Below are positions 1-64,000 of a DNA stretch of 64,000 nt, in pieces (within the stretch, counting starts at the first letter, position 1; the number at the start of each line of letters is the position of its first letter). The position numbers and the translations under genes are program-made. The notes below the pieces were generated by a model that worked only from the letters and a program-made list of their open reading frames with translations, ran no database searches and had not been told where the DNA came from. This DNA comes from Prostheceraeus crozeri. Taxonomy: Eukaryota; Platyhelminthes; Polycladida; Euryleptidae. The DNA is taken from the NCBI GenBank assembly GCA_907163375.1, contig CAJQUW010005310.1:124001-188000 (forward strand), in the 5' to 3' direction.

Positions 1-441
1 TTTTTCTTTCGAAAAAGATTTTAATTTTTTAACTAATTCTTCAATATTGACATAATTAATAATTTTAGTTTCTATCCAATCAGTATTGCTAATTGGTAAC
101 ACTGCTCTAATAAATCCATAAACATTATTATGACCTATTATAACCATATTTTCTTTATTTAATTCCACATAAGCTACATGATTATATTTACTAACAATCT
201 CCATAAATTTAATAAATGGATCACCTGAAAATAAACAATAATTAGTTTCTATAGAAGGTAAACCTTTTGTTTGTTCTCTAAATATTTCGGTTTGTAATTG
301 AAATAAAATATTAACATCTATACATGGATTATTATTATTATTATTATCAAAACATTTATTTTCAAATCCCGTTGATCTCGTCGAATAAGAAGAACAGGAT
401 GATGCGGGCGAATATAAATTTTTTAAATTTGGATTTTCCAT
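1..441 (-). CDS. Possible sliding-clamp-like protein, N-terminal part (copy A)
   Basis: An open frame runs leftwards from an ATG at 439-441 and leaves the window without a stop, about 147 codons. It is the counterpart of the first part of the copy B gene at 46794-48098. It starts with a Ser-rich stretch and an Asn run, then about 85 residues that look like alternating strands and helices, including a GFIRAVLP segment and a later helix rich in Lys and Leu. I do not recognise the family by motif. The fold pattern resembles one half of a PCNA-type clamp, which is inference only. It diverges from the fibre-like gene at 517 across a short AT-rich intergenic region. Confidence 0.6.
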   Translation of the reverse strand, partial: MENPNLKNLYSPASSCSSYSTRSTGFENKCFDNNNNNNPCIDVNILFQLQTEIFREQTKGLPSIETNYCLFSGDPFIKFMEIVSKYNHVAYVELNKENMVIIGHNNVYGFIRAVLPISNTDWIETKIINYVNIEELVKKLKSFSKEK

Positions 442-516
442 TTTTTTATTTTTATTAGAAAAAATTCTATTTTTTTATTTTTATTAGAAAAAATTTTATT
501 TTTTTACTGTCAAAAA
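442..516. repeat. AT-rich tandem leader array in divergent intergenic region
   Basis: A unit of about 30 bp, TTTTTTATTTTTATTAGAAA plus a short A/T tail, is repeated just over twice between two divergent gene starts. The equivalent interval in copy B (48099-48182) carries the same unit. It probably holds promoters for both genes. Confidence 0.55.
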
Positions 517-1404
517 ATGATGTTACCAAATGTTGGTGGAGGTGCATATATCCCGAATAATCGTGAATTAGAAATAGAGATAGAAAATTATATCATGAAA
601 ACTGGAGACCTTTTATCTGGTCCGTTGCATCTTTCTATTCTTCCGCAACAAAATACAGAGTTGACAAATAAACAATATGTTGATACACAAATCAATGACT
701 TAAAAGAAAAATATATAAACGATGTTTTGGTTCCACTGATGAATGAATTGAAGTTGCTAAAACTTAATGACAAATCATTAAACGAAAAATTATTAAAACT
801 TGATAAAAAGGATAGAGAGCTAGAAGCAGATATAGCAAAACTTTTTAAAAAGATTTCTGAACAATCAAAAATTTTAATATTACTTTCTATAAAGTTAAAA
901 TCTGCAGTCATTAAAAATAAACATCAGATAAAAATGTTAAAAGAACAATTAGAAGATGAAATAGAAAAACTTCCTGAAAGAATTAAAAAAAATTTAAAGC
1001 AGTTACAAACTACATTCCAAAAAAGTGTTGATGAATTAAGTTCTAAAATTACTCAACAAATGAAAAAGATGAATAGAATAATAAATGAAGTAAACTCGCT
1101 TAATCAAAAAGTTGATAAAATGAAAACTCTTAAAATCAATTTAGAAAATGAATTAAAGAAAAATTTACAAGAAAACTCTAAAGAAAATAAAGAACAGTTA
1201 GATTCTGTTAAAAGACAATTAGATGTTCTTAAAATTAAGTTAAATGCACTTAAAACGGCGTTGAAGATGAATCAGGAGAAAATGCAAGTTAATAGAAAAG
1301 AAATTAAAGTACATCACACGCTGCTTGACGCAATAGATAAAGTGCAACAGTCAATTAATAAAGTTATCTCGAAGTTGTTGTCCATTCACAAACGTAAATC
1401 ATAG
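517..1404 (+). CDS. Fibre-like coiled-coil virion protein (copy A)
   Basis: A 295-residue protein, intact in this copy. Residues about 25-60 carry the pattern GD-x-L-x-G-P-L...P...TELTNKQYVD. This resembles the GD-x-M-x-G...NKKYVD block found near the start of phage and virus fibre proteins. The rest is a long Lys/Glu/Leu-rich heptad region predicted to form an extended coiled coil, ending in a basic HKRKS tail. From this and its place beside capsid genes I infer a fibre or spike subunit. A plain structural coiled coil is the alternative. The ATG follows a run of A and T and overlaps a second ATG. The homologue in copy B is cut short by a stop. Confidence 0.6.
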   Translation: MMLPNVGGGAYIPNNRELEIEIENYIMKTGDLLSGPLHLSILPQQNTELTNKQYVDTQINDLKEKYINDVLVPLMNELKLLKLNDKSLNEKLLKLDKKDRELEADIAKLFKKISEQSKILILLSIKLKSAVIKNKHQIKMLKEQLEDEIEKLPERIKKNLKQLQTTFQKSVDELSSKITQQMKKMNRIINEVNSLNQKVDKMKTLKINLENELKKNLQENSKENKEQLDSVKRQLDVLKIKLNALKTALKMNQEKMQVNRKEIKVHHTLLDAIDKVQQSINKVISKLLSIHKRKS

Positions 1405-1418
1405 CGTAAATATTAAAC

Positions 1419-1476
1419 GGACCAAAGGTCCTCTGGTTACTAACCAATCGGAGCGAAGCTCCTCGAGGCTTTAGCC
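1419..1476. repeat. Array of palindromic mini-hairpins, locus 1 of copy A
   Basis: Four perfect hairpins in a row: GGACCAAAGGTCC (1419-1431), GGTTACTAACC (1435-1445), GGAGCGAAGCTCC (1450-1462) and GGCTTTAGCC (1467-1476). CCTCGAGG overlaps the last two. They lie 15 bp after the stop of the fibre-like gene. The same position in copy B (49070-49100) has none of them. Confidence 0.85.
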
Positions 1477-1519
1477 GAACGTAGATATTTTCCCCAAAAG
1501 TCAAATTTAATCCTAAAAA

Positions 1520-2080
1520 ATGCCTATAATTTATAAACACAATCTTAAACATTTTGCTTCAAATCAAAAAATTGCTCATGAACCATCTCAGAAACCTGTG
1601 TACCATTATGATAGTGTAGAAACTGTCGGAACACAAAAGTTCCTAGGCACCGCAGGTGCCGTCCAAAAAGAAGGGGCTGGCATCTTTTCTGGTATTGGAA
1701 GTATCGTTAACTTAATTAAAAATAATAAAGATTTGATTACATCTGCTGCAAAAGGAGCAGCTGCTATAGGTAGTACAGCTAGTGCAATATCAAATGCTGT
1801 CAAGTCTCAAAACGAATTAAAACAACTAGAAGCTATTCGTAAACTTAGGAATGATTCCGAAGAACTAAAAAATTTAAAAAAACTTTCAGAGGAAACAAAA
1901 AACAAAATTGCTAACATAGCTGTTGGGGAAACCTTGAGGAGCGGAGCTCCGTCTAATAGTAAACATAATGAAAATAAAAATAATAAAAAAACAATTGAAG
2001 AAATAAGAGGAAATGCCGTGAGTAGCAACCTTCGGTCTAACCAGCAAAGCTGTAGCGGAGCTGGTCTAGCAAAATTCTAA
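1520..2080 (+). CDS. Minor virion protein with hydrophobic Ala/Gly segment (copy A)
   Basis: 186 residues. A polar N-terminus is followed at about residues 55-95 by a Gly/Ala/Ile-rich segment (GIGSIVNLI, then AAKGAAAIGSTASAIS) that looks membrane-active. A charged helix rich in Leu, Lys and Glu follows, then a variable tail. Proteins with this plan occur next to capsid genes in Polintons and small DNA viruses and are thought to act as core or membrane-lytic proteins; that role is inferred here. Compared with copy B it has an extra in-frame block at 1628-1660 made of two hairpins, and a different tail containing another hairpin at 1938-1950. It lies between the fibre-like and major capsid genes on the same strand. 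Confidence 0.6.
   Translation: MPIIYKHNLKHFASNQKIAHEPSQKPVYHYDSVETVGTQKFLGTAGAVQKEGAGIFSGIGSIVNLIKNNKDLITSAAKGAAAIGSTASAISNAVKSQNELKQLEAIRKLRNDSEELKNLKKLSEETKNKIANIAVGETLRSGAPSNSKHNENKNNKKTIEEIRGNAVSSNLRSNQQSCSGAGLAKF
1628..1660. repeat. Two hairpin modules inside a coding region (copy A only)
   Basis: GGAACACAAAAGTTCC (1628-1643) and GGCACCGCAGGTGCC (1646-1660) lie within a stretch that copy B lacks. The extra bases keep the reading frame of the minor virion protein, so they read through as about 12 additional residues. Confidence 0.8.
1938..1950. repeat. Hairpin module inside a coding region (copy A)
   Basis: GGAGCGGAGCTCC (5-bp arms, GGA loop) lies in the variable tail of the minor virion protein. 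Copy B has a different hairpin, GGCGTAGCC, in the corresponding variable stretch (49541-49549). Confidence 0.7.
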
Positions 2081-2084
2081 AGTT

Positions 2085-2205
2085 ATGTTTTTTAGTAAAA
2101 TTTTTTTAGTAAAATTTTTTTAGTAAAATTCTAAAATTATATTTTAGCAAAATTTTTTTAGTAAAATTTTTTTTTAGTAAAATTTTTTTAGTAAAATTTT
2201 TTCTG
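2085..2205. repeat. TAGTAAAATTTTTT tandem array before the major capsid gene (copy A)
   Basis: About seven or eight imperfect copies of a 14-19 bp unit, TAGTAAAATTTTTT, fill the gap before the capsid gene. Copy B has roughly twice as many at 49652-49885. The array ends about 45 bp before the capsid ATG and may be promoter or leader DNA. Confidence 0.75.
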
Positions 2206-2246
2206 TCTGTGAGAAAAAACAAAAAGTCAAATTATTTTTTATAAAA

Positions 2247-3580
2247 ATGTCTTCGCTTATCGAAAATAAATTTAGATTAGACGATCCTCCGTTCGTCAGT
2301 TACAATCAAAAAAAGAATGACTATATAAGAATTGCTATGAATCCCGGATCTTCCAGTAGAGTAAATACTGGAGGTGATTTAATTTCTGAAGTTGATAATC
2401 AGCAGAGTTATTTATATCTACCTGATTCATTTTTACACTGTGAATATTCTTTGTATAGTGATGCCAATTTTACAACACCATTACCAGATAGCGATAATAT
2501 TGCACTAGAGAATAATTTCTTTCCAAGATTATTTACACAAATGCGTTTAGATGTTGCAACTCAAAATATAGAAACAATAAGTGATTCTCCAGGTGTATTT
2601 GATACAATGCTTAGATTTGTAACAATTGGTGAAAATAATAAAAAGTATGAAATCGAAGGTTGGTTTCCTGATACTAATGATGGTATAATTGTTGATGATT
2701 TAACTCACGCTGGAACAGATGCAGCAGGAATTGCGAAAGATGTAGAAAATATTGCAAAACATTTAAGTAAAACAAACAATGATGCATATAAAGAAAGACG
2801 TGAATTTAACAAGAAAAGTAAACAGACAGTAAATTGGTCATTGTCTCCATTATTCGGATATTTAGATTATGATAAAATATCATATCAATTAAAATTTAAA
2901 TTAATAATTCATCGTACAGCAAATAATGAATTAATCTTTTTTGGTAAGACTGGAAAAAAAGCATATTTAAAAATTGATAGACTTGAATGGTGGATTAAGC
3001 ATATTACTCCTAGTTTAGAGATTGAAACAGCTATTGCAAAAAGATTAAATACTAACAAACCAATTCCAGTAAATTTTCTAAAGCGTACTGCTAGTTCAGT
3101 AACTTTTTCCGAACAAAGATTTAACTGGCATTTTACTAGAACTGCGAATACTCCAAGATATTTATTACTAACTTTTCAAAGAAATAATTCTCCAAGTTTT
3201 GATAAGAACAATAATCTCTTCCATATTAATACAATTCGAAGTTTACAAGTTCATTAAATCAAACCCGTTATCCAATTGATCCATTAAGATTTGACGATAG
3301 CAATAATCAATTTATGGAAGGATATGATTCTTATCGAAATCTTTGTATAGAATTTGGAGTTGAACCACAATTAACTCCTGGAGATTGGAGACATTTATAT
3401 CCTGTTTTCTGTTTCGATTTAAGTGCACAATCTGAAGATATTATCAAGAGTGGCTGTGATGTAACAATTAATATTGAAAAAAAAGATTCCACAACTTCAT
3501 TGATGGCTTATGGTTTATTGCTAGAAGATGCAAAATATTCTATTGAAGTTCTTAATGGGAGGATGTCTAGGATCGGTTAG
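2247..3580 (+). pseudogene. Major capsid protein, frameshifted (copy A)
   Basis: Homologue of the intact 444-residue protein at 49937-51271 in copy B. The reading frame is open for 336 codons, then ends at a TAA at 3255-3257 after a one-base length difference from copy B near 3250. The remaining C-terminal part continues in another frame to 3580. Size, position and the conserved C-terminal block (YDSYRNLC, then FDLSAQSEDI) fit the hexon-like double jelly-roll capsid protein of Polintons. The stop codon at 3578-3580 lies inside a hairpin module. Confidence 0.8.
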
Positions 3581-3631
3581 TAACCTTAGGACCTTTGGTC
3601 CGATAGGCTAAAGCCAGAGGAGCTTCGCTCC
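3575..3631. repeat. Array of palindromic mini-hairpins, locus 2 of copy A
   Basis: GGTTAGTAACC (3575-3585, containing the capsid stop codon), GGACCTTTGGTCC (3589-3601), GGCTAAAGCC (3606-3615) and GGAGCTTCGCTCC (3619-3631). These are the reverse complements of the four modules at 1419-1476, in a shuffled order. The matching place in copy B (about 51268-51290) lacks them. Confidence 0.85.
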
Positions 3632-3644
3632 GATAAATTAATTA

Positions 3645-3745
3645 AAATTTTTTCATAACTAGAATAGATTAAAAACTCTTACCTTAACATTTTTCATAAC
3701 TAGAATAGATTAAAATTTTTTGGTAACTTAAAATTTTTTTATTAA
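3645..3745. repeat. CATAACTAGAATAGATTAAA tandem leader array (copy A)
   Basis: Two copies of a unit close to CATAACTAGAATAGATTAAA, with AT-rich spacers, lie directly before the next gene. Copy B has four to five copies at 51285-51500. The unit differs from the one before the major capsid gene. Confidence 0.65.
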
Positions 3746-3747
3746 AA

Positions 3748-4230
3748 ATGTCGCATGCGAAAGGTAATAATAATAAAACTGTTGAATTAAAATTACGTAA
3801 TATTGTTGACAAAAATACCCCTAAAACTATTACGATTAACAAAAAAAAGTATTACATAAGTAAACCAATGATAGAGAATATTCAATTACAGGAAGAAAAG
3901 AATGGCGGGATTCTCCCATTAATTCCACTAATAATAGGTGGCATAGCAGCTGCAGGAAGTGTTGCAGGCGGGACAGCTGGTATTGTCCAAGCAGTAAATA
4001 AAAATAAATCAGAGAAGGCAGCATTAGAAGAACAAAAACGTCATAATAGAGAGTTAGAGAAAGTTGCTAGGGGAGAAGGAATAGTAGATAATTTTATTAG
4101 TAAATTAAAATTAGTTGATGAAGGAAAACGAGTTCTTAAAAATATTCTCCACAATGTTGATGATTTAATTGAAATTAAAGAAACTAAAGATGGTTCTGGA
4201 ATATATCTAAGTCCTAGTATGATAAGGTAA
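3748..4230 (+). CDS. Membrane-active minor virion protein (copy A)
   Basis: 160 residues. The first 50 are basic and strand-forming. Residues about 54-80 are a Gly/Ala/Ile/Leu-rich hydrophobic segment (GGILPLIPLIIGGIAAAG). A charged helix containing KRHNRELEKVARG follows, and the protein ends SGIYLSPSMIR. A Gly-rich hydrophobic segment, an ARG-type helix and a short GIYL-type end recur in small minor capsid or core proteins of Polintons and adintoviruses. I infer a membrane-lytic or DNA-associated virion role. It is intact here and frameshifted in copy B. Its stop codon lies in a GGTAATAACC palindrome. Confidence 0.65.
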   Translation: MSHAKGNNNKTVELKLRNIVDKNTPKTITINKKKYYISKPMIENIQLQEEKNGGILPLIPLIIGGIAAAGSVAGGTAGIVQAVNKNKSEKAALEEQKRHNRELEKVARGEGIVDNFISKLKLVDEGKRVLKNILHNVDDLIEIKETKDGSGIYLSPSMIR

Positions 4231-4251
4231 TAACCTCAGAACCTTTGGTTC
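4226..4251. repeat. Hairpin modules over the stop codon (copy A)
   Basis: GGTAATAACC (4226-4235) contains the stop of the upstream gene, and GAACCTTTGGTTC (4239-4251) follows 3 bp later. Copy B keeps an imperfect version (51981-52007). Confidence 0.75.
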
Positions 4252-4807
4252 TTTTCGGTAAAACATTCATTTTATTTTATCTTTTAAATTTTTTTTTATC
4301 TTTTAAAATGAATTCTAAAAATTCCGAAAATTTAATTAAATTAAAAATTTCTAATTTAGATTTATTGAATTATCTATTAAACAAAAATAAAAACTTAAAT
4401 TGTAAAATTTATGAAGGTAACGACGACAAACAAAGTTTGGCTACTACCTACGGTGGTGACATACAAAAAACATTAGAAAACTTTCCTGGATTTATTTGGA
4501 GTAAATATTCGAAAGAAAAACATCTTCCTGGTCATTCATATACCGGTCCAGGAACTCGATTAGATATAAGACTAGATGAGAATAATAATCCGAAACCAGG
4601 TGAAGAACCGATAAATAGAGTAGATGCCGCAGCTTACAGGCATGATTTAGCTTATCGAAATCATGATCTAAGTTCTCGACATGCAGCTGATAAGAAGATG
4701 ATTCAAGAATTAGATAGTATTCAAAATCCTACATTTAGAGAAAAAATTGAAAGAATGTTTGTTAAAAAGAAGCTAAAATATTATTCGGCCAGGGTTTAAA
4801 TGAAACG

Positions 4808-4862
4808 ACAGCTAAGCTGTCTGAGAGCAACGCTCGAACTAATAACTCTGAGAGCAACGCTC
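4808..4862. repeat. Hairpins and a 27-bp duplication in the PLA2-integrase linker
   Basis: ACAGCTAAGCTGT (4808-4820) and two copies of GAGCAACGCTC (4825-4835 and 4852-4862) lie in the linker. The second copy arises from a tandem duplication of about 27 bp. Copy B has a single GAGCAACGCTC at 52594-52604. Confidence 0.75.
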
Positions 4863-5178
4863 GAACCTACGCGTCTGAAATCCACAAGGAATATAGAAGG
4901 CCTAAATATTTATTGAAAGTAAAAGTATTTAATAAAGATGATATTTGGAGTGCTGATCTTATTCATATGCCGAATGAAAGGGACTACAAATACGCATTGA
5001 CCGTTATAGATTTATATACACGATACGCTTGGGTAAAGCCTTTAAAAAACAAAAGTGGTCTATCAGTTAAATATGCGTTTGAAGAAATCTTTAAAGAAAG
5101 TAAAAGAAAGCCAAAAAAATTGTTTGTTGATAAAGGGTCGGAATTTTATAACCGAAACGTTCAGCCACTATTTGAAAC

Positions 5179-5204
5179 AGACGAAAAGTCATCGCCAAGG
5201 CTCA
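5179..5204. repeat. 26-bp block with small palindromes, absent from copy B
   Basis: This block sits between the second catalytic Asp and the catalytic Glu of the integrase. It contains GACGAAAAGTC and GCCAAGGC, both short inverted repeats. Its net length of +25 bp relative to copy B shifts the reading frame. Confidence 0.65.
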
Positions 5205-5680
5205 GTTTATTCAACTGAAAATGCAGTGAAGGCCGTAGTGATAGAAAGATTCAATCGGACGTTAAAAAATAAATTATTCAAGAAATTTACTGAGCAAAGA
5301 AATCAGAAATGGTTGAAGATATTACCAGGAATTGTGGAAGAGTACAATAATAAAGTTCATTCTGGTATTGAAGAAACTCCAAAGAATGCTTCTGACGACC
5401 CTGATGTAGTACGAAAGAAAATATTCGAGAATATTAATTTGAATGAGAGTAATCCGAATTTGCAGAAACTTAAGCCGAAATTTAAAATTGGAGATAGAGT
5501 TAGAATATTTAAATATAAGAATAAATTTGAAAAAGGCTTTGTTGGCTATTGGACTAAAGAAATATTTGAAGTTTGCAAAATAAATCAAAGTTTTCCGATT
5601 ACTTATGAAATTAAAGATTTAGATAATGAGGATATCAGAGGCCGTTTTTATCAAAATGAATTACAGAAAACAGAGCTTTA

Positions 5681-5715
5681 ACCTTTAGGTGGCGCTTTAG
5701 CTAGCTTCGCTTGAG
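5681..5715. repeat. Short palindromes between convergent integrase and protease genes (copy A)
   Basis: ACCTTTAGGT (5681-5690) starts on the last base of the integrase stop codon, followed by partly palindromic GCGCTTTAGCTAGCTTCGC. This corresponds in position to the hairpin cluster at 53427-53472 in copy B, but with different modules. Confidence 0.5.
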
Positions 5716-6174
5716 TTATAGATTGTTTAACTCTAACATAATATCTAGAAATGGTACTCCTTTTTGTAATTTGTACAAAACGTATAAACATAATTGTCCA
5801 CAATAGGTAGTGCCTGGTGTTTGAATTTGAAACGTATTGTATGTTCCCGTTCCAAGTAATTCTTTTACTTCATTTGTAGGGGGCAAACCCTATGAATCAA
5901 AATAATAGTTCTGCTGATGATTTTTAACGCCTGCTGACCAATGTACACCTTTTTCATCTGACGTATGAAGATTTGTTATGAAATTTACAGTTATTGATGG
6001 AACTTTGTTCCGGGAACTGAAGGTTTCTGTTGGCCTATTTTTTAGGAATTGTAATTCATCCCTCATCAATATGTGAAAATTCTTTATTCCTAATCGATTA
6101 GCGATTTTCTTTAGGTCGAAATTCGTTGTCGTTTGTGTTCCATATAATTTCAAAAACTCATTTATGTTGCTCAT
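5716..6174 (-). pseudogene. Adenain-type cysteine protease with a nonsense codon (copy A)
   Basis: Homologue of the intact 161-residue protease at 53464-53949. It starts at an ATG at 6172-6174 and keeps the catalytic His in a GVHWSAG motif, an FDS motif and the YCGQLC cysteine motif. A TAG at 5890-5892 interrupts the same frame just after the FDS motif. The part downstream of it stays in frame to 5716. It also lacks a short insertion present in copy B after the His motif. In the intact family this enzyme matures capsid precursors. Confidence 0.85.
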
Positions 6175-6221
6175 TTTATAATAAAAAAATTTCTTAAGGG
6201 AGCCCCTAGAAGTCAGAAGGG

Positions 6222-6373
6222 AGGGGGTATTGATTTAAAACTGTTCTCTAATGATGTCTTTCCTTACTACTTGGGGGTATTGATTTAAAACATTTTTATA
6301 ATGATGACTTTCCTTACTACTTGGGGGGGTATTGATTTAAAACTGTTCTCTAATGATGTCTTTCCTTACTACT
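6222..6373. repeat. Tandem repeat, three units of about 50 bp
   Basis: A unit beginning GGGGGTATTGATTTAAAAC and ending CCTTACTACTT is present three times in copy A and twice in copy B (53996-54098). It lies between the protease gene and its truncated duplicate. Confidence 0.85.
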
Positions 6374-6402
6374 TATTCGATTTTGAAATTATTTAATTTA
6401 GA

Positions 6403-6591
6403 TTAAATTAAAACGTTACATTGTTGCATTGTATTAGTAGAGTTAGTGTTTAGCACATCTTTTATCAATAGTAATTCATTACTCATCAATATGTGAAAAT
6501 TCTTTGTTCCCAATTGCTTAGCAATCTCATTTAAATCGAAATTCGTAGTTTGTTTACCGTATATTTTTTGGAAGTCTCTAATGTTTATCAT
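6403..6591 (-). CDS. Short duplicate of the protease N-terminus (copy A)
   Basis: A 62-residue frame starting at an ATG at 6589-6591. Its first 45 residues closely resemble the first 45 of the adjacent protease (FQKIYGKQTTNFDLNEIAKQ against a similar run there). It has no His or Cys catalytic motifs. It looks like a tandem duplicate of the 5' part of the protease gene rather than an enzyme. A frameshifted version exists in copy B (54115-54324). Whether it is translated is unknown. Confidence 0.45.
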   Translation of the reverse strand: MINIRDFQKIYGKQTTNFDLNEIAKQLGTKNFHILMSNELLLIKDVLNTNSTNTMQQCNVLI

Positions 6592-6851
6592 TTTAAATGG
6601 AATAAAATCTATTTCAGAACTTTCTCAAAAGAATTGCCGTGTAGCAGCTGCTAAAATTGTGTCAGCTGATACGAGTGAAGGAAATCACAGACAATAGCTC
6701 ATGATACGGGTTGTGAAATCTCATTCACACTATGAGAACAAAAGAACAAAATACAATCTAAACACAATAGACATATGAGAGAGAAGAGAAATGAATGAGC
6801 ATTTCTCTTCATTTTGGTTCCCATAACAATCATTCATGCGACATTGCTTTG

Positions 6852-6942
6852 AATGGAAAAATACACCAACTGTCGAACCGATGTCAGAAAGTTTGTCGAC
6901 ATAGCTGTCGACATGGTTCGATAGTTGGTGTATTTTTCCATT
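6852..6942. repeat. 91-bp hairpin with 28-bp arms
   Basis: The arms at 6852-6879 and 6915-6942 match at 27 of 28 positions when one is reverse-complemented. The 35-bp loop contains two GTCGAC palindromes. The matching interval of copy B (54581-54692) has lost most of the pairing. It could extrude as a cruciform; its role is unknown. Confidence 0.85.
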
Positions 6943-7056
6943 AGCGTTCAAGGTCATTCTATTAAAAGCATATGGGAATTATTCTCATTGAAGACAAGCA
7001 ATTGTTTTAAAGAATGCATGTCATTGTGAATACAATATTCCTGTAACAGACAGGAT

Positions 7057-7087
7057 CGAGAGAGAGAGAGAGAGAGAAAGAAAGAAG
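7057..7087. repeat. (GA)n/(GAAA)n microsatellite
   Basis: An uninterrupted run of GA followed by AAAG units. A shorter version is in copy B at 54801-54826. Confidence 0.9.
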
Positions 7088-7115
7088 TCACGCTGCTCCG
7101 TAAAAGTTTAATTGA

Positions 7116-7150
7116 GATAACGAAGGATATATTCTTGCGGTTTCTTCCAT
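7116..7150. repeat. Right inverted end sequence of copy A
   Basis: On the minus strand this reads like 30028-30062 near the left end of copy B, so it is part of the element's terminal inverted repeat. The right ends carry a few extra partial repeats of the GGAAGAAAC motif outside it. Confidence 0.65.
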
Positions 7151-7252
7151 TTCTGAAGTTCCTTCCACTTTTGTTTCATCCACTTTTGTTTCTTCCATTT
7201 TTAAAGAAATATTATTAGTCACATGATATATTTTAAAAACCTGAAAGATGGA

Positions 7253-7880
7253 TAAAATTCATGAATTTGAAATTCTTAACTTTTATGATTTTCGGTGTCC
7301 TGGAACGGTCATGATTTTGGGGGTGAAAATTGTAATTCTCAAATTTGAGATTCTTAACTTTTATGATTTTCGGTGTCCTGGAACGGTCATGATTTTGGTG
7401 GGGGTGAAAATTGTAATTCTCAAATTTTGAGATTCTTAACTTTTATGATTTTTTCGGTGTCCTGGAACGGTCATGATTTAAGCGGGGGTAAAAATTGTAA
7501 TTCTCAAATTTGAGATTTTGAAAAATTTGAAAATTGGGTATTTTTAAAAACGCCCAAATTTGTGAACTTAGGTCTTCATAACCTGAAAAAGGGTTCAAAT
7601 TCATGAATTTATGTCGTTTTTAAAAAGTACCATTTTATCAAAAATGGTACTTTTTGAATGGACTAAATTCATGTATTTAGGTCTTAAAAACCTGAAAAAG
7701 GGTTCAAATTCATGAATTTATGTCGTTTTTAAAGATACTATTTTTTTGAATTTTAGGTGTCCTGGAACGGTCTAAATTCATGTATTTAGGTCTTAAAAAC
7801 CTGAAAAAGGGACAAAATTCATGAATTTATGTCGTTTTTAAAGATACTATTTTTTGAATTTTGTGGTGTCCTGGAACGGT
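7253..7880. repeat. Two adjoining tandem repeat families
   Basis: Three units of about 80 bp (7265-7505) share GGTGTCCTGGAACGGTCATG. They are followed by three units of about 109 bp (7575-7880) starting CCTGAAAAAGG. The 109-bp family also shares the GTGTCCTGGAACGGTC motif, so the two families are probably related. They begin right after the Polinton end. No coding function is apparent; the small open frame here is made of repeats. Confidence 0.8.
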
Positions 7881-8690
7881 CTTTTGCCCATTACTTTCAC
7901 AACAAACTATCTGATCTCAATAAAATTCAAGCACAATTTTACAAACGTTTCTATCATTTGAATAACACGACAGCAAACTATTGCCTGAATGGCGAATTTG
8001 GTCTGCTGCCATTTGAATATCACTTTTACAAAGCAGCAATCAATTATTGGATAATAATAGTTTTTTGTGATGGCAATAATATCAAAAAATGTGCTACAAC
8101 CACATAAAAGAAAACTTAGTTGAAATGAAATATTCCTATACCTGGTGTTGGCGTATACAAAAACTCCTGAAACAGTTGAATTTATTATCTTTGGCAAAAT
8201 CAAAAACATTTACAGATAAGTGAGAGAAAATGCAAGTCCATTGTCAAAACGCGATTAATAGAGCACTTTAGAAATGAATGGTTGGACAGTGCTAAGAAGA
8301 GTGAAACCGGCATGGACTATTTAGAATTAACACAATTTGATTGTCAGCTGAAGAACTACTTAACTTTCAATTTCAATCAGAAAGATGTCATAACTTTGCT
8401 AAAATTTAGATTTAGAAACCATGATTTAATGGTAAGAATAGGCAGTTATAAAAACAGATTTGCTTATGAAGATCGAATCTGCAATTTAAGCGCTGAACAA
8501 AAGGTGGAAACAATATTTCATTTGTGAATGCACCTTATACAATGATATCAGAACACGTTTCATACCATTCTGTATTGATGCTTCTAAATACGATTTCTAT
8601 GACATAATGCAGAAGCTAAATGTAGGTAATCTATTGAAGTTAACGAAATACATCAGAATGGCCAATGACATCTGAGCAATAAAGAAATCG
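7880..8690 (+). pseudogene. LINE ORF2 C-terminal remnant
   Basis: Fragments in several frames resemble the C-terminal region downstream of reverse transcriptase in invertebrate LINEs. They include a GEFGLLPFE block, then a HFRNEWLDSAKKSETG block, then LLKFRFRNHDL and EDRICNL followed by a Cys-containing region. The last two match the usual LLKFR..NH / ER.C..C layout of that region. Stops and frameshifts throughout show a dead copy. No reverse-transcriptase core is visible upstream, so it is 5'-truncated at the repeat array. Confidence 0.65.
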
Positions 8691-9489
8691 GAGGGGTACT
8701 TGTTAGGTGATTAATATTCACATGCATCGTATTGAGAAAGATTATCGACGATCAGTCTAAATCATTTTCGTGCTGAACGAGGCGGTCCGGAGCAACGTAC
8801 AATTTTGCAAGATTAAAAACGCGTGATTTTCCTCTGAATTACAGGTAAGTTTAACTTTGATAGTCATTTATTTATTTTAAAATATGTAATGATGATAAAC
8901 AAGACCTTTTTCTGCTCCGGACCTCATGTTCAATAAATAATTATGATTATACTTTGCAAATCGAATAGGAAAGGAATTTACCAATCTTGATACTTAAATA
9001 TAACACTAACTTCATCATGCCGTTTATGTTATTCAACTCATATCTCCTGACCATTATTAGAAATTGATGCATCAAATGGTGAATTACATTTGCAGGTCCT
9101 CTCCTTCCAGTGTGACTCATATTTTATTTCATCTCAGCTATCATTTCATTGTCTCATCTCGAAATTGTAAATAGATATCATCACAAATTGTCATGTGCAT
9201 CATAATCTGTATTCATCCATAATTTGTAATCATCATGATAATCAACGTGTTTTCATTTTTGAAAAATAAACGTTTCTGACTTCTGGTTAGTATCAAAAAG
9301 GCGGGTGAAATGTGTCTTAGTTTCGGCAAGTAGTAACTTTTCAAAGATCTTTCATGGTAAAAGGGATTGTGAGATTGGTCTCAGATTAGCGACGTCTTTT
9401 TTTTTGCTTTTGGGAATCGGTGTTATTGTAAGATTCCTCCATGCAGTCCGATAATTCCGATTATCAAAAACTGATTGAAAAATGTCAGT
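8691..9489. other. Spacer, no gene seen
   Basis: Moderately AT-rich DNA following the LINE remnant. A CAG/GTAAGT-like site occurs near 8843 and an AATAAA near 9266, but I could not join them into a gene. It may include LINE 3' untranslated sequence. Confidence 0.4.
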
Positions 9490-10035
9490 TTAGGGCAGAG
9501 TAATCACTTGAGCTAAATATTTGTACAATATAAACGGCATCGTTGGGTCCCAAGAAAATTGGTTTGTCGGTACTTCAATCAACAATTGAATAACTTCGAC
9601 AATTTCTACATTCACATACCAATCATCGTCAATAAATTCAGTCAGGTCGGGTGATTGTGTGAAATTCCGAGTTCGAGAAAGTTGATGAGCAATGTGCAAT
9701 CTACAGTACGTTGTCACCAAATTATCAGCTGACGGATGGCTTTTTTCACTGACAATACCAGAGATTACAATAAATTCATCAATTGGAATCACTATGAGAA
9801 TCACTATGAGAATGAAATATATTGAACCATTATGCAGAGCACACGATGAATGATAGCCAGTAATGCCGAATATGATGTGAAGAGCAGAGACTGCACAGAT
9901 ATCGGAAATGCAGTAGCTATAAATAGACCTGCAACGGACACTGGGGAAATCAAGAAATGAATCACCAAGAAATTCACGACAATGAGTGGCAATCATCAAC
10001 CAAACACCATCAGATGAAAGAAAATCAAATTCCAA
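9490..10035 (-). CDS. Unrecognised open frame with hydrophobic segments
   Basis: A frame of 181 codons on the minus strand. Its middle has a strongly hydrophobic stretch (FILIVILIVIP). An overlapping frame (9804-9992) and the region just upstream (10036-10085) are also hydrophobic. One reading is the wreck of a multi-pass membrane protein exon; chance is the other. I recognise no family and see no clear splice signals. A frame this long is only mildly unexpected in 64 kb of such composition. Confidence 0.2.
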   Translation of the reverse strand: MEFDFLSSDGVWLMIATHCREFLGDSFLDFPSVRCRSIYSYCISDICAVSALHIIFGITGYHSSCALHNGSIYFILIVILIVIPIDEFIVISGIVSEKSHPSADNLVTTYCRLHIAHQLSRTRNFTQSPDLTEFIDDDWYVNVEIVEVIQLLIEVPTNQFSWDPTMPFILYKYLAQVITLP

Positions 10036-11849
10036 ACGAACGCCACATAAACGACGTAAATCAGATGCTCTCCATTAATGACCACACCAATACGATCAAA
10101 CTGATACAAAATTTATTGCTCAATCACTGAATATAAGCAGTTAAATATCCGTGTAAGAATAACTGCTGAACAGCAATATCAGCGCACAACCTTCGTCACA
10201 GAACTGCGCCTGTGATTGATGGTTGAGGGAAGCATGCCTGAATAGGGAAAGCGTTTTTGTCTTTAGGTCTTCCTTTGGAATATTCTGTGATTAGTTAATC
10301 GTCACATGCATGCCTTGAAATCGACGGCCCAGGAAATCATCACATACTCATTGGAGACATTATGTCATTTGAGAGAACAGCGGTCTTAGTAAGAGACATG
10401 AATGAAAATGACCCGATTTTGCTTTACACAGTTCACATTATTCGACGCTCTCTAACTTGCAACACGACTGTCACCATAACTTAAACTTCATCAGCACGTC
10501 TGAAACAACACACGTTTACTGACTTCTGTCAACATGACATCACTTTATTAACTATCAAATCAACGGCACAGTTAAAAACATTATTTATGAAGAACGTATT
10601 ATTGTAAATAATTGAAATAGTGGCTTTATTCCGTGCGGTATGTCTACTAGATCTAATTGATCTTTGAATTCAAAACATTAATGATTAATTAATTAGTACT
10701 GGCATTCGTAGTTGCAATTCAAATCATAGATTAAAAAGCAGTCATTCCAAACAGCAACATTTAAAACAAGAACGAAAGCTCTGCATGATGTTGATTTGCA
10801 AAGAACAAGTGAAGCGGGCACATATGCTGAGATCACTGCTCGCGAGTTGAACGGGTCATTTTGCCGCAGACGTAGCATCGTCGAGCACTTCCATGTGAAT
10901 GATGGACACTTGATGACATTAGGATGCTTTCATCTATGAATTTAGTCGAAAGGGAAGCATTTCGAACACTTTTCTTGACTTTCGGCTGTTGAAGACGACT
11001 TTTGACAAGGTTCTCAGTGAGGGATAAAAAGATTCTTCAAAAATTGCTTTTTGTTCCGTTTATATCCGTTTTTCTTCATGATAATATGTGCATTATTGCT
11101 TGCCACATCGATGAGATGTTAAAAAAAAGAAGCCATTGATTTGCTTTTCTTTGAGATTTTCGTCAAACATGACAACACCACCTTTCAAGCAATTGTAGTC
11201 GGATATGAGAGATTGCTTTTTCATTTTATCATTCGCAACGTCGGAGCATGTATGCGAGGAGCGAGGAACAGTGAAATGATTAATGCTCAAAGCGATAAAA
11301 GACACAAACTGCCAAATGAATAAACAGTTCAATGTTTGCTTGACTAACTATACGACGGAGATCGGTCAAAATCAACGTATCACTGAATTCTCAATCTTTC
11401 AAATTACATTTACAGGTGAGAATGAATTTAGCATACATAGTATATCGATGCATAAACTCTCTTGATAGACTTCTTTAAATTTATATATGCCATGTTATTT
11501 CCATTGACCGATCTCCAAACTTAATAAAGCGTGTTGCTTTTGACTGTTGTAAACTTGGTTGATAATGTACTCTATATGATTTATCAATATGATAATATAA
11601 TATTTCCATCAATGTTGATGATATTCTCGACATAAATGTTTAATGACTTCCGAATATGCGTCTCCTCCCCCTCATGTTAACTGCTCTACCGTTGCCACGC
11701 CAAACTGACCGATCTCATGTACATGCACGTTCATCTGATTATCATCATCTGCATAATTCATCATCTGTATGTATTCATCATCTGTGTGTACCTTGCCTCA
11801 ACTAACATTTGATCTCATCAGACATTCTTTGCATATGCTCATCAGTTAA
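10036..11849. other. Spacer, no gene seen
   Basis: No frame with a recognisable product and no repeat longer than a few units. Several poly-A-signal-like AATAAA words occur, without supporting context. Confidence 0.4.
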
Positions 11850-11946
11850 TATGTCACCCTTCATTTGTACTTTTCAGGGTATTTTTCCTTATGAAAATAA
11901 AACCCATTGAATTTTGAATTTTGAATTTTTGAATTTTGAATTTTGG
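11850..11946 (+). repeat. Retroposon-like 3' tail
   Basis: An AATAAA at about 11896 is followed by imperfect tandem copies of TTGAATTTTGAA up to 11946. Short 3' tandem tails of this type are typical of some LINEs and SINEs. The body upstream (about 11640-11850, rich in CATCATCTG) is too decayed to classify. Confidence 0.4.
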
Positions 11947-13145
11947 AGCTCATAAGAATAGCTTGTTTGTTTCTCTTTGCTTGATAGCAAACTACCACAA
12001 TTTGGATACAATGATCAAGGATATAATGACTCTCCAAGCAAGGCTTCCTCTGACGGAGAATCCTTTCTATGCCTTCGAATGGTGCCAACTAAGGTTAAAT
12101 TCTTTTGAAGGAGAGTAAAGTACAGACCTTTCGTCCGCTTCCAAACAAAGGAACGCACAAATTGGTCACAACATCAAACGCATGAGCAACACATAATCAC
12201 AATTGTGAAGTACTTGTGACTCTATCGAATTCTATTCGCCCATGAATAACCCGGCCGCGCGTACATTGAGAAACTTCGAAAATTAACTGCCTCATGTCTC
12301 ATGTCACTGTTCCCTAAGTGCCATGAATGTGTGCTACTGTAGGCTACAAAACATTCAAAAGTGGAATTGTGATGCTAAGTGCTTTCATGTGATATATTTC
12401 ATGGAGTAAAGCACATTTCGGTTGTCAACATTTTGTTGACAGAAGTCCGGAAGAGGATGCACTCCCTTTAAATTATACAATTATAAGATTTATGTAACTT
12501 GTGTGTTCCATACTTGATTGCATGTTTGATTCATACTCCTATAGACTGACATTTATTGACGAGATACATCATTGCTGAAATATAGAAATGTGCACGATGT
12601 CCACAAAATTTTGAATGATGACAGGGACAAGAATTGACATTCTATGGATTAAAAACAATAGTGCGCGAATTAAGGAAGAAAACGTCGGTAGCTATCAGAC
12701 TGTGTAGTGTAGACTACACAAAACTGTGGCAAGTGAAGACTAATTCAAAACGATTGCACATGCATGAACTTAGTAAGTGGTCAAAAAGGAATTTCTTATA
12801 CTTTACAGAGATACGAAAAGGTCGAGGGTCGCTTGCGGATTCCTGTAAATTCCATCGAAATGCTTCGATCGCCACGATTCCTTCAGATTCGAAGAATTTA
12901 GATAGATCATTCTGTACAATTTCTCTCGTTTATAATGGTCCGTCAGATTCTTAGTATAGAAGTTGGCATGCGCACGGGAACATATGGGTTCACTCAATCT
13001 CTTCGGAGGACTCATCAATAAATGGTACTGTCACAGCGATGTGTGATATTATAACACGCACTCCACTGGCTGATGTCCAGAGCTCTCTCTGCACATTCAA
13101 TAACGACTATTGTTTGAGAGTATTGGGGTGTGTGCCATTTCATTA
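11947..13145. other. Spacer, no gene seen
   Basis: The few open frames here (for example 12634-12954) show no recognisable domain or splice context. No tandem repeats of note. Confidence 0.4.
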
Positions 13146-14145
13146 TACACTGTAAATCGCTGGATACGAAAACTACATGCAAACACATACCAAGTTTACA
13201 TACTATTTGAAACCAACATTTGATACGAGATTCTGGTATATATAAAGAAATCTGGTATGTTTTTCATAAGAATGGCCATTTACTTTCGTATGTGATTGGT
13301 ATGTAAACGATACGAACTATGCTAACTGTGATTGGCTGTTTTACGTTGAAATACGAATTCTTGGTATGTTTTATATACGAGACCCGATGCAAATTGGTAT
13401 GTGTTTCGTATGTCTTTCGTATGAAAAGCTTTATGTCATATGGTAAAAAATATGTTATACTACATACTACTTACAAATAACTTTTTTCCAGTAATACCAG
13501 CAGTGAATATTTCTTTGTGAAAGTATGGTATTTAACCATATTAGATTTATTGTGGAATTAAAGCCGCATATCATCTTCGCAACTTGTATTATAGCATTCA
13601 CAAGACTCATAATTAGCTCATTTCCTTGAACTAAATTGCTAAACATCATTTCAATATAACGATAACTTTTAAGCAACCATGTGGACTTATATATCTCAAA
13701 CATAACTATTTTTGCGTTTAATGAATTATAATGTGTTTTTACTTCGGATTGATAATATGCCTTATTTCAAAATTACATGATACATAATTGTTGATGGCTG
13801 AATACTTATTGATTATTTATGAAATGCCTCGGACTTACATGTATTAAAATCGAATTCAGCATTAAAAGTATCACTCTTGAATGTCATTATCTAACTACTT
13901 ACAGAACAGTAGTAACATTAGTGTGATCTTTATTGACAAAAGTCCTTAAATCAAGATACTTTGGACATGATTGATGCTTTCTTTTAACATTGTGCTGGTA
14001 TGGCTTTAGTATGTAAAGCATACCACACTTGAAATAACATGCGAAAAGCATACAAATATATACCAAGATCATACAGAAATATACCAAAAAAATATTTTGG
14101 TATGCATCCTTCGTATGTGATTCGTATTGAGCGATTTACAGTGTA
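13146..14145. mobile_element. Non-autonomous DNA transposon with TA flanks
   Basis: The ends are inverted copies: TACACTGTAAATCGCT at 13146-13161 and its reverse complement ending at 14145. Similarity extends inward through an ATACGAA motif. If the outer TA is the target duplication, the ends read CACTGTAAATCGC, compatible with a Tc1/mariner-like family. The roughly 1.0-kb interior has no transposase frame. It carries many short inverted GGTATG/CATACC and CGTATG words. Confidence 0.7.
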
Positions 14146-14707
14146 GCATGCAAGATATGACTTTTCTCTTCTACACTGTTATTCATGTACATGTGGTCTC
14201 AAATGATTAGTAGGAAGAGTTAATGAGCCTGAGTATTGACTACCATTAATAAACGAGTACAAATTCTAGCACTACAAAATCTACACTCTTTGAGTGTAAA
14301 AATATTAGCACTAATTTCAGAACTCTTTGGGTTGGAAAGCAGAGTACCATTAATGGCTAACAGTCGCATTTGCGACGTTCAACATTTTTGTAGTTTCTAC
14401 ACAAATCTAGACACATTTCAATCTTGATCGCTACATATTCTTTTATCGTGAAAATAAGCGTTATAATGAATGAACAAGTTTTTTCGAAATCACATTGTAG
14501 TATGAGACACATTGAGCTTTTCTCATCTTGTATAGCTTTTACAATCGTAAGTGTTCGGACTGAAGGTAAATTCAATTAAATCGAAAACTATTATCGTCAT
14601 TGATGAATGCTTGCCAGGAAGTCTTTGCCTATTACCTATGATTCATGACATTATGTTTTTTTGAAATTCAAATATTTCATTTAGCGACATCGAACAGTTT
14701 GTTGTCA
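14146..14707. other. Spacer with a possible solo piggyBac end
   Basis: No gene. At 14354-14400 a stretch containing GTCGCATTTGCGACGTTC resembles the 3' subterminal repeat of the adjacent piggyBac (16790-16835), in the same orientation. It may be a leftover end of a related element. Confidence 0.35.
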
Positions 14708-16815
14708 CGTTGCAATTGCGACGGTCAGCAGAGTAGCGCATAATGAATATCTGGAATCAGGAGTTTATACGTCCAATTTCTATGCTCTTTCTCATTGTAG
14801 CAGAGCTATTTTTAGTTATTACTTCATTCTGCCTCGTAAAATAGCAGAGCCCGACAATGATTCACTCATTCTTAGAATTTGTCTATGACATTGACGACGA
14901 TGGGGAGACGATCAAAGCTTACTGTGGATGAGGCAATCGAACTGATAACGGCACATAATGACAGCGACGTTCAAAACCAAGACGTTCAGGAAATGATAAT
15001 TATCCCACCCACAGAAAATCCACATGTGAAGACCGACAAAGATAGTGATACTTCTGATGATGAAGCGAGTCATTACTTTCATCATTTTCCACGTCGAATC
15101 TTACAGTCTGAAGCGGAGATACCATCACAAGATGATTGTGAAGCACCACCACCGAAACGAAGAAAAATTGAAAAAATAAATTGGACTGTTTCTGATCATT
15201 TCAAGCCACTCAAGTTGGACAAAGACTTTACTTCTGATTTTACGTCATTTCATAATCTTCGGTCGGGCATAAATCCGCCTTATGATTGTTTCAGATGTTT
15301 CTTTGATACTGAACTTATTTAATTACTGGTGGAACAAACAAATCTATATGGAACTAATAACGGTAAATTTCTAAACGTGACATCCGACGAAATGATAACT
15401 TTCATCGCGATTTTACTCCGCTCAGGGTATATGCGCCTACCCAGTACACAATTACACTGGTCTGAAGACTTCGATGTAAATGGTGATTGTCCTGGAAACT
15501 GCATGCGTCGTGACCGTTTCCTGTCCATTTTGAAGCACCTACATTTTATTGACAATAGCTTGATGAATGACGACAAATATTTCAAGGTGAGACCTTTATT
15601 TGATTTCTTTGACAAAAGGCGAAAGTGTTTCCCCTTACACAAAATTTATCGATCGATGAAGCAATGATAAAAGTAAACAATACATGGCAAGCAAACCAAT
15701 AAAGTTTGGATACAAGTGCTGGTGTTTAGCATCATCTAACGGGTATTTGTATCACGCGGAACCTTACGCAGGTGCTGGCACACATATCAAAACATTCGGT
15801 CTTGGTTATTCTGGAGACATTGTTCGATCTTTAGTCGAGAAGTGCAACGCACCCAGTGGTTCTTCCATCTTTGTTGATAATAACTACTTTATTTCACTGG
15901 AAATGTTTGACGATTTGAGAAACAGTGGAATTAGAATTACCGGAACGATTCGGTCAAATCGACTTCGAGGGTGTCCATTGCAGAACAAGAAAGTATTTGA
16001 GAAAACTCCTCGGAGTACGATCGATTCAAAGTCAGATGGTAACAATATCATAGTACAGTGGAATGACAACAAAAGTGTACTCTGTGCATCGAACTGCTGT
16101 GAGATCAAGCCATTCAAGTACGTCCGGCGATGGGATCGGTACTACAAGAGACCATATCAATCTAAAGGTTCCGAAACCAATTACTGAATATAACAAGCAT
16201 ATGGGAGGCGTAGACCTGTTTGATCAGCAAGTTTCATTATATTGAATCCGTACTCGATGTCGGAAGTGGTATTACCCTCTTTTCTCATGGATTATTAATG
16301 CATTAATGGTAAACTCATGGAGATTTTACCAGGATGTGAAGAATCCACAAATATCTCTGCTTCAGTTTACTCGAGAAGTTGTGATTTCAGCTCTTGCTCG
16401 ACATGGAGAGGAAAGAAAGCGTTCTGGTCGCAGGGCAAAAGTTTCGCAACTGCAGAATTCTGTCCTCAGATATGATGGCATGAATAATTGGCCTATTGAT
16501 ACAACCATCAAGGGCGGAGTTTGTCCAATGTGCTCTGCAAGATCAAAAATCCGATGCAAGAAGTGCAATGTTGCCCTTCATATTTCTTGTTTTGAAAATT
16601 ACCACAGAAACCCTGATCTGTAAACCGAAAGTAACTAAAGGTGTGGTAGTCATCGGCGTGCTCTATGTTGTAATTGTACCGCAAATATATTTGCTATGCC
16701 TTTCTAGACGTTCTATTATGCATCGACTAAATGCCCTAGATGAGAAGTAATAAAACAAGTTTGATGACTAGTGTTTTGTATTTTTTGAAGTTAGCCAACC
16801 GTCGCGTTTGCAACG
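14708..16815 (+). mobile_element. Decayed piggyBac-family transposon 1
   Basis: A degenerate piggyBac transposase is flanked by inverted subterminal repeats: 14708-14729 (containing CGTTGCAATTGCGACGG) and 16794-16815 (containing CCGTCGCGTTTGCAACG). The true ends and TTAA duplications could not be fixed and probably lie further out. It belongs to a different subfamily from the piggyBac in copy B; the proteins differ clearly. Confidence 0.65.
14879..16623 (+). pseudogene. piggyBac transposase pseudogene 1
   Basis: Segments run in order. An acidic N-terminus ends in a PPPKRRK basic motif. Then comes the LHWSEDF...RDRFLSILKHLHF region of the DDE_Tnp_1_7 family, a GYKCWCLASSNGYLY block, the DNNYF block with the second catalytic Asp, and the KHMGGVDLFD block with the third. 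A C-terminal cysteine-rich zinc domain (CPMCSARSKIRCKKC) closes it. A TAA interrupts the frame at 15320-15322. The frame shifts and apparently loses sequence near 15667, shifts again near 16150-16190, and meets a TGA at 16243-16245. It cannot make an active transposase. Confidence 0.85.
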
Positions 16816-17540
16816 TTTTCAAAAAATGTTTCTATTTCAATAGAAAATTGATCATTCCTAAAATTGATATTATTGTATTTGATTTTGACTTGAAAGGATG
16901 TCATACCAACAAAAGATCGAAAAACAAAAATTTCGTTGTTAATGGGGTAATTCGCACTCATTTCAGTACTCATTAAATGAGTTGCATAGGAGTATTACCC
17001 TCTACTAATAAAGCGACAATTCTTAGGCAATAGTTCCAGTCGTCTTGGATGCTACGGAGCGTCGAATAACGCAATACTGCAATTTTTTACGCAACTACGA
17101 AGGATCTCGAGTTTGATTTGCTCAATAACTAAAGATAATGATATTTGTCCATTTTTGTATTGCACTAATTTTGGTAGTCTGACTAGAATGTCTCTGCTGA
17201 TAGTAGGTTCATTGTTTATAAGACGGAAGGTTGTCTTCGCATCGATGGCATTTGTCATTTGATGGAAGTCATAAAACTGGAGTCGCCTGGAATCATTGGA
17301 GATCACATTTTTTAAGCAGCAGATCGTAGTCATTCTCGACATTTTCTCTTCGAATTCTGAATTTCATTTATCAACCATAGCACTTACTTCTTCTAAGCAC
17401 TTGCACATTTGCCAACTTCTATGAATTCTTGCTAGATTCTTGCTTCATGTACGCATGATAATATCAGGAAATAAACATGTTCTTTAGTAGAAATATAACG
17501 GCGAACACCCAAACTGCGCCCCCCTGTCAGACTAAGGCGT
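16816..17540. other. Spacer with one unrecognised short frame
   Basis: The minus-strand frame 17052-17342 (96 codons, ATG at 17340-17342) has protein-like composition and a C-terminal amphipathic part, but I recognise no family. It could be a fragment of a dead element. Nothing else stands out. Confidence 0.3.
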
Positions 17541-18041
17541 CCGCCCTAGTCCGACACCTAGTTTCTTCGAGTCCGACTCCCCCCCCTCTGGAACGACAGA
17601 GGTTGCCAGAGGTTGTTCGTGGTGTGCTCTCCAAGCTGTCGTGGTGTGCTGGCTAGGCTGCCGTGGTGTGCCGGCCAGGTTGGAATGGTGGAATTTCGGT
17701 GCGAGACCACTCCCATCGTGTTTCTCGTCAAAAGTTGGGTTAACAAATTTTTTCACCCCCCCTCGGGAGAGGTGGCTTGCTGTGGTCGTACTAGGTGGTG
17801 CCTTATATCAATCGAACGCTAAGAGTGAGAGAAATTAAATGGCGGTGGTCCCATCTCAATCAGTTCAGCCGTTCAAAAGTTAGAGCCCTTTTAAGATTTT
17901 AGGTCAGACCTCGGATTTCACGAAAAAATCCTAAGTGTCAGAGTGACTTTGTATGGGGAAAACTAAAAATTTTCCAAAGTGTCGAATTTCGACCTGGGAC
18001 CTTTACCAAAACATTTTCATCAAATTTCTCCGACCCCCCGG
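17541..18041 (+). repeat. Left inverted repeat of element C
   Basis: Pairs with 27174-27675 over about 500 bp with a small number of substitutions and indels, mostly in C-runs. It includes three imperfect 25-bp units built on CGTGGTGTGC (17610-17680). Open frames inside it occur mirror-wise in both arms and are probably not genes. Confidence 0.9.
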
Positions 18042-18115
18042 GGGATCAGTGAAAAGTGATGAAAAAAGTTTTGGTAGGGGTCCCAGATTAAAATTCGGAA
18101 GTTTAAAATTTTTCA
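17965..18115. repeat. Imperfect palindrome at the inner edge of the left inverted repeat
   Basis: About 75 bp ending at CCGACCCCCC (18039) is followed at once by an inverted, diverged copy of itself (GGGGGATCAGTG... to 18115). The right arm has no equivalent copy inside position 27174. Confidence 0.65.
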
Positions 18116-18327
18116 AAATTTTCACCACACTGGAGCTCCCACACTTGGGAATTTTTTCACTTGTGGCATGTTACGTGGCCATGTGCTGAGCCACCCATTT
18201 CCCGTGGTCACATGAGAATGGTTCAGGTGTCATATGATAGAGCATGATGAGACGAATCGTTTGCAACAACCGCATGTTGCTACGATCGTTTTCGAAGATA
18301 GAGCCATTTTAAGTTTTCCTCTCTGAC

Positions 18328-18335
18328 TATATAAG
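18328..18335 (+). promoter_or_regulatory. TATA box and spliced leader exon of the rightward element C gene
   Basis: TATATAAG at 18328-18335 is followed about 40 bp later by a likely leader exon ending GACGAG at 18376. A GTAAGC donor begins at 18377. The matching acceptor (TCTTACAG, ending 18978) lies 6 bp before the ATG at 18985, giving a 5' UTR intron of 602 bp. Confidence 0.6.
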
Positions 18336-18984
18336 ACGCTGCAACCTAAGTTCTCATCACTTCATCGAAAGACGAGGTAAGCGACGGTCGTCGCTCTGAG
18401 CTCCCGATATCGGGATTTCACATGACTCTATCTTTTGAAGTAGGCAAGCTATCTTCTTACTTCAAAGTTTGTGTGATAGAGTTTGATTATGTCTTTACTA
18501 CTGATAAAAATTTTTTGAAAGTAGTATGAGTAGTAAAATGCGGAATTTTTTTTTAAAAATTCTTAATTTTCAGTTTTTTCAAAGTTTTAACATGTAATCT
18601 GAGGTTTTCAAGTATGCTAAGTTATAATCTGCTATCAGATTTTTAGTTTGACTAAGTCTAAGGAAGCTTTGAGGGGTTAGATCCCAGCTACTGATCACTA
18701 CCTTTGGCTCGGCGTTGCTGTTACCACTTTGGGGCACTGACAATGATGCTCGACGCTGCTGCTTCCACATCGGGGCAGTGACATCGATGTCTTAAGCTGT
18801 AAACAGCGGGTATCGGGGAAGATCTTACACTTCCCTAGTGATCAGTACAAGGCCTTCGGGCTGTCGACGGGGTCGAGTGCCACTCACTTCACTCAAATCT
18901 ATCATTCCTCACTAAGTGTTATGCTTTAGGCCGTATACTGCATGATTCAAAACTTATACAAATTTCATTATCTTACAGCTAATC

Positions 18985-20204
18985 ATGACAAGCGACAGGA
19001 ATAGAAAATTCCATGTAAAAATGTGTGTGTGCGATCGGATCAACCGCCGAGACGAAATCAAGAATCATATTAAGAAGGCAGGGGCCGACCACATGGTTAT
19101 CCTGAGTAGGGTTGCCTGTGTGAAGTGCAGGGTGTTGTTGGTTGTTGGGCAGGAGGCCGAGTTCTATGCGAGGCATGGTGGGCGTACAGGAGGGTTGGTG
19201 AACGATTTGAGATTTGTGGAGGTGATGAATGCTGAGAAGGAGCGAATGTTGAGGAAAGAGAGAGAGGCCAAGAAACCTGAGGCCGAGAATGTTGTTGAGA
19301 ATGCTAGTGGGAATGCTGTGGAGAATGCTGTGGAGAATGCTGTGAAGAATGCTGTGGAGAACGAGGTAGAGAATGCTGTGGATGGTTTGAAGGCTGAGAA
19401 GTGGCGGAAGAGAGTGTTTGAGAGTGATGATGAGGATGATGTGGATTTGGATAGGGAGCGAGTGAGGAAGATAAGCTCTTCGGACTCGGAGGTGTCCGAG
19501 CACGTGATCGTGGACCCCCCGCAGAGCTCATCTTCCCCAATAGTGAAGGGTGGTGGGTTACGGAAGCAGTCGGCGCGGTGGGATGAGGATATGGAGAAGA
19601 AGCTTGTGTCGCAGCAAGCGGCACATGCTTTGTTGCTTGATCGGTATGAAAGTTTGAAGAAGATGAATGAGAGAGTGTTGGATGAGTTGAGTGAGCTGAA
19701 AATGAAGGAGGTGCGATGTAAGGAGGTACGGATGAGAATATCCGTATGAGGCGTATTTTGAAAGAGTTGAAGGAGAAGTCGCAAGTGTTGGAAGACGAGA
19801 ATGATGAGCGAGAGAAGAGGACGAGTGCTGCAGAGAGGAGAATGAGAGAGGCAGAGTCGAAGTATGAGGAGTTGATGAAGGAGATGACTGTGTTGAGAGC
19901 GAGGAATGCTGATTTGGAGAGGAGTGTGAGTAGGCAGGGTGATGAGAGAGAGTCGTTTGCGAAGTTGGAGCGCATGAGGAATGAATGGAATCGCTTGAAT
20001 GAGGACAGAATGTTTGAATTTCACATCCCTATTCGGGATAACCATCTGGACGGTCGAGTCCTTGTCAACCAAAATCTGGACGAGAGTATAATCTGCTATA
20101 ATGGGCATCCTAATAAAAAATGTCTACACGCCACACTCTGTATGCGCGAGCAACTCAATAAATTTTCAGTGAGGAAGCCCGCGAGACTACCCAAGGATGG
20201 CTAA
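18985..20204 (+). CDS. Acidic coiled-coil protein of element C (two overlapping frames)
   Basis: The first frame (18985-19749, 254 residues) starts 6 bp after a strong splice acceptor. It has a basic Cys-containing N-terminal region (residues about 1-75) and then a run of six or so NAVENAV repeats encoded by GAGAATGCTGTG units (19308-19386). An acidic DDEDDVDLD stretch and a Ser-rich linker lead to a coiled coil. It ends in ATGA at 19746-19749, where a second frame (19746-20204) continues the coiled coil for about 80 residues and ends in a globular part. The overlap may be a frameshift, an unseen intron or true stop-start overlap. A further intron (20209-20268) follows. I recognise no family. 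Confidence 0.55.
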
Positions 20205-20208
20205 CTTG

Positions 20209-20268
20209 GTAAGTGAAAAGCAAATAAGATAGTATATCCTATTCTAATACATATCATTTTCATTGCAG
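20209..20268 (+). other. Probable 60-bp intron
   Basis: GTAAGT donor at 20209, a CTAATA-like branch sequence near 20244, and a CATTGCAG acceptor ending at 20268. An open stretch (20269-20493) follows that could be the next exon of the coiled-coil gene; the stop at 20202-20204 just before the donor argues for a 3' UTR intron instead. Confidence 0.5.
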
Positions 20269-20499
20269 ATCTTTTCCCTGCCTTCACCGTCCCATCACTT
20301 CACTCCCGAGAACGAATCAACGGCTCTGATAAGGGACACCAAGGGGCAAGACATGATAGAACCTCCACGCGGTTTGCCCTGGGCAGTCTTCAGACTGGCG
20401 AATACTATCATTAAGTTGAATCTGCTATCAGTCAACTTGAACATTGCAAATGAAGTTCGGTGTAATACTTCCTTTCGACGAGCGTTCCTGTAAAGGACG

Positions 20500-21089
20500 G
20501 CGGTGAAACCCGTAGCTATGTATACTGCAAGGGACATTCGGCAATGGTCAATCTTGTTAAACCTCTCTGCGTCATGTTTGCAAGTGGTTGCCTCTGTCTC
20601 AACGTAGTATGCATTCGCGACAGGGCGACATTTAGCCAGCTGTCGAAGGTTGCCTTATAAACTTTCCATTGCATACGTTATGAGAACCATGAGTTCTACC
20701 TGTCTCTATCAATGAGACGAATTGATGAATGCTGGTCAGCCGTGCAACGCGGCGGTTGTCTCTCCGTCAGCGCTGTGATCTATCGATTATGGACAGTCAC
20801 AGTCGTTACGGTTTCATACGCTACACTCGTTCAACGCTGATTGCAATCAAGAACAAAGGCTGTTATGGCATTAGAAGAGACTTGAGAAGATACTTATTCA
20901 TGCATCGACTTGTCCACCACTGCACCCATGACCACGTTCACCAGACTAACGTCAGCCCTGTGAGAATCACAAATCGGCACCCAAGATCCTCATAAACATT
21001 GACTCAACGGCAACGCCTTCTTAATCCTATCATTCGCTAAGATCGTCACCATCCTTCTACTCGCCGAGGCCGATCCTTAATATTCGGAC
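20500..21089 (+). other. Probable 5' part of the inserted CR1 LINE
   Basis: This stretch lies between the last element C exon-like sequence and the recognisable endonuclease domain. It holds short broken frames in the same direction as the LINE. It is less AT-rich than the Polintons, but I can assign no domain. Confidence 0.35.
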
Positions 21090-22200
21090 TACTTAATATT
21101 CGATCACTCAACAATAAAGTCGACGACATTATTGATGTTACTCGAGATCATTCTATTGATGTGTTCCTGATAACCGAGTCTTGGCATGATAGTGATTCAA
21201 ACTGCATTGGTCGTCTGCGACAGTCTGGGTACAACGTTCAAGATTGACCGAGACCAAGACCGGTTGATCAGCTTGCTAATATGAGTGTCAACCATGGAGG
21301 TCTTGTTGTATTTTCGAGATCCAACATTCAGCTATCAGTCATCACACTTACTCGAAAAACTCCCACTACTTTTGAGCATATGTGTATCCGTGTAAATTCA
21401 TGCTCTTCATCAAACATCATCATTCTCATATATCGGACAGGTGTTATCTTGAATAAATTCTTCGACGAATTGACCTCCATCTTGGATCGTGTTATAACTT
21501 ACTCAACACCTGTGATTGTTGCTGGCGACCTGAACATACATATCGAACGCCCAAGTGATCCCAATACACGGAAGCTTATGAGCATTATGTCCACCTATGG
21601 CCTCTCGTGTAGAGTCACTGAGCCTACACACAACCTTGGAGGAACACTTGATGTGATATTTACAAGTGATGCTCAAAATCAGCCTGTTATCACTACTGAT
21701 GTTGAGCTTTCTGATTACATTCTTTTTCGATGGAAATCAGAGATTCCCTTGCCACCACTGACCTATGTTACAACTACCTTTCGGCGATGGAACGAACTCA
21801 GTTTATGCGCATTTCGGGATTCGATATCAAATTCTAATCTCTGCAATGCCTCCCATTGGGATGTTCTCAACCTTGACGAGCAGGCCGAGCTGTATGATGC
21901 AACACTCACTGAAATTCTCGATGAACTCATACCATTGATAAATGCACGCATTCCTCAACGACCTTCCAGTCCATGGTATGACTATGAATGACGTCAGCAA
22001 AAGCGTGTGGTCAGAAGATTGGAGAGATATGTTCAAAGTTGTCCTTCTGCTCTAATTCATGAGTGGAGGAAGAATCTTCAACGGTACCGATCTCTACTTC
22101 GACGCAGACGTTCATCATATTGGAATGCTCGTATCATATTGGCATGCAATCGTGTTCACATTGCTTAGGGGTTTCATTGTGAGAGCTGGCGCAGCAAGTG
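21090..22200 (+). pseudogene. CR1-like LINE endonuclease domain
   Basis: An exonuclease-endonuclease-phosphatase domain as in CR1/Jockey-group LINE ORF2. It opens with a LNIRSLNNKVDDI motif, then LITESWHDSDS (catalytic Glu), NHGGLVVF, the GDLNIH motif and HNLGGTLDVIFTSD. The final motif reads SDY instead of the usual SDH, so a catalytic His is missing. A stop lies at 21244-21246 and another at 21989-21991. Beyond this an Arg-rich linker runs to about 22150, with no reverse transcriptase. It is a truncated, inactive copy inserted into element C. Confidence 0.75.
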
Positions 22201-22263
22201 CAAGTGACAACGACATTCACCTCTGGCGGTTCATTACATGGCAAGCAACACAACTGCTTCATA

Positions 22264-22956
22264 TTAATAGTCTGAGAACATGTATTTCTTTGAAGGAGCT
22301 GTTTTACGTTTTCCTTTTACTAGTTTTAGTGGTGGCGAAGATCTACGTCGAGTTCTTCCTCTTGTTTGCTTAGTGAGTGTGGGAGGGGAGGTACAAGGTG
22401 ACGTCTTAAACCAATTTGTTGGCATTTTCATCGTCTGAAGCATTGGAGCAGTAGTCACTGTTGAATCAAGTTCTTTCAATGTCTCATTAATCAAAGCAAA
22501 TTTTGGCACATTATGCTTTTTCAATAGTTTAAGAAAGTATGTCCAACCAGGTGGAACATAGCCCTGACGGCGCTTTCTACGTGTCGCATACTGAATCAAG
22601 TCTTCATAACGTGAAGCATCAATCACTTTATTTTCATCTGTAATGATTTCTCCTCTATCATTTACATTGAGATGAGGTTCAATACTGTTGAAAAGAGATA
22701 TGGCATGTGCACGAGATGCTAAAAGTTTGGCAGTCGACACAGAGTCACGCATCTTATTCTTCAAATTTTTCAATTGTTCAACAGTTTCCGATTGTAATAA
22801 TACAGCACGATGTGGATCTTTGATGTGAACATTTTACTGATAATCTAATTCTTTCCTATACATTTGATTTGCAAGAGGTTGCTTTACTTGTTGTATAGCA
22901 GTCAATTGTACATATTCATCCTGAGGAATAACAATCATGCGAGAATAAGAACTCAT
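22264..22956 (-). pseudogene. Polinton-type minor structural protein of element C, one nonsense codon
   Basis: It begins at ATG 22954-22956, which overlaps the stop of the ATPase gene (ATGA), suggesting the two were expressed from one transcript. The first 40 codons (SYSRMIVIPQDEYVQL) match the short MVLIP-type start seen in Polinton minor proteins. A TAA at 22834-22836 breaks the same frame, which then runs open to 22264. The C-terminal half holds a YVPPGWTYFLKLLKKHNVP block, a PPGW-F-L signature recurring in this Polinton family, and a basic Ser/Pro-rich tail. Its role in the virion is not known. Confidence 0.65.
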
Positions 22957-23570
22957 AGTTTGTAGATAATCATGGGAGTTTTCAAAATTTCACTTCGAAA
23001 TCTAAATTCTTCCGGACACTCTTGCGTAAAGTCAATGAATAAGTAACCGTGTGGTTTTTCAGTAGCTGCTTGAAAAATTTCAATTAAGGCTTTTGATCCT
23101 CTGGGTGCAACTTGTCGCGCTAAAATTTCAAATTGACTTTTATCTCGCGGACTCTTGAAAATAGCATAATAGTGTGTATTTAGGTTTCGTGTACGAGCTT
23201 CTTTTCCATCAGGAAACAAATTTTGTGTGATATAGATGATAAAGCACCTTTTATGATGTGCTGCGCGAGTGAACATATCTGTAACATCTTTGGAATTCTT
23301 ACTTTCTTTTAATAGATCATCCAATACAACAACATCATTAGACTGAAGTTTATCCACTGGAATAATTCCTTCATGTCGAATAAAGTTGCGACTTTGCAAT
23401 TCCTGAAACAGCGACGGTTGATAAATACCATAACACCAAATCACTCGATTGATAGGTTCCCTAAACAACTCCCTTCTTTTATCCAATAAATTCAGCGTGA
23501 AAACAGTTTTACCTGCATGAGATGGACCTGATACAGTCAGAACTTTATTGCATTGAAGTCTGAAATCCAT
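22953..23570 (-). CDS. FtsK/HerA-type packaging ATPase of element C
   Basis: 205 residues, intact. A Walker A motif GPSHAGKT lies near residues 14-21 and a Walker B motif VVVLDDLL follows about 80 residues later. A downstream FIIYITQNLF block (sensor-type Gln/Asn) is also present. These are the hallmarks of the A32-like genome-packaging ATPases of Polintons and related viruses. It would pump DNA into a preformed capsid. It is clearly different from the ATPase of copy B (39173-39937), which supports element C being a separate lineage. It starts at ATG 23568-23570 and follows the core-peptide-like gene by 21 bp. Confidence 0.85.
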   Translation of the reverse strand: MDFRLQCNKVLTVSGPSHAGKTVFTLNLLDKRRELFREPINRVIWCYGIYQPSLFQELQSRNFIRHEGIIPVDKLQSNDVVVLDDLLKESKNSKDVTDMFTRAAHHKRCFIIYITQNLFPDGKEARTRNLNTHYYAIFKSPRDKSQFEILARQVAPRGSKALIEIFQAATEKPHGYLFIDFTQECPEEFRFRSEILKTPMIIYKL

Positions 23571-23591
23571 TTTAAAATTTGCGATTGAACA

Positions 23592-23942
23592 TTACTCTTT
23601 AGGATTAAAGATATTGCCTAAAATACCACCCACGACAGGAGCTAACATCGGAAGTATTGCTGAAAGGAAACCGCCCTTTTGTGTTAGAGTTTCCCTCTTT
23701 CTTTGAAGGGTGACTTTAGGATTGGAGATAAAACGCAATTTTGTAGCATATCGCTTAAGTAACTTTTGTTATTTTGGTGCTAATTTCTTCGTCCTCAACT
23801 TTCTCACATGAGAAATAATTTCACGAATGAATTTATCGTTAGCATGTCGTATAGCATTGCATCGCTGATTTGCTTTCATTCGTCGGAGAGCTTGAATGGC
23901 TGAAGAAAACTTTGAAGACTTTTGACTTTTACGTTTCGTCAT
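23592..23942 (-). pseudogene. Basic core-peptide-like protein of element C, one nonsense codon
   Basis: About 116 codons. The N-terminus is very basic (TKRKSQKSSKF), and a Lys/Arg-rich helix follows. The C-terminus has the QKGGFLSAILPMLAPVVGG motif, a Gly-Gly-Phe-Leu hydrophobic end typical of small Polinton and adenovirus-like core or membrane-active peptides. A TAA at 23769-23771 divides the frame. Position directly upstream of the packaging ATPase matches other Polintons. DNA binding inside the virion is the inferred role. Confidence 0.65.
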
Positions 23943-23998
23943 TTTACGTTCCGTGTTAGTCTTTGCTAAAACCTGTCATTACCACATTTGCATAGGTA

Positions 23999-24325
23999 CT
24001 AACTATTGCGGCATAAGTGACACTCGAAATGAGCAATATCAAAGTGGTTACATTTGCAAAGTTGAATGCAATTACGTATGAAACAGCGTTGACAAAAAGC
24101 ATGCTTACATCTCTTAAGGATGCGCTTTTCATTTCCATCCTTTCGCTTACATACATCACAACACATAGTTTCACCGTTACTGGTAACGTCCATGGCATAG
24201 TTTTTTGAAGATATGAATTTGCTAGGCTTTTCTAAATAATAGACGCATGTACAGAAGGAATATACTTCGAGAGTGAGCAGACATAGCTCGAAAACCAGTT
24301 GTGCTACAATCAAGTACCACTGCAT
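23999..24325 (-). CDS. Membrane-anchored RING-like zinc protein of element C
   Basis: About 108 residues from ATG 24323-24325. Residues about 4-30 form a hydrophobic segment that could be a signal anchor (VAQLVFELCLLTL). The C-terminal half is a cysteine/histidine-rich domain with CCDVC, then CKHAFCQRC, then CKCNHFD and ECHLC. This is the spacing of a RING finger. A membrane-bound E3 ubiquitin ligase that targets host proteins is a reasonable inference, as in many DNA viruses. No hit can be proven here. Confidence 0.6.
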   Translation of the reverse strand: MQWYLIVAQLVFELCLLTLEVYSFCTCVYYLEKPSKFISSKNYAMDVTSNGETMCCDVCKRKDGNEKRILKRCKHAFCQRCFIRNCIQLCKCNHFDIAHFECHLCRNS

Positions 24326-24418
24326 TTTCAATTTTTCTTTATAGAAAGTTGAATGTGAATATCTGAAATCGCTTCAATCACTAGACTACTATATTGATGG
24401 TTAAATGCGTTAATACGT

Positions 24419-24736
24419 TCAGCAATTTTTATCATATCTTTTAAAAAATTCTTCGAGGTGATCTACAGCTTCCATTGAATAAGAAGCAAAATGGAAAGAG
24501 CGACTTTCCACCTCTTCCTTTCCAAAATGACTAAACTTAATTTTCGCAACTAATCGCCCCATTACAATGCTATCAGAGAATGTTTTCATTAACTCTAGAA
24601 ATAGAGTGCTAGCATCATCGATCACTGCTTCGATCTCGGTCTCATCTTTATGGAAATTTGTCACATAATCTTGAACAGCTCCTTTTAAACTTTGTCTATG
24701 AAAATGTAATGTTCCGCAGTCATTTGAGAAAGACAT
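24419..24736 (-). CDS. Unrecognised 105-residue protein of element C
   Basis: It starts at ATG 24734-24736. Composition is protein-like, with predicted helices and a KIKFSHFGKEEV strand pair, but no motif I know. It lies between the exonuclease-like and RING-like genes on the same strand. Confidence 0.4.
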   Translation of the reverse strand: MSFSNDCGTLHFHRQSLKGAVQDYVTNFHKDETEIEAVIDDASTLFLELMKTFSDSIVMGRLVAKIKFSHFGKEEVESRSFHFASYSMEAVDHLEEFFKRYDKNC

Positions 24737-24823
24737 GATCGCCCTTTAGCTAACCCATCCATTGCATGAAAACAACAACTCTTTTCATAGTAACATTTAT
24801 TGAATAACTGTAACAAGCATGCA

Positions 24824-25371
24824 TTATAAATCAATGGTTTGAAACAGATAAAATAGATACAGCTGGTAACTGTCATACAGCGAGCAATGATAACCATACA
24901 TGACTTTGGCAGTGTTGAGGTAAGGAGGAAAGAAGCATTGGTTATGAACGTAGCTACTACAACGAAGAGACAAAATAGGAACACACAAATCCTTAAAACG
25001 TTTCGTGACTTCATGATAATGTTGATTCACTCTACTATCCCAAGGTGGGAGCAAAATATCATCAATGATTAGATTGGGAAATACTTTCCTCTCCTTAGTA
25101 GGATCATTACAAAGATGCGTATAACATTGAAAGCAGCTAACCATCGTTTAAAGTCAATAAGAAGAGCACTCTCACAAGAAAAGCCATAGTCTTGCAAATA
25201 TTTCAGATTAAGTCCATGAATGTGTTTTCTCTCCCATTGATGAACATTGGGATCACAGTTGGCATGTTGATGATAGACACTAACAATCTGATATGTCCAA
25301 TTGTTCATAGCAATAGCACTGAGCTCCTGTACAGGTTCACCCTCACAATCCATAAAAATGATGATAGAAGC
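24824..25371 (-). pseudogene. DEDD exonuclease-like protein of element C, frameshifted
   Basis: The frame opens after a likely splice acceptor (TTTTAG ending at 25372) with a hydrophobic strand leading into MDCEGEPVQELSAI. A strand followed by D-x-E matches the first motif of DEDD-type 3'-5' exonucleases. A HIHGLNLKYLQDYGF block follows about 40 residues on. The frame shifts near 25105-25130. The continuation (DDILLPPWDSRV, then YGYHCSLYDSYQLYL) reaches a stop at 24824. I cannot confirm the remaining acidic residues, so the enzymatic call is tentative. Confidence 0.5.
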
Positions 25372-25405
25372 CTAAAACGGAAATTTACACATCTAAGGAA
25401 ACGTT

Positions 25406-25606
25406 CTATAACATATCACAAAATGAAGAATTACATCGATGCTTTTCACGACGAAATACACAAATGATATGATGGCAACGAAGAAGTAAAATGTATCTAA
25501 TAAGACCACGTCTACGACACTCAAAGCACATAAGCGAATTGTCATAGGGTAGAGTTAGGAAAGGACTAGTAATTCTCCTTCTTTGATTTGCGTTTTGATG
25601 TAGCAT
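25406..25606 (-). CDS. Small zinc-finger protein of element C
   Basis: About 66 codons from ATG 25604-25606, overlapping the end of the upstream gene by about 40 bp. Cysteines and histidines are arranged CFEC-x11-CHHIIC-x9-C-x4-C, like a minimal treble-clef or degenerate RING. Leu/Arg-rich sequence lies between the pairs. It has no second complete zinc site. Confidence 0.4.
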   Translation of the reverse strand: MLHQNANQRRRITSPFLTLPYDNSLMCFECRRRGLIRYILLLRCHHIICVFRREKHRCNSSFCDML

Positions 25607-26340
25607 TCTTCTCCGACTTGCGCTTCGTACCACTGCTGTTAAGGATTTGATCAATTATATCATCCACGTTGGGTGGTTTTGGAATATATAGGATTGATTC
25701 CATATGCATGGGGAGAGAGGCTATTTTATTATCCTTGTGCTGACCATAATATAGCTCATTCACTTTGAAAAGGATATCCCAAGTACCTTCTCCGATCTCG
25801 TCGCATGTGATGGATGTTGAATGATCTCCCTCCTTCTTATAGTAAGTACACCAATGTGATACCGGTAGGCAAATTTGATTACCATCCCAAATCTTTCTAT
25901 ATGGAGTATCCTTGTCATCTCTCGCCTTCCACTCTTGAGCAAGAGGAGTAGAAATGTCCATATTTAACGTCACGTACTCCTCAATAATGTCAAGTTGGTG
26001 ACGAATGTACGGACTGACGGGGATCAGTATGTAGTCCCCATACTGATTGTGCATTATCTTGACATCCGTGGAAGGGAGCATTCCCGTTTGTAGTACTACG
26101 CTATGATCGTCATAACGCTAGACTTGTTTAAATTTACGCTGTAGCGGTGTAGGATTATGTACCTTGGTTGTTTCTTCCACTGGCCTCAGTTGTAGATGAT
26201 CTGATTGTAGCGAACCTTGTAACGTCTGACCGCCATTTTGTCCTACTAGTACAGCAGATGGAGTAGATGCCTGAAAATGAAAAAGATTGTATTAAGCTTA
26301 CGTTCAAGGGAGGAGAGGGAGGGAAGTAGCGACTTACCAT
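25566..26340 (-). pseudogene. Intron-containing gene of element C, one nonsense codon
   Basis: The first exon ends with the start codon itself: ATG at 26338-26340 is followed immediately by GTAAGT. A 67-bp intron (26271-26337) ends in TTTTCATTTTCAG. After splicing the frame runs through about 50 codons to a TAG at 26118-26120. It then stays open in the same frame for another 184 codons to 25566. The second part could also start at ATG 26079-26081. Motifs include SPYIRHQLDIIEEYV, AQEWKARDDKDTP and ELYYGQHKD, with a Lys/Ser-rich tail. I do not know the family; it may be a replication or structural protein. Confidence 0.6.
26271..26337 (-). other. 67-bp intron directly after the start codon
   Basis: Donor GTAAGT at 26332-26337 touches the ATG. 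The acceptor CAG is at 26271-26273, preceded by a T-rich tract. Codons on both sides join in the frame of the downstream gene. Confidence 0.65.
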
Positions 26341-26440
26341 TTTAGTTGGATAATAGAATAGGGAACTAGAGAGAGAGAAAATGTGCGTCCGTCACTCGTG
26401 CGATTCAACGATGGAATGATTCTCACATTGGAAGGCTCGC

Positions 26441-26450
26441 TATTTATATA
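26441..26450 (-). promoter_or_regulatory. TATA box for the leftward element C genes
   Basis: On the minus strand this reads TATATAAATA, about 100 bp upstream of the ATG at 26340. A pyrimidine-rich CTCTCTCTCT stretch lies in between. It would drive the leftward gene set beginning with the intron-containing gene. Confidence 0.6.
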
Positions 26451-26512
26451 GAAATGCTTGAATCTCATTGGACGACGATTCTCGTTGGATAATAGCATCA
26501 CGTTGTTTCCCA

Positions 26513-26998
26513 TTATGGGAGATAGACCTTGGCAGTTGAATAGATTTCTTCAGAACAAAGAGGGCAACGTTTAGTTTTCAATGTCGTATAACATGAAGAA
26601 AAGAGAACGGTATGAGCACTTGGTAGGGTGAGAAGGGACCTTTCCCGTTGAAAACATACTATACATTTACGTTCACATAATAATTTAAAGGTCTCTTCCT
26701 CCAGCATCTCTCTTAAGTCACTTTTCTTGTTCGGAGGACTTTCATCGTCAGCAAATGTCACCGTCTTTCCATACCGCTCCACTATCATCCTCCTTTCGCT
26801 GCAGTCTGACATGGAGAAATCCTCTATCCAACTTCTATCCAAATTTCGAGTCATGGTATGCTCATCCAAATCTATGAGTCTTTCAACTAAATCACCAGCC
26901 TTGATATTCTCATTGGGATGTGTGACAGTTTCTATCGCTTGGAGTGAATATCCAAGGTCTCTTGCCACACGCCACGATGTCGGGAGGTCGGTCATCAT
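26513..26998 (-). CDS. IAP-like UBA-RING protein of element C
   Basis: 161 residues from ATG 26996-26998. Residues about 5-45 (WRVARDLGYSLQAIETV, then DLVERLIDLDE) fit a UBA domain as found before the RING of inhibitor-of-apoptosis proteins. The last 50 residues have the IAP-type RING layout: an acidic EEE helix, then CIVCFQRE, a PSAH box, CPLCSEEI and a short hydrophobic end. The usual PCGH box reads PSAH and one Cys of the next pair is absent, so zinc ligands are missing. No BIR repeats are seen upstream. It may be a captured host or viral anti-apoptotic gene now degenerate. Confidence 0.65.
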   Translation of the reverse strand: MMTDLPTSWRVARDLGYSLQAIETVTHPNENIKAGDLVERLIDLDEHTMTRNLDRSWIEDFSMSDCSERRMIVERYGKTVTFADDESPPNKKSDLREMLEEETFKLLCERKCIVCFQRERSLLTLPSAHTVLFSSCYTTLKTKRCPLCSEEIYSTAKVYLP

Positions 26999-27173
26999 TG
27001 TGTACGGTAGCAAGCCACTTGCCTATACTTGTAGCCTTTCGGAAGCAGAAACGGATAAAGGTAGAGACTCACATGAGTCTCCACTGAATTCGTCTCATCC
27101 TAAGCTTTCAAATGAGACCTCACACGTCTCAATCCGTCCACTAGAAGTAGAGTTGAAAGATACCTCTCCCGAG

Positions 27174-27675
27174 GGGGGGGGTCGGAGAAATTTGATGAAA
27201 AATGTTTTGGTAAAGGTCCCAGGTCGAAATTCGACACTTTGGAAAATTTTTAGTTTTCCCCATACAAAGTCACTCTGACACTTAGGATTTTTTCGTGTAA
27301 TCCGAGGTCTGACCTAAAATCTTGAAATGGCTCTAACTTTTGAACAGCTGAACCGATTGAGATGGGACCACCGCCATTTAATTTCTCTCACTCTTAGCGT
27401 TCGATTGATATAAGGCACCACCTAGTACGACCACGGCAAGCCACCTCTCCCGAGGGGGGGTGAAAAAATTTTTGTTAACCCAACTTTTGACGAGAAACAC
27501 GATGGGAGTGGTCTCGCACCGAAATTCCACCATTCCAATCTGGCCGGCACACCACGCCAGCCTAGCCAGCACACCACGACAGCTTGGAGAGCACACCACG
27601 AACAACCTCTGGCAACCTCTATCGTTCCAGAGGGGGGAGTCGGACTCGAAGAAACTAGGTGTCGGACTAGGGCGG
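27174..27675 (-). repeat. Right inverted repeat of element C
   Basis: Reverse complement of 17541-18041. C/G runs differ in length between the arms. Open frames here mirror those of the left arm and are not annotated. Confidence 0.9.
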
Positions 27676-27730
27676 AATTACTACTTTCTTTGATGATTCT
27701 GATTGTTGAGATAAAACGACTAACACTTAC

Positions 27731-27842
27731 GTAGCAACGGATCAAATTCCAAAACTTCAATTTCGCAAATTTCAATCAGATTTCTGGTTCCAGGCAATGC
27801 AAGGACTACGTATATTCCCAAAACTGGTTCTCCTCGATGCAG
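27731..27842 (-). CDS. Candidate exon of a fucolectin-like (F5/8C-type) domain
   Basis: A 112-bp stretch has a TTTATTCCAG acceptor at its start and a GTAAGTG donor at its end. It encodes a peptide with YVVLALPGTRNLIEICEIEV. This resembles the closing strand of fucolectin/tachylectin-4 or F5/8C-type domains, which often read Y-V-x-x-x-LPG...LTLCEVEV. It may be the only host exon in the window. The open frame extends upstream past the acceptor to an ATG at about 27944-27950 with a hydrophobic run, so an unspliced reading is also possible. No neighbouring exon was found. Confidence 0.4.
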
Positions 27843-27993
27843 CTGGAATAAACAAACGGAGTTAAAGGAGTTTATTAGTGCACAGACGATTAACATCAGA
27901 TGTCGAAGGAAGGCTTTCTCTGTAGTGCGGACCAAAGGCATCAGCATTCTATCCAAATGTTCTAGTTAACCGATGTGAAGACCTTTCACTCTT

Positions 27994-28001
27994 TATAAAT
28001 A
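27994..28001 (+). promoter_or_regulatory. TATA-like sequence, orientation uncertain
   Basis: TATAAATA within CTTTATAAATAGGG. Read on the plus strand it is a good TATA box but has no gene downstream. On the minus strand a weaker match lies about 45 bp before the frame containing the fucolectin-like exon. Confidence 0.3.
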
Positions 28002-30020
28002 GGGATGTTCGTGCAGCATTGCTACTCATGAGATGGAGATGGAAGCGAGTCCGGTCCCGGACTATCTAGTACCAGGGCCGATTTGTGTCATGTCTGATAT
28101 TAGAAATATGATCAATTATATTCTCTGACTCACCTCATATGATTGCTTATCAACATGGTTCGCAAGAAGATGAAATACATGCCGGCATATGACCGAATGC
28201 TTCCTCGACCAGAAACAACAATCAATAGACGACTAGCAGGCAGCATTTCTCTGGAATTCTGGTTAAAAGATTCGGTTGAACATTGACTTCAGCTCTTGTC
28301 TTATTGACCTCACTTTTCAAAATGGGCTATATATCTTCAGTGCCTTTGTTTTATCCGCTTAAAATGAACTAAAATGTAACTTATAACAATAGCAGCTATC
28401 GGTACATCAAAAAGGATGCACTTTATTTGTGATAGACAGACGTGTTTATACAGTGTACATGTCGAGCAAATCAAGATTTACAGAATGTACCACATTATTA
28501 GTCACCTCTTACTTTTTTCGTTTTTCTGCTCTAAAAACTATAATTTCAATCTGTTTTGGCCATGAATACATTCAAATTTCTTATTTGACACCCGCTTCAA
28601 TGGGGAGTTTTCCGAACACGCCCCTTTGCTGGACTCCCAAACTATAGCATTGTCAAATCACGCACCAATCGAATTGGCATTGAAAGGAGGTTCAGAAAAA
28701 CAGCAGCAGTTTTATTTCTAAGGTCATCCCTGGGCTGAGGTGAAAGTCAAAAGTCAAAGGTTATCTAGTAAACCATACACCAACGAAAGATCTGGTCAAG
28801 GTGGACAATAAAATGATGATTACTAACCCAATAAACGTGTTGGCATATAAACATGTGAAAACTCGTTTTTCGGATTGTTTCTTTTTGACAGACGATAATT
28901 TAGAGCGCTGTTAAAGATTTGGGAATTAAAATCACCTCTCTATCGTCGTCCATTTGGCGGGAAACTCTATTTGTTCTTCAAAATGGCCCCAAAAAACTCT
29001 TCATTTTAGTAAGTTATAGAAAATATTCAATTATACAATCAAAAATTTCAATTATATAATCAATTCCTAAAATATTTTTATGAGCAAAAGACCATCCAAA
29101 TCGCTACTCAGAGTTTCATGCACCTAATAACACAATCATTTTGATAAATTATTTATAATTTTTTACTAATGTAATTGATAAATTATAGCGCAATAAGTTT
29201 TTGAATCATTTGGAAGTACTTGCAATCTATGAATTGGTCAAATGAATATATATTCATTTTGTTATTTTGCAACAAAATACTTTTTGACACCATGTTGTCA
29301 TGTAAATGTCATGCGTGATGAGGTCGCTAAAGGACGTATCCCCGATTCTACAGAATCTACGACAATGACTTGATCAAAAAGTAAATAATGAGTTATTAAA
29401 ACAACACTGATAGCATATTATTTAATCGCTAAAATATTCACAATTCAACGCAATGCAAGCAGTGCGATCATTTGTACTGTAAACAGCACATTTTGAGTCA
29501 CCGGGATCTTCTTCCTCTTTCATAAATAATGCAGCTAAACTATCTGCTTCGTTTTTCAATATAAATTGATTAAGTAGCCCTTTTTGGAAAACTTTTTTTA
29601 AATCAATAGATATCGATATATATCGTTAATTGCATACTTTAATCACAGAGGCATAGCACTGCAATTATTGCAGATTAATATCACGAACACTTTTTTCATT
29701 ACATATTAACATTAGAAGCACCAAAATTTTGTCACAAAATTAAGGAGCAATGAGTCAAAAATGACTCACATCTATTTTTCTGGTATTTTGCGGTTTTTAT
29801 CCAAGTGAAATGCTTTTATATTGATATTCATTACAATTTTTCGTAATAAAGAGTGTTGCTAAGCAGTTTACAAAACGCTGTGATTTTTTTCCATTGCAGG
29901 AGGGGATTACAATGGCCTAGCTATAATTTCATATGTAGAATTAAGAGAGAACAATCAACATGAAGAAATATCATTTAATGTACTTATCTCAACCATTTAA
30001 TCCTGGGTAATCCGGAAAAA
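28002..30020. other. Spacer, no gene seen
   Basis: About 2 kb of AT-rich DNA without recognisable frames or repeats. A short symmetric ATATCGATATATATCG is at about 29613. It contains no match to the outer part of the Polinton right ends, so the left end of copy B cannot be pushed further out than about 30000. Confidence 0.4.
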
Positions 30021-30062
30021 AACAAAAATGGAAGAAACCGCAAGAATATATCCTTCGTTATC
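30021..30062 (+). repeat. Left terminal inverted repeat of copy B
   Basis: Matches the reverse complement of 54856-54897 at 41 of 42 positions. It contains the ATG and the first 11-12 codons of the leftmost gene, so the same gene start is present, facing inward, at both ends of the element. Confidence 0.75.
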
Positions 30063-30304
30063 ATATGAACGTAGTTCTACTTTAATGGACATTGAAAAAA
30101 TGAATAAAGAAAAACACAAAGATAGAGTACGTTATATGAAAGATAAGGAATCTCAATTATTATTAAGATTAGAGCATTATAAAAAATTAAGAAAGAGATG
30201 GACTAAAGTTAAGAATGTAACACAAGGAATTGGCATATTCTTAAAAATAAGTTTAGGTGCTTTAACAATTGTTATATCTTCAGGTGTATTAGTAATTCCT
30301 GTTG

Positions 30305-30309
30305 TTGCT
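30305..30309. repeat. Target-site duplication TTGCT, left copy
   Basis: TTGCT lies directly before the 5' LTR and again at 36823-36827 directly after the 3' LTR. A 5-bp duplication is normal for Ty3/Gypsy integrases. Confidence 0.9.
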
Positions 30310-30882
30310 TGTGAGGGACGAAGAGTATACATGTAGGATTGATGCTAATTAGGGTTTGATAATTTCATATTAAATTAGAGTACAGGAATTAATTAACTTT
30401 CATTTCATAATAACGTCCTAGTTTGAGGCATCAGATGGGCCAATTAATAGTCTATTGTGCGTTGCGGGGATGAGTGGGCAGCCAGGCTATTGTGTTGAGT
30501 TTTGAGTGCTCAGTCACTGTGGTCGCGGTGGCCTTTGTTCCGTTGAGTCTTGGCTTGTTTGGAGTGGTTTGTAAATATTTCGGTGCGCCGTCCGCTGAGT
30601 TTGTTGTTATGCCTGAGGTGTTGACGTCTGCTTGAGTCTGCATGTTGATTTGTAATCTTGGTGGACGAATAGCAATCTGCGATACCTGACAGTGATAAAA
30701 ACTAGTGCCTGAAGTGAGACAAGGCCCCCTCTCGTATGTTCGCGCTGAGATTGTAGAGATTATCTTGTGCCTGTGATCCTGCGGCAATAAAGTTGCGTCC
30801 ACAACCCCTATCGCTTTCTCTTACTATCGACTGAGGCGAAAAGGCTATAGGCCTATTTGAACGCTACCGCAATTTCGTGACA
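30310..30882 (+). repeat. 5' LTR
   Basis: Begins TGTGAGGG and ends GTGACA (TG...CA ends). An AATAAA at 30786-30791 could be the polyadenylation signal. Relative to the 3' LTR it differs by one substitution and one G indel near 30460-30472. Confidence 0.95.
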
Positions 30883-30884
30883 AC

Positions 30885-30902
30885 TGGGGGCTCAGCCGGG
30901 AT
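30885..30902 (+). promoter_or_regulatory. Primer binding site
   Basis: TGGGGGCTCAGCCGGGAT lies 2 bp after the LTR. It resembles the site complementary to the 3' end of tRNA-Pro, with about two differences; another tRNA cannot be excluded. Confidence 0.7.
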
Positions 30903-31709
30903 TCGTTCAAACCTTAATTCGAGGAGAAAGTTTGGTGGACAAAAGTCGGACAAGCAATTGTTGTCGATCACGGATCAAAAGCCAAGGTGATACACGGAGA
31001 ACGTACAGGGTGACAAAGAAGTCGATCGGTCGAGATTCGAGAGGAGATTCGAACAGGATTGGTAATCAGCGACAATTGAAAGTTCGGGTGGTAAAAATCG
31101 AGAAATCTTCAGCATCTTCAACAGTCGACTGCTGCTGTGATCGGAAGAGGAACGACATCACGCACTCAAAAACTGAAGGAAATCATCTGGAGCAGCTCCT
31201 GGAATCTACACCGCTGGACTTTGAGAATCTTTGGGTAAGCAGATTGCTCTTCGTCCAAGTAATTTCCGCTGCTGGTGATCGCTGTTAGTAGTTGATTGGT
31301 TATTGTCGAGAAGGTCTGTCGGTAACTCTGTTACTTGTTCTGTGTTTCAGTGAATCCAGTTACTAAAGTATATACCTTTACTCATTTGTGCTGATAGCTA
31401 CGGAGGTTTCATTTATAAGTACGTAGCATAAGTTTATTGATTATTATTTATTCAATTTTGCATTTCTCGGTCTATTTCTTTCCCTGGATACAGTATATCA
31501 TCGGGGTTGGCAGTCTAAGGTGTAAAACCGTGCGTTAAAGTTGGAGATTACTTACCTTATTGTGTCATTAAAAGATTTTTCAATTTACTCATTGTAGCGA
31601 GGGTTAATTATTTTGATAAGGTCAGTAAAAGGTAATTATCTAGAGTCTATACCTAGTAAGTTCATAACTAACAGCTTTACTAAATGCCCTTATTCTAATC
31701 AATCTCATA

Positions 31710-32504
31710 ATGGATAGATTAATTGACATAGGACAAAAGCTGGGATTAGAGGGTGCTGAACTGAGATCATTTGTGCTGGAACGTGAAGAGCGAGAAGAGA
31801 GACAAAGAGCAAGAGAACTGAAACGCGCTGCCGATGAAAGAGAAGAGAGAAATAGAGAAAGAGAAGAGAGAAATAGAGAAAGAGAATTCGAACTGGAGCG
31901 CTTGAAACTATCCGTAACAGTTGGTAGTGCTAGAGCAAGCGATAGTCAGAAAGCATACAAAACACCCCAGATGCCATCGTTTGTAGATGGCAAGGATGAG
32001 CTGGACAGCTATTTATTGCGTTTTGAACGTAGTGCCAAGGTGATGGACTGGCCGACTGAAATTTGGGCCAGTTGTTTAAGCAGTTTGTTGAGTGGAAGAG
32101 CACTCGATGTATATTCGCGCATGACTGACGAGGACGCAGGTGATTATAATAAATTGAAATCGGCTCTTCTGAAAAGGTACGATCTGACTGAGGACGGATA
32201 TCGAAACAAATTTCGAGAAGCAAGGCCAGATATTGATGAAAATCCTGAGCAATTCCTGACTAGGCTGCAGAATTATTTAGAGAAGTGGATAGATCTAGCT
32301 CAAGTTGAAAATTCAAAGTCTGGTGTCTGTGAGCTCATGATAAGAGAGCAATTTCTTTCGTCTTGCCCAAGTGACCTAGCGACTTACCTAAAGTTGAATC
32401 CGTCTTTCAACTTACAAGGCTTACCCCACACAGCAGAAGATTTCCTAACAGCACATGACAAGAAATTTGGAGAGTTAGGATTAAAGAAAGACAGAAAAAA
32501 TTGA
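31710..32504 (+). CDS. gag: Gag polyprotein of the Gypsy element
   Basis: 264 residues from ATG 31710. A short N-terminal helix (GLEGAELRSFVLE) is followed by a Glu/Arg-rich coiled coil (residues about 25-70, repeats of ERNREREE). The capsid N-terminal domain (residues about 90-160, PQMPSFVDGKDELDSYLLRF) comes next. Then comes a C-terminal part resembling a SCAN domain (FREARPDIDENPEQFLTRLQ), as known for Gmr1-like elements. It ends at a TGA at 32502-32504. The zinc knuckles are in the next frame, so Gag-Pol would need a +1 shift at or before the A6 run near 32496. An indel there is the alternative. Confidence 0.85.
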   Translation: MDRLIDIGQKLGLEGAELRSFVLEREEREERQRARELKRAADEREERNREREERNREREFELERLKLSVTVGSARASDSQKAYKTPQMPSFVDGKDELDSYLLRFERSAKVMDWPTEIWASCLSSLLSGRALDVYSRMTDEDAGDYNKLKSALLKRYDLTEDGYRNKFREARPDIDENPEQFLTRLQNYLEKWIDLAQVENSKSGVCELMIREQFLSSCPSDLATYLKLNPSFNLQGLPHTAEDFLTAHDKKFGELGLKKDRKN

Positions 32505-32553
32505 CCGACGTGATGTTAGGCGAAACAATACTGGTTCCCCTTCCCTGAACCAT

Positions 32554-35500
32554 GTGACAGATGATTACAACCGTGACGTAAGTACAATTCAGTGTCGAGC
32601 ATGCAATAAGTTTGGTCATAAGGCATTCCGTTGTCCCACTGTAAGGAATGGAACCGTGCCAAAGAGGTGCTATAAATGCTCTAAGGTGGGTCACTTTGCG
32701 AAGAATTGCCCAGTCAAGGTTGAGGGGAAGGCGGCAGCCGGACGGGGACTGCACCGTAACGGAACAAAAGAAAATCACGCAATGCAAAGTTCGTCAATGG
32801 GAGATGACATGCGAGTGAGCAGTACGACCATTGATAAGACTGAGGAAAACAATGCACCTGAGGTATCCTGGCTTGAGGAGTTTATTGAAGGCGACAATTT
32901 GGCTGGGGGCAAATCGGTTAAAATTATCGGGAGTGGAGGGGCTGAACTAACTGAGAAAGATGACGAAATGCCGGTTGCAGAAGGATTTGTGGGAACAGAA
33001 AAGGTTCAAGTTCTGAGAGACTCTGGTTGCAATTATGTAGTTACGAAGAAAAAGTTTGTGAAACCTGAGCAATGCACTGGTGAGAAATGTTACATGGCAA
33101 GGGTCGATAACACAGTTACAGAAGGAGAGATTGCGATAATCCAGGTTGATACACCATTTTTTGTGGGCGAGGTAAGAGCGATATGTTTCCCTGATGCTCT
33201 TTACGACTCATGTATAGGAAATATTCCTGGAGCTAGGAGGCCTTATCAGGAAGACAGTAATGATTGCAAGTTCGGCGGAGTGGCTACACGGTTAATGAGG
33301 AAGAGAGCAGATGTTCCCTTGAAACCGCCAAAATTCGAAGACCAGTTGAGGGTAGACCGTGAGACTCTAAAATGTCTGCAGACTGAAGATGAGACAATAC
33401 GAGGAAGCGAAACCCGAAAGAATGAGAAAACCAAAGGGAAAGGGATAGAATCGTATGTGAAAATTGACGACATATTGTACAGAAAATTTGAGCACGAGAA
33501 TATAAATCAAGGACAACCGATCCTACAAGTCATGGTTCCTAAATCATTAAGAAAAATGGTGATGGAGATAGCACACGAGTCTCTGTTTGGTGCACACATG
33601 GGTATTACGAAAACCAGTAATAAGATACTAAGCTGTTTCTTCTGGCCTGGGATGAAAGCTGATGTCAGAAGGTTTTGTCAATCGTGTGACATATGTCAGA
33701 AAACTGTGAATAGGGGGCGAATTCCTAAAGCGCCATTGGGAAAGATGCCACTTATTGATACAGCTTTCAAGCGAGTGGCGATAGACTTGATTGGACCGAT
33801 ATATCCAGCAAGTGATCAAGGACATAAGTATGTGTTGACGTTGATTGATTACGCAACGCGATACCCAGAAGCAATAGCATTACGAAATATTTCAACAGAA
33901 GCGGTAGCTGAGGCCCTCGTTAGCATCTACTCACGGGTAGGAGTCCCGGAGGAAGTATTGAGCGATCTCGGTACACAATTTGTGTCAGAATGCATGAGTC
34001 AAGTAGCCCAATTGCTGGGGACGAAGCAATTGACGACGTCGCCATATCATCCGATGGGAAATGGTCTTGTGGAACGGTATAACGGTACCCTGAAGAAGAT
34101 GTTGAAGCGATTGTGCAGTGAGCAGCCCAAACAGTGGAATCGCTACCTGGACCCTCTTTTGTTCGCGTACAGAGAGGTCCCACAGGAATCCACGGGATTT
34201 GCACCATTCGAGCTGCTATACGGACGGACAGTGAGAGGTCCCATGCAGATACTGAGAGAGATGTGGACCGGTAAAACAGACGAATCTGAGGTTAGAAGCA
34301 GTTACCAATACGTTTTCGAACTGCGCGAACGGATTGAAGAAACAATGAAAATTGCTCTTAACAATCTTGAGTCAGCCCAAACGAAACAAAAGATTCTCTT
34401 TGATAAGAAAACGAAAGCGAGAAAATTAAGCGAAGGTGACAAGGTACTGGTGATGCTGCCGACTGATAACAATAAGTTGTTGATGCAGTGGAAGGGTCCA
34501 TTTGTCGTCAAAAGGCAAGTTGGAATCAACGACTACAGAATCGCTGTCAAGGGATCAGAAGAGAAAACTTTTCATATTAACCTGCTGAAACAATATCATC
34601 GACGTGACATCTCGAGCGAGACTGCGGGTCATCACACACAACGTGATGGAGTGATTCAGAAGGCATGTGCTGGCGTGATCCATGACTACGAACAAGATGA
34701 TGAAGTTTCAGTTGAAGATCTGATAGAAATCAATAATTTAAGCTCAAAACAGACTATTCAAGATGTAAGAATTAGTGATAAATTGACCAAAGATCAGATG
34801 ACTGAAATTCAATCAATAATTGACGAGTTTGGTGCAGTTTTTACCGATGCCCCAGGATTGTGTATGCTAACTGAGCATACGGTGAAACTCACTGATGACA
34901 AGCCAATCTCTTTACGCCTGTATACAGTACCCTACAGCCTCCGGGAGTCACTCAAAAATGATTTAGATGAAATGCTCAGGTCGGGGATCATCGAACGATC
35001 TGACTCTCCTTACGCCGCCACACTGGTGCTGATTAAGAAGAAGGACGGCTCCAACAGAATTTGTGTCGACTACAGACAATTGAATAAGGTGACAGTATTC
35101 GATCCCGAGCCATTGCCGACTATACAAGACTTGGTACAAGAATTATCTCGAGATAATTACTTTACTAAGATCGATTTGAGTAAGGGATTTTGGCAGATCC
35201 CTGTAGCAAAGGAAGACATCCCTAAGACCGCGTTTGTTACTGTGGATGGTAAATACGCTTTCAAACGTATGCCTTTCGGAATGAAAAATTCTGGGTCTAC
35301 ATTGTCCAGGTGTTTGCGCGAATTGTTACATGGCATACCAGGAGTCTGTAATTATCTGGATGATATTTTGATCCATACAGAAACATGGGAACATCATCGA
35401 CAAATTCTTAGAGTAATATTGACCAAATTAAAAGAAGCAGGATTAACAGCCCGACTTTCCAAGTGTGACATCGGTCAGAGAAAGATAGAATTTTTGGGAC

Positions 35501-36159
35501 ATCGTCTCGGCGAGGGTATTATTGGACTACAAACTGACAACGTAAGAAAAATTAAAGAAGCTGAGAGACCGATAACAAAGAAAGATGTACGATCGTTTCT
35601 TGGCCTGACAGGGTTTTATAGAGAATTTATACCCGACTACGCATCAAAGACGGCACCATTGACAGAGTTGACACGAAAAGGGGAACCCAAGAATGTAAGA
35701 TGGGGTGAAGCCCAAGAGAAGGCGTTTCTTTCCTTGAAGATGGCCCTAACCCAAGAACCGATACTGAAGTTAGCCGATAATAGAAAGCCTTATATTTTGC
35801 GAACTGATGCTAGCCTTACTGGAATAGGAGCAGTACTACTTCAGGAACATGATGGCCAACTCTTTCCGATTAGCTATGCGAGTCGCAAATTGTTGGAGCG
35901 TGAACAGAAATATTCGACGATGGAGCGCGAGTGCCTCGCAATTGTATTTGGTTTGCGGAAATTTGAATTGTACCTATATGGCAATGAGTTTACACTTCAA
36001 ACAGATCATGAGCCGCTTGGATATTTGAAGAAGACAAAATATCTGAATGACAGAATAATGCGATGGGCATTATTTATGCAAAGATTCACTTTTAGCGTTC
36101 AAGTGATCAAAGGTTCACAAAATGCGGGAGCTGATTATTTAAGCCGCATTGAAAGGTAA
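32554..36159 (+). CDS. pol: Pol polyprotein: zinc knuckles, protease, integrase, RT, RNase H
   Basis: 1,201 codons open without a break; the frame is also open upstream into gag and has no early ATG. In order: two CCHC knuckles (CRACNKFGHKAFRC, about 14-28; CYKCSKVGHFAKNC, about 39-52), an aspartic protease site RDSGC near 155, and an HHCC integrase zinc domain (about 341-383). The integrase core follows with catalytic Asp 411, Asp 471 and Glu 507 (DD35E), then a strand-rich GPF tail. Reverse transcriptase has YLDD near 934. RNase H starts LRTDASLTG near 1083. Integrase before RT is the Gmr1 arrangement. All catalytic motifs are present. Confidence 0.95.
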   Translation: MTDDYNRDVSTIQCRACNKFGHKAFRCPTVRNGTVPKRCYKCSKVGHFAKNCPVKVEGKAAAGRGLHRNGTKENHAMQSSSMGDDMRVSSTTIDKTEENNAPEVSWLEEFIEGDNLAGGKSVKIIGSGGAELTEKDDEMPVAEGFVGTEKVQVLRDSGCNYVVTKKKFVKPEQCTGEKCYMARVDNTVTEGEIAIIQVDTPFFVGEVRAICFPDALYDSCIGNIPGARRPYQEDSNDCKFGGVATRLMRKRADVPLKPPKFEDQLRVDRETLKCLQTEDETIRGSETRKNEKTKGKGIESYVKIDDILYRKFEHENINQGQPILQVMVPKSLRKMVMEIAHESLFGAHMGITKTSNKILSCFFWPGMKADVRRFCQSCDICQKTVNRGRIPKAPLGKMPLIDTAFKRVAIDLIGPIYPASDQGHKYVLTLIDYATRYPEAIALRNISTEAVAEALVSIYSRVGVPEEVLSDLGTQFVSECMSQVAQLLGTKQLTTSPYHPMGNGLVERYNGTLKKMLKRLCSEQPKQWNRYLDPLLFAYREVPQESTGFAPFELLYGRTVRGPMQILREMWTGKTDESEVRSSYQYVFELRERIEETMKIALNNLESAQTKQKILFDKKTKARKLSEGDKVLVMLPTDNNKLLMQWKGPFVVKRQVGINDYRIAVKGSEEKTFHINLLKQYHRRDISSETAGHHTQRDGVIQKACAGVIHDYEQDDEVSVEDLIEINNLSSKQTIQDVRISDKLTKDQMTEIQSIIDEFGAVFTDAPGLCMLTEHTVKLTDDKPISLRLYTVPYSLRESLKNDLDEMLRSGIIERSDSPYAATLVLIKKKDGSNRICVDYRQLNKVTVFDPEPLPTIQDLVQELSRDNYFTKIDLSKGFWQIPVAKEDIPKTAFVTVDGKYAFKRMPFGMKNSGSTLSRCLRELLHGIPGVCNYLDDILIHTETWEHHRQILRVILTKLKEAGLTARLSKCDIGQRKIEFLGHRLGEGIIGLQTDNVRKIKEAERPITKKDVRSFLGLTGFYREFIPDYASKTAPLTELTRKGEPKNVRWGEAQEKAFLSLKMALTQEPILKLADNRKPYILRTDASLTGIGAVLLQEHDGQLFPISYASRKLLEREQKYSTMERECLAIVFGLRKFELYLYGNEFTLQTDHEPLGYLKKTKYLNDRIMRWALFMQRFTFSVQVIKGSQNAGADYLSRIER

Positions 36160-36236
36160 CTAGTAGAGCAATTTTGATTCCTCGAATTATCGTATATTAT
36201 GTCGCCGCGTAAGGTTGAAATAGAATATTTCTTCCT

Positions 36237-36250
36237 AAAGAAGGGGGAGA
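36237..36250 (+). promoter_or_regulatory. Polypurine tract
   Basis: AAAGAAGGGGGAGA directly before the 3' LTR, the expected primer for plus-strand DNA synthesis. Confidence 0.85.
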
Positions 36251-36822
36251 TGTGAGGGACGAAGAGTATACATGTAGGATTGATGCTAATTAGGGTTTGA
36301 TAATTTCATATTAAATTAGAGTACAGGAATTAATTAACTTTCATTTCATAATAACGTCCTAGTTTGAGGCATCAGATGGGCCAATTAATAGTCTATTGTG
36401 CGCTGCGGGATGAGTGGGCAGCCAGGCTATTGTGTTGAGTTTTGAGTGCTCAGTCACTGTGGTCGCGGTGGCCTTTGTTCCGTTGAGTCTTGGCTTGTTT
36501 GGAGTGGTTTGTAAATATTTCGGTGCGCCGTCCGCTGAGTTTGTTGTTATGCCTGAGGTGTTGACGTCTGCTTGAGTCTGCATGTTGATTTGTAATCTTG
36601 GTGGACGAATAGCAATCTGCGATACCTGACAGTGATAAAAACTAGTGCCTGAAGTGAGACAAGGCCCCCTCTCGTATGTTCGCGCTGAGATTGTAGAGAT
36701 TATCTTGTGCCTGTGATCCTGCGGCAATAAAGTTGCGTCCACAACCCCTATCGCTTTCTCTTACTATCGACTGAGGCGAAAAGGCTATAGGCCTATTTGA
36801 ACGCTACCGCAATTTCGTGACA
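36251..36822 (+). repeat. 3' LTR
   Basis: 572 bp, essentially the same as 30310-30882. The antisense frame of over 100 codons in both LTRs is not annotated. Confidence 0.95.
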
Positions 36823-37137
36823 TTGCTACAGCTTTAACAGGTACGGGTGTTTTTGCAACTTCACTTGTTACAATGTTAGATAAATCTTTAATAACTAAGA
36901 AACGAAAATCATTAAAAACTAAGCATTTACATATTAAAGAAGTCTATGACAAATTACATTACTACTTTCAAAGAGTATGTGATGATAATGTTATTACGTT
37001 AGATGAGATTGAAAAATTTGATCAAATAGCTAATGAAGTAAATGAAATATCATTTCAATTACAGTCAGAAAAAGTTGATGATAAGAATAAACAGGATGGT
37101 AAAACTTTTAGTGATGGTAAAATTTCTAATGAAGAAA

Positions 37138-37344
37138 ATGACAAAATTTTTTAGAAGAGCTAAAAACTTTAAGCGAAAATTTAAACAAAACTTTATTAAA
37201 CAAAACTTTATTAAACAAAACTTAAAACGAGAAACCTTTAAACGAAAAGATGTCAGACAACAAAGGAATAAAAAAATAATTTGTTCAGTAAAATGTTTTT
37301 GCTGTATTCCAATGTTAGCACAAAATTCAAATATTATATTTTAA
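37138..37344 (+). CDS. Small very basic protein (copy B)
   Basis: About 68 codons from ATG 37138, overlapping the last codons of the upstream gene in another frame. It is rich in Lys, Arg, Asn and Phe, with a repeated KQNFI unit, and ends with a cysteine cluster (CSVKCFCC). High charge suggests nucleic-acid binding, for example a core protein. No copy A equivalent is in the window for comparison. Confidence 0.45.
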   Translation: MTKFFRRAKNFKRKFKQNFIKQNFIKQNLKRETFKRKDVRQQRNKKIICSVKCFCCIPMLAQNSNIIF

Positions 37345-37346
37345 AA

Positions 37347-38182
37347 ATGGATAAAATTTTGCTGATAAAAATGCTGATAATTTTAAAAGAATAAAACAAT
37401 TAGAAGAGTTAATAAAACAAAGAAATATTATGAAAGAAAATCATCTTCAACATAGAATGATAAAAGCTGGTATTCAATCTGATATGTTTGAAAAAATGCA
37501 GCAAACCGAGCAAGTAAAAACTGATTTTGAGAAAACTATGAAACCATTTAAAACTCTTGAAAAAGAAAGTACAAATAATGATAAACAAATTGATATAACA
37601 GATCCAGAGCACAAAACTATATTAGATGACTATGGATTACTAGAATCAAACATTAATAAGAATTTACTAAAATCTATGCAATTTGAACATTCTATTTCAT
37701 TTATAGATGGAAAAACAATACCTAGATTTTATCTCGGACAAAAAGAAATATTTCCACAACCTTTTCGAGGTTTAATTTTTTCACCAGATGCATCTCCTTT
37801 TAATTTAGATAGAAATTTTGTTAATCTTTTAAGAGGAGCAGATTTAAATAATTATGCTGTAGAAGATCTCATAAAATATAAAGCTATGTTAGATAGAGTT
37901 GGTGCAGTAAAATCTCTTAGACGTTATAAACAATTAGAAAATTTATTATCAACAGGAGTTAAAGTAGGAAAAGGTTTATCTGAAAAACAGAAAACAGAAA
38001 CAACTGTATTCTTACCAGATGATCCACAAGAATTACTAAATAGATTAAATATTCTAATATCTGCAATAAAAGAAGGACATAATTCTAGTTTCAATGAAAT
38101 TCATGCTATATTGAAAAGACTGTTAGAAAAGAAGATTCTAAATGAAGAGGATTATAAAAGTATAACGAACCGATGGTTCTAG
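37347..38182 (+). pseudogene. Conserved Polinton structural-type protein (copy B), frameshift near its start
   Basis: The main frame (37430-38182, 250 codons) is open upstream to about 37358. The likely start ATG at 37347 is in another frame, so there is a break within 37350-37362 near a T-run. The N-terminal half is helical. The middle has IPRFYLGQKEIFP and an LLRGADLNNYAVEDLIKYKAML block. The end has FLPDDPQELLNRLNILI followed by a helical hairpin. The DP-x-EL-x-RL block and the final helices resemble a conserved Polinton/adintovirus protein of unknown role that lies near the capsid and ATPase genes. The stop codon adjoins a hairpin module. Confidence 0.6.
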
Positions 38183-38192
38183 GGCTTCGCCC
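38167..38192. repeat. Hairpin modules at the gene end
   Basis: GAACCGATGGTTC (38167-38179) directly precedes the TAG stop, and GGGCTTCGCCC (38182-38192) starts at its last base. Confidence 0.85.
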
Positions 38193-38204
38193 GTAGCTGA
38201 AATA

Positions 38205-38300
38205 TGTTGTTTCTAATTTTTATTTATGATTTTTATCTATGATTTTTATCTACAATTTTTATCTACGATTTTTATCTATAATATTTATTCAAAATTTTAA
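38205..38300. repeat. GATTTTTATCTA tandem leader array before the penton-like gene
   Basis: Five or six imperfect copies of a 15-bp unit close to GATTTTTATCTAYAA end about 15-30 bp before the ATG at 38308. Confidence 0.75.
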
Positions 38301-38307
38301 CTAAAAA

Positions 38308-39086
38308 ATGTGTTCAGCAGATTTAGACAAAATTAATAATCATTTAGAAAATTTGACAGAGATTTTGGGTTCATCAAAATTTAGTACGACGTTAAAAATT
38401 ATAACAACTACTTCATCACACACTTGTAATTTAGAACCCATTCTACATTTGGAACAAAATAAAAATTATCAAATTGCATTGACTAGTTTCTCTACATTTA
38501 ACACTATTCAAAACGTTATCAAAGATGTGAATGATCAATTTAGATATTCTACTGATAAAGGCAAAACATGGAAAATATTAACTTTTCTTCCTGGTTCTTA
38601 CGAAGTTGAATCAATATCAAATGAAATTAAGAGACATTTTGGTATACCATTTAAAGATAAGAAACAATTACATTTCGCAGTTGAACCGGCAGTTAATAAA
38701 TTTTCTCTTACATTAGACGAAGATCATCAAGTTGATTTTAATCATGATAGATCATATTAGGATTTAATAAACAAACCTATAGTCAAGGTTATCATTTAGG
38801 TGAGAAGATTCCAAAAATAACTGAAATAAATTCAATTGTTGTACATTGTGACATTATTGAAGGAGGATATATAAATGGTAAATTGTCAAATTTAATATTC
38901 AGTTTTCCAGCTTTTACTGTACCCATTGGTTATAGATTAAATGTATTTCCCCAAACATTAATATATTTCTCTATTACAAGAAAAACTATTAACAACATTA
39001 ACATGAGAATCACTGATGAAAAAGGACAAGAAATAAATTTTGGAGGTGAAGAGATTATGATAGATCTTTTGGTTCGGGAGGTATAA
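38308..39086 (+). pseudogene. Penton-like minor capsid protein (copy B), frameshifted
   Basis: Two frames cover one protein of about 258 residues. The first (38308-38760) includes LEQNKNYQIALTSFSTFNTI and PGSYEVESI; the second, from about 38760 to 39086, includes NSIVVHCDIIEGGYINGK, YFSITRKTINNINMRI and INFGGEEI. These are recurring blocks of the single jelly-roll vertex protein of Polintons. A frameshift near 38750-38760 creates a TAG at 38758-38760. It would occupy the capsid fivefold vertices. It is preceded by an AT-rich array and ends in a hairpin that contains its stop codon. Confidence 0.7.
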
Positions 39087-39092
39087 ACTCCC
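39076..39092. repeat. Hairpin containing the penton stop codon
   Basis: GGGAG and CTCCC arms enclose GTATAAA; the TAA at 39084-39086 is in the loop. Confidence 0.75.
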
Positions 39093-39172
39093 ACGCGAAG
39101 CTAGAGAAGTTTAATTTTCTTCTTCTTCTTTAAAAATAAAAATAAAATAAAAATGAATTTTTTTATTAAAAA

Positions 39173-39937
39173 ATGAGTGAAGTACTACCATTAAATAAAA
39201 AACTCAAATTTAATCATCATCCAAATTTATCTAATAAAGTTTTGTCAGTTATTTGCGGAAGATCAGGTTGTGGAAAAACATATCTATTATTTAAAATTTT
39301 AACGACTCCAAATTTTTTGGATTATAACAATCTTATAATTTATACAACAACAGCAGAACAACCCGTCTATCAATTTTTAAAGTATGGATTTGAAAATAAT
39401 CTTAAAAAAACAGCAATTGCTTCATTATTCAAAGAATATGAAAAATCTGAAGATGAAGAAGAAATAAGTTCGTGGTGTGAAGAAGCAGCAAAAAATAATC
39501 AGTTAGTTGAATCCAATAAAAATAAGCATATAAAGATACAATTAATAGATGATAGTGGTAATATGCAAGATCCTAGTAAACTAGATAAAACAATGAAACA
39601 TTGTGTAATTTTTGATGATTGTGTTAATGACAGAAATCAGTCAGTTCACAGAAATTATTTCACAAGAGGTAGACATAATAACTGTAGTGTATTTTATTTA
39701 ACACAAAGTATGTATTCATTAGACGGAAGTGTTATTAGAAAGAATGCAAATATATTTATACTATTTGAAATAAATGCAAGAAACTTAAGTGATTTGTTAA
39801 GAGATTTACGTGTAAGAAATAAAGATGAATTTAAACAATCGTGTAACAATGCTTGGTCAAAAGATTATGGCTGCATTACAATTAATATTGATAAAAAAAT
39901 TCATGATAGAGTTATAGAACATTTGTTTACCGAGTGA
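39173..39937 (+). CDS. FtsK/HerA-type genome-packaging ATPase (copy B)
   Basis: 254 residues, intact. Walker A is GRSGCGKT at residues 29-36 and Walker B is HCVIFDDC at about 142-149. A later VFYLTQSMYSLDG block holds the conserved Gln of this family. This is the A32-like ATPase that drives Polinton and adintovirus DNA packaging. It follows the penton-like gene by 86 bp of AT-rich DNA and faces the polymerase gene. It is only distantly similar to the element C ATPase. Confidence 0.9.
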   Translation: MSEVLPLNKKLKFNHHPNLSNKVLSVICGRSGCGKTYLLFKILTTPNFLDYNNLIIYTTTAEQPVYQFLKYGFENNLKKTAIASLFKEYEKSEDEEEISSWCEEAAKNNQLVESNKNKHIKIQLIDDSGNMQDPSKLDKTMKHCVIFDDCVNDRNQSVHRNYFTRGRHNNCSVFYLTQSMYSLDGSVIRKNANIFILFEINARNLSDLLRDLRVRNKDEFKQSCNNAWSKDYGCITINIDKKIHDRVIEHLFTE

Positions 39938-41491
39938 TAAAAAAATATACAAATATAGTGTTAGAATATTTTTTTTTATTTTATGTATATATCAAATTTG
40001 ACTATCTTAGAAATTAGAAAATTAAAAAGGTGAAGTAGTTATTCCATCCTGTAAAATTTTTCTTTTATCATCAAATGGATCTAATGCTAATTTATGTTCT
40101 TCTTTTAAATACATTTTATGTTTTTTTGAATTAAGTCTATAATTACATGCTGTTTTTATTTCATTATTAAATAATACATTTTCATAATCTTGAAATGTTA
40201 TTTGATTAGCCACTGATGCTTTTGAAATTCCTTTTAATGTTTTATGTGTTTTAATATTATTAGTTGTGTTATAACAATAACATTTAGATTTTAAAAATAT
40301 AGCTTCTGTTATGAAATCTTCATTTCCTTCTAATTCATCTTTTACTTTACATAAATCAGAAGAATGAATGATATCTTTTATTTTATCTATTTCTTCATCA
40401 AGTGTAGAATTATACGGTATTGTTAATTCTAAGAAAACAGAATCGGTATCTGTAAAGTGTAATTTATAGTCTTTGCCATAAGCAGGTGCTAAATAATCAT
40501 ATATAAATCTATACATAAATAGTTTAGCTAATTCTAATATAATGAATCCTATAAAATTAAACTTATCATGTTTTACGCTGATTCGACGTAAATGTACAGC
40601 ACATAGTTCATCACTAAATCTAGTAGTTCTTTTATATGTAGGTTTCCTTGTTAAATTTTGAAACCTATCTTTATCATAAACTATTTCAATATTTTGTCTA
40701 TTACGCGCATTTTCTAAAGTCTTACCATAAAATGCATTATTCATTAATTTGAAGAACACGTTTCCAAAATCATCTTTATTTCTTTTAGCTATTTTACGTT
40801 TTTCAATATTGAACTCTATATAATCTTTTAACCACCTAGATTTTCTATACTCTAGTTTTCTATGTATTTTAGTGAGAATCATTCCATGTTCTAAATACCA
40901 ATCTAACATTCTTCCTTCAACAACATACTTTCCTTTATTGCTTTGTGTTAACATAAGTTTTTTTGTTGGTTTGTATTTCTTAGGAATTATAGATTTTTGA
41001 TAATCTGAAAAATCTTCTATATTGGGAATTTTGTTTTCGGGACAGAAAAGAAAATATTTTGTTTTATCTTTTATTTCATCAGGATATACTTAATCAACTT
41101 CATATATATAACCATGAATATAATTTCCATCATATGTTTTTTGATAATCAAGAATATTACACCATTCCATCTCACCTGTTGGTAATTCTTGTATCATGCA
41201 AGAAGAATATAAGCTATTAAAATCATAATATAACAAATAGTTTTCTCTCATGAATTCATCAATTGCATTTTCACGTTCTACTCCTTCTCGTTTCGTTCGA
41301 AAAATTTCTAATATTTTTTCTTTTTCTTCTGGAGATAAAGGTTTCATTATTCCATATTCTTGTGGATTTACTTTCTTATTATAACATTTAACATATCTAT
41401 TACCTAAAACTGATGAAACACCACCTCTAATCCCAGATTCAAAAAATAATAATTTATCATATGTATTTTCTTTATAATGTTTAAGTTTAAC

Positions 41492-41516
41492 GGACTTTGT
41501 CCTAGAGCCATCGGCT
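41492..41516. repeat. Hairpin modules inside the PolB coding region
   Basis: GGACTTTGTCC (41492-41502) and AGCCATCGGCT (41506-41516), both with three-base loops, read through in frame. Confidence 0.8.
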
Positions 41517-42556
41517 TGAACACCAGTATGTTTTAATCCTGCTAACCATGTTAAACCTGGTGTAGAACAGCAATAACATGGATCTATTCCGTAATATTCT
41601 AAACACATATCACGAAAGTTTTCAAAAAGATCAGCAAGTATTAATACATCTATCTGAAGATATTTCATTGTATAATCATACATTGTTCTACAATTTAACT
41701 CTCTCCAATTTTTTTCAGCTTCTGCATAGTCTTCTTCAGATAATTGTGATTGTTTTAATGTTGATGTAAATTTATTTATTTGAGGAAGTTGCTTTTGTTC
41801 CATAATTTTATTCACAGAATTAAAATCTCCAGTTATATATTCATACGGAAATATGCCTTTTAAAGGTTTTAAATTATATTTATTTAATATTTTACATTGT
41901 TCAGGTTTCAAAGTTTTTCCCATAACATCTAATGAATAGGGAGTAAAAAATCTAAATGCATCTAAAATTCTAATACAACCTAATTGCATTGAAAAATATT
42001 CTTCTTCTGTTTTACATAGTACATTTATTTGTTGTTGTTGTTGTAATTTTTCAGATGAAAATAAATCTTTCATTACTAGATGGAAATCATATTTAGAACC
42101 ATTGTAGAAATATAAAGGAACAAAGTTATATTTAAATTTATTAGCATTAAGATTACAAGAATTATGTGCTGCACCTCTATATAATCCATTTAGATGATCA
42201 TGATCTTTTACCTTATCAAGATATCTACCTCTGCCATTTTTATAATTTTTTGTAAATTCTTTTCCACAGTAATAACAATTTGTTTCATTAACAAAATTAA
42301 TTTTTTCTCCATCCGTTAATGGCATCATTGGTATATTTGTTTCAAGCAATTCTGAAAAACGTACTTGTAATTCTTCTACTTTCTTTGTAAACATTTCTGA
42401 ACTATCTTCTCCATAGTATTGATAATATTCTGATTTAAATAATTCAGGATAATTTGAATGAATGTACATTCCCCAACATAATGGTTTTTGTTCAAATAAA
42501 TATTTTTCTTTACTTTGTTCAGCTGCACTTTTTTCATAATTATCATTTTTAGAATC

Positions 42557-42587
42557 GGGCGAAGCCCTGGAAGACATCTCCGATGTC
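42557..42587. repeat. Hairpin modules inside the PolB coding region
   Basis: GGGCGAAGCCC (42557-42567) and GACATCTCCGATGTC (42573-42587). They fall in a low-complexity linker shortly after the first exonuclease motif and keep the frame. Confidence 0.85.
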
Positions 42588-43531
42588 CCGTGATTTTGTG
42601 TCATATTAACATTATATGCTTCAAAATCACAATAAATAGTAAAGGGTACTTTATTTTTGAAATACCATTTATTGTATTCTAAATAATCATCTTTAGGAAA
42701 AGTATTTTCAACTGCTTCGTTTTGTTGACAATTCTCCAAATGTCTATTCATTTCTTCTTCAGTTCTAAAACTTGTCATACATTGAAGACAAGGAAAATTT
42801 GTATTATCTGAAGTTTTTGTAAATATAGAAACATCTTTACACAATATAAAATGACCCTGATAATGTAAAATATTCGCTTGTGCTGGTTGCTTTGTTTGTT
42901 TTAATTTTTCAAATTTGTCTTTATATATTTCATGTGTTTCATCAATTTGTCTTTGTAAATCTTTTTCAGACTGTTGATAATTTTGATTGAATATTTTCAG
43001 CTGTTGTTCATATTCATTATTATATTGTTCTTTATATTGTTGTTGACATTTTTTTAAACATTCATTTAATTCTTTATTTTCTTCATTATTTAATTCTTTA
43101 TTGTCTTTACTGTCTTTATTTAATTCTTGAATCGTTTCTATCTTATTTTGATATTTATGGCCATATTCTTGTACTAATATTTTTGTTTGTTGTTGATAAT
43201 CTGTTTTACATTTTTGTAAACTTATATTTAAATTTTGAAAATTTTTGTTGATATTCTAAAGATAAAGATAAATAATCGGAATCATAATCAAAATTATAAT
43301 TACGTCCTTTATAATTATTATGATTAATCATTATTGGTGATAATGTTTTAACAATTTCAAATTTTTCAGTACATATTATTTTTCCTTGGTAGAAAATATC
43401 ATGATGCATGTAATTTCCTCTTTTATTGTATACTATTTCTGATTGACATAAATTTTTATTATTCAAATAAATTTTTTTGAATCTGAGTAAAGTGGAGTAA
43501 TTTTACCAATAGAAACATAACTCACATTTAA

Positions 43532-45688
43532 CCCTTTAAGCGCCAAAGTCGCATTATTGCGACGAGCAACTTGTACGTTGATATTGGTAACATTATATCG
43601 GTTTTACTTTGCTTTACTGATGCACATATTCATATCAGGTATCTGTTGATCACAACAAGTCTTCTTCATTCATTTACTTCGCCTAGATTGGTTATAATGA
43701 CCGTGTGGAGAACCAATCATTGGCGAGATTTCTATCGATTTTGAACACACGCAATCACACTGTTATCGTGACTGTGTTTGCTTGTGGGAAGCGTGTGATC
43801 ATTCTTCCAGGATGGCACGACGTAGATTCGGTGCAGAAAGAGCAGGAGAATTGATCACTCAGGACTCCGGTAGTGAACCAGAATCAGAAAATGATGTAGA
43901 CATACAACTTTCAGGTCTTGGTCATTCTAGTAATGCTCTCGAAATTGGTAATGGAGACTCCCTGCCGCCCCCTCGTAGTCGACGCCGCCGGATTACTGCT
44001 CCGGAGTTACAGCAGGAATGGACTATTCTCGATGGACCAGAGCAGCAGTTGGACCATTGGTTGCCAGTTTTTGTGATAATAATACGGGATATCAAGGTGA
44101 TCTAAATCTAGAAACTGCTGCACCTATTGATGTGATAAACTTATTCTTTACATCCGACTTCTGGACTTTGTTAGTGGCAGAGACCAATCGTTATGCTGAA
44201 CAATATCTCAATGACAATGAGCTTCCCCCAAAATCGCGGTTTAGAGATTGGAAACCAGGAACTGTTCCAGAAATGAAGGCTTTCCTTTCTTTACATTTCG
44301 CCATGGGCCTTGTCCAGAAGTCAGAAATTGAAGACTATTGGTCAACCTACTGGCTAACACAGACAACCGGTTTTTCTATAATCATGTCCAGAAATCGCGG
44401 TGAAATAATATTATCATTTCTGCATTTCAACAACAATTCAGAACAGATACTACGTGGTACGCCTGGTTATGACCAACTATTCAAAATTCGACCATTGATC
44501 AATGTTTTACAACCCAAGTTTTCTGCTTTGTATAATCCAAAGAAAGAATTATCTGCGGATGAACTGACGATTGCTTTCAAGGGCAGAAGTGTTTTGAAAC
44601 AGTATAACAAAATGAAACCTGATAAATGGGGATACAAAGGATTTGCCGCACCTGAGGTAGAAACAGGGTATCTTCTTGATATTTCTTTGTATGTTGGTAA
44701 ATCTGACGAAGACGATAGTGGTGCGTCTCCCTCACATCGCGTTGTTCGAGATCTGGTGCGCAGGTATGAAGGGAAAGGTCACGAAGTGTATATCGACAGT
44801 TATTACAGTGGAGTCTCTGTTGCTATAGATCTCAGTTACAAAGGTATTGGTGTCTGTGGCACTATAAATTCAAACAGACGCGGTCTTCCATTGGGCTTGA
44901 AGCCAGCGAATCTATCTCTACAGAAAGGGGATGATTCTGTATTTGCAAGGAATGGTAAGCTTTTGGTATGCGCCTGGCAGGATACCAAACGCGTTATTAT
45001 GTCATCCACTGTTCACACAAATGATTGTGTGGAAAAGCAGATTCGATCTAGACAGAGTGAGACTGGATATCGAACCATTTCGAAACCAGTATGTGTTGCT
45101 GATTATAACTAACACATGGGTGGTGTGGATCCAACCGGGCAGAAATCCAAAACCTATCTGTTTCCTCATCGCTCCAGGAAATGGTATCACAGAATTGTGA
45201 ACACTTTTTTGAGCATTTGTGCTGTGAATGCCCATATCATATTCAAGTCGCATCCACCAAATTCCTCAATCTCATTGAAATCTTTCATTCAATAGATTTG
45301 TATACCGCTGCTGGAAGATTACGAAGTTGTCCAACGGCGCGGCAGACGAAGTTCGGGTGACATGCCCCAAAGACTAATTGAAAGGCACTTCCTGGAGCAA
45401 ACAAACACCAGACCCGATTGTACTGTTTGCAGTGATCGCACAGTAGAGGGCGGGCGGCGACAGACACAATTCAAGTGTCAAAGATGCACCGTGCCACTCT
45501 GCGTGTATCCTTGTTTTGAAAGATACCACACGCTATTGAACTTCAAACTGTGTCATGTTTGACACTTGATATTATGTACTAGTATATATATTTCATATTG
45601 GAATAGCATGTATTATCATAACATTCGATAATTTGGGAAAAAATAGACATAACAAAAACTATAGAATTTTCGAAAAAATGCTAAAGGG
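43532..45688 (+). mobile_element. piggyBac transposon 2, inserted in PolB
   Basis: Flanked by TTAA at 43528-43531 and 45689-45692, the piggyBac target duplication. The ends are CCCTTTAAGC on the left and the inverted match of CCCTTTAGC on the right. A GTCGCATTATTGCGAC palindrome lies about 20 bp inside the left end. Length 2,157 bp. It splits the DNA polymerase gene between its N-terminal region and its exonuclease part. Confidence 0.95.
43812..45562 (+). pseudogene. piggyBac transposase pseudogene 2
   Basis: It starts with MARRRFGAERAGEL and an acidic stretch with a SRRRR basic motif. The frame changes near 44020-44105. The DDE core follows in 44018-45112: ELSADELTIAFKG (first Asp), YIDSYYSGVSVA (second Asp), then after a TAA at 45110-45112 HMGGVDPT (third Asp). 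A C-terminal Cys-rich domain (CTVCSDRT, then CQRC) lies in another frame and ends at 45562. With at least two frame changes and one nonsense codon it is inactive, although the transposon ends are well kept. Confidence 0.9.
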
Positions 45689-46793
45689 TTAATTCAAAAA
45701 CATTTACTTCTATTAAATTTTTATTCTTTTTATGAAACTTTTTTAACCTATTATAATCATATGGAAATTCATCTAAACCATCCGAAAGATCAAATTCATT
45801 TATGTATTCTTCTTTATTATAATGACTTAGTCTTTCTTTATGATATTCTGCAGGATGTAAATGTGCTATAATACTCCACAGAAAACAATAATCATCTTCA
45901 TTTTTTTATGTTGATTATTTGTGGTGAACTGAAAGGTAAAGGAACATAACTACCACCAGTATTATTTTTATATTTATCAATTACTATTTTCTTAGATAGT
46001 ATTTTAACAAATCTCCAACCAGATTCACGTAACTGGGCTTCAATTATACAATTTTCTAATTTAAGTATCATTTGTTCAAATATGGGTTGTATATCATTTA
46101 CATAATAAATTTCTTGTGAATTTGTAAAATGTCCTTGTATTATTTCTTCAGGAGTTCCATCAGGTCCAGTTTTTGTATAAAGTACTTCTACATTCATATA
46201 ACATTTGAAAGATTTCTTAAATATATTATAAAAGTTGGTTAGAATATCAGAAATAGTTTCATCGGCTTCATTATGTTCAACCGATTCATTAAGTAAGTAT
46301 TTTATATCTGTTACCGCTTCATCGGTTCGTTCAGTTTCATCAAATTCATCAGTATCGCTAAATAAATATCTTCCATTTGACAGGGTTGTCTCATCTTCAC
46401 TATTAAAAACGTTTTTATATTCCGAATGTGAATAATCATCAAACATTTTTTTAACTTTTATATCAGTAGGCAATGTTTCTAGATAGTTTTTATAACTATT
46501 TAATTTTAATATATTTCCTTCATCAACTCGATCTACATTTTGTAAATGCAATTTACTATTTAAATGAGATTGATAACTTCTTTTTGTTTGCAACTTTTTC
46601 TTACATAAGTTACAATAAAACTTGGTATTTTCCATTTTTTATATCTTTTTTAAAAAAAAGTTGTGTTTTAATTTTAGATATAAACATTCTAATATCAAGG
46701 ACTTGAGAGTAAATATATATCATTATATATTTCACGTTCTTTAGTTATTTTATTTTCTTTATCATATAATGTTTTATAATATTAAGTTTTATC

Positions 46794-48098
46794 CTATAAT
46801 GTTTTATCAAAAGATAATTTAAATTTATTTTCACTAACTATTGATTCTTCATCATCATCATAAATTACACTTTTTGGGATTGGATACCATTCTCTTATTG
46901 GAATATCTAACTCTAAATTACATTTTTTATCTGATAATAATATAATAGAGAAAAATATTGGTCTTTGTTCTCTTTTGGAAAATTTAATAACACCAACATA
47001 ATCTGAATCACTTTTAGTTTTTATTAAAGATGATAAAACTTTAAATTGATTAGATGTAAATCCTAATTTAAATTTTGTAGACCCGACACATAGTTGTCTA
47101 ACAGTATCTTCAACTATACCATCATTATTATTTTCAATTGTAAGAAAATGAAATTTAGATAAATTTTGATTATATGTAGTTTTAATATCATGTACATCAG
47201 TATGAGATATAAATTTTTCTTCACTTAAATTTTTATAATTACTAATATTTTTATAATCTTTTTTACCATTTACACCATTTTCAGATGTTTCAGAATCATC
47301 ATCTATATTATTATCATCATTATTATCATAAGATTCTTTAAGATAGGGCAAAGCCCTAGAACCTTCGGTTCGTTTATTATGATTATGATTATGGACATTG
47401 TTAATAGTATAAGGTGTTGTCCACATATAAATTTTTTCTTGTTGAGCTAAGCCATTTATGTAAGATTTTAACAAATTAATATTTAAATTTGAATATAATC
47501 CTATATATGTATCATCATCATATCTTTGCGGCATTTCTAATGTTTCTTGTTTATAAATTGTATCTCTATAATATACTTGACATAATTATTCTTCGTTATG
47601 CTTTTTACTCTCGATATGAATATTATTTTGGTTTTGTTCATCAACAAATAATCTAATTTTTTCCTTTGAGAAAGATTTTAATTTTTTAACTAATTCTTTA
47701 ATATTGATATAATTAATAATTTTAGTTTCTATCCAATCAGTATTACTAATCGGCAAAACTGCTCTAATAAATCCGTAAACATAATTATGTCCTCTTACAA
47801 CCATATTTTCTTTATTTAATTCTACATATGCAACATCATTATATTTACTTACAATCTCCATAAATTTAATAAATGGATCTCCTGGGAAAATACAATAGTT
47901 AGTTTCTATAGAAGGTAAGCCTTTTGTTTGTTCTCTAAATATTTCGGCTTGTAATTCAAATAAAATATTAACATCTATACATGGATTATTATTATTATTA
48001 TTATCAAAACATTTATTTTCAAATCCCGTTGATCTCGTCGAATAAGAAGAACAGGATGATGCGGACGAATATGTTTTTTTTAAATTTGCTTTATCCAT
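46794..48098 (-). pseudogene. Possible sliding-clamp-like protein (copy B), one nonsense codon
   Basis: Starts at ATG 48096-48098; a TAA at 47586-47588 interrupts a frame that otherwise continues to 46794, about 434 codons. Two regions of similar size are separated by an Asn/Asp-rich linker. Each has strand-rich segments and one or two amphipathic helices (IKELVKKLKSF in the first; SNQFKVLSSLI in the second). The second ends LELDIPIREWYPIP. The layout recalls PCNA-type clamps, and the gene lies next to PolB on the same strand. No decisive motif such as a conserved loop is visible, so this is a structural guess. The first region is well conserved in copy A. Confidence 0.55.
47346..47371. repeat. 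Hairpin modules inside the clamp-like coding region
   Basis: GGGCAAAGCCC (47346-47356) and GAACCTTCGGTTC (47359-47371), in frame within the low-complexity linker. Confidence 0.85.
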
Positions 48099-48182
48099 TT
48101 TTTTTATTTTTTTAATTTTTATTAGAAAAAATTTATTTTTTTATTTTTATTAGAAAAAAATTACTTCTTTATTGTTTTAAAA
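48099..48182. repeat. AT-rich divergent leader array (copy B)
   Basis: Holds a little over two copies of the TTTTTATTTTTATTAGAAAA unit seen at 442-516, between the divergent clamp-like and fibre-like genes. Confidence 0.55.
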
Positions 48183-49070
48183 ATGATGTTACCAAATGTT
48201 GGTGGAGGTGCATATATCCCGAATAATCCTGAATTAGAAATAGAGATAGAAAATTATATCATGAAACCAGGAGACGTTTTATCTTGTCCATTACATCTTT
48301 CTATTCTTCCGCAACAAAATACAGAGTTAACAAATAAACAATATGTTGATACAGAAATCAATGACTTAAAAGAAAAATATATAAACGATGTTTTGGTTCC
48401 ACTCATGAATGAATTAAAGTTGCTTAAACTTAATGACAAATCATTAAAAGAAAAATTATTAAAACTTGATAAAAAGGATAGAGAGCTAGAAGCAGATATA
48501 GCAAAACTTTTTAAAAAGATTTCAGAACAATCAAAAATTTTAAAAATCCTTTCTTTAAATTTGAAATCTGCTGTCATCAAAAATAAACATCAGATAAAAA
48601 TGTTAAAAGAACAATTAGAAGATGAAATAGAAAAACTACCTGAAAGAATTAAAAAAAATTTAAAGCAGTTACAAACTACATTCCAAAAAAGTGTTGATGA
48701 ATTAAGTTCCAAAATTACTCAACAAATGAAAAAGATGAATAGAATAATAAATGAAGTAAACTCACTTAATCAAAAAGTTGATAAAATGAAAACTCTTAAA
48801 ATCAATTTAGAAAATGAATTAAAGAAAAATTTACAAGAAAACTCTAAAGAAAATAAAGAACAGTTAGATTCTGTTAAAAGACAATTAGATGTTCTTAAAA
48901 TTAAGTTAAATGCTCTTAAAGCGGCGTTGAAGATGATTCAGGAATAAATGCAAGTTAATAGAAAAGAAATTAAAGTACATCACACGCTACTTGACGCAAT
49001 AGATAAAGTGCAACAATCAATTAATAAAGTTATCTCGAAGTTGTTGTCCATTCACAAACGTAAATCTTGA
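48183..49070 (+). pseudogene. Fibre-like coiled-coil protein with a nonsense codon (copy B)
   Basis: Very similar to 517-1404 in copy A. The frame stops at a TAA at 48945-48947, 254 codons in. The following sequence up to 49070 remains similar to the last 40 codons of copy A in the same frame. The product would lose its basic C-terminal end but keep the N-terminal GD...NKQYVD block and most of the coiled coil. Confidence 0.75.
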
Positions 49071-49141
49071 TCATAAACGTAAATCTTAGGGTAAATATTA
49101 ACGTAAATATTTTTCCCAAAAGTCAAATTTATTCCTAAAAA

Positions 49142-49648
49142 ATGCCTATAATTTATAAACACAATCTTAAACATTTTGCTTCAAATCAAAGAATTGCTCA
49201 TGAACCACGTATGAATCCTGTTTATCATTATGATAATAGAGAAACAGTTCACACGGAAGGAGCTGGCATCCTTTCTGGTATTGGAAGTATCGTTAACTTA
49301 ATTAAAAATAATAAAGATTTGATTACATCTGCTGCAAAAGGAGCAGCTGCTATAGGTAGTACAGCTAGTGCAATATCAAATGCTGTTAAATCTCAAAACG
49401 AATTAAAACAACTAGAAGCTATTCGTAAACTTAGGAATGATTCTGAAGAACTAAAAAATTTAAAAAAACTTTCAGAGGAAACAAAAAACATAATTGCTAA
49501 CATAGCTGTAGTGACTGATAGTAAACAGGAGAAGAAATCAGGCGTAGCCATAAAACGTTCAATTGAAGAAATAAGAGGTAATGGTGTCAACAGCAACCTT
49601 CGGTCTAACCAGCAAAGCTGTAGCGGAGCTGAACTAGCAAAATTCTAA
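49142..49648 (+). CDS. Minor virion protein with hydrophobic Ala/Gly segment (copy B)
   Basis: 168 residues, intact, similar to 1520-2080. It lacks the in-frame hairpin block of copy A. Its variable tail differs and contains its own hairpin (49541-49549). The conserved core is the AAKGAAAIGSTASAIS segment and the charged helix after it. The conservation of the core but not the tail suggests the tail tolerates insertions. Confidence 0.6.
   Translation: MPIIYKHNLKHFASNQRIAHEPRMNPVYHYDNRETVHTEGAGILSGIGSIVNLIKNNKDLITSAAKGAAAIGSTASAISNAVKSQNELKQLEAIRKLRNDSEELKNLKKLSEETKNIIANIAVVTDSKQEKKSGVAIKRSIEEIRGNGVNSNLRSNQQSCSGAELAKF
49541..49549. repeat. GGCGTAGCC hairpin in coding sequence (copy B)
   Basis: Three-base arms around GTA. 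The same GGCGTAGCC word recurs at 53448-53456. It is absent from the copy A gene. Confidence 0.55.
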
Positions 49649-49651
49649 AAT

Positions 49652-49885
49652 TATATTTTAGTAAAATTTTTATAATTACATTTTTTAGTAAAATTTTTTT
49701 GGCAAAATTTTTTTAGTAAAATTATTTTAGTAAAATTATTTTAGTAAAATTTATTAGTAAAATTTTTTTAGTAAAATTTTTTTAATTACATTTTTTAGTA
49801 AAATGTTTTTAGCAAAATTTTTTTAGTAAAATTATTTTGGTAAAATTATTTTAGTAAAATTTTTTAGTAAAATTTTTTTAGTAAA
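49652..49885. repeat. TAGTAAAATTTTTT tandem array before the major capsid gene (copy B)
   Basis: About 14-15 imperfect copies of the unit, twice the number in copy A. It again ends just before the conserved leader GAGAAAAAACAAAAAGTC. Confidence 0.75.
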
Positions 49886-49936
49886 ATTTTTTCTGTGTGT
49901 GAGAAAAAACAAAAAGTCAAATTATTTTTTATAAAA

Positions 49937-51271
49937 ATGTCTTCGCTTATCGAAAATAAATTTGAATTAGATAAACCACCAGGTGTTAGTTATAATCAAA
50001 AAAAGAATGACTATATAAGAATTGCTATGAATCCCGGATCTTCCAGTGGAGTAAATACTGGACGTGATTTAATTTTTGAAGTTGATAATCAGCAGGGTTA
50101 TTTATATTTACCTGATTCATTTTTACACTGTGAATATTCTTTATATAGTGATGCCAATTTTACAACACCATTACCAGATACCGATAATATTGCACTAGAG
50201 AATAATTTCTTTCCAAGATTATTTACACAAATGCGTTTAGATGTTGCAACTCAAAATATAGAAACAATAAGTGATTCTCCAGGTGTAATTGATACACTGC
50301 TTAGATTTGTAACAATTGGTGAAAATAATGAAAAGTATGAAATCGAAGGTTGGTTTCCTGATACTAATGTTGGTATAATTATAGATGATTTAACTTACGC
50401 TGGAACAGACGCAGCAGGAATTGCGAAAGATGTAGAACAAATTGCAAAACATTTAAATAAAACAAACAATAGTGCATATAAAGAAAGACGTGAATTTAAC
50501 AAGAAAAGTAAACAGACAGTAAATTGGTCATTGTCTCCATTATTCGGATATTTAGATTATGATAAAATATCATATCAATTAAAATTTAAGTTAATAATTC
50601 ATCGTACAACAAATAATGACTTAATCTTCTTTGGCAAGACTGGAAAAAAAGAATATTTACAAATTGATAGACTTGAATGGTGGATTAAGCATATTACTCC
50701 ATGTTTAGAGATTGAAACAGCTATTGCAAAAAGATTAAATACTAACAAACCAATTCCAGTAAATTTTCTAAAGCGTGCTGCTACTTCAGTAACTTTTTCA
50801 GAGCAAAGATTTAACTGGCATTTTACTAGAACTTCGAATACTCCAAGATATTTATTACTAACATTTCAAAGAAATAATTCTCCAAGTTTTGATAAGAACA
50901 ACAATCTTTTTCATATTAATACAATTCGAAGTTTACAAGTTTCATTAAATCAAACCCGATATCCAATTGATCCATTAAGATTCGATGATACCAATAATCA
51001 ATTTATGGAAGGATATGATTCTTATCGAAATCTTTGTATAGAATTAAGAGTTGAACCACAATTAACTCTTGGAGATTGGAGACATCTATATCCTGTTTTC
51101 TGTTTCGATTTAAGTGCACAATCTGAAGATATTATCAAGACTGGTTGTGATGTAACAATTAATATTGAAAAAAAAGATTCCACAACTTCATTGATGGCTT
51201 ATGGTTTATTGCTAGAAGATGTAAAATATTCTATTGAAATTCTTAATGGAAAGATGGCTAGGATTAATTAA
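49937..51271 (+). CDS. Major capsid protein, double jelly-roll type (copy B)
   Basis: 444 residues, intact, from ATG 49937. It lies where Polintons encode their hexon-like capsid protein. It is strand-rich, with blocks LYLPDSFLHCEYSLY (about 50-65), VNWSLSPLFGYLDYDKISYQ (about 200), RLEWWIKHITP, RYLLLTFQRNN and, near the end, CFDLSAQSEDI and VTINIEKKDS. These features fit the double jelly-roll major capsid proteins of Polintons and adintoviruses. Trimers of it would form the icosahedral shell. Only a structure comparison could prove the fold. The copy A homologue has a frameshift near 3250. Confidence 0.75.
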   Translation: MSSLIENKFELDKPPGVSYNQKKNDYIRIAMNPGSSSGVNTGRDLIFEVDNQQGYLYLPDSFLHCEYSLYSDANFTTPLPDTDNIALENNFFPRLFTQMRLDVATQNIETISDSPGVIDTLLRFVTIGENNEKYEIEGWFPDTNVGIIIDDLTYAGTDAAGIAKDVEQIAKHLNKTNNSAYKERREFNKKSKQTVNWSLSPLFGYLDYDKISYQLKFKLIIHRTTNNDLIFFGKTGKKEYLQIDRLEWWIKHITPCLEIETAIAKRLNTNKPIPVNFLKRAATSVTFSEQRFNWHFTRTSNTPRYLLLTFQRNNSPSFDKNNNLFHINTIRSLQVSLNQTRYPIDPLRFDDTNNQFMEGYDSYRNLCIELRVEPQLTLGDWRHLYPVFCFDLSAQSEDIIKTGCDVTINIEKKDSTTSLMAYGLLLEDVKYSIEILNGKMARIN

Positions 51272-51284
51272 TTTTTTGATAACT

Positions 51285-51500
51285 TAAAATTTTTTTAGTA
51301 ATTAGTAATAAAATTTTTTTGTAACTAGAATAGATTAAAAATTCTTAACTTAAAATTTTTCGTAACTAGAATAGATCAAAAAATTTTGGTAACTTAAAAT
51401 TTATTCATACCTAGAGTAGATTAAAAAAATTCTTAGATTAAAATTTATTCATAACTAGAATTGATTAAAATTTTTGATAACTTAAAATTTTTTTATTAGA
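51285..51500. repeat. CATAACTAGAATAGATTAAA tandem leader array (copy B)
   Basis: Four to five imperfect copies, compared with two in copy A, ending just before the ATG at 51502. Confidence 0.7.
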
Positions 51501-51501
51501 A

Positions 51502-51985
51502 ATGTCGCAATCGAAAAGTAATAATAATAAAACTGTTGAATTAAAAATACGTATTATTGTTGACAAAAATACACCTAAAACTATTACGATTAACAAAAAA
51601 AAGTATTACATAAGTAAACCAATGATAGAGAATATTCAATTACAAGAAGAAAAGAATGGCGGGATTCTTCCATTAATTCCACTAATAATAGGAGGCATAG
51701 CAGCAGCAGGAAGTGTTGCAGGTGGGACAGCTGGTATTGTCCAAGCAGTAAATAAAAAATAAATCCGAGAAGGCAGCATTAGAAGAACAAAAACGTCATA
51801 ATAGAGAGTTAGAGAAAGTTGCTAGGGGTGACGGAATAGTAGATAATTTTATTAGTAAATTAAAATTAGTTGATGAAGGAAAACGAGTTCTTAAAAATAT
51901 TCTCCACAATGTTGATGATATAATTGAAATTAAAGAAACTAAAGATGGTTCTGGAATATATCTAAGTCCTAGTATGATAAGGTAA
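51502..51985 (+). pseudogene. Membrane-active minor virion protein, frameshifted (copy B)
   Basis: Homologue of 3748-4230. The frame is open for 86 codons, through the GGILPLIPLIIGGIAAAG segment. It then meets a TAA at 51760-51762 at an A-run one base longer than in copy A. The rest, including the KRHNRELEKVARG helix and the GIYLSPSMIR end, continues in another frame to 51985. Confidence 0.8.
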
Positions 51986-52061
51986 TAACCTCAGGACCTT
52001 TGGTTCTATTCGGTAAAACATTTATTTTATTTTATCTTTTAAAAGTTTTTTATCTTTAAAA

Positions 52062-53398
52062 ATGGATTCCGCAAATTCCACAAATTCCAAAAATTTAATT
52101 AAATTAAAAATTGCTAATTAGATTTATTAAATTATCTATTAAACAAAAATAAAAACTCAAATTGTAAAATTTATGAAGGTAACGACGACAAACAAAGTTT
52201 GGCTACTACCTACGGTGGTGACATACAAAAAACATTAGAAAACTTTCCTGGATTTATTTGGAGTAAATATTCGAAAGAAAAACATCTTCCTGGTCATTCA
52301 TATACCGGTCCAGGAACTCGATTAGATATAAGACTAGATGAGAATAATAATCCGAAACCAGGTGAAGAACCAATAAATAGAGTAGATGCCGCAGCTTACA
52401 GGCATGATTTAGCTTATCGAAATCATGACCTAAGTTCTCGACATGCAGCTGATAAGAGGATGATTCAAGAACTAGATAGTATTCAGAATCCTTCCTTTAG
52501 AGAAAGAATTGAAAGAATGTTTATTAAGAAAGCTTTACAAGCTAAAATATTATTCGGTCAGGGTTTAAATGAAACGACAACAAAGCTGTCTGAGAGCAAC
52601 GCTCGAACTTATGCCTCCGAAATTCATAAAGAATACAGAAGGCCTAAATATTTATTGAAAGTAAAAGTATTTAATAAAGATGATATTTGGAGTGCTGATC
52701 TAATTCATATGCCGAATGAAAAAGATTATAAATACGCATTGACCGTTATAGATTTATATACACGATATGCTTGGGTAAAGCCTTTAAAAAATAAAAGTGG
52801 TCTATCAGTTAAATATGCGTTTGAAGAAATCTTTAAAGAAAGTAAGAGAAAGCCAAAAAAATTGTTTTTTGATAAAGGGTCGGAATTTTATAACAGAAAT
52901 GTTCAACCACTATTTGAAACTGTTTATTCAACTGAAAATGCAGGGAAGGCCGTAGTGATAGAAAGATTCAATCGGACGTTAGAAAATAAAATTTTCAAGA
53001 AATTTACTCAGCAAGGAAATCAGAAATGGTTGAAGATATTACCAGGAATTGTAGAACAGTACAATAATAAAGTTCATTCTGGTATTGAAGAAACTCCAAA
53101 GAATGCTTCTGACGACCCTGATTTGATAAGAAAAAAAATATTCGAGAATAATTATTCGAATGAGAGTAATCCGAATTTGCAGAAACTTAAGCCGAAATTT
53201 AAAATAGGAGATAGAGTTAGAATATTTAAATATAAGAATAAATTTGAAAAAGGCTTCGTCGGATACTGGACGAAAGAGATATTTGAAGTTTGTAAAATAA
53301 ACCAAAAAATTCCGATTCCTTACGAAATCAAAGATTTAGATGATGAAAATATCAGAGGCCGATTTTATCAAAATGAATTACAACGAACTGATTTTTAA
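52062..53398 (+). pseudogene. Phospholipase A2-integrase fusion protein (copy B)
   Basis: After a short N-terminal part that is frameshifted near 52118, one frame of 399 codons (52199-53398) carries two domains. First, a parvovirus-VP1-type phospholipase A2: calcium loop YTGPG at residues 35-39, catalytic His-Asp at 69-70 and Tyr 73. Second, a retroviral-like integrase: Asp 167 (DIWSADL), Asp 225 (FDKGSEF), Glu 255 (ERFNRT), then a basic C-terminal domain with IGDRVRIF. The last two acidic residues are 29 apart instead of about 35, so this integrase may be defective. The linker (about 110-150) holds a hairpin module. PLA2 would help membrane escape; the integrase inserts the element. Confidence 0.85.
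52594..52604. repeat. GAGCAACGCTC hairpin in the PLA2-integrase linker
   Basis: Single copy here, two copies in copy A. Four-base arms, AAC loop. Confidence 0.7.
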
Positions 53399-53426
53399 TT
53401 ATCATTATTATTGGAACTAACGTTTC

Positions 53427-53472
53427 GGGAATGAAATTCCCTTGTTAGGCGTAGCCATAGAACCTATGGTTC
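53427..53472. repeat. Hairpin cluster between convergent genes (copy B)
   Basis: GGGAATGAAATTCCC (53427-53441), GGCGTAGCC (53448-53456) and GAACCTATGGTTC (53460-53472). The last overlaps the protease stop at 53464-53466. The integrase gene ends 29 bp before the first module. Confidence 0.85.
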
Positions 53473-53949
53473 GTTCAATTCTGACATAGTATCTAGAAAT
53501 GGTACTCCTTTTTGTAATTTAAATGAAACATAAAGACATAATTGACCACAGTAAGTAGTTCCCGGTTTTTGAATTTGAAATGTATTATAAATTCCATTGC
53601 CAAGTAATATTTTGACTTCGTTTGTTGCAGGTAAACCATAAGAGTCGAACCAATAGTTCTCAGCCTCTGGGCGGTCGAAATAGTAATTATCTTGATTTTC
53701 ATTAAAGATACCTGCAGACCAATGTATTCCTTTTTGGTCTGACGTAAGAAGATTTGTTATGAAATTTATAGTTATAACTTTGTTCCGGGAACTGAAGGTT
53801 CCTGTTGGCTTATTTTTTAGGAATTGTAATTCGCCTCTCATTAGAACATGAAAATTCTTTGTTCCCAATTGATTTGCGATTTTCTTTAAATCGAAATTCG
53901 TTGTTGTTTGTGTTCCATATAATTTCAAAAACTCATTTATATTGCTCAT
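53464..53949 (-). CDS. Adenain-type cysteine protease (copy B)
   Basis: 161 residues, intact, from ATG 53947-53949. The catalytic His is His76 in GIHWSAG, the acidic residue is probably Asp102 in WFDSYG, and the Cys is Cys134 in YCGQLC. Order and spacing match adenovirus protease and the Ulp1-like proteases of Polintons. It would cleave capsid and core precursors during maturation. Its N-terminal 45 residues are duplicated as a separate remnant just beyond it. The gene lies convergent to the integrase, as in copy A, where it is broken by a TAG. Confidence 0.85.
   Translation of the reverse strand: MSNINEFLKLYGTQTTTNFDLKKIANQLGTKNFHVLMRGELQFLKNKPTGTFSSRNKVITINFITNLLTSDQKGIHWSAGIFNENQDNYYFDRPEAENYWFDSYGLPATNEVKILLGNGIYNTFQIQKPGTTYCGQLCLYVSFKLQKGVPFLDTMSELNEP
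53788..53802. repeat. Hairpin inside the protease gene
   Basis: GGAACTGAAGGTTCC, with five-base arms. Copy A has a related sequence with a mismatch in the arm (about 6013-6027). Confidence 0.55.
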
Positions 53950-53995
53950 TTTATAATATAAAAAATTCTTAAGGGACCCCTAGAAGTCAGAAGGG

Positions 53996-54098
53996 AGGGG
54001 GTATTGATTTAAAACTGTTCTCTAATGATGACTTTCCTTACTACTTGGGGGGTATTGATTTAAAACTGTTCTCTAGTGATGTCTTTCCTTACTACTTA
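53996..54098. repeat. Tandem repeat, two units of about 50 bp (copy B)
   Basis: Same unit as 6222-6373 (GTATTGATTTAAAAC...CCTTACTACTT), with one unit fewer. Confidence 0.85.
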
Positions 54099-54114
54099 TT
54101 CGATTTTGAAATGA

Positions 54115-54324
54115 TTTAATTTAATCTAAATTGAAAAGGTACATTTGTAAAAGATCGGTTTATTAGCGGAGTTAGTGTTTCGCACATCTTTAGTCAACTG
54201 CAAATCATTTCTAATCAATATGTGAAAATTCTTTATTCCCAATTGATTTACGATCTTATTTGAATCGAAATTTGACGTGGTTTTGTTTGCCGTATATTTT
54301 TAGAAAGACTCTAATGTTACTCAT
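54115..54324 (-). pseudogene. Broken duplicate of the protease N-terminus (copy B)
   Basis: Aligns with 6403-6591. It starts at ATG 54322-54324 but loses frame within about 15 codons. Confidence 0.55.
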
Positions 54325-54951
54325 TTTAAATGGAATAAAATCTATTTCAGAAATTTCTCAAAAGAATTGCCGTGTAGCAGATGCTAAAATTGTGTCAGCT
54401 GATACGAGTGAAGGAAATCACAGACAATAGCGCATGATGTGGGTTGTGAAATCTCATTCACACTATGAGAACAAAAGAACAAATACAATCTAAACACAAT
54501 AGACATATGAGAGAGAAGAGAAATGAATGAGCATTTCTCTTCATTTTGGTTTCCATAACAATCATTCATGCGACAATATTTTGAATGGAAAAATACACCA
54601 ATTGTCGAACCATGTCGTCACTTTTATCGGCAGCCATATCGACACATTTTCCGGCTCCCAGAACAATTTTGGTGTAAATTTCAATTAGCGTTCAAGGTCA
54701 TTCTATTAAAAGCATACGGGAATTATTCTCATTGAAGACAAGCAATTGTTTTAAAGAATGCATGTCATTGTGAATACAATATTCCTGTAACAGACAGGAT
54801 CGAGAGAGAGAGAAAGAAAGAAAGAAGTCACGCTGCTCCGTAAAAGTTTAATTGAGATAACGAAGGATATATTCTTGCGGTTTCCTCCATTTTTGTTTCT
54901 TCCATTTTTAAAGAAATATTATTAGTCACATGATATATTTTAAAAAACCTG
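54325..54951. other. Non-coding right end of copy B
   Basis: Similar to 6592-7243, with a degraded version of the long hairpin (54581-54692) and the GA microsatellite. Similarity to copy A ends at about 54951. Confidence 0.7.
54856..54897 (-). repeat. Right terminal inverted repeat of copy B
   Basis: Reverse complement of 30021-30062 with one mismatch. The right end continues outward for about 55 bp (to 54951) with sequence shared with copy A but not found at the left end. Confidence 0.75.
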
Positions 54952-57900
54952 TTTTTAAAATTTTGTGTATTTTTAAAAACCAAAAGTCAGTTGACTTGTT
55001 GGACTGTTCAACATCTGTAGCAGGAAAGGCTGAAGTAAGTGAAATTTGTGGTATTTTGTAGCTATTCGGCTCTAGAGGAACGGTAGGTTGCTAGGCGCCT
55101 TGAGGGATAGAGCACACCTTATTTCGCCTACATCCTTCTATAAGATCTTGAGACCTCGACGTGCATAAAATCTATACGGTCTTATCCATCCTACAAATCT
55201 TCCGAACGTTTTTGCGCTTGATCTTACTGATCTGCTTCATAGACTTGTAAAAATGCTAAGAATCTTGCGTAAAGAATCTTGAAAGTCTTACAAGAAAAGT
55301 TCTGCATAATCGCTGGTGTCTTCCGCAAGTTAGGGCTATTTTTCGCAAGATCTGTCGATTAGTGTATTTACAACCAATCAGTCCCATTAGTTTGTAATAG
55401 AGTGTTTTGATTTAGATTTCCTTGATTGTACATGCATCTAGCATTCAAATACTGATACAGTACAAGTGTCTGACCTACATGAAATCATGAATTCGTCCTT
55501 GAAATAAATAGAGGATGAGATAAGGTGCGCCATTTATTGCTGCCATGTTGCCCCCTTTCCTTCACCGCCATGTGAAGATGACTCTATCATGCATGCACGT
55601 GCACATTGTTATTTCATGTCATGTTCCGGATTATATTTTCACATTGAAGCTGTGAGTAGGAGCCGGGCAGATGATAAAATTGACAAAAGATAAGCATGCA
55701 TATGTAAAATTTACTGCTTTGTCAATTATTCAGTTAAGCGCTTCTACGAAAATGGCTGTGATGCGGCAACTTGAAAGCGGATAAATATTTTCTCAACTGA
55801 TTTGGCATTAACATGAATTTGGAAACAGTCAGACTCTAGTCAGAGCTGACAAGCCATAAAATATTTATTTTTTCATTAGAAATGAAATAGAAGTCTTTCA
55901 GACATGGTTAATGGTCAGCGTCAAGTAGTACTCATGATCAGTAATGAGTTTCAAGATAAGTCGATGTTTTCCGTAATTAATCCGGGCTTTCAATTAATTT
56001 AAAACTAATGCTGTCGGTTTCAGGAATGAATTGTGACCAGACAAATTAAAAGTGATATAATAGCCATAGACCAGAGATTGCACCGGGTCAAGATACGGAT
56101 CCGGGATCCGGCAGATCTGGGTGTAAATGTCCGGATCCGGGATCCGTTCGGTATTGAATGACCATCTATTAAGGTTACAGAAAAGATGAAGTAACTTTTT
56201 CTTACTTTTTTCATTCTAATTGTCATGTTACCGTTGTATAGGCTCATAACCACTGCATCCACTTTACTAATCCATGCTAAAGAATGAATAAATATCCACG
56301 AATTTTAAAGCTAATAACATGAAATATCCATTGTGGTTCTCCAGACTTATGAGAGTGGGGTCCAACTACCTTACTATATACCTACAATGAACAATAGCTG
56401 TAATTACCCATAAGTGGGAGATTCCCTTATTAGTTAAAAAAGCACAAATAAAAGGAAGTCTTTCTCTTTTTTCTTTCAGTTGAATACACGTGGTTATCGC
56501 TATTGAAATTGGTCTTGATTAATTTCGATTTTGATGGACAACAATGGTAAAAATAAACTAAATTAAAACAGAAATTCAGTTTTAGTTATCATGCCTTAAG
56601 AAAGAGTGTACAGGCTCGGTCTCAGATTGTATTGCCGTTACGTTAAACCCTTGTAGCCATCTATTGATATTTAGGAATGATGTTTCGTAAACATTATTTA
56701 ATAACAATTGAGAACTAGATCGACAACTACAGTTGACGATAGCAAAATCTTATCGCATGGAGCGCAAAGTGGTGAAGAGACAAATATAAAAAAATTGCAA
56801 GAGGACTAAAAACGCTGTTGTGTCAATAACTTCCAAGCAAAAGTATATTGGTGACATATGAGTACTTGACTGTTTTATTTATCCCGATCATTAAAGCACA
56901 CGGGAATTAGGTTTTCGGGAAATCCAAAACATTATAATATTGACTGCAGGGAAAGAGATAACACTTAAAAATGTCATTTTCTTTGAAAATATGTAGAAAA
57001 TTATTTGAAGAAGAATATTTTAATATGATAATCCTCAAGTACCATGATAATTAGGACTAACATGTATACATGTAGTTAATTATTTAATAAATGCACAAGA
57101 AGTCCTTATTAATCGTAAAGGACCATAAATCCAGAATCGTTCAGGATTTTATTCGAGTATCCACAGAAAATCCTGCAAGACTTGACCTTTAAAATCCTTA
57201 ACGAAATTTCTACCGGATTTAAAGGAAAATTCGTGTAGCAAAAGGTTCCATAATACTACAAGAACTGGTGTACACAAACCCGTAGAAAATAATCAGTCGG
57301 GTATACCAACATTTCAATGGTACTTGCTCATTACTAGACTTTTCGTTTTTCGCGATCGATCGCGCTTTTTCTGAGACGACGCGACTATGCAAGGAGAGAA
57401 GATGCATCTCAAGATGGTCTCAATGACGGCAACGGTACAGTGACAACCAAATTAAACCTCCTGACCTTTCATTCTGACTGTACTGAATGTCTGAACTCTT
57501 TCATCTGTACAGTGTGCCAACATGAATCTGTACCTGTAGAATTTTCTTATAAGACAGACAGAAATTTGCGTTCTCTTCTAAAATAGCTTCCTCCCTCATT
57601 TCTCATTTACCTCACTTTTTAACAATATGCGGTCTTTTTTTCATATAATTATTCATTTTACAAGTGTATTTTTGCTATGTTTTATTAGATGATAGCGTCA
57701 ATGTATTTTAATTGTTCAGGTTCCAGTCCTTTATTGTAAATATGTGTCTTTAACTCTGCATATACAGCGCCTATTGCTATTGTAGCTCGCATATCTATGC
57801 CAGACAATGTCACGCCATTGAATACATTTCGTATAGCGCTCAGGCAAGCTGCTTGACTTTGTATAATGCCACTTTCACGTTCACCATTGATAAAGCCGGT

Positions 57901-58369
57901 CAGGCGAAATATTTGGTCTCACAACTTCGTTTTCTGTTGATATTCACACTGGAGAATGGCAGAGAGAGAGGCCCGCGCTCACAGCGCTTTATTTCAACGC
58001 ATACTATGAGTTGGCTAACGGGTACACGGCTGGAGAAGCTGATCCAGCAGCATGGTACTGTGAAGTGCAAACGAATTTTTCAGGGTGTATATCCACACCC
58101 TATAAGGATACTCACAATCTGTGAATCTGCCGATATCTACCTGGTTTCTATTCTTGCCAGATAGGATCAAAGAAAGAACGTGTAAATCCAATGGAAAGTA
58201 GAATGTAGCTGCTGTCAAAAATGTGATCTATGTTTTTTCTACTTGTAGGGCCACAACTTAATTGACTTCAATGTCTTCATTTGATCATAACTCATGTGTC
58301 CATGCACCTATTTCTATGAAACTTAACACATTCAGATACAAGAAGCCTCATAATGCCTCACAGTTCATC
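54952..58369. other. Spacer, no gene seen
   Basis: About 3.4 kb without a recognisable gene. CGGATCCGGGATCCG occurs twice, near 56095 and 56132, as a short palindromic direct repeat. Scattered small open frames show no domain or splice context. Confidence 0.45.
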
Positions 58370-61300
58370 AGTCAATGTGAAGTGCGCCAATAGAATGATA
58401 TTCAATTATTTGACAGTCAGTGTGAAACGAGCCCATCAGGACCGACATCCAATTATTCGACAGTCAGTGTGAAACGAGCCCATCAAGACTGACATCCAGT
58501 GATTCGACAGTCAATGTGAAACGAGCCCATCAAGACTGACATCCAGTGATTCGACAGTCAGTGTGAAACGAGCCCATCAAGACTGACATCCAGTGATTCG
58601 ACAGTCAGTGTGAAACGACCCCATCAGGACTTACATCCAGTGATTCGACAGTCAGTGTGAAACAAGCCCATCAAGACTGACATCCAGTGATTCGACAGTC
58701 AGTGTGAAACAAGCCCATCAGGACCGACATCCAGTGATTCGACAGTCAGTGCAAAACAAGCCCATCAAGACTGACATCCAGTGATTCGACAGTCAGTGTG
58801 AAACAAGCCCATCAAGACTGATATCCAGTGATTCGACAGTCAATGTGAAACGAGCCCATCAGGACTGATATCCAGTGATTCGACAGTCAGTGCGAAACGA
58901 TCTCATCAAGACTGACATCCAGTGATTCGACAGTCAGTGTGAAACGAGCCCATCATGACCGACATCCAATGATTCGACAGTCAGTGTGAAACGAGCCCAT
59001 CAAGACTGACATCCAGTGATTCGACAGTCAGTGCGAAACGAGCCCATCAAGACTGACATCCAGTGATTCGACAGTCAGTGTGAAACAAGCCCATCAGGAC
59101 CGATATCCAGTGATTCGACAGTCAGTGTGAAACGATCTCATCAAGACTGACATCCAGTGATTCGACAGTCAGTGTGAAACGAGCCCATCAGGACTGACAT
59201 CCAGTGATTCGACAGTCAATGTGAAACGAGCCCATCAAGACTGACATCCAGTGATTCGACAGTCAATGTGAAACGAGCCCATCAAGACTGACATCCAGTG
59301 ATTCGACAGTCAGTGTGAAACGAGCCCATCAAGACTGACATCCAGTGATTCGACAGTCAGTGTGAAACGAGCCCATCAGGACCGACATCCAGTGATTCGA
59401 CAGTCAATGTGAAACGAGTCCATCTGGACCGACATCCAATTATTCGACAGTCAGTGTGAAACGAGCCCATCAGGACCGACATCCAATTATTCGACAGTCA
59501 GTGTGAAACGAGCCCATCAAGACTGACATCCAGTGATTCGACAGTCAATGTGAAACGAGCCCATCAAGACTGACATCCAGTGATTCGACAGTCAGTGTGA
59601 AACGAGCCCATCAAGACTGACATCCAGTGATTCGACAGTCAGTGTGAAACGACCCCATCAGGACTTACATCCAGTGATTCGACAGTCAGTGTGAAACAAG
59701 CCCATCAAGACTGACATCCAGTGATTCGACAGTCAGTGTGAAACGAGCCCATCAGGACCGACATCCAGTGATTCGACAGTCAGTGCAAAACAAGCCCATC
59801 AAGACTGACATCCAGTGATTCGACAGTCAGTGTGAAACAAGCCCATCAAGACTGATATCCAGTGATTCGACAGTCAATGTGAAACGAGCCCATCAGGACT
59901 GATATCCAGTGATTCGACAGTCAGTGCGAAACGATCTCATCAAGACTGACATCCAGTGATTCGACAGTCAGTGTGAAACGAGCCCATCAGGACTGACATC
60001 CAGTGATTCGACAGTCAGTGTGAAATGATCTCATCAAGACTGACATCCAGTGATTCGACAGTCAGTGCGAAACGAGCCCATCAAGACCGACATCCAGTGA
60101 TTCGACAGTCAGTGTGAAACAAGCCATCAGGACCGATATCCAGTGATTCGACAGTCAGTGTGAAACGATCTCATCAAGACTGACATCCAGTGATTCGACA
60201 GTCAGTGTGAAACGAGCCCATCAGGACTGACATCCAGTGATTCGACAGTCAATGTGAAACGAGCCCATCAAGACTGACATCCAGTGATTCGACAGTCAAT
60301 GTGAAACGAGCCCATCAAGACTGACATCCAGTGATTCGACAGTCAGTGTGAAACGAGCCCATCAAGACTGACATCCAGTGATTCGACAGTCAGTGTGAAA
60401 CAAGCCCATCAAGACTGACATCCAGTGATTCGACAGTCAGTGTGAAACAAGCCCATCAGGACTGACATCCAGTGATTCGACAGTCAGTGCGAAACGAGCC
60501 CATCAGGACCGATATCCAATTATTCGACAGTCAATGTGAAACGAGCCCATCAAGACTGACATCCAGTGATTCGACAGTCAGTGTGAAACGAGCCCATCAG
60601 GACCGATATCCAATTATTCGACAGTCAATGTGAAACGAGCCCATCAAGACTGACATCCAGTGATTCGACAGTCAGTGTGAAACGAGCCCATCAAGACTGA
60701 CATCCAGTAATTCGACAGTCAGTGTGAAACGAGCCCATCAAGACTGACATCCAGTGATTCGACAGTCAGTGTGAAACGAGCCCATCAAGACTGACATCCA
60801 GTGATTCGACAGTCAGTGTGAAACGAGCCCATCAAGACTGACATCCATTGATTCGACAGTCAATGTGAAACGAGCCCATCAAGACTGACATCCAGTGATT
60901 CGACAGTCAGTGTGAAACGAGCCCATCAGGACTGACATCCAGTGATTCGACAGTCAATGTGAAACGAGCCCATCAGGACTGACATCCACTGATTCGACAG
61001 TCAATGTGAAACGAGCCCATCAAGACTGACATCCAATTATTCGACAGTCAATGTGAAACGGGCCCATCAGGACCGACATCCAATTATTCGACAGTCAATG
61101 TGAAACGAGCATATCAGGACCGACATCCAATTATTCGACAGTCAGTGTGAAACGAGCCCATCAAGACTGACATCCAGTGATTCGACAGTCAATGTGAAAC
61201 GAGCCCATCAAGACTGACATCCAGTGATTCGACAGTCAGTGTGAAACGAGCCCATCAGGACCGACATCCAATTATTCGACAGTCAGTGCGAAACGAGCCC

Positions 61301-61806
61301 ATCAAGACTGGCATCCAGTGATTCGACAGTCAATGTGAAACGAGCCCATCAAGACTGACATCCAGTGATTCGACAGTCAGTGTGAAACGAGCCCATCAGG
61401 ACCGACATCCAATTATTCGACAGTCAATGTGAAACGAGCCCATCAAGACTGACATCCAATTATTCGACAGTGAGTGCGAAACGAGCCCATCAAGACTGAC
61501 ATCCAGTGATTTGACAGTCAGTGTGAAACGAGCCCATCAAGACTGACATCCAATTATTCGACAGTCAATGTGAAACGAGCCCATCAAGACTGACATCCAG
61601 TGATTCGACAGTCAGTGTGAAACGAGCCCATCAGGACCGACATCCAATTATTCGACAGTCAATGTGAAACGAGCCCATCAAGACTGACATCCAATTATTC
61701 GACAGTGAGTGCGAAACGAGCCCATCAAGACCGACATCCAGTGATTCGACACTCAATGTGAAACGAGCCCGTCTAGAATGATATCCAATTATTCGACAGT
61801 ATGTAA
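58370..61806. repeat. 47-bp minisatellite, about 73 units
   Basis: The unit contains GATTCGACAGTCAGTGTGAA followed by ACGAGCCCATCAAGACTGAC and ATCCAGT, 47 bp in total. Units vary at a few fixed positions (GTGATT/ATTATT, AGTG/AATG, AAGACT/AGGACC). Rare variants recur 1,034 bp apart (CGACCCCATC at 58616 and 59650), that is 22 units, so a block was duplicated. CAGTC and GACTG in each unit form a 5-bp inverted repeat. First and last units are diverged. Confidence 0.95.
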
Positions 61807-62975
61807 TAGAACAATAGCAGTAATAAGGATATTTCTTAAATTGGATAAAACTTCACTCACTTCTCATTCTAAACCTTGACTTATTGAACAACAATGTAAT
61901 ACTTACATTTGACGATGCATGTTCTGGGTATAGGGCAAGCTTTTCGGTGAAAATATTGCTTTTTACATATGCAATCATCTTGAACTTGGCAGAGAGGTGG
62001 GATTGAAGTCCTGAGATGAATGATTCATTACCAACCCAAAGACTCAGATGTTTAGATTGTTGACCTGCAATACAGATTTTCTTCCAATGAGATTTTCTTC
62101 AGACATCTAGGAAAATGTTAAAGGCATCTGACAAACTAGAAAAAGAGAAAAGCGAGATTGTGTTATAACCTCGTCTTCCAATTCTTGTCAATCTCTTTGT
62201 ATTTCCCTTTTTCTAATTATTAGAAGGGAGGAAATTCATATGCTAAGCAAACAGAGGCACATCGTCAAAAATCCTGCCTTTCCCAATTTCCTAACGGGGA
62301 GTGTGTTCTCTTACTTGCTCTTCGCTATTCCAACTCAATTTCAAGTTGTCTCACTTATGCTAAAGCCGATACCAGGGTTTTGGTAAATGAGTCTATGACT
62401 TTTTCATTTTCGTAAAATGATGATACATGCGATATTTCAGTCTAAGTCAATGTAGGTGTTAATCATGCGTACATAATATAGAAGCAATGTCAAATTTGAT
62501 ACAGATGTCCTGAACAGTGGTAGATTTAATCAATATCTTCGTACTGCATTCTTACATTTTTTCATTCTTTTTATCATTATAATTGCAGGATTTTATCATT
62601 ACTATTACCGATGTTAGGAGATGTAAACTAGGCCTCCTGATGATTCCCGATATTGGATGAAATGTCACCTATTCAGGCCTATTTCCTTTTTTCAACAGAG
62701 GATGGAATTCAATATCTATCTATTCTATTTAGATTGTATTTACAAAAAGCAGCATTTATTAATTATTACAGGCGCGCTACCTTCGGCGATTTGCCAGTAG
62801 TGGGTTTGACCCGTAGATGCATGAAAACATTGTTGTCCACTACTGTATGCTGGATCAGTAATTATGGATATAAGTTCTATTTTTTGAATGATTTCACTGA
62901 ATATCGATGCTGATACTTCTAATTAGTAATAATGCCAACTTAAGGCATAGAGCATCGGCTAAAATGTGTTAATAC
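61807..62975. other. Spacer, no gene seen
   Basis: AT-rich, with only short open frames (for example 62653-62913) that show no recognisable product. Confidence 0.4.
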
Positions 62976-64000
62976 ATGGTGATGCAGAAGTCAAATTGCA
63001 ATGCTTCTGGAAGCATTGCTAGCTCTTCAAAAAGCTCTTCGAAAGTTCAATTAGATGATTTACAGTACGGTATGAACATGAGTTGGCCTAATGAAAATAA
63101 AAAACTAACCTCGAAAATAAATACTGAAGCTTGTTTTCAGCAAATCAAGCATTTTGAATCTGTATCTAACGAGGATAAGGATTTTATTAAATTGAAGTTC
63201 TTTAAATAGAATAGATAAAATACCACACGCTCTTGCAGAAAAGGTTAAATCGTTAAAAAGTCTGTCGAAAGATAAAGACATTTACATCAGCCGATTAGAC
63301 AAAGGAAATGGCAGCTTCATCATTGATAGACCAGATTATATAAATAAAATGAATACCATCCTGAATGATGGTTCGAAATTCAGAAAAATGTGCGATGAGG
63401 TAGATCACAGAATATTCATCAAAAAAAGAGGATCAATTTAATCGTCAATTGCGTAAGTTGAAATCCGAAAATAAACTTTCTACTGATCTTTATGACAGTC
63501 TTCGCAGTACTGGAAGCTCTCCGGCACTGCTGCATGGGTTGCCTAAAGTGCGCAAAAACATGAATGATCCCCCATTTAGACCAATTTTATCCATGTGTAA
63601 TTGTTACAGCACAAACGTTGCTAAACATTTACATAAGTTATTAATTCAATAGGTCCCACAAAAGTTCTCGGTTAAAGATAGCTTCGAAGTAAAAGAAAAA
63701 TTGATGAAATTAGAAAATTCGGAATAACCATATGAAGTTTTATGGTTCGATGTTAGTAGCTTATTTACTTATATCCCACTTAACAGAACTATTAACCATA
63801 TCGCTCAGTCTATAGATGAAAATGCTATCCCATTCTCTAAAGAAACTTTAAAACAATTATTGAAAATGTCGTGGAAAAATGTTCCATTTATCTTTAATGA
63901 TGACATTTATGAACAACACGAAGGTTCAGCGATGGGCTCAAATCTCACTCCAGTTATGGCCGCATTCGCCATGGACATGGTAGAAAAAGAAATTTCCCAG
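62976..64000 (+). pseudogene. Penelope-like element reverse transcriptase, decayed and cut by the window end
   Basis: Fragments in order: SKDKDIYISRLDKGNGSFII (the K-x-DKG block), a LRKLKSENKLSTDLYDSL helix, GSSPALLHGLPKVRK and FRPILSMCN, DVSSLFTYIPL (RT motif A) and EGSAMGSNLTPVMAAF. These match the reverse transcriptase of Penelope-like elements, including the D-x-SLFTNIPL and G-x-MGS signatures. Breaks: TAG at 63207-63209 with a frame change, a frameshift at an A-run near 63420-63428, a TAG at 63650-63652 and a TAA at 63725-63727. No GIY-YIG endonuclease is visible because the window ends. Confidence 0.85.

Follow-up and report, generated by a model that had tools for sequence, protein, structure and literature searches.

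Double-hairpin elements of Allomyces mitochondria, reportedly described by Paquin in 2000, are mobile units of adjacent hairpins; they are organellar, and we liken them by description to the units reported here. Repetitive hairpin-forming elements occur in sponge organelle genomes, sometimes inside genes, and are likened here as organellar mobile units of adjacent hairpins (PMC2800124). Yeast mitochondrial GC clusters are likewise GC-rich palindromic units in AT-rich DNA, and excerpts of their description give competing proposals for the movement of mitochondrial hairpins (PMC4478555). Rickettsia palindromic elements, as outlined in part of PMC10969869, are bacterial, ~150 bp long and inserted in frame in unrelated genes with a conserved peptide. 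In mimivirus, hairpins at 3' ends terminate viral transcripts as a rule, according to sections of PMC4402537, and intact vertebrate Mavericks bear 6-bp target duplications, according to sections of PMC8097293. Judged by titles and the beginnings of abstracts, none of the open-licence Polinton/adintovirus papers listed reports a hairpin family of the kind described below, and neither do passages of two of them.

The window, by which we mean the entire 64-kb stretch of DNA analysed, contains two Polinton copies (A and B) together with gypsy and piggyBac elements. The hairpin-bearing Polintons carry capsid, polymerase and integrase genes, and their hairpin-rich stretches are 1-6500, 36501-43800 and 45900-54000. 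A preliminary description had proposed a family of mini-hairpins scattered through these two copies, comparable to the GC-rich hairpins of mitochondria; the data fit this proposal, on a larger scale than it envisaged, with ~2,500 candidate genomic places matching Polinton genes (2,619, 2,573 and 2,522 first-look candidates per search, of which the best 40 were scored). Thousands of Polinton copies are present in one animal genome, with double-hairpin inserts in some and missing in others.

Comparison of inverted repeats with shuffled sequence, proposed as a check in the preliminary description, found 27 loop-3 hairpins (arms of at least 4 bp with at least 3 G/C) in the two Polinton copies against ~2 in shuffles; by stretch, in the order given above, there were 14, 6 and 7 against 0.97, 0.57 and 0.50 in 30 dinucleotide shuffles each. 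One overlapping pair, 53455/53460, is included in the 27. Four-base loops were not in excess in these stretches (0, 1 and 0 versus 0.63, 0.63 and 0.80 shuffled), while five-base loops were elevated in copy A (7 versus 0.9) and somewhat in 45900-54000 (3 versus 0.77). A scan for double hairpins returned 9, 6 and 2 against 0.03, 0 and 0 in 40 shuffles, with both strands counted and many loci therefore counted twice, and 0, 1, 0, 1 and 0 in the other stretches of the window. A chance origin is ruled out by the shuffles, the double hairpins alone numbering 17 against ~0.03. Hairpin density is unequal inside and outside the Polintons, as the preliminary description had it: loop-3 counts outside were near expectation (4 versus 3.3; 11 versus 6.9; 3 versus 3.4; 1 versus 1.2; 1 versus 0.6) except in 54001-58200 (6 versus 1.4). 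In that stretch a duplicated CGGATCCGGGATCCG (56096, 56132) supplies two of the six hairpins, and a third (56101) overlaps the one at 56096. In stretch 17501-30000, loops of four and of six bases are mildly over-represented (16 versus 7.4; 12 versus 6.7).

The individual palindromes listed in the preliminary description are present and real, but the loop is 7 bases at 39076 and 6 bases at 1628, and the hairpins at the stop codons at 3575 and 4226 have weaker stems (2 G/C) that adjoin strong ones. Most hairpins form adjacent pairs, a feature which that description did not contain. A typical unit is 28-34 nt long. Its first hairpin, frequently of the form GG..CC, is joined by a linker of 2-5 nt, in many cases TAG or GAG, to a second one whose loop is closed as C-NNN-G, and a G ends the unit; unit termini are C...G only. 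The sites in copy A are as follows.

1417-1480, no strand assigned: between genes, two double-hairpin units of 31 nt each in an array, GGACCAAAGGTCC + GGTTACTAACC and GGAGCGAAGCTCC + GGCTTTAGCC
1627-1662, plus strand: 36-nt in-frame insert (34-nt unit + GT duplication) in ORF 1520-2080; copy B empty
1926-1953, plus strand: in-frame insert with GGAGCGGAGCTCC, 24 or 27 nt, in ORF 1520-2080; copy B empty
2028-2062, plus strand: in-frame hairpin cluster with 18- and 48-nt steps between copies; copy B counterpart 49588-49630
3573-3634, plus strand: double-jelly-roll capsid gene with two units at its stop codon and an AT duplication; none in copy B
4223-4255, plus strand: ORF 3748-4230 with a unit at its stop codon; copy B counterpart 51980-52008
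4422-4457, plus strand: 36-nt in-frame insert in the PLA2 gene, containing CAAACAAAGTTTG and another hairpin; copy B counterpart 52184-52219
4804-4862, plus strand: in-frame double hairpin with 27-nt tandem steps; copy B counterpart 52571-52608
7324-7338, minus strand: terminal repeat; the most used insertion site in its empty state, GAATTACAATTTTCA (exact-match counts)
7405-7419, minus strand: terminal repeat, second empty form of the most used site (sequence comparison)

Copy B contains both filled and empty sites.

38164-38195, minus strand: unit CGGGCGAAGCCCTAGAACCATCGGTTCG, which ends ORF 37430-38182 by providing its TAG stop; also here in L096, L100 and L107
39076-39092, plus strand: hairpin GGGAG...CTCCC near an ORF end (window sequence)
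41490-41518, plus strand: double hairpin GGACTTTGTCC-TAG-AGCCATCGGCT within the DNA polymerase ORF (double-hairpin scan)
42556-42591, plus strand: double hairpin GGGCGAAGCCC + GACATCTCCGATGTC within the DNA polymerase ORF (copies compared); second hairpin GAACCTTCGGTTC in L113 and L126
47343-47372, plus strand: unit GGGCAAAGCCCTAGAACCTTCGGTTCG within ORF 46794-47534; also in L091
53427-53472, plus strand: GGGAATGAAATTCCC ... GGCGTAGCC-ATAG-AACCTATGGTT, 3' of the integrase ORF (double-hairpin scan)
41150-41154, plus strand: empty site in the DNA polymerase ORF; filled in L104 (+30 nt, flanks diverged)
46279-46281, plus strand: empty site in a C2H2 ORF; filled in L089, L097, L111 and L118
49069-49071, plus strand: empty intergenic site; elsewhere either of two different 31-nt units, or arrays
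49246-49248, plus strand: empty counterpart of 1627-1662 (B-like copies compared)

Some of the second part of 53427-53472 is found again within a different ORF, at 49540-49560.

The loop is closed by C-G in 23 of 27 Polinton hairpins against 8 of 26 elsewhere in the window (Fisher 8e-5). Of 161 hairpins, 106 have C-G and 55 have G-C at stem pair 4, with no mismatches, the search pattern having allowed C or G on either side and the counts having been halved from both strands; stem pair 2 has a G.T or A.C mismatch in 13. Stems change on both sides with pairing kept, and since these changes are common to related copies they represent few events. Predicted DNA folding is modestly better than that of shuffled sequence (z -1.5 to -3.4). 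The alignment of units mixes first hairpins of unequal length, which shifts their pairs. As sequences differ between units at different coding sites, a single family need not account for all of them.

Across 58 further Polinton copies (29 A-like, 29 B-like), hairpin clusters differ in presence or number at ~10 sites within 4 kb, so that hairpin positions vary between copies, where the preliminary description had weighed fixed positions as a point against its proposal. Of 29 related copies, 7 have no unit in place of the 1417-1480 array (a clean empty site in 6, a different form in 1), the remainder having from one to at least four. Site 1627-1662 is filled in 28 of 29 A-like copies, and among the 29 B-like copies AGAAACA^GTTCAC is empty in 22 and filled in 7. 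At the PLA2 site, empty GGTAAC^GACATAC and filled forms were both found, and three copies bear a different double hairpin there. Hairpins are retained at other sites: at least one at 4804-4862 and at 52609 in every copy listed, one at 49510 in nearly all, and the double hairpin at 41490-41518 in 8 of 8 near copies, one of which is the window's own locus. Of 138 distinct polymorphic insertions of at least 15 nt and at least 30% GC, 97 contain a triloop hairpin (14.2 in shuffles, maximum 25), as do 11 of 35 GC-richer deletions (2.4 in shuffles), against 1 of 28 AT-rich insertions.

Pairs of empty and filled sites show inserts mostly of 28-34 nt plus a short duplication. A 2-nt duplication is the best fit at six sites: AT in the terminal repeat, AC at 46281 (cleanest in L118), AT at 49068, AT at 51262, GT at 49245, and AC or GAC at 52169. 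A clean 2-nt duplication does not account for four sites, namely 49585 (TGGT), 46314 (TTA/TTC), 51977 (mixed) and 49555, and at 41150 and 46380 the flanks are too diverged for one to be read. A 3-nt duplication (GAT, ATC) was considered and dropped, as 2 nt agrees better with the pairs at the terminal repeat and at 46281. All six clean sites have the target motif R^RY, which was noticed post hoc. At 49555 a 12-nt repeat flanks a 9-nt hairpin, as could be left by single-strand template switching, a local mutational process that perfects near-palindromes with no element involved. As a general account we consider this very improbable, given that it does not explain identical sequence at different sites thousands of times; it is contradicted for the two main units and could hold at single sites.

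This repetition was measured genome-wide. A 26-nt unit has 5,146 exact genome copies and another, the second unit of the 1417-1480 array, 1,441, with none for reversed patterns. In 40 sampled loci the 26-nt unit lies in Polinton sequence only, at eight different sites including terminal repeats, its 45 occurrences being distributed among terminal repeats (29), 38166 (3), 41150 (1), 42557 (2), 46281 (4), 46314 (2), 46380 (3) and 47344 (1). It is preceded by C in 44 of 45 and followed by G in 44 of 45. Polinton context was found in 60 of 60 sampled loci, the samples coming from the first 100 listed places rather than random draws. The 26-nt unit has no exact match in viral contigs, nor a 27-nt unit in prokaryote contigs; viral contigs scanned with the capsid protein, a capsid alignment, polymerase and integrase gave no relatives, and a protein search gave 26 capsid homologues (protein records, no DNA).

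Alignment of empty and filled sites, another check proposed in the preliminary description, favours mobility through presence and absence at many sites, the duplications and the recurrence of one unit at eight sites, and the hairpin units are very probably mobile. A reading with no mobility would have minisatellite expansion and contraction plus gene conversion among the thousands of Polinton copies: the arrays at 1417, 3575, 4226 and 4807 step by ~31, 30-31, 31 and 27 nt, and first and second hairpins are shuffled among units within arrays. Tandem expansion is indeed part of the unit variation, and because the same sites recur in many copies, recombination between copies accounts for part of the pattern; it also inflates the number of changes per site (8 to 33) counted, without a shuffled control, on the capsid tree. 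As the whole explanation this reading is quite improbable, leaving unexplained both one unit at eight sites and single-unit empty/filled pairs with short duplications. An assembly artefact is unlikely because of in-frame size steps, Polinton-only contexts and thousands of copies.

By exact match the terminal-repeat site is filled in 2,134 cases and empty in 4,895; its terminal position follows from paired inverted places ~15-20 kb apart. These filled sites, with several elements filled at both ends by coordinates, and stem pairing conserved despite letter changes would suit DNA signals under selection, which act in the replication, recombination or packaging of Polintons and spread through that benefit, a reading compatible with mobility. 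The empty sites, which include both of copy A, and the existence of unit-less copies for most sites of the 4-kb region make such selection rather unlikely.

At ten coding sites all size steps are multiples of three (36; 24/27; 21; 18/48; 36/33; 27; 30; 30/27; 30/27; 27), those at 52169 and 52609 being taken from site alignments rather than from anchored lengths. The 26-nt unit is read in one frame, giving (R)TEGSRA(S/L)P, in 12 of 12 translated loci at six coding sites. A seventh place, in L113 and L126, reads GQALEPSV, compatible with an oppositely oriented unit and the one apparent reversal of an otherwise constant orientation in genes. All six coding sites lie in minus-strand genes, so the constant frame and orientation could have a cause other than selection. 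At other coding sites hairpin units add other peptides.

Units also lie over stop codons, at 3575, 4226 and 38167, and the preliminary description had likened these to mimivirus 3'-end hairpins, which would make them RNA signals that end or protect Polinton transcripts. In 12 of 13 mismatched stems the mismatch is G.T on the TTT strand, which is the sense strand at the 51977 site, although the 12 may reflect one inherited change. The idea is weakened by the 29 copies at the capsid stop, of which 13 are empty, 7 have one unit and 9 have two, by the next stop (4223-4255; 0 to 3 units), empty in 10 of 28 A-like copies, and by units in frame within genes or in terminal repeats, and we judge it improbable. 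As in mimivirus, palindromes of unconserved sequence stand at gene ends in an AT-rich viral genome (part of PMC4402537), but here they are optional and also occur within genes.

Taken together, the data indicate that the hairpins probably form a family of mobile elements within Polintons, very short, non-coding and defined by their structure, with a 2-nt duplication as the usual form, and that they would work in the manner of mitochondrial GC clusters and double-hairpin elements. They share with these presence and absence at homologous sites, several sites per unit, and short direct border repeats (at the six sites, with four misfits and two too diverged). In contrast to GC clusters, they reside in a nuclear virus-like transposon rather than organelle DNA, mostly consist of two three-base-loop hairpins, are often in frame in genes and also lie in terminal repeats. 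Like Rickettsia elements they insert in frame and add a conserved peptide, but in an animal genome and with a unit of ~28 nt and ~ten residues (18-48-nt steps). Intact vertebrate Mavericks have a 6-bp duplication from integration (part of PMC8097293), against ~2 bp for the hairpin units.

Because the sampled loci included no target in host DNA, new insertions may occur during extrachromosomal replication or recombination of Polinton DNA, a route that we propose tentatively and regard as doubtful. Where the polymerase exposes single strands, units would be able to fold and then be copied into, or joined to, staggered breaks, with some enzyme making the 2-nt stagger; no such enzyme was found among the 13 copy B ORFs scanned or by Pfam, no transposase was recognised there besides the Polinton integrase (nested piggyBac and gypsy apart), and Pfam matches of the ORFs without an assigned function pointed to no convincing candidate for a hairpin enzyme. 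Arrays of inserted units would then grow or contract, recombination would carry units from copy to copy, and the insertions that persist would be mainly those in frame or between genes.

To our knowledge, the mechanism by which mitochondrial hairpin elements move is unsettled. A second, nuclear system with thousands of near-identical host copies makes this question testable, since it offers thousands of cases in which to count insertion sites, target preference, orientation and gains against losses. If mobile, these units would be among the smallest mobile DNAs described, as far as we know. It is plausible, at a little under an even chance, that 28-34 nt of gene-less DNA constitute a nuclear mobile element, a parasite of Polintons recognised by its fold that moves only in replicating Polinton DNA and adds in-frame peptides and stop codons to viral genes, by a hairpin-insertion mechanism common to mitochondria and tied to strand-displacement replication. 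The presence and absence of double-hairpin inserts give the impression of a minute parasite living in a larger one; if true, one parasite would be nested in another and would supply virus-like genes with in-frame peptides.

The preliminary description had claimed that palindromic mini-hairpins, nearly always with three-base loops, are scattered through both Polinton copies of the window. Inspection of the sequence located hairpins at the places it had named, and the family proved to be real: hairpins with three-base loops numbered 14, 6, and 7 in stretches 1-6500, 36501-43800, and 45900-54000, respectively, against 0.97, 0.57, and 0.50 in 30 dinucleotide shuffles of each stretch. The excess was peculiar to three-base loops, with none for four-base loops and a smaller one for five-base loops. 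Within the window, the loop was closed by a C-G pair in 23/27 Polinton hairpins versus 8/26 outside Polintons, and a double-hairpin scan found the Polinton hairpins to sit as adjacent pairs. In non-Polinton DNA, a CGGATCCGGGATCCG hairpin occurs twice, 36 nt apart (56096-56146), and lifts the hairpin count locally.

Host Polintons and elements nested in copy B
1 to about 7.9 kb: Polinton copy A, truncated by the window start
About 30.0 to 54.9 kb: Polinton copy B
30310-36822: gypsy element nested in copy B, long terminal repeats 30310-30882 and 36251-36822, 99.65% identical
43528-45692: piggyBac element in the copy B polymerase gene, TTAA at 43528 and 45689

A domain scan of copies A and B found a double-jelly-roll capsid, an A32-like ATPase, a family-B DNA polymerase, and integrase domains, and self-comparison of the window gave 86% identity between the copies over 7 kb. 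The nested gypsy element carries a SCAN domain and has its integrase ahead of the reverse transcriptase. We read the piggyBac element as sitting in a TTAA of the polymerase gene. Such a gypsy element, together with piggyBac elements, suggests that the genome is an animal's. Phospholipase A2-like and integrase domains share one open frame in copy B (52199-53398). A first-look search for Polinton genes elsewhere in the genome returned about 2,500 candidate places; the best 40 per search were scored, and those 40 were 96-100% identical. About 2,500 candidate matches is more than the per-genome copy numbers given in the consulted sections of PMC8097293. The window also has a long minisatellite of 47-nt units (58245-62000; 71-73 overlapping matches, mostly >90% identity) and two 500-nt inverted repeats, 97% identical and about 9 kb apart (17540-18039 and 27176-27676), which could be a large foldback or DNA transposon.

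The hairpin pairs follow a common plan across sites and orientations: the first hairpin is joined by a short linker, in many cases TAG or GAG, to a second one with C-NNN-G, and a G ends the unit. Three units from the window illustrate this arrangement.

Representative hairpin units
38164, minus strand: GGGCGAAGCCC-TAG-AACCATCGGTT-CG
41492: GGACTTTGTCC-TAG-AGCCATCGGCT-TG
3575: GGTTAGTAACC-TTAG-GACCTTTGGTC-CG

DNA folding of eight pieces gave exactly two hairpins in six, with z-scores of -1.5 to -3.4 across the set; the exceptions were a piece from one fetched genomic locus (L099) that ended inside the unit and 42552-42595, which had an additional outer stem. In arrays at 60 loci, the two of the window among them, first and second hairpins are variously combined (GGACCAAAGGTCC, 73; GGAGCGAAGCTCC, 52; GAACCAAAGGTTC, 12; and rarer forms), and the second hairpins are of three main types. 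Stem pair 4 was C-G or G-C without mismatch in all 161 hairpins, as found with a search pattern that allowed C or G on either side; stem pair 2 was G-C in 133, A-T in 15, and mismatched in 13.

The 2.05-Gb genome was searched for individual units. GGGCRAAGCCCTAGAACCNTCGGTTC occurred 5,146 times and its reversed control 0 times. Forty loci were fetched among the first 100 places listed; for the second batch of 20, matches of the GGGCAAA form and the majority of paired places were deliberately passed over. All 40 matched the window's Polinton sequence. The 45 occurrences were spread over eight sites: 29 lay in terminal repeats and the others at 38166, 41150, 42557, 46281, 46314, 46380, and 47344; C preceded and G followed the sequence in 44/45 each. 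The repeat with this main insertion site is presumably terminal, as judged from listed matches that form inverted pairs spaced by about 15-20 kb. There, GAATTACA/ATTTTCAC became GAATTACA-AT-(28 nt)-AT-TTTCAC, and exact matching counted 4,895 empty and 2,134 filled sites. The two patterns used were of unequal length, and the one for filled sites was limited to the GGGCGAA form. A second unit had 1,441 genome copies and a Polinton context at 20/20 loci from the first 25 places listed. The intergenic site accounted for 19 of these loci, and the remaining one lay at the capsid stop in the opposite orientation.

Alignment of empty and filled sites, as the preliminary description had proposed, showed that sites vary in unit presence between Polinton copies; copies A and B differ by entire hairpin clusters. 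Among A-like copies, the unit was absent from intergenic site 1417 in 7/29, from capsid stop site 3575 in 13/29, from site 4226 in 10/28, and from in-frame site 1627 in 1/29. Among B-like copies, site 49245 was empty in 22/29 and filled in 7/29 with near-identical flanks, and site 49068 held nothing, arrays, or one of two different units. Both states exist at 52169 and 49585; site 49510 is filled in nearly all copies and empty in copy B of the window, and at 52609 only unit number varies. On a capsid-gene tree, six sites required minimally 8, 10, 14, 20, 28, and 33 state changes, uncontrolled numbers that are inflated by inter-copy recombination.

Size steps within genes were multiples of three at 10/10 measurable sites; at gene ends and between genes, most steps measured 30 nt, 31 nt, or a multiple of these. 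By codon phase, the main length class at four coding sites held 48/60, 55/60, 53/57, and 52/60 copies; the remainder mostly differed by one base, from indels or anchor slips. The 28-nt unit is open in four of six frames and was translated as (R)TEGSRA(S/L)P in 12/12 loci at six coding sites, all in minus-strand genes, with stops within this frame at loci L089 and L117. In the polymerase gene of loci L113 and L126, GQALEPSV is found as well, beside the 42557 site; this fits an apparent additional unit in the opposite orientation. We read the stop codons at 38166, 3575, and 4226 as supplied by the unit itself.

The common in-frame peptide recalls Rickettsia palindromic elements. The Polinton units behave much as the GC clusters and double-hairpin elements of mitochondria do, although their location sets them outside that group. 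The parts of the Polinton and adintovirus literature searched yielded no report of hairpin elements. The Polinton integrase is not an obvious agent of the 2-nt duplication because intact vertebrate Mavericks, according to the consulted sections of PMC8097293, give target duplications of 6 bp. Units lay in Polinton DNA at 60/60 sampled loci, and this restriction is the best clue to the place of unit movement.
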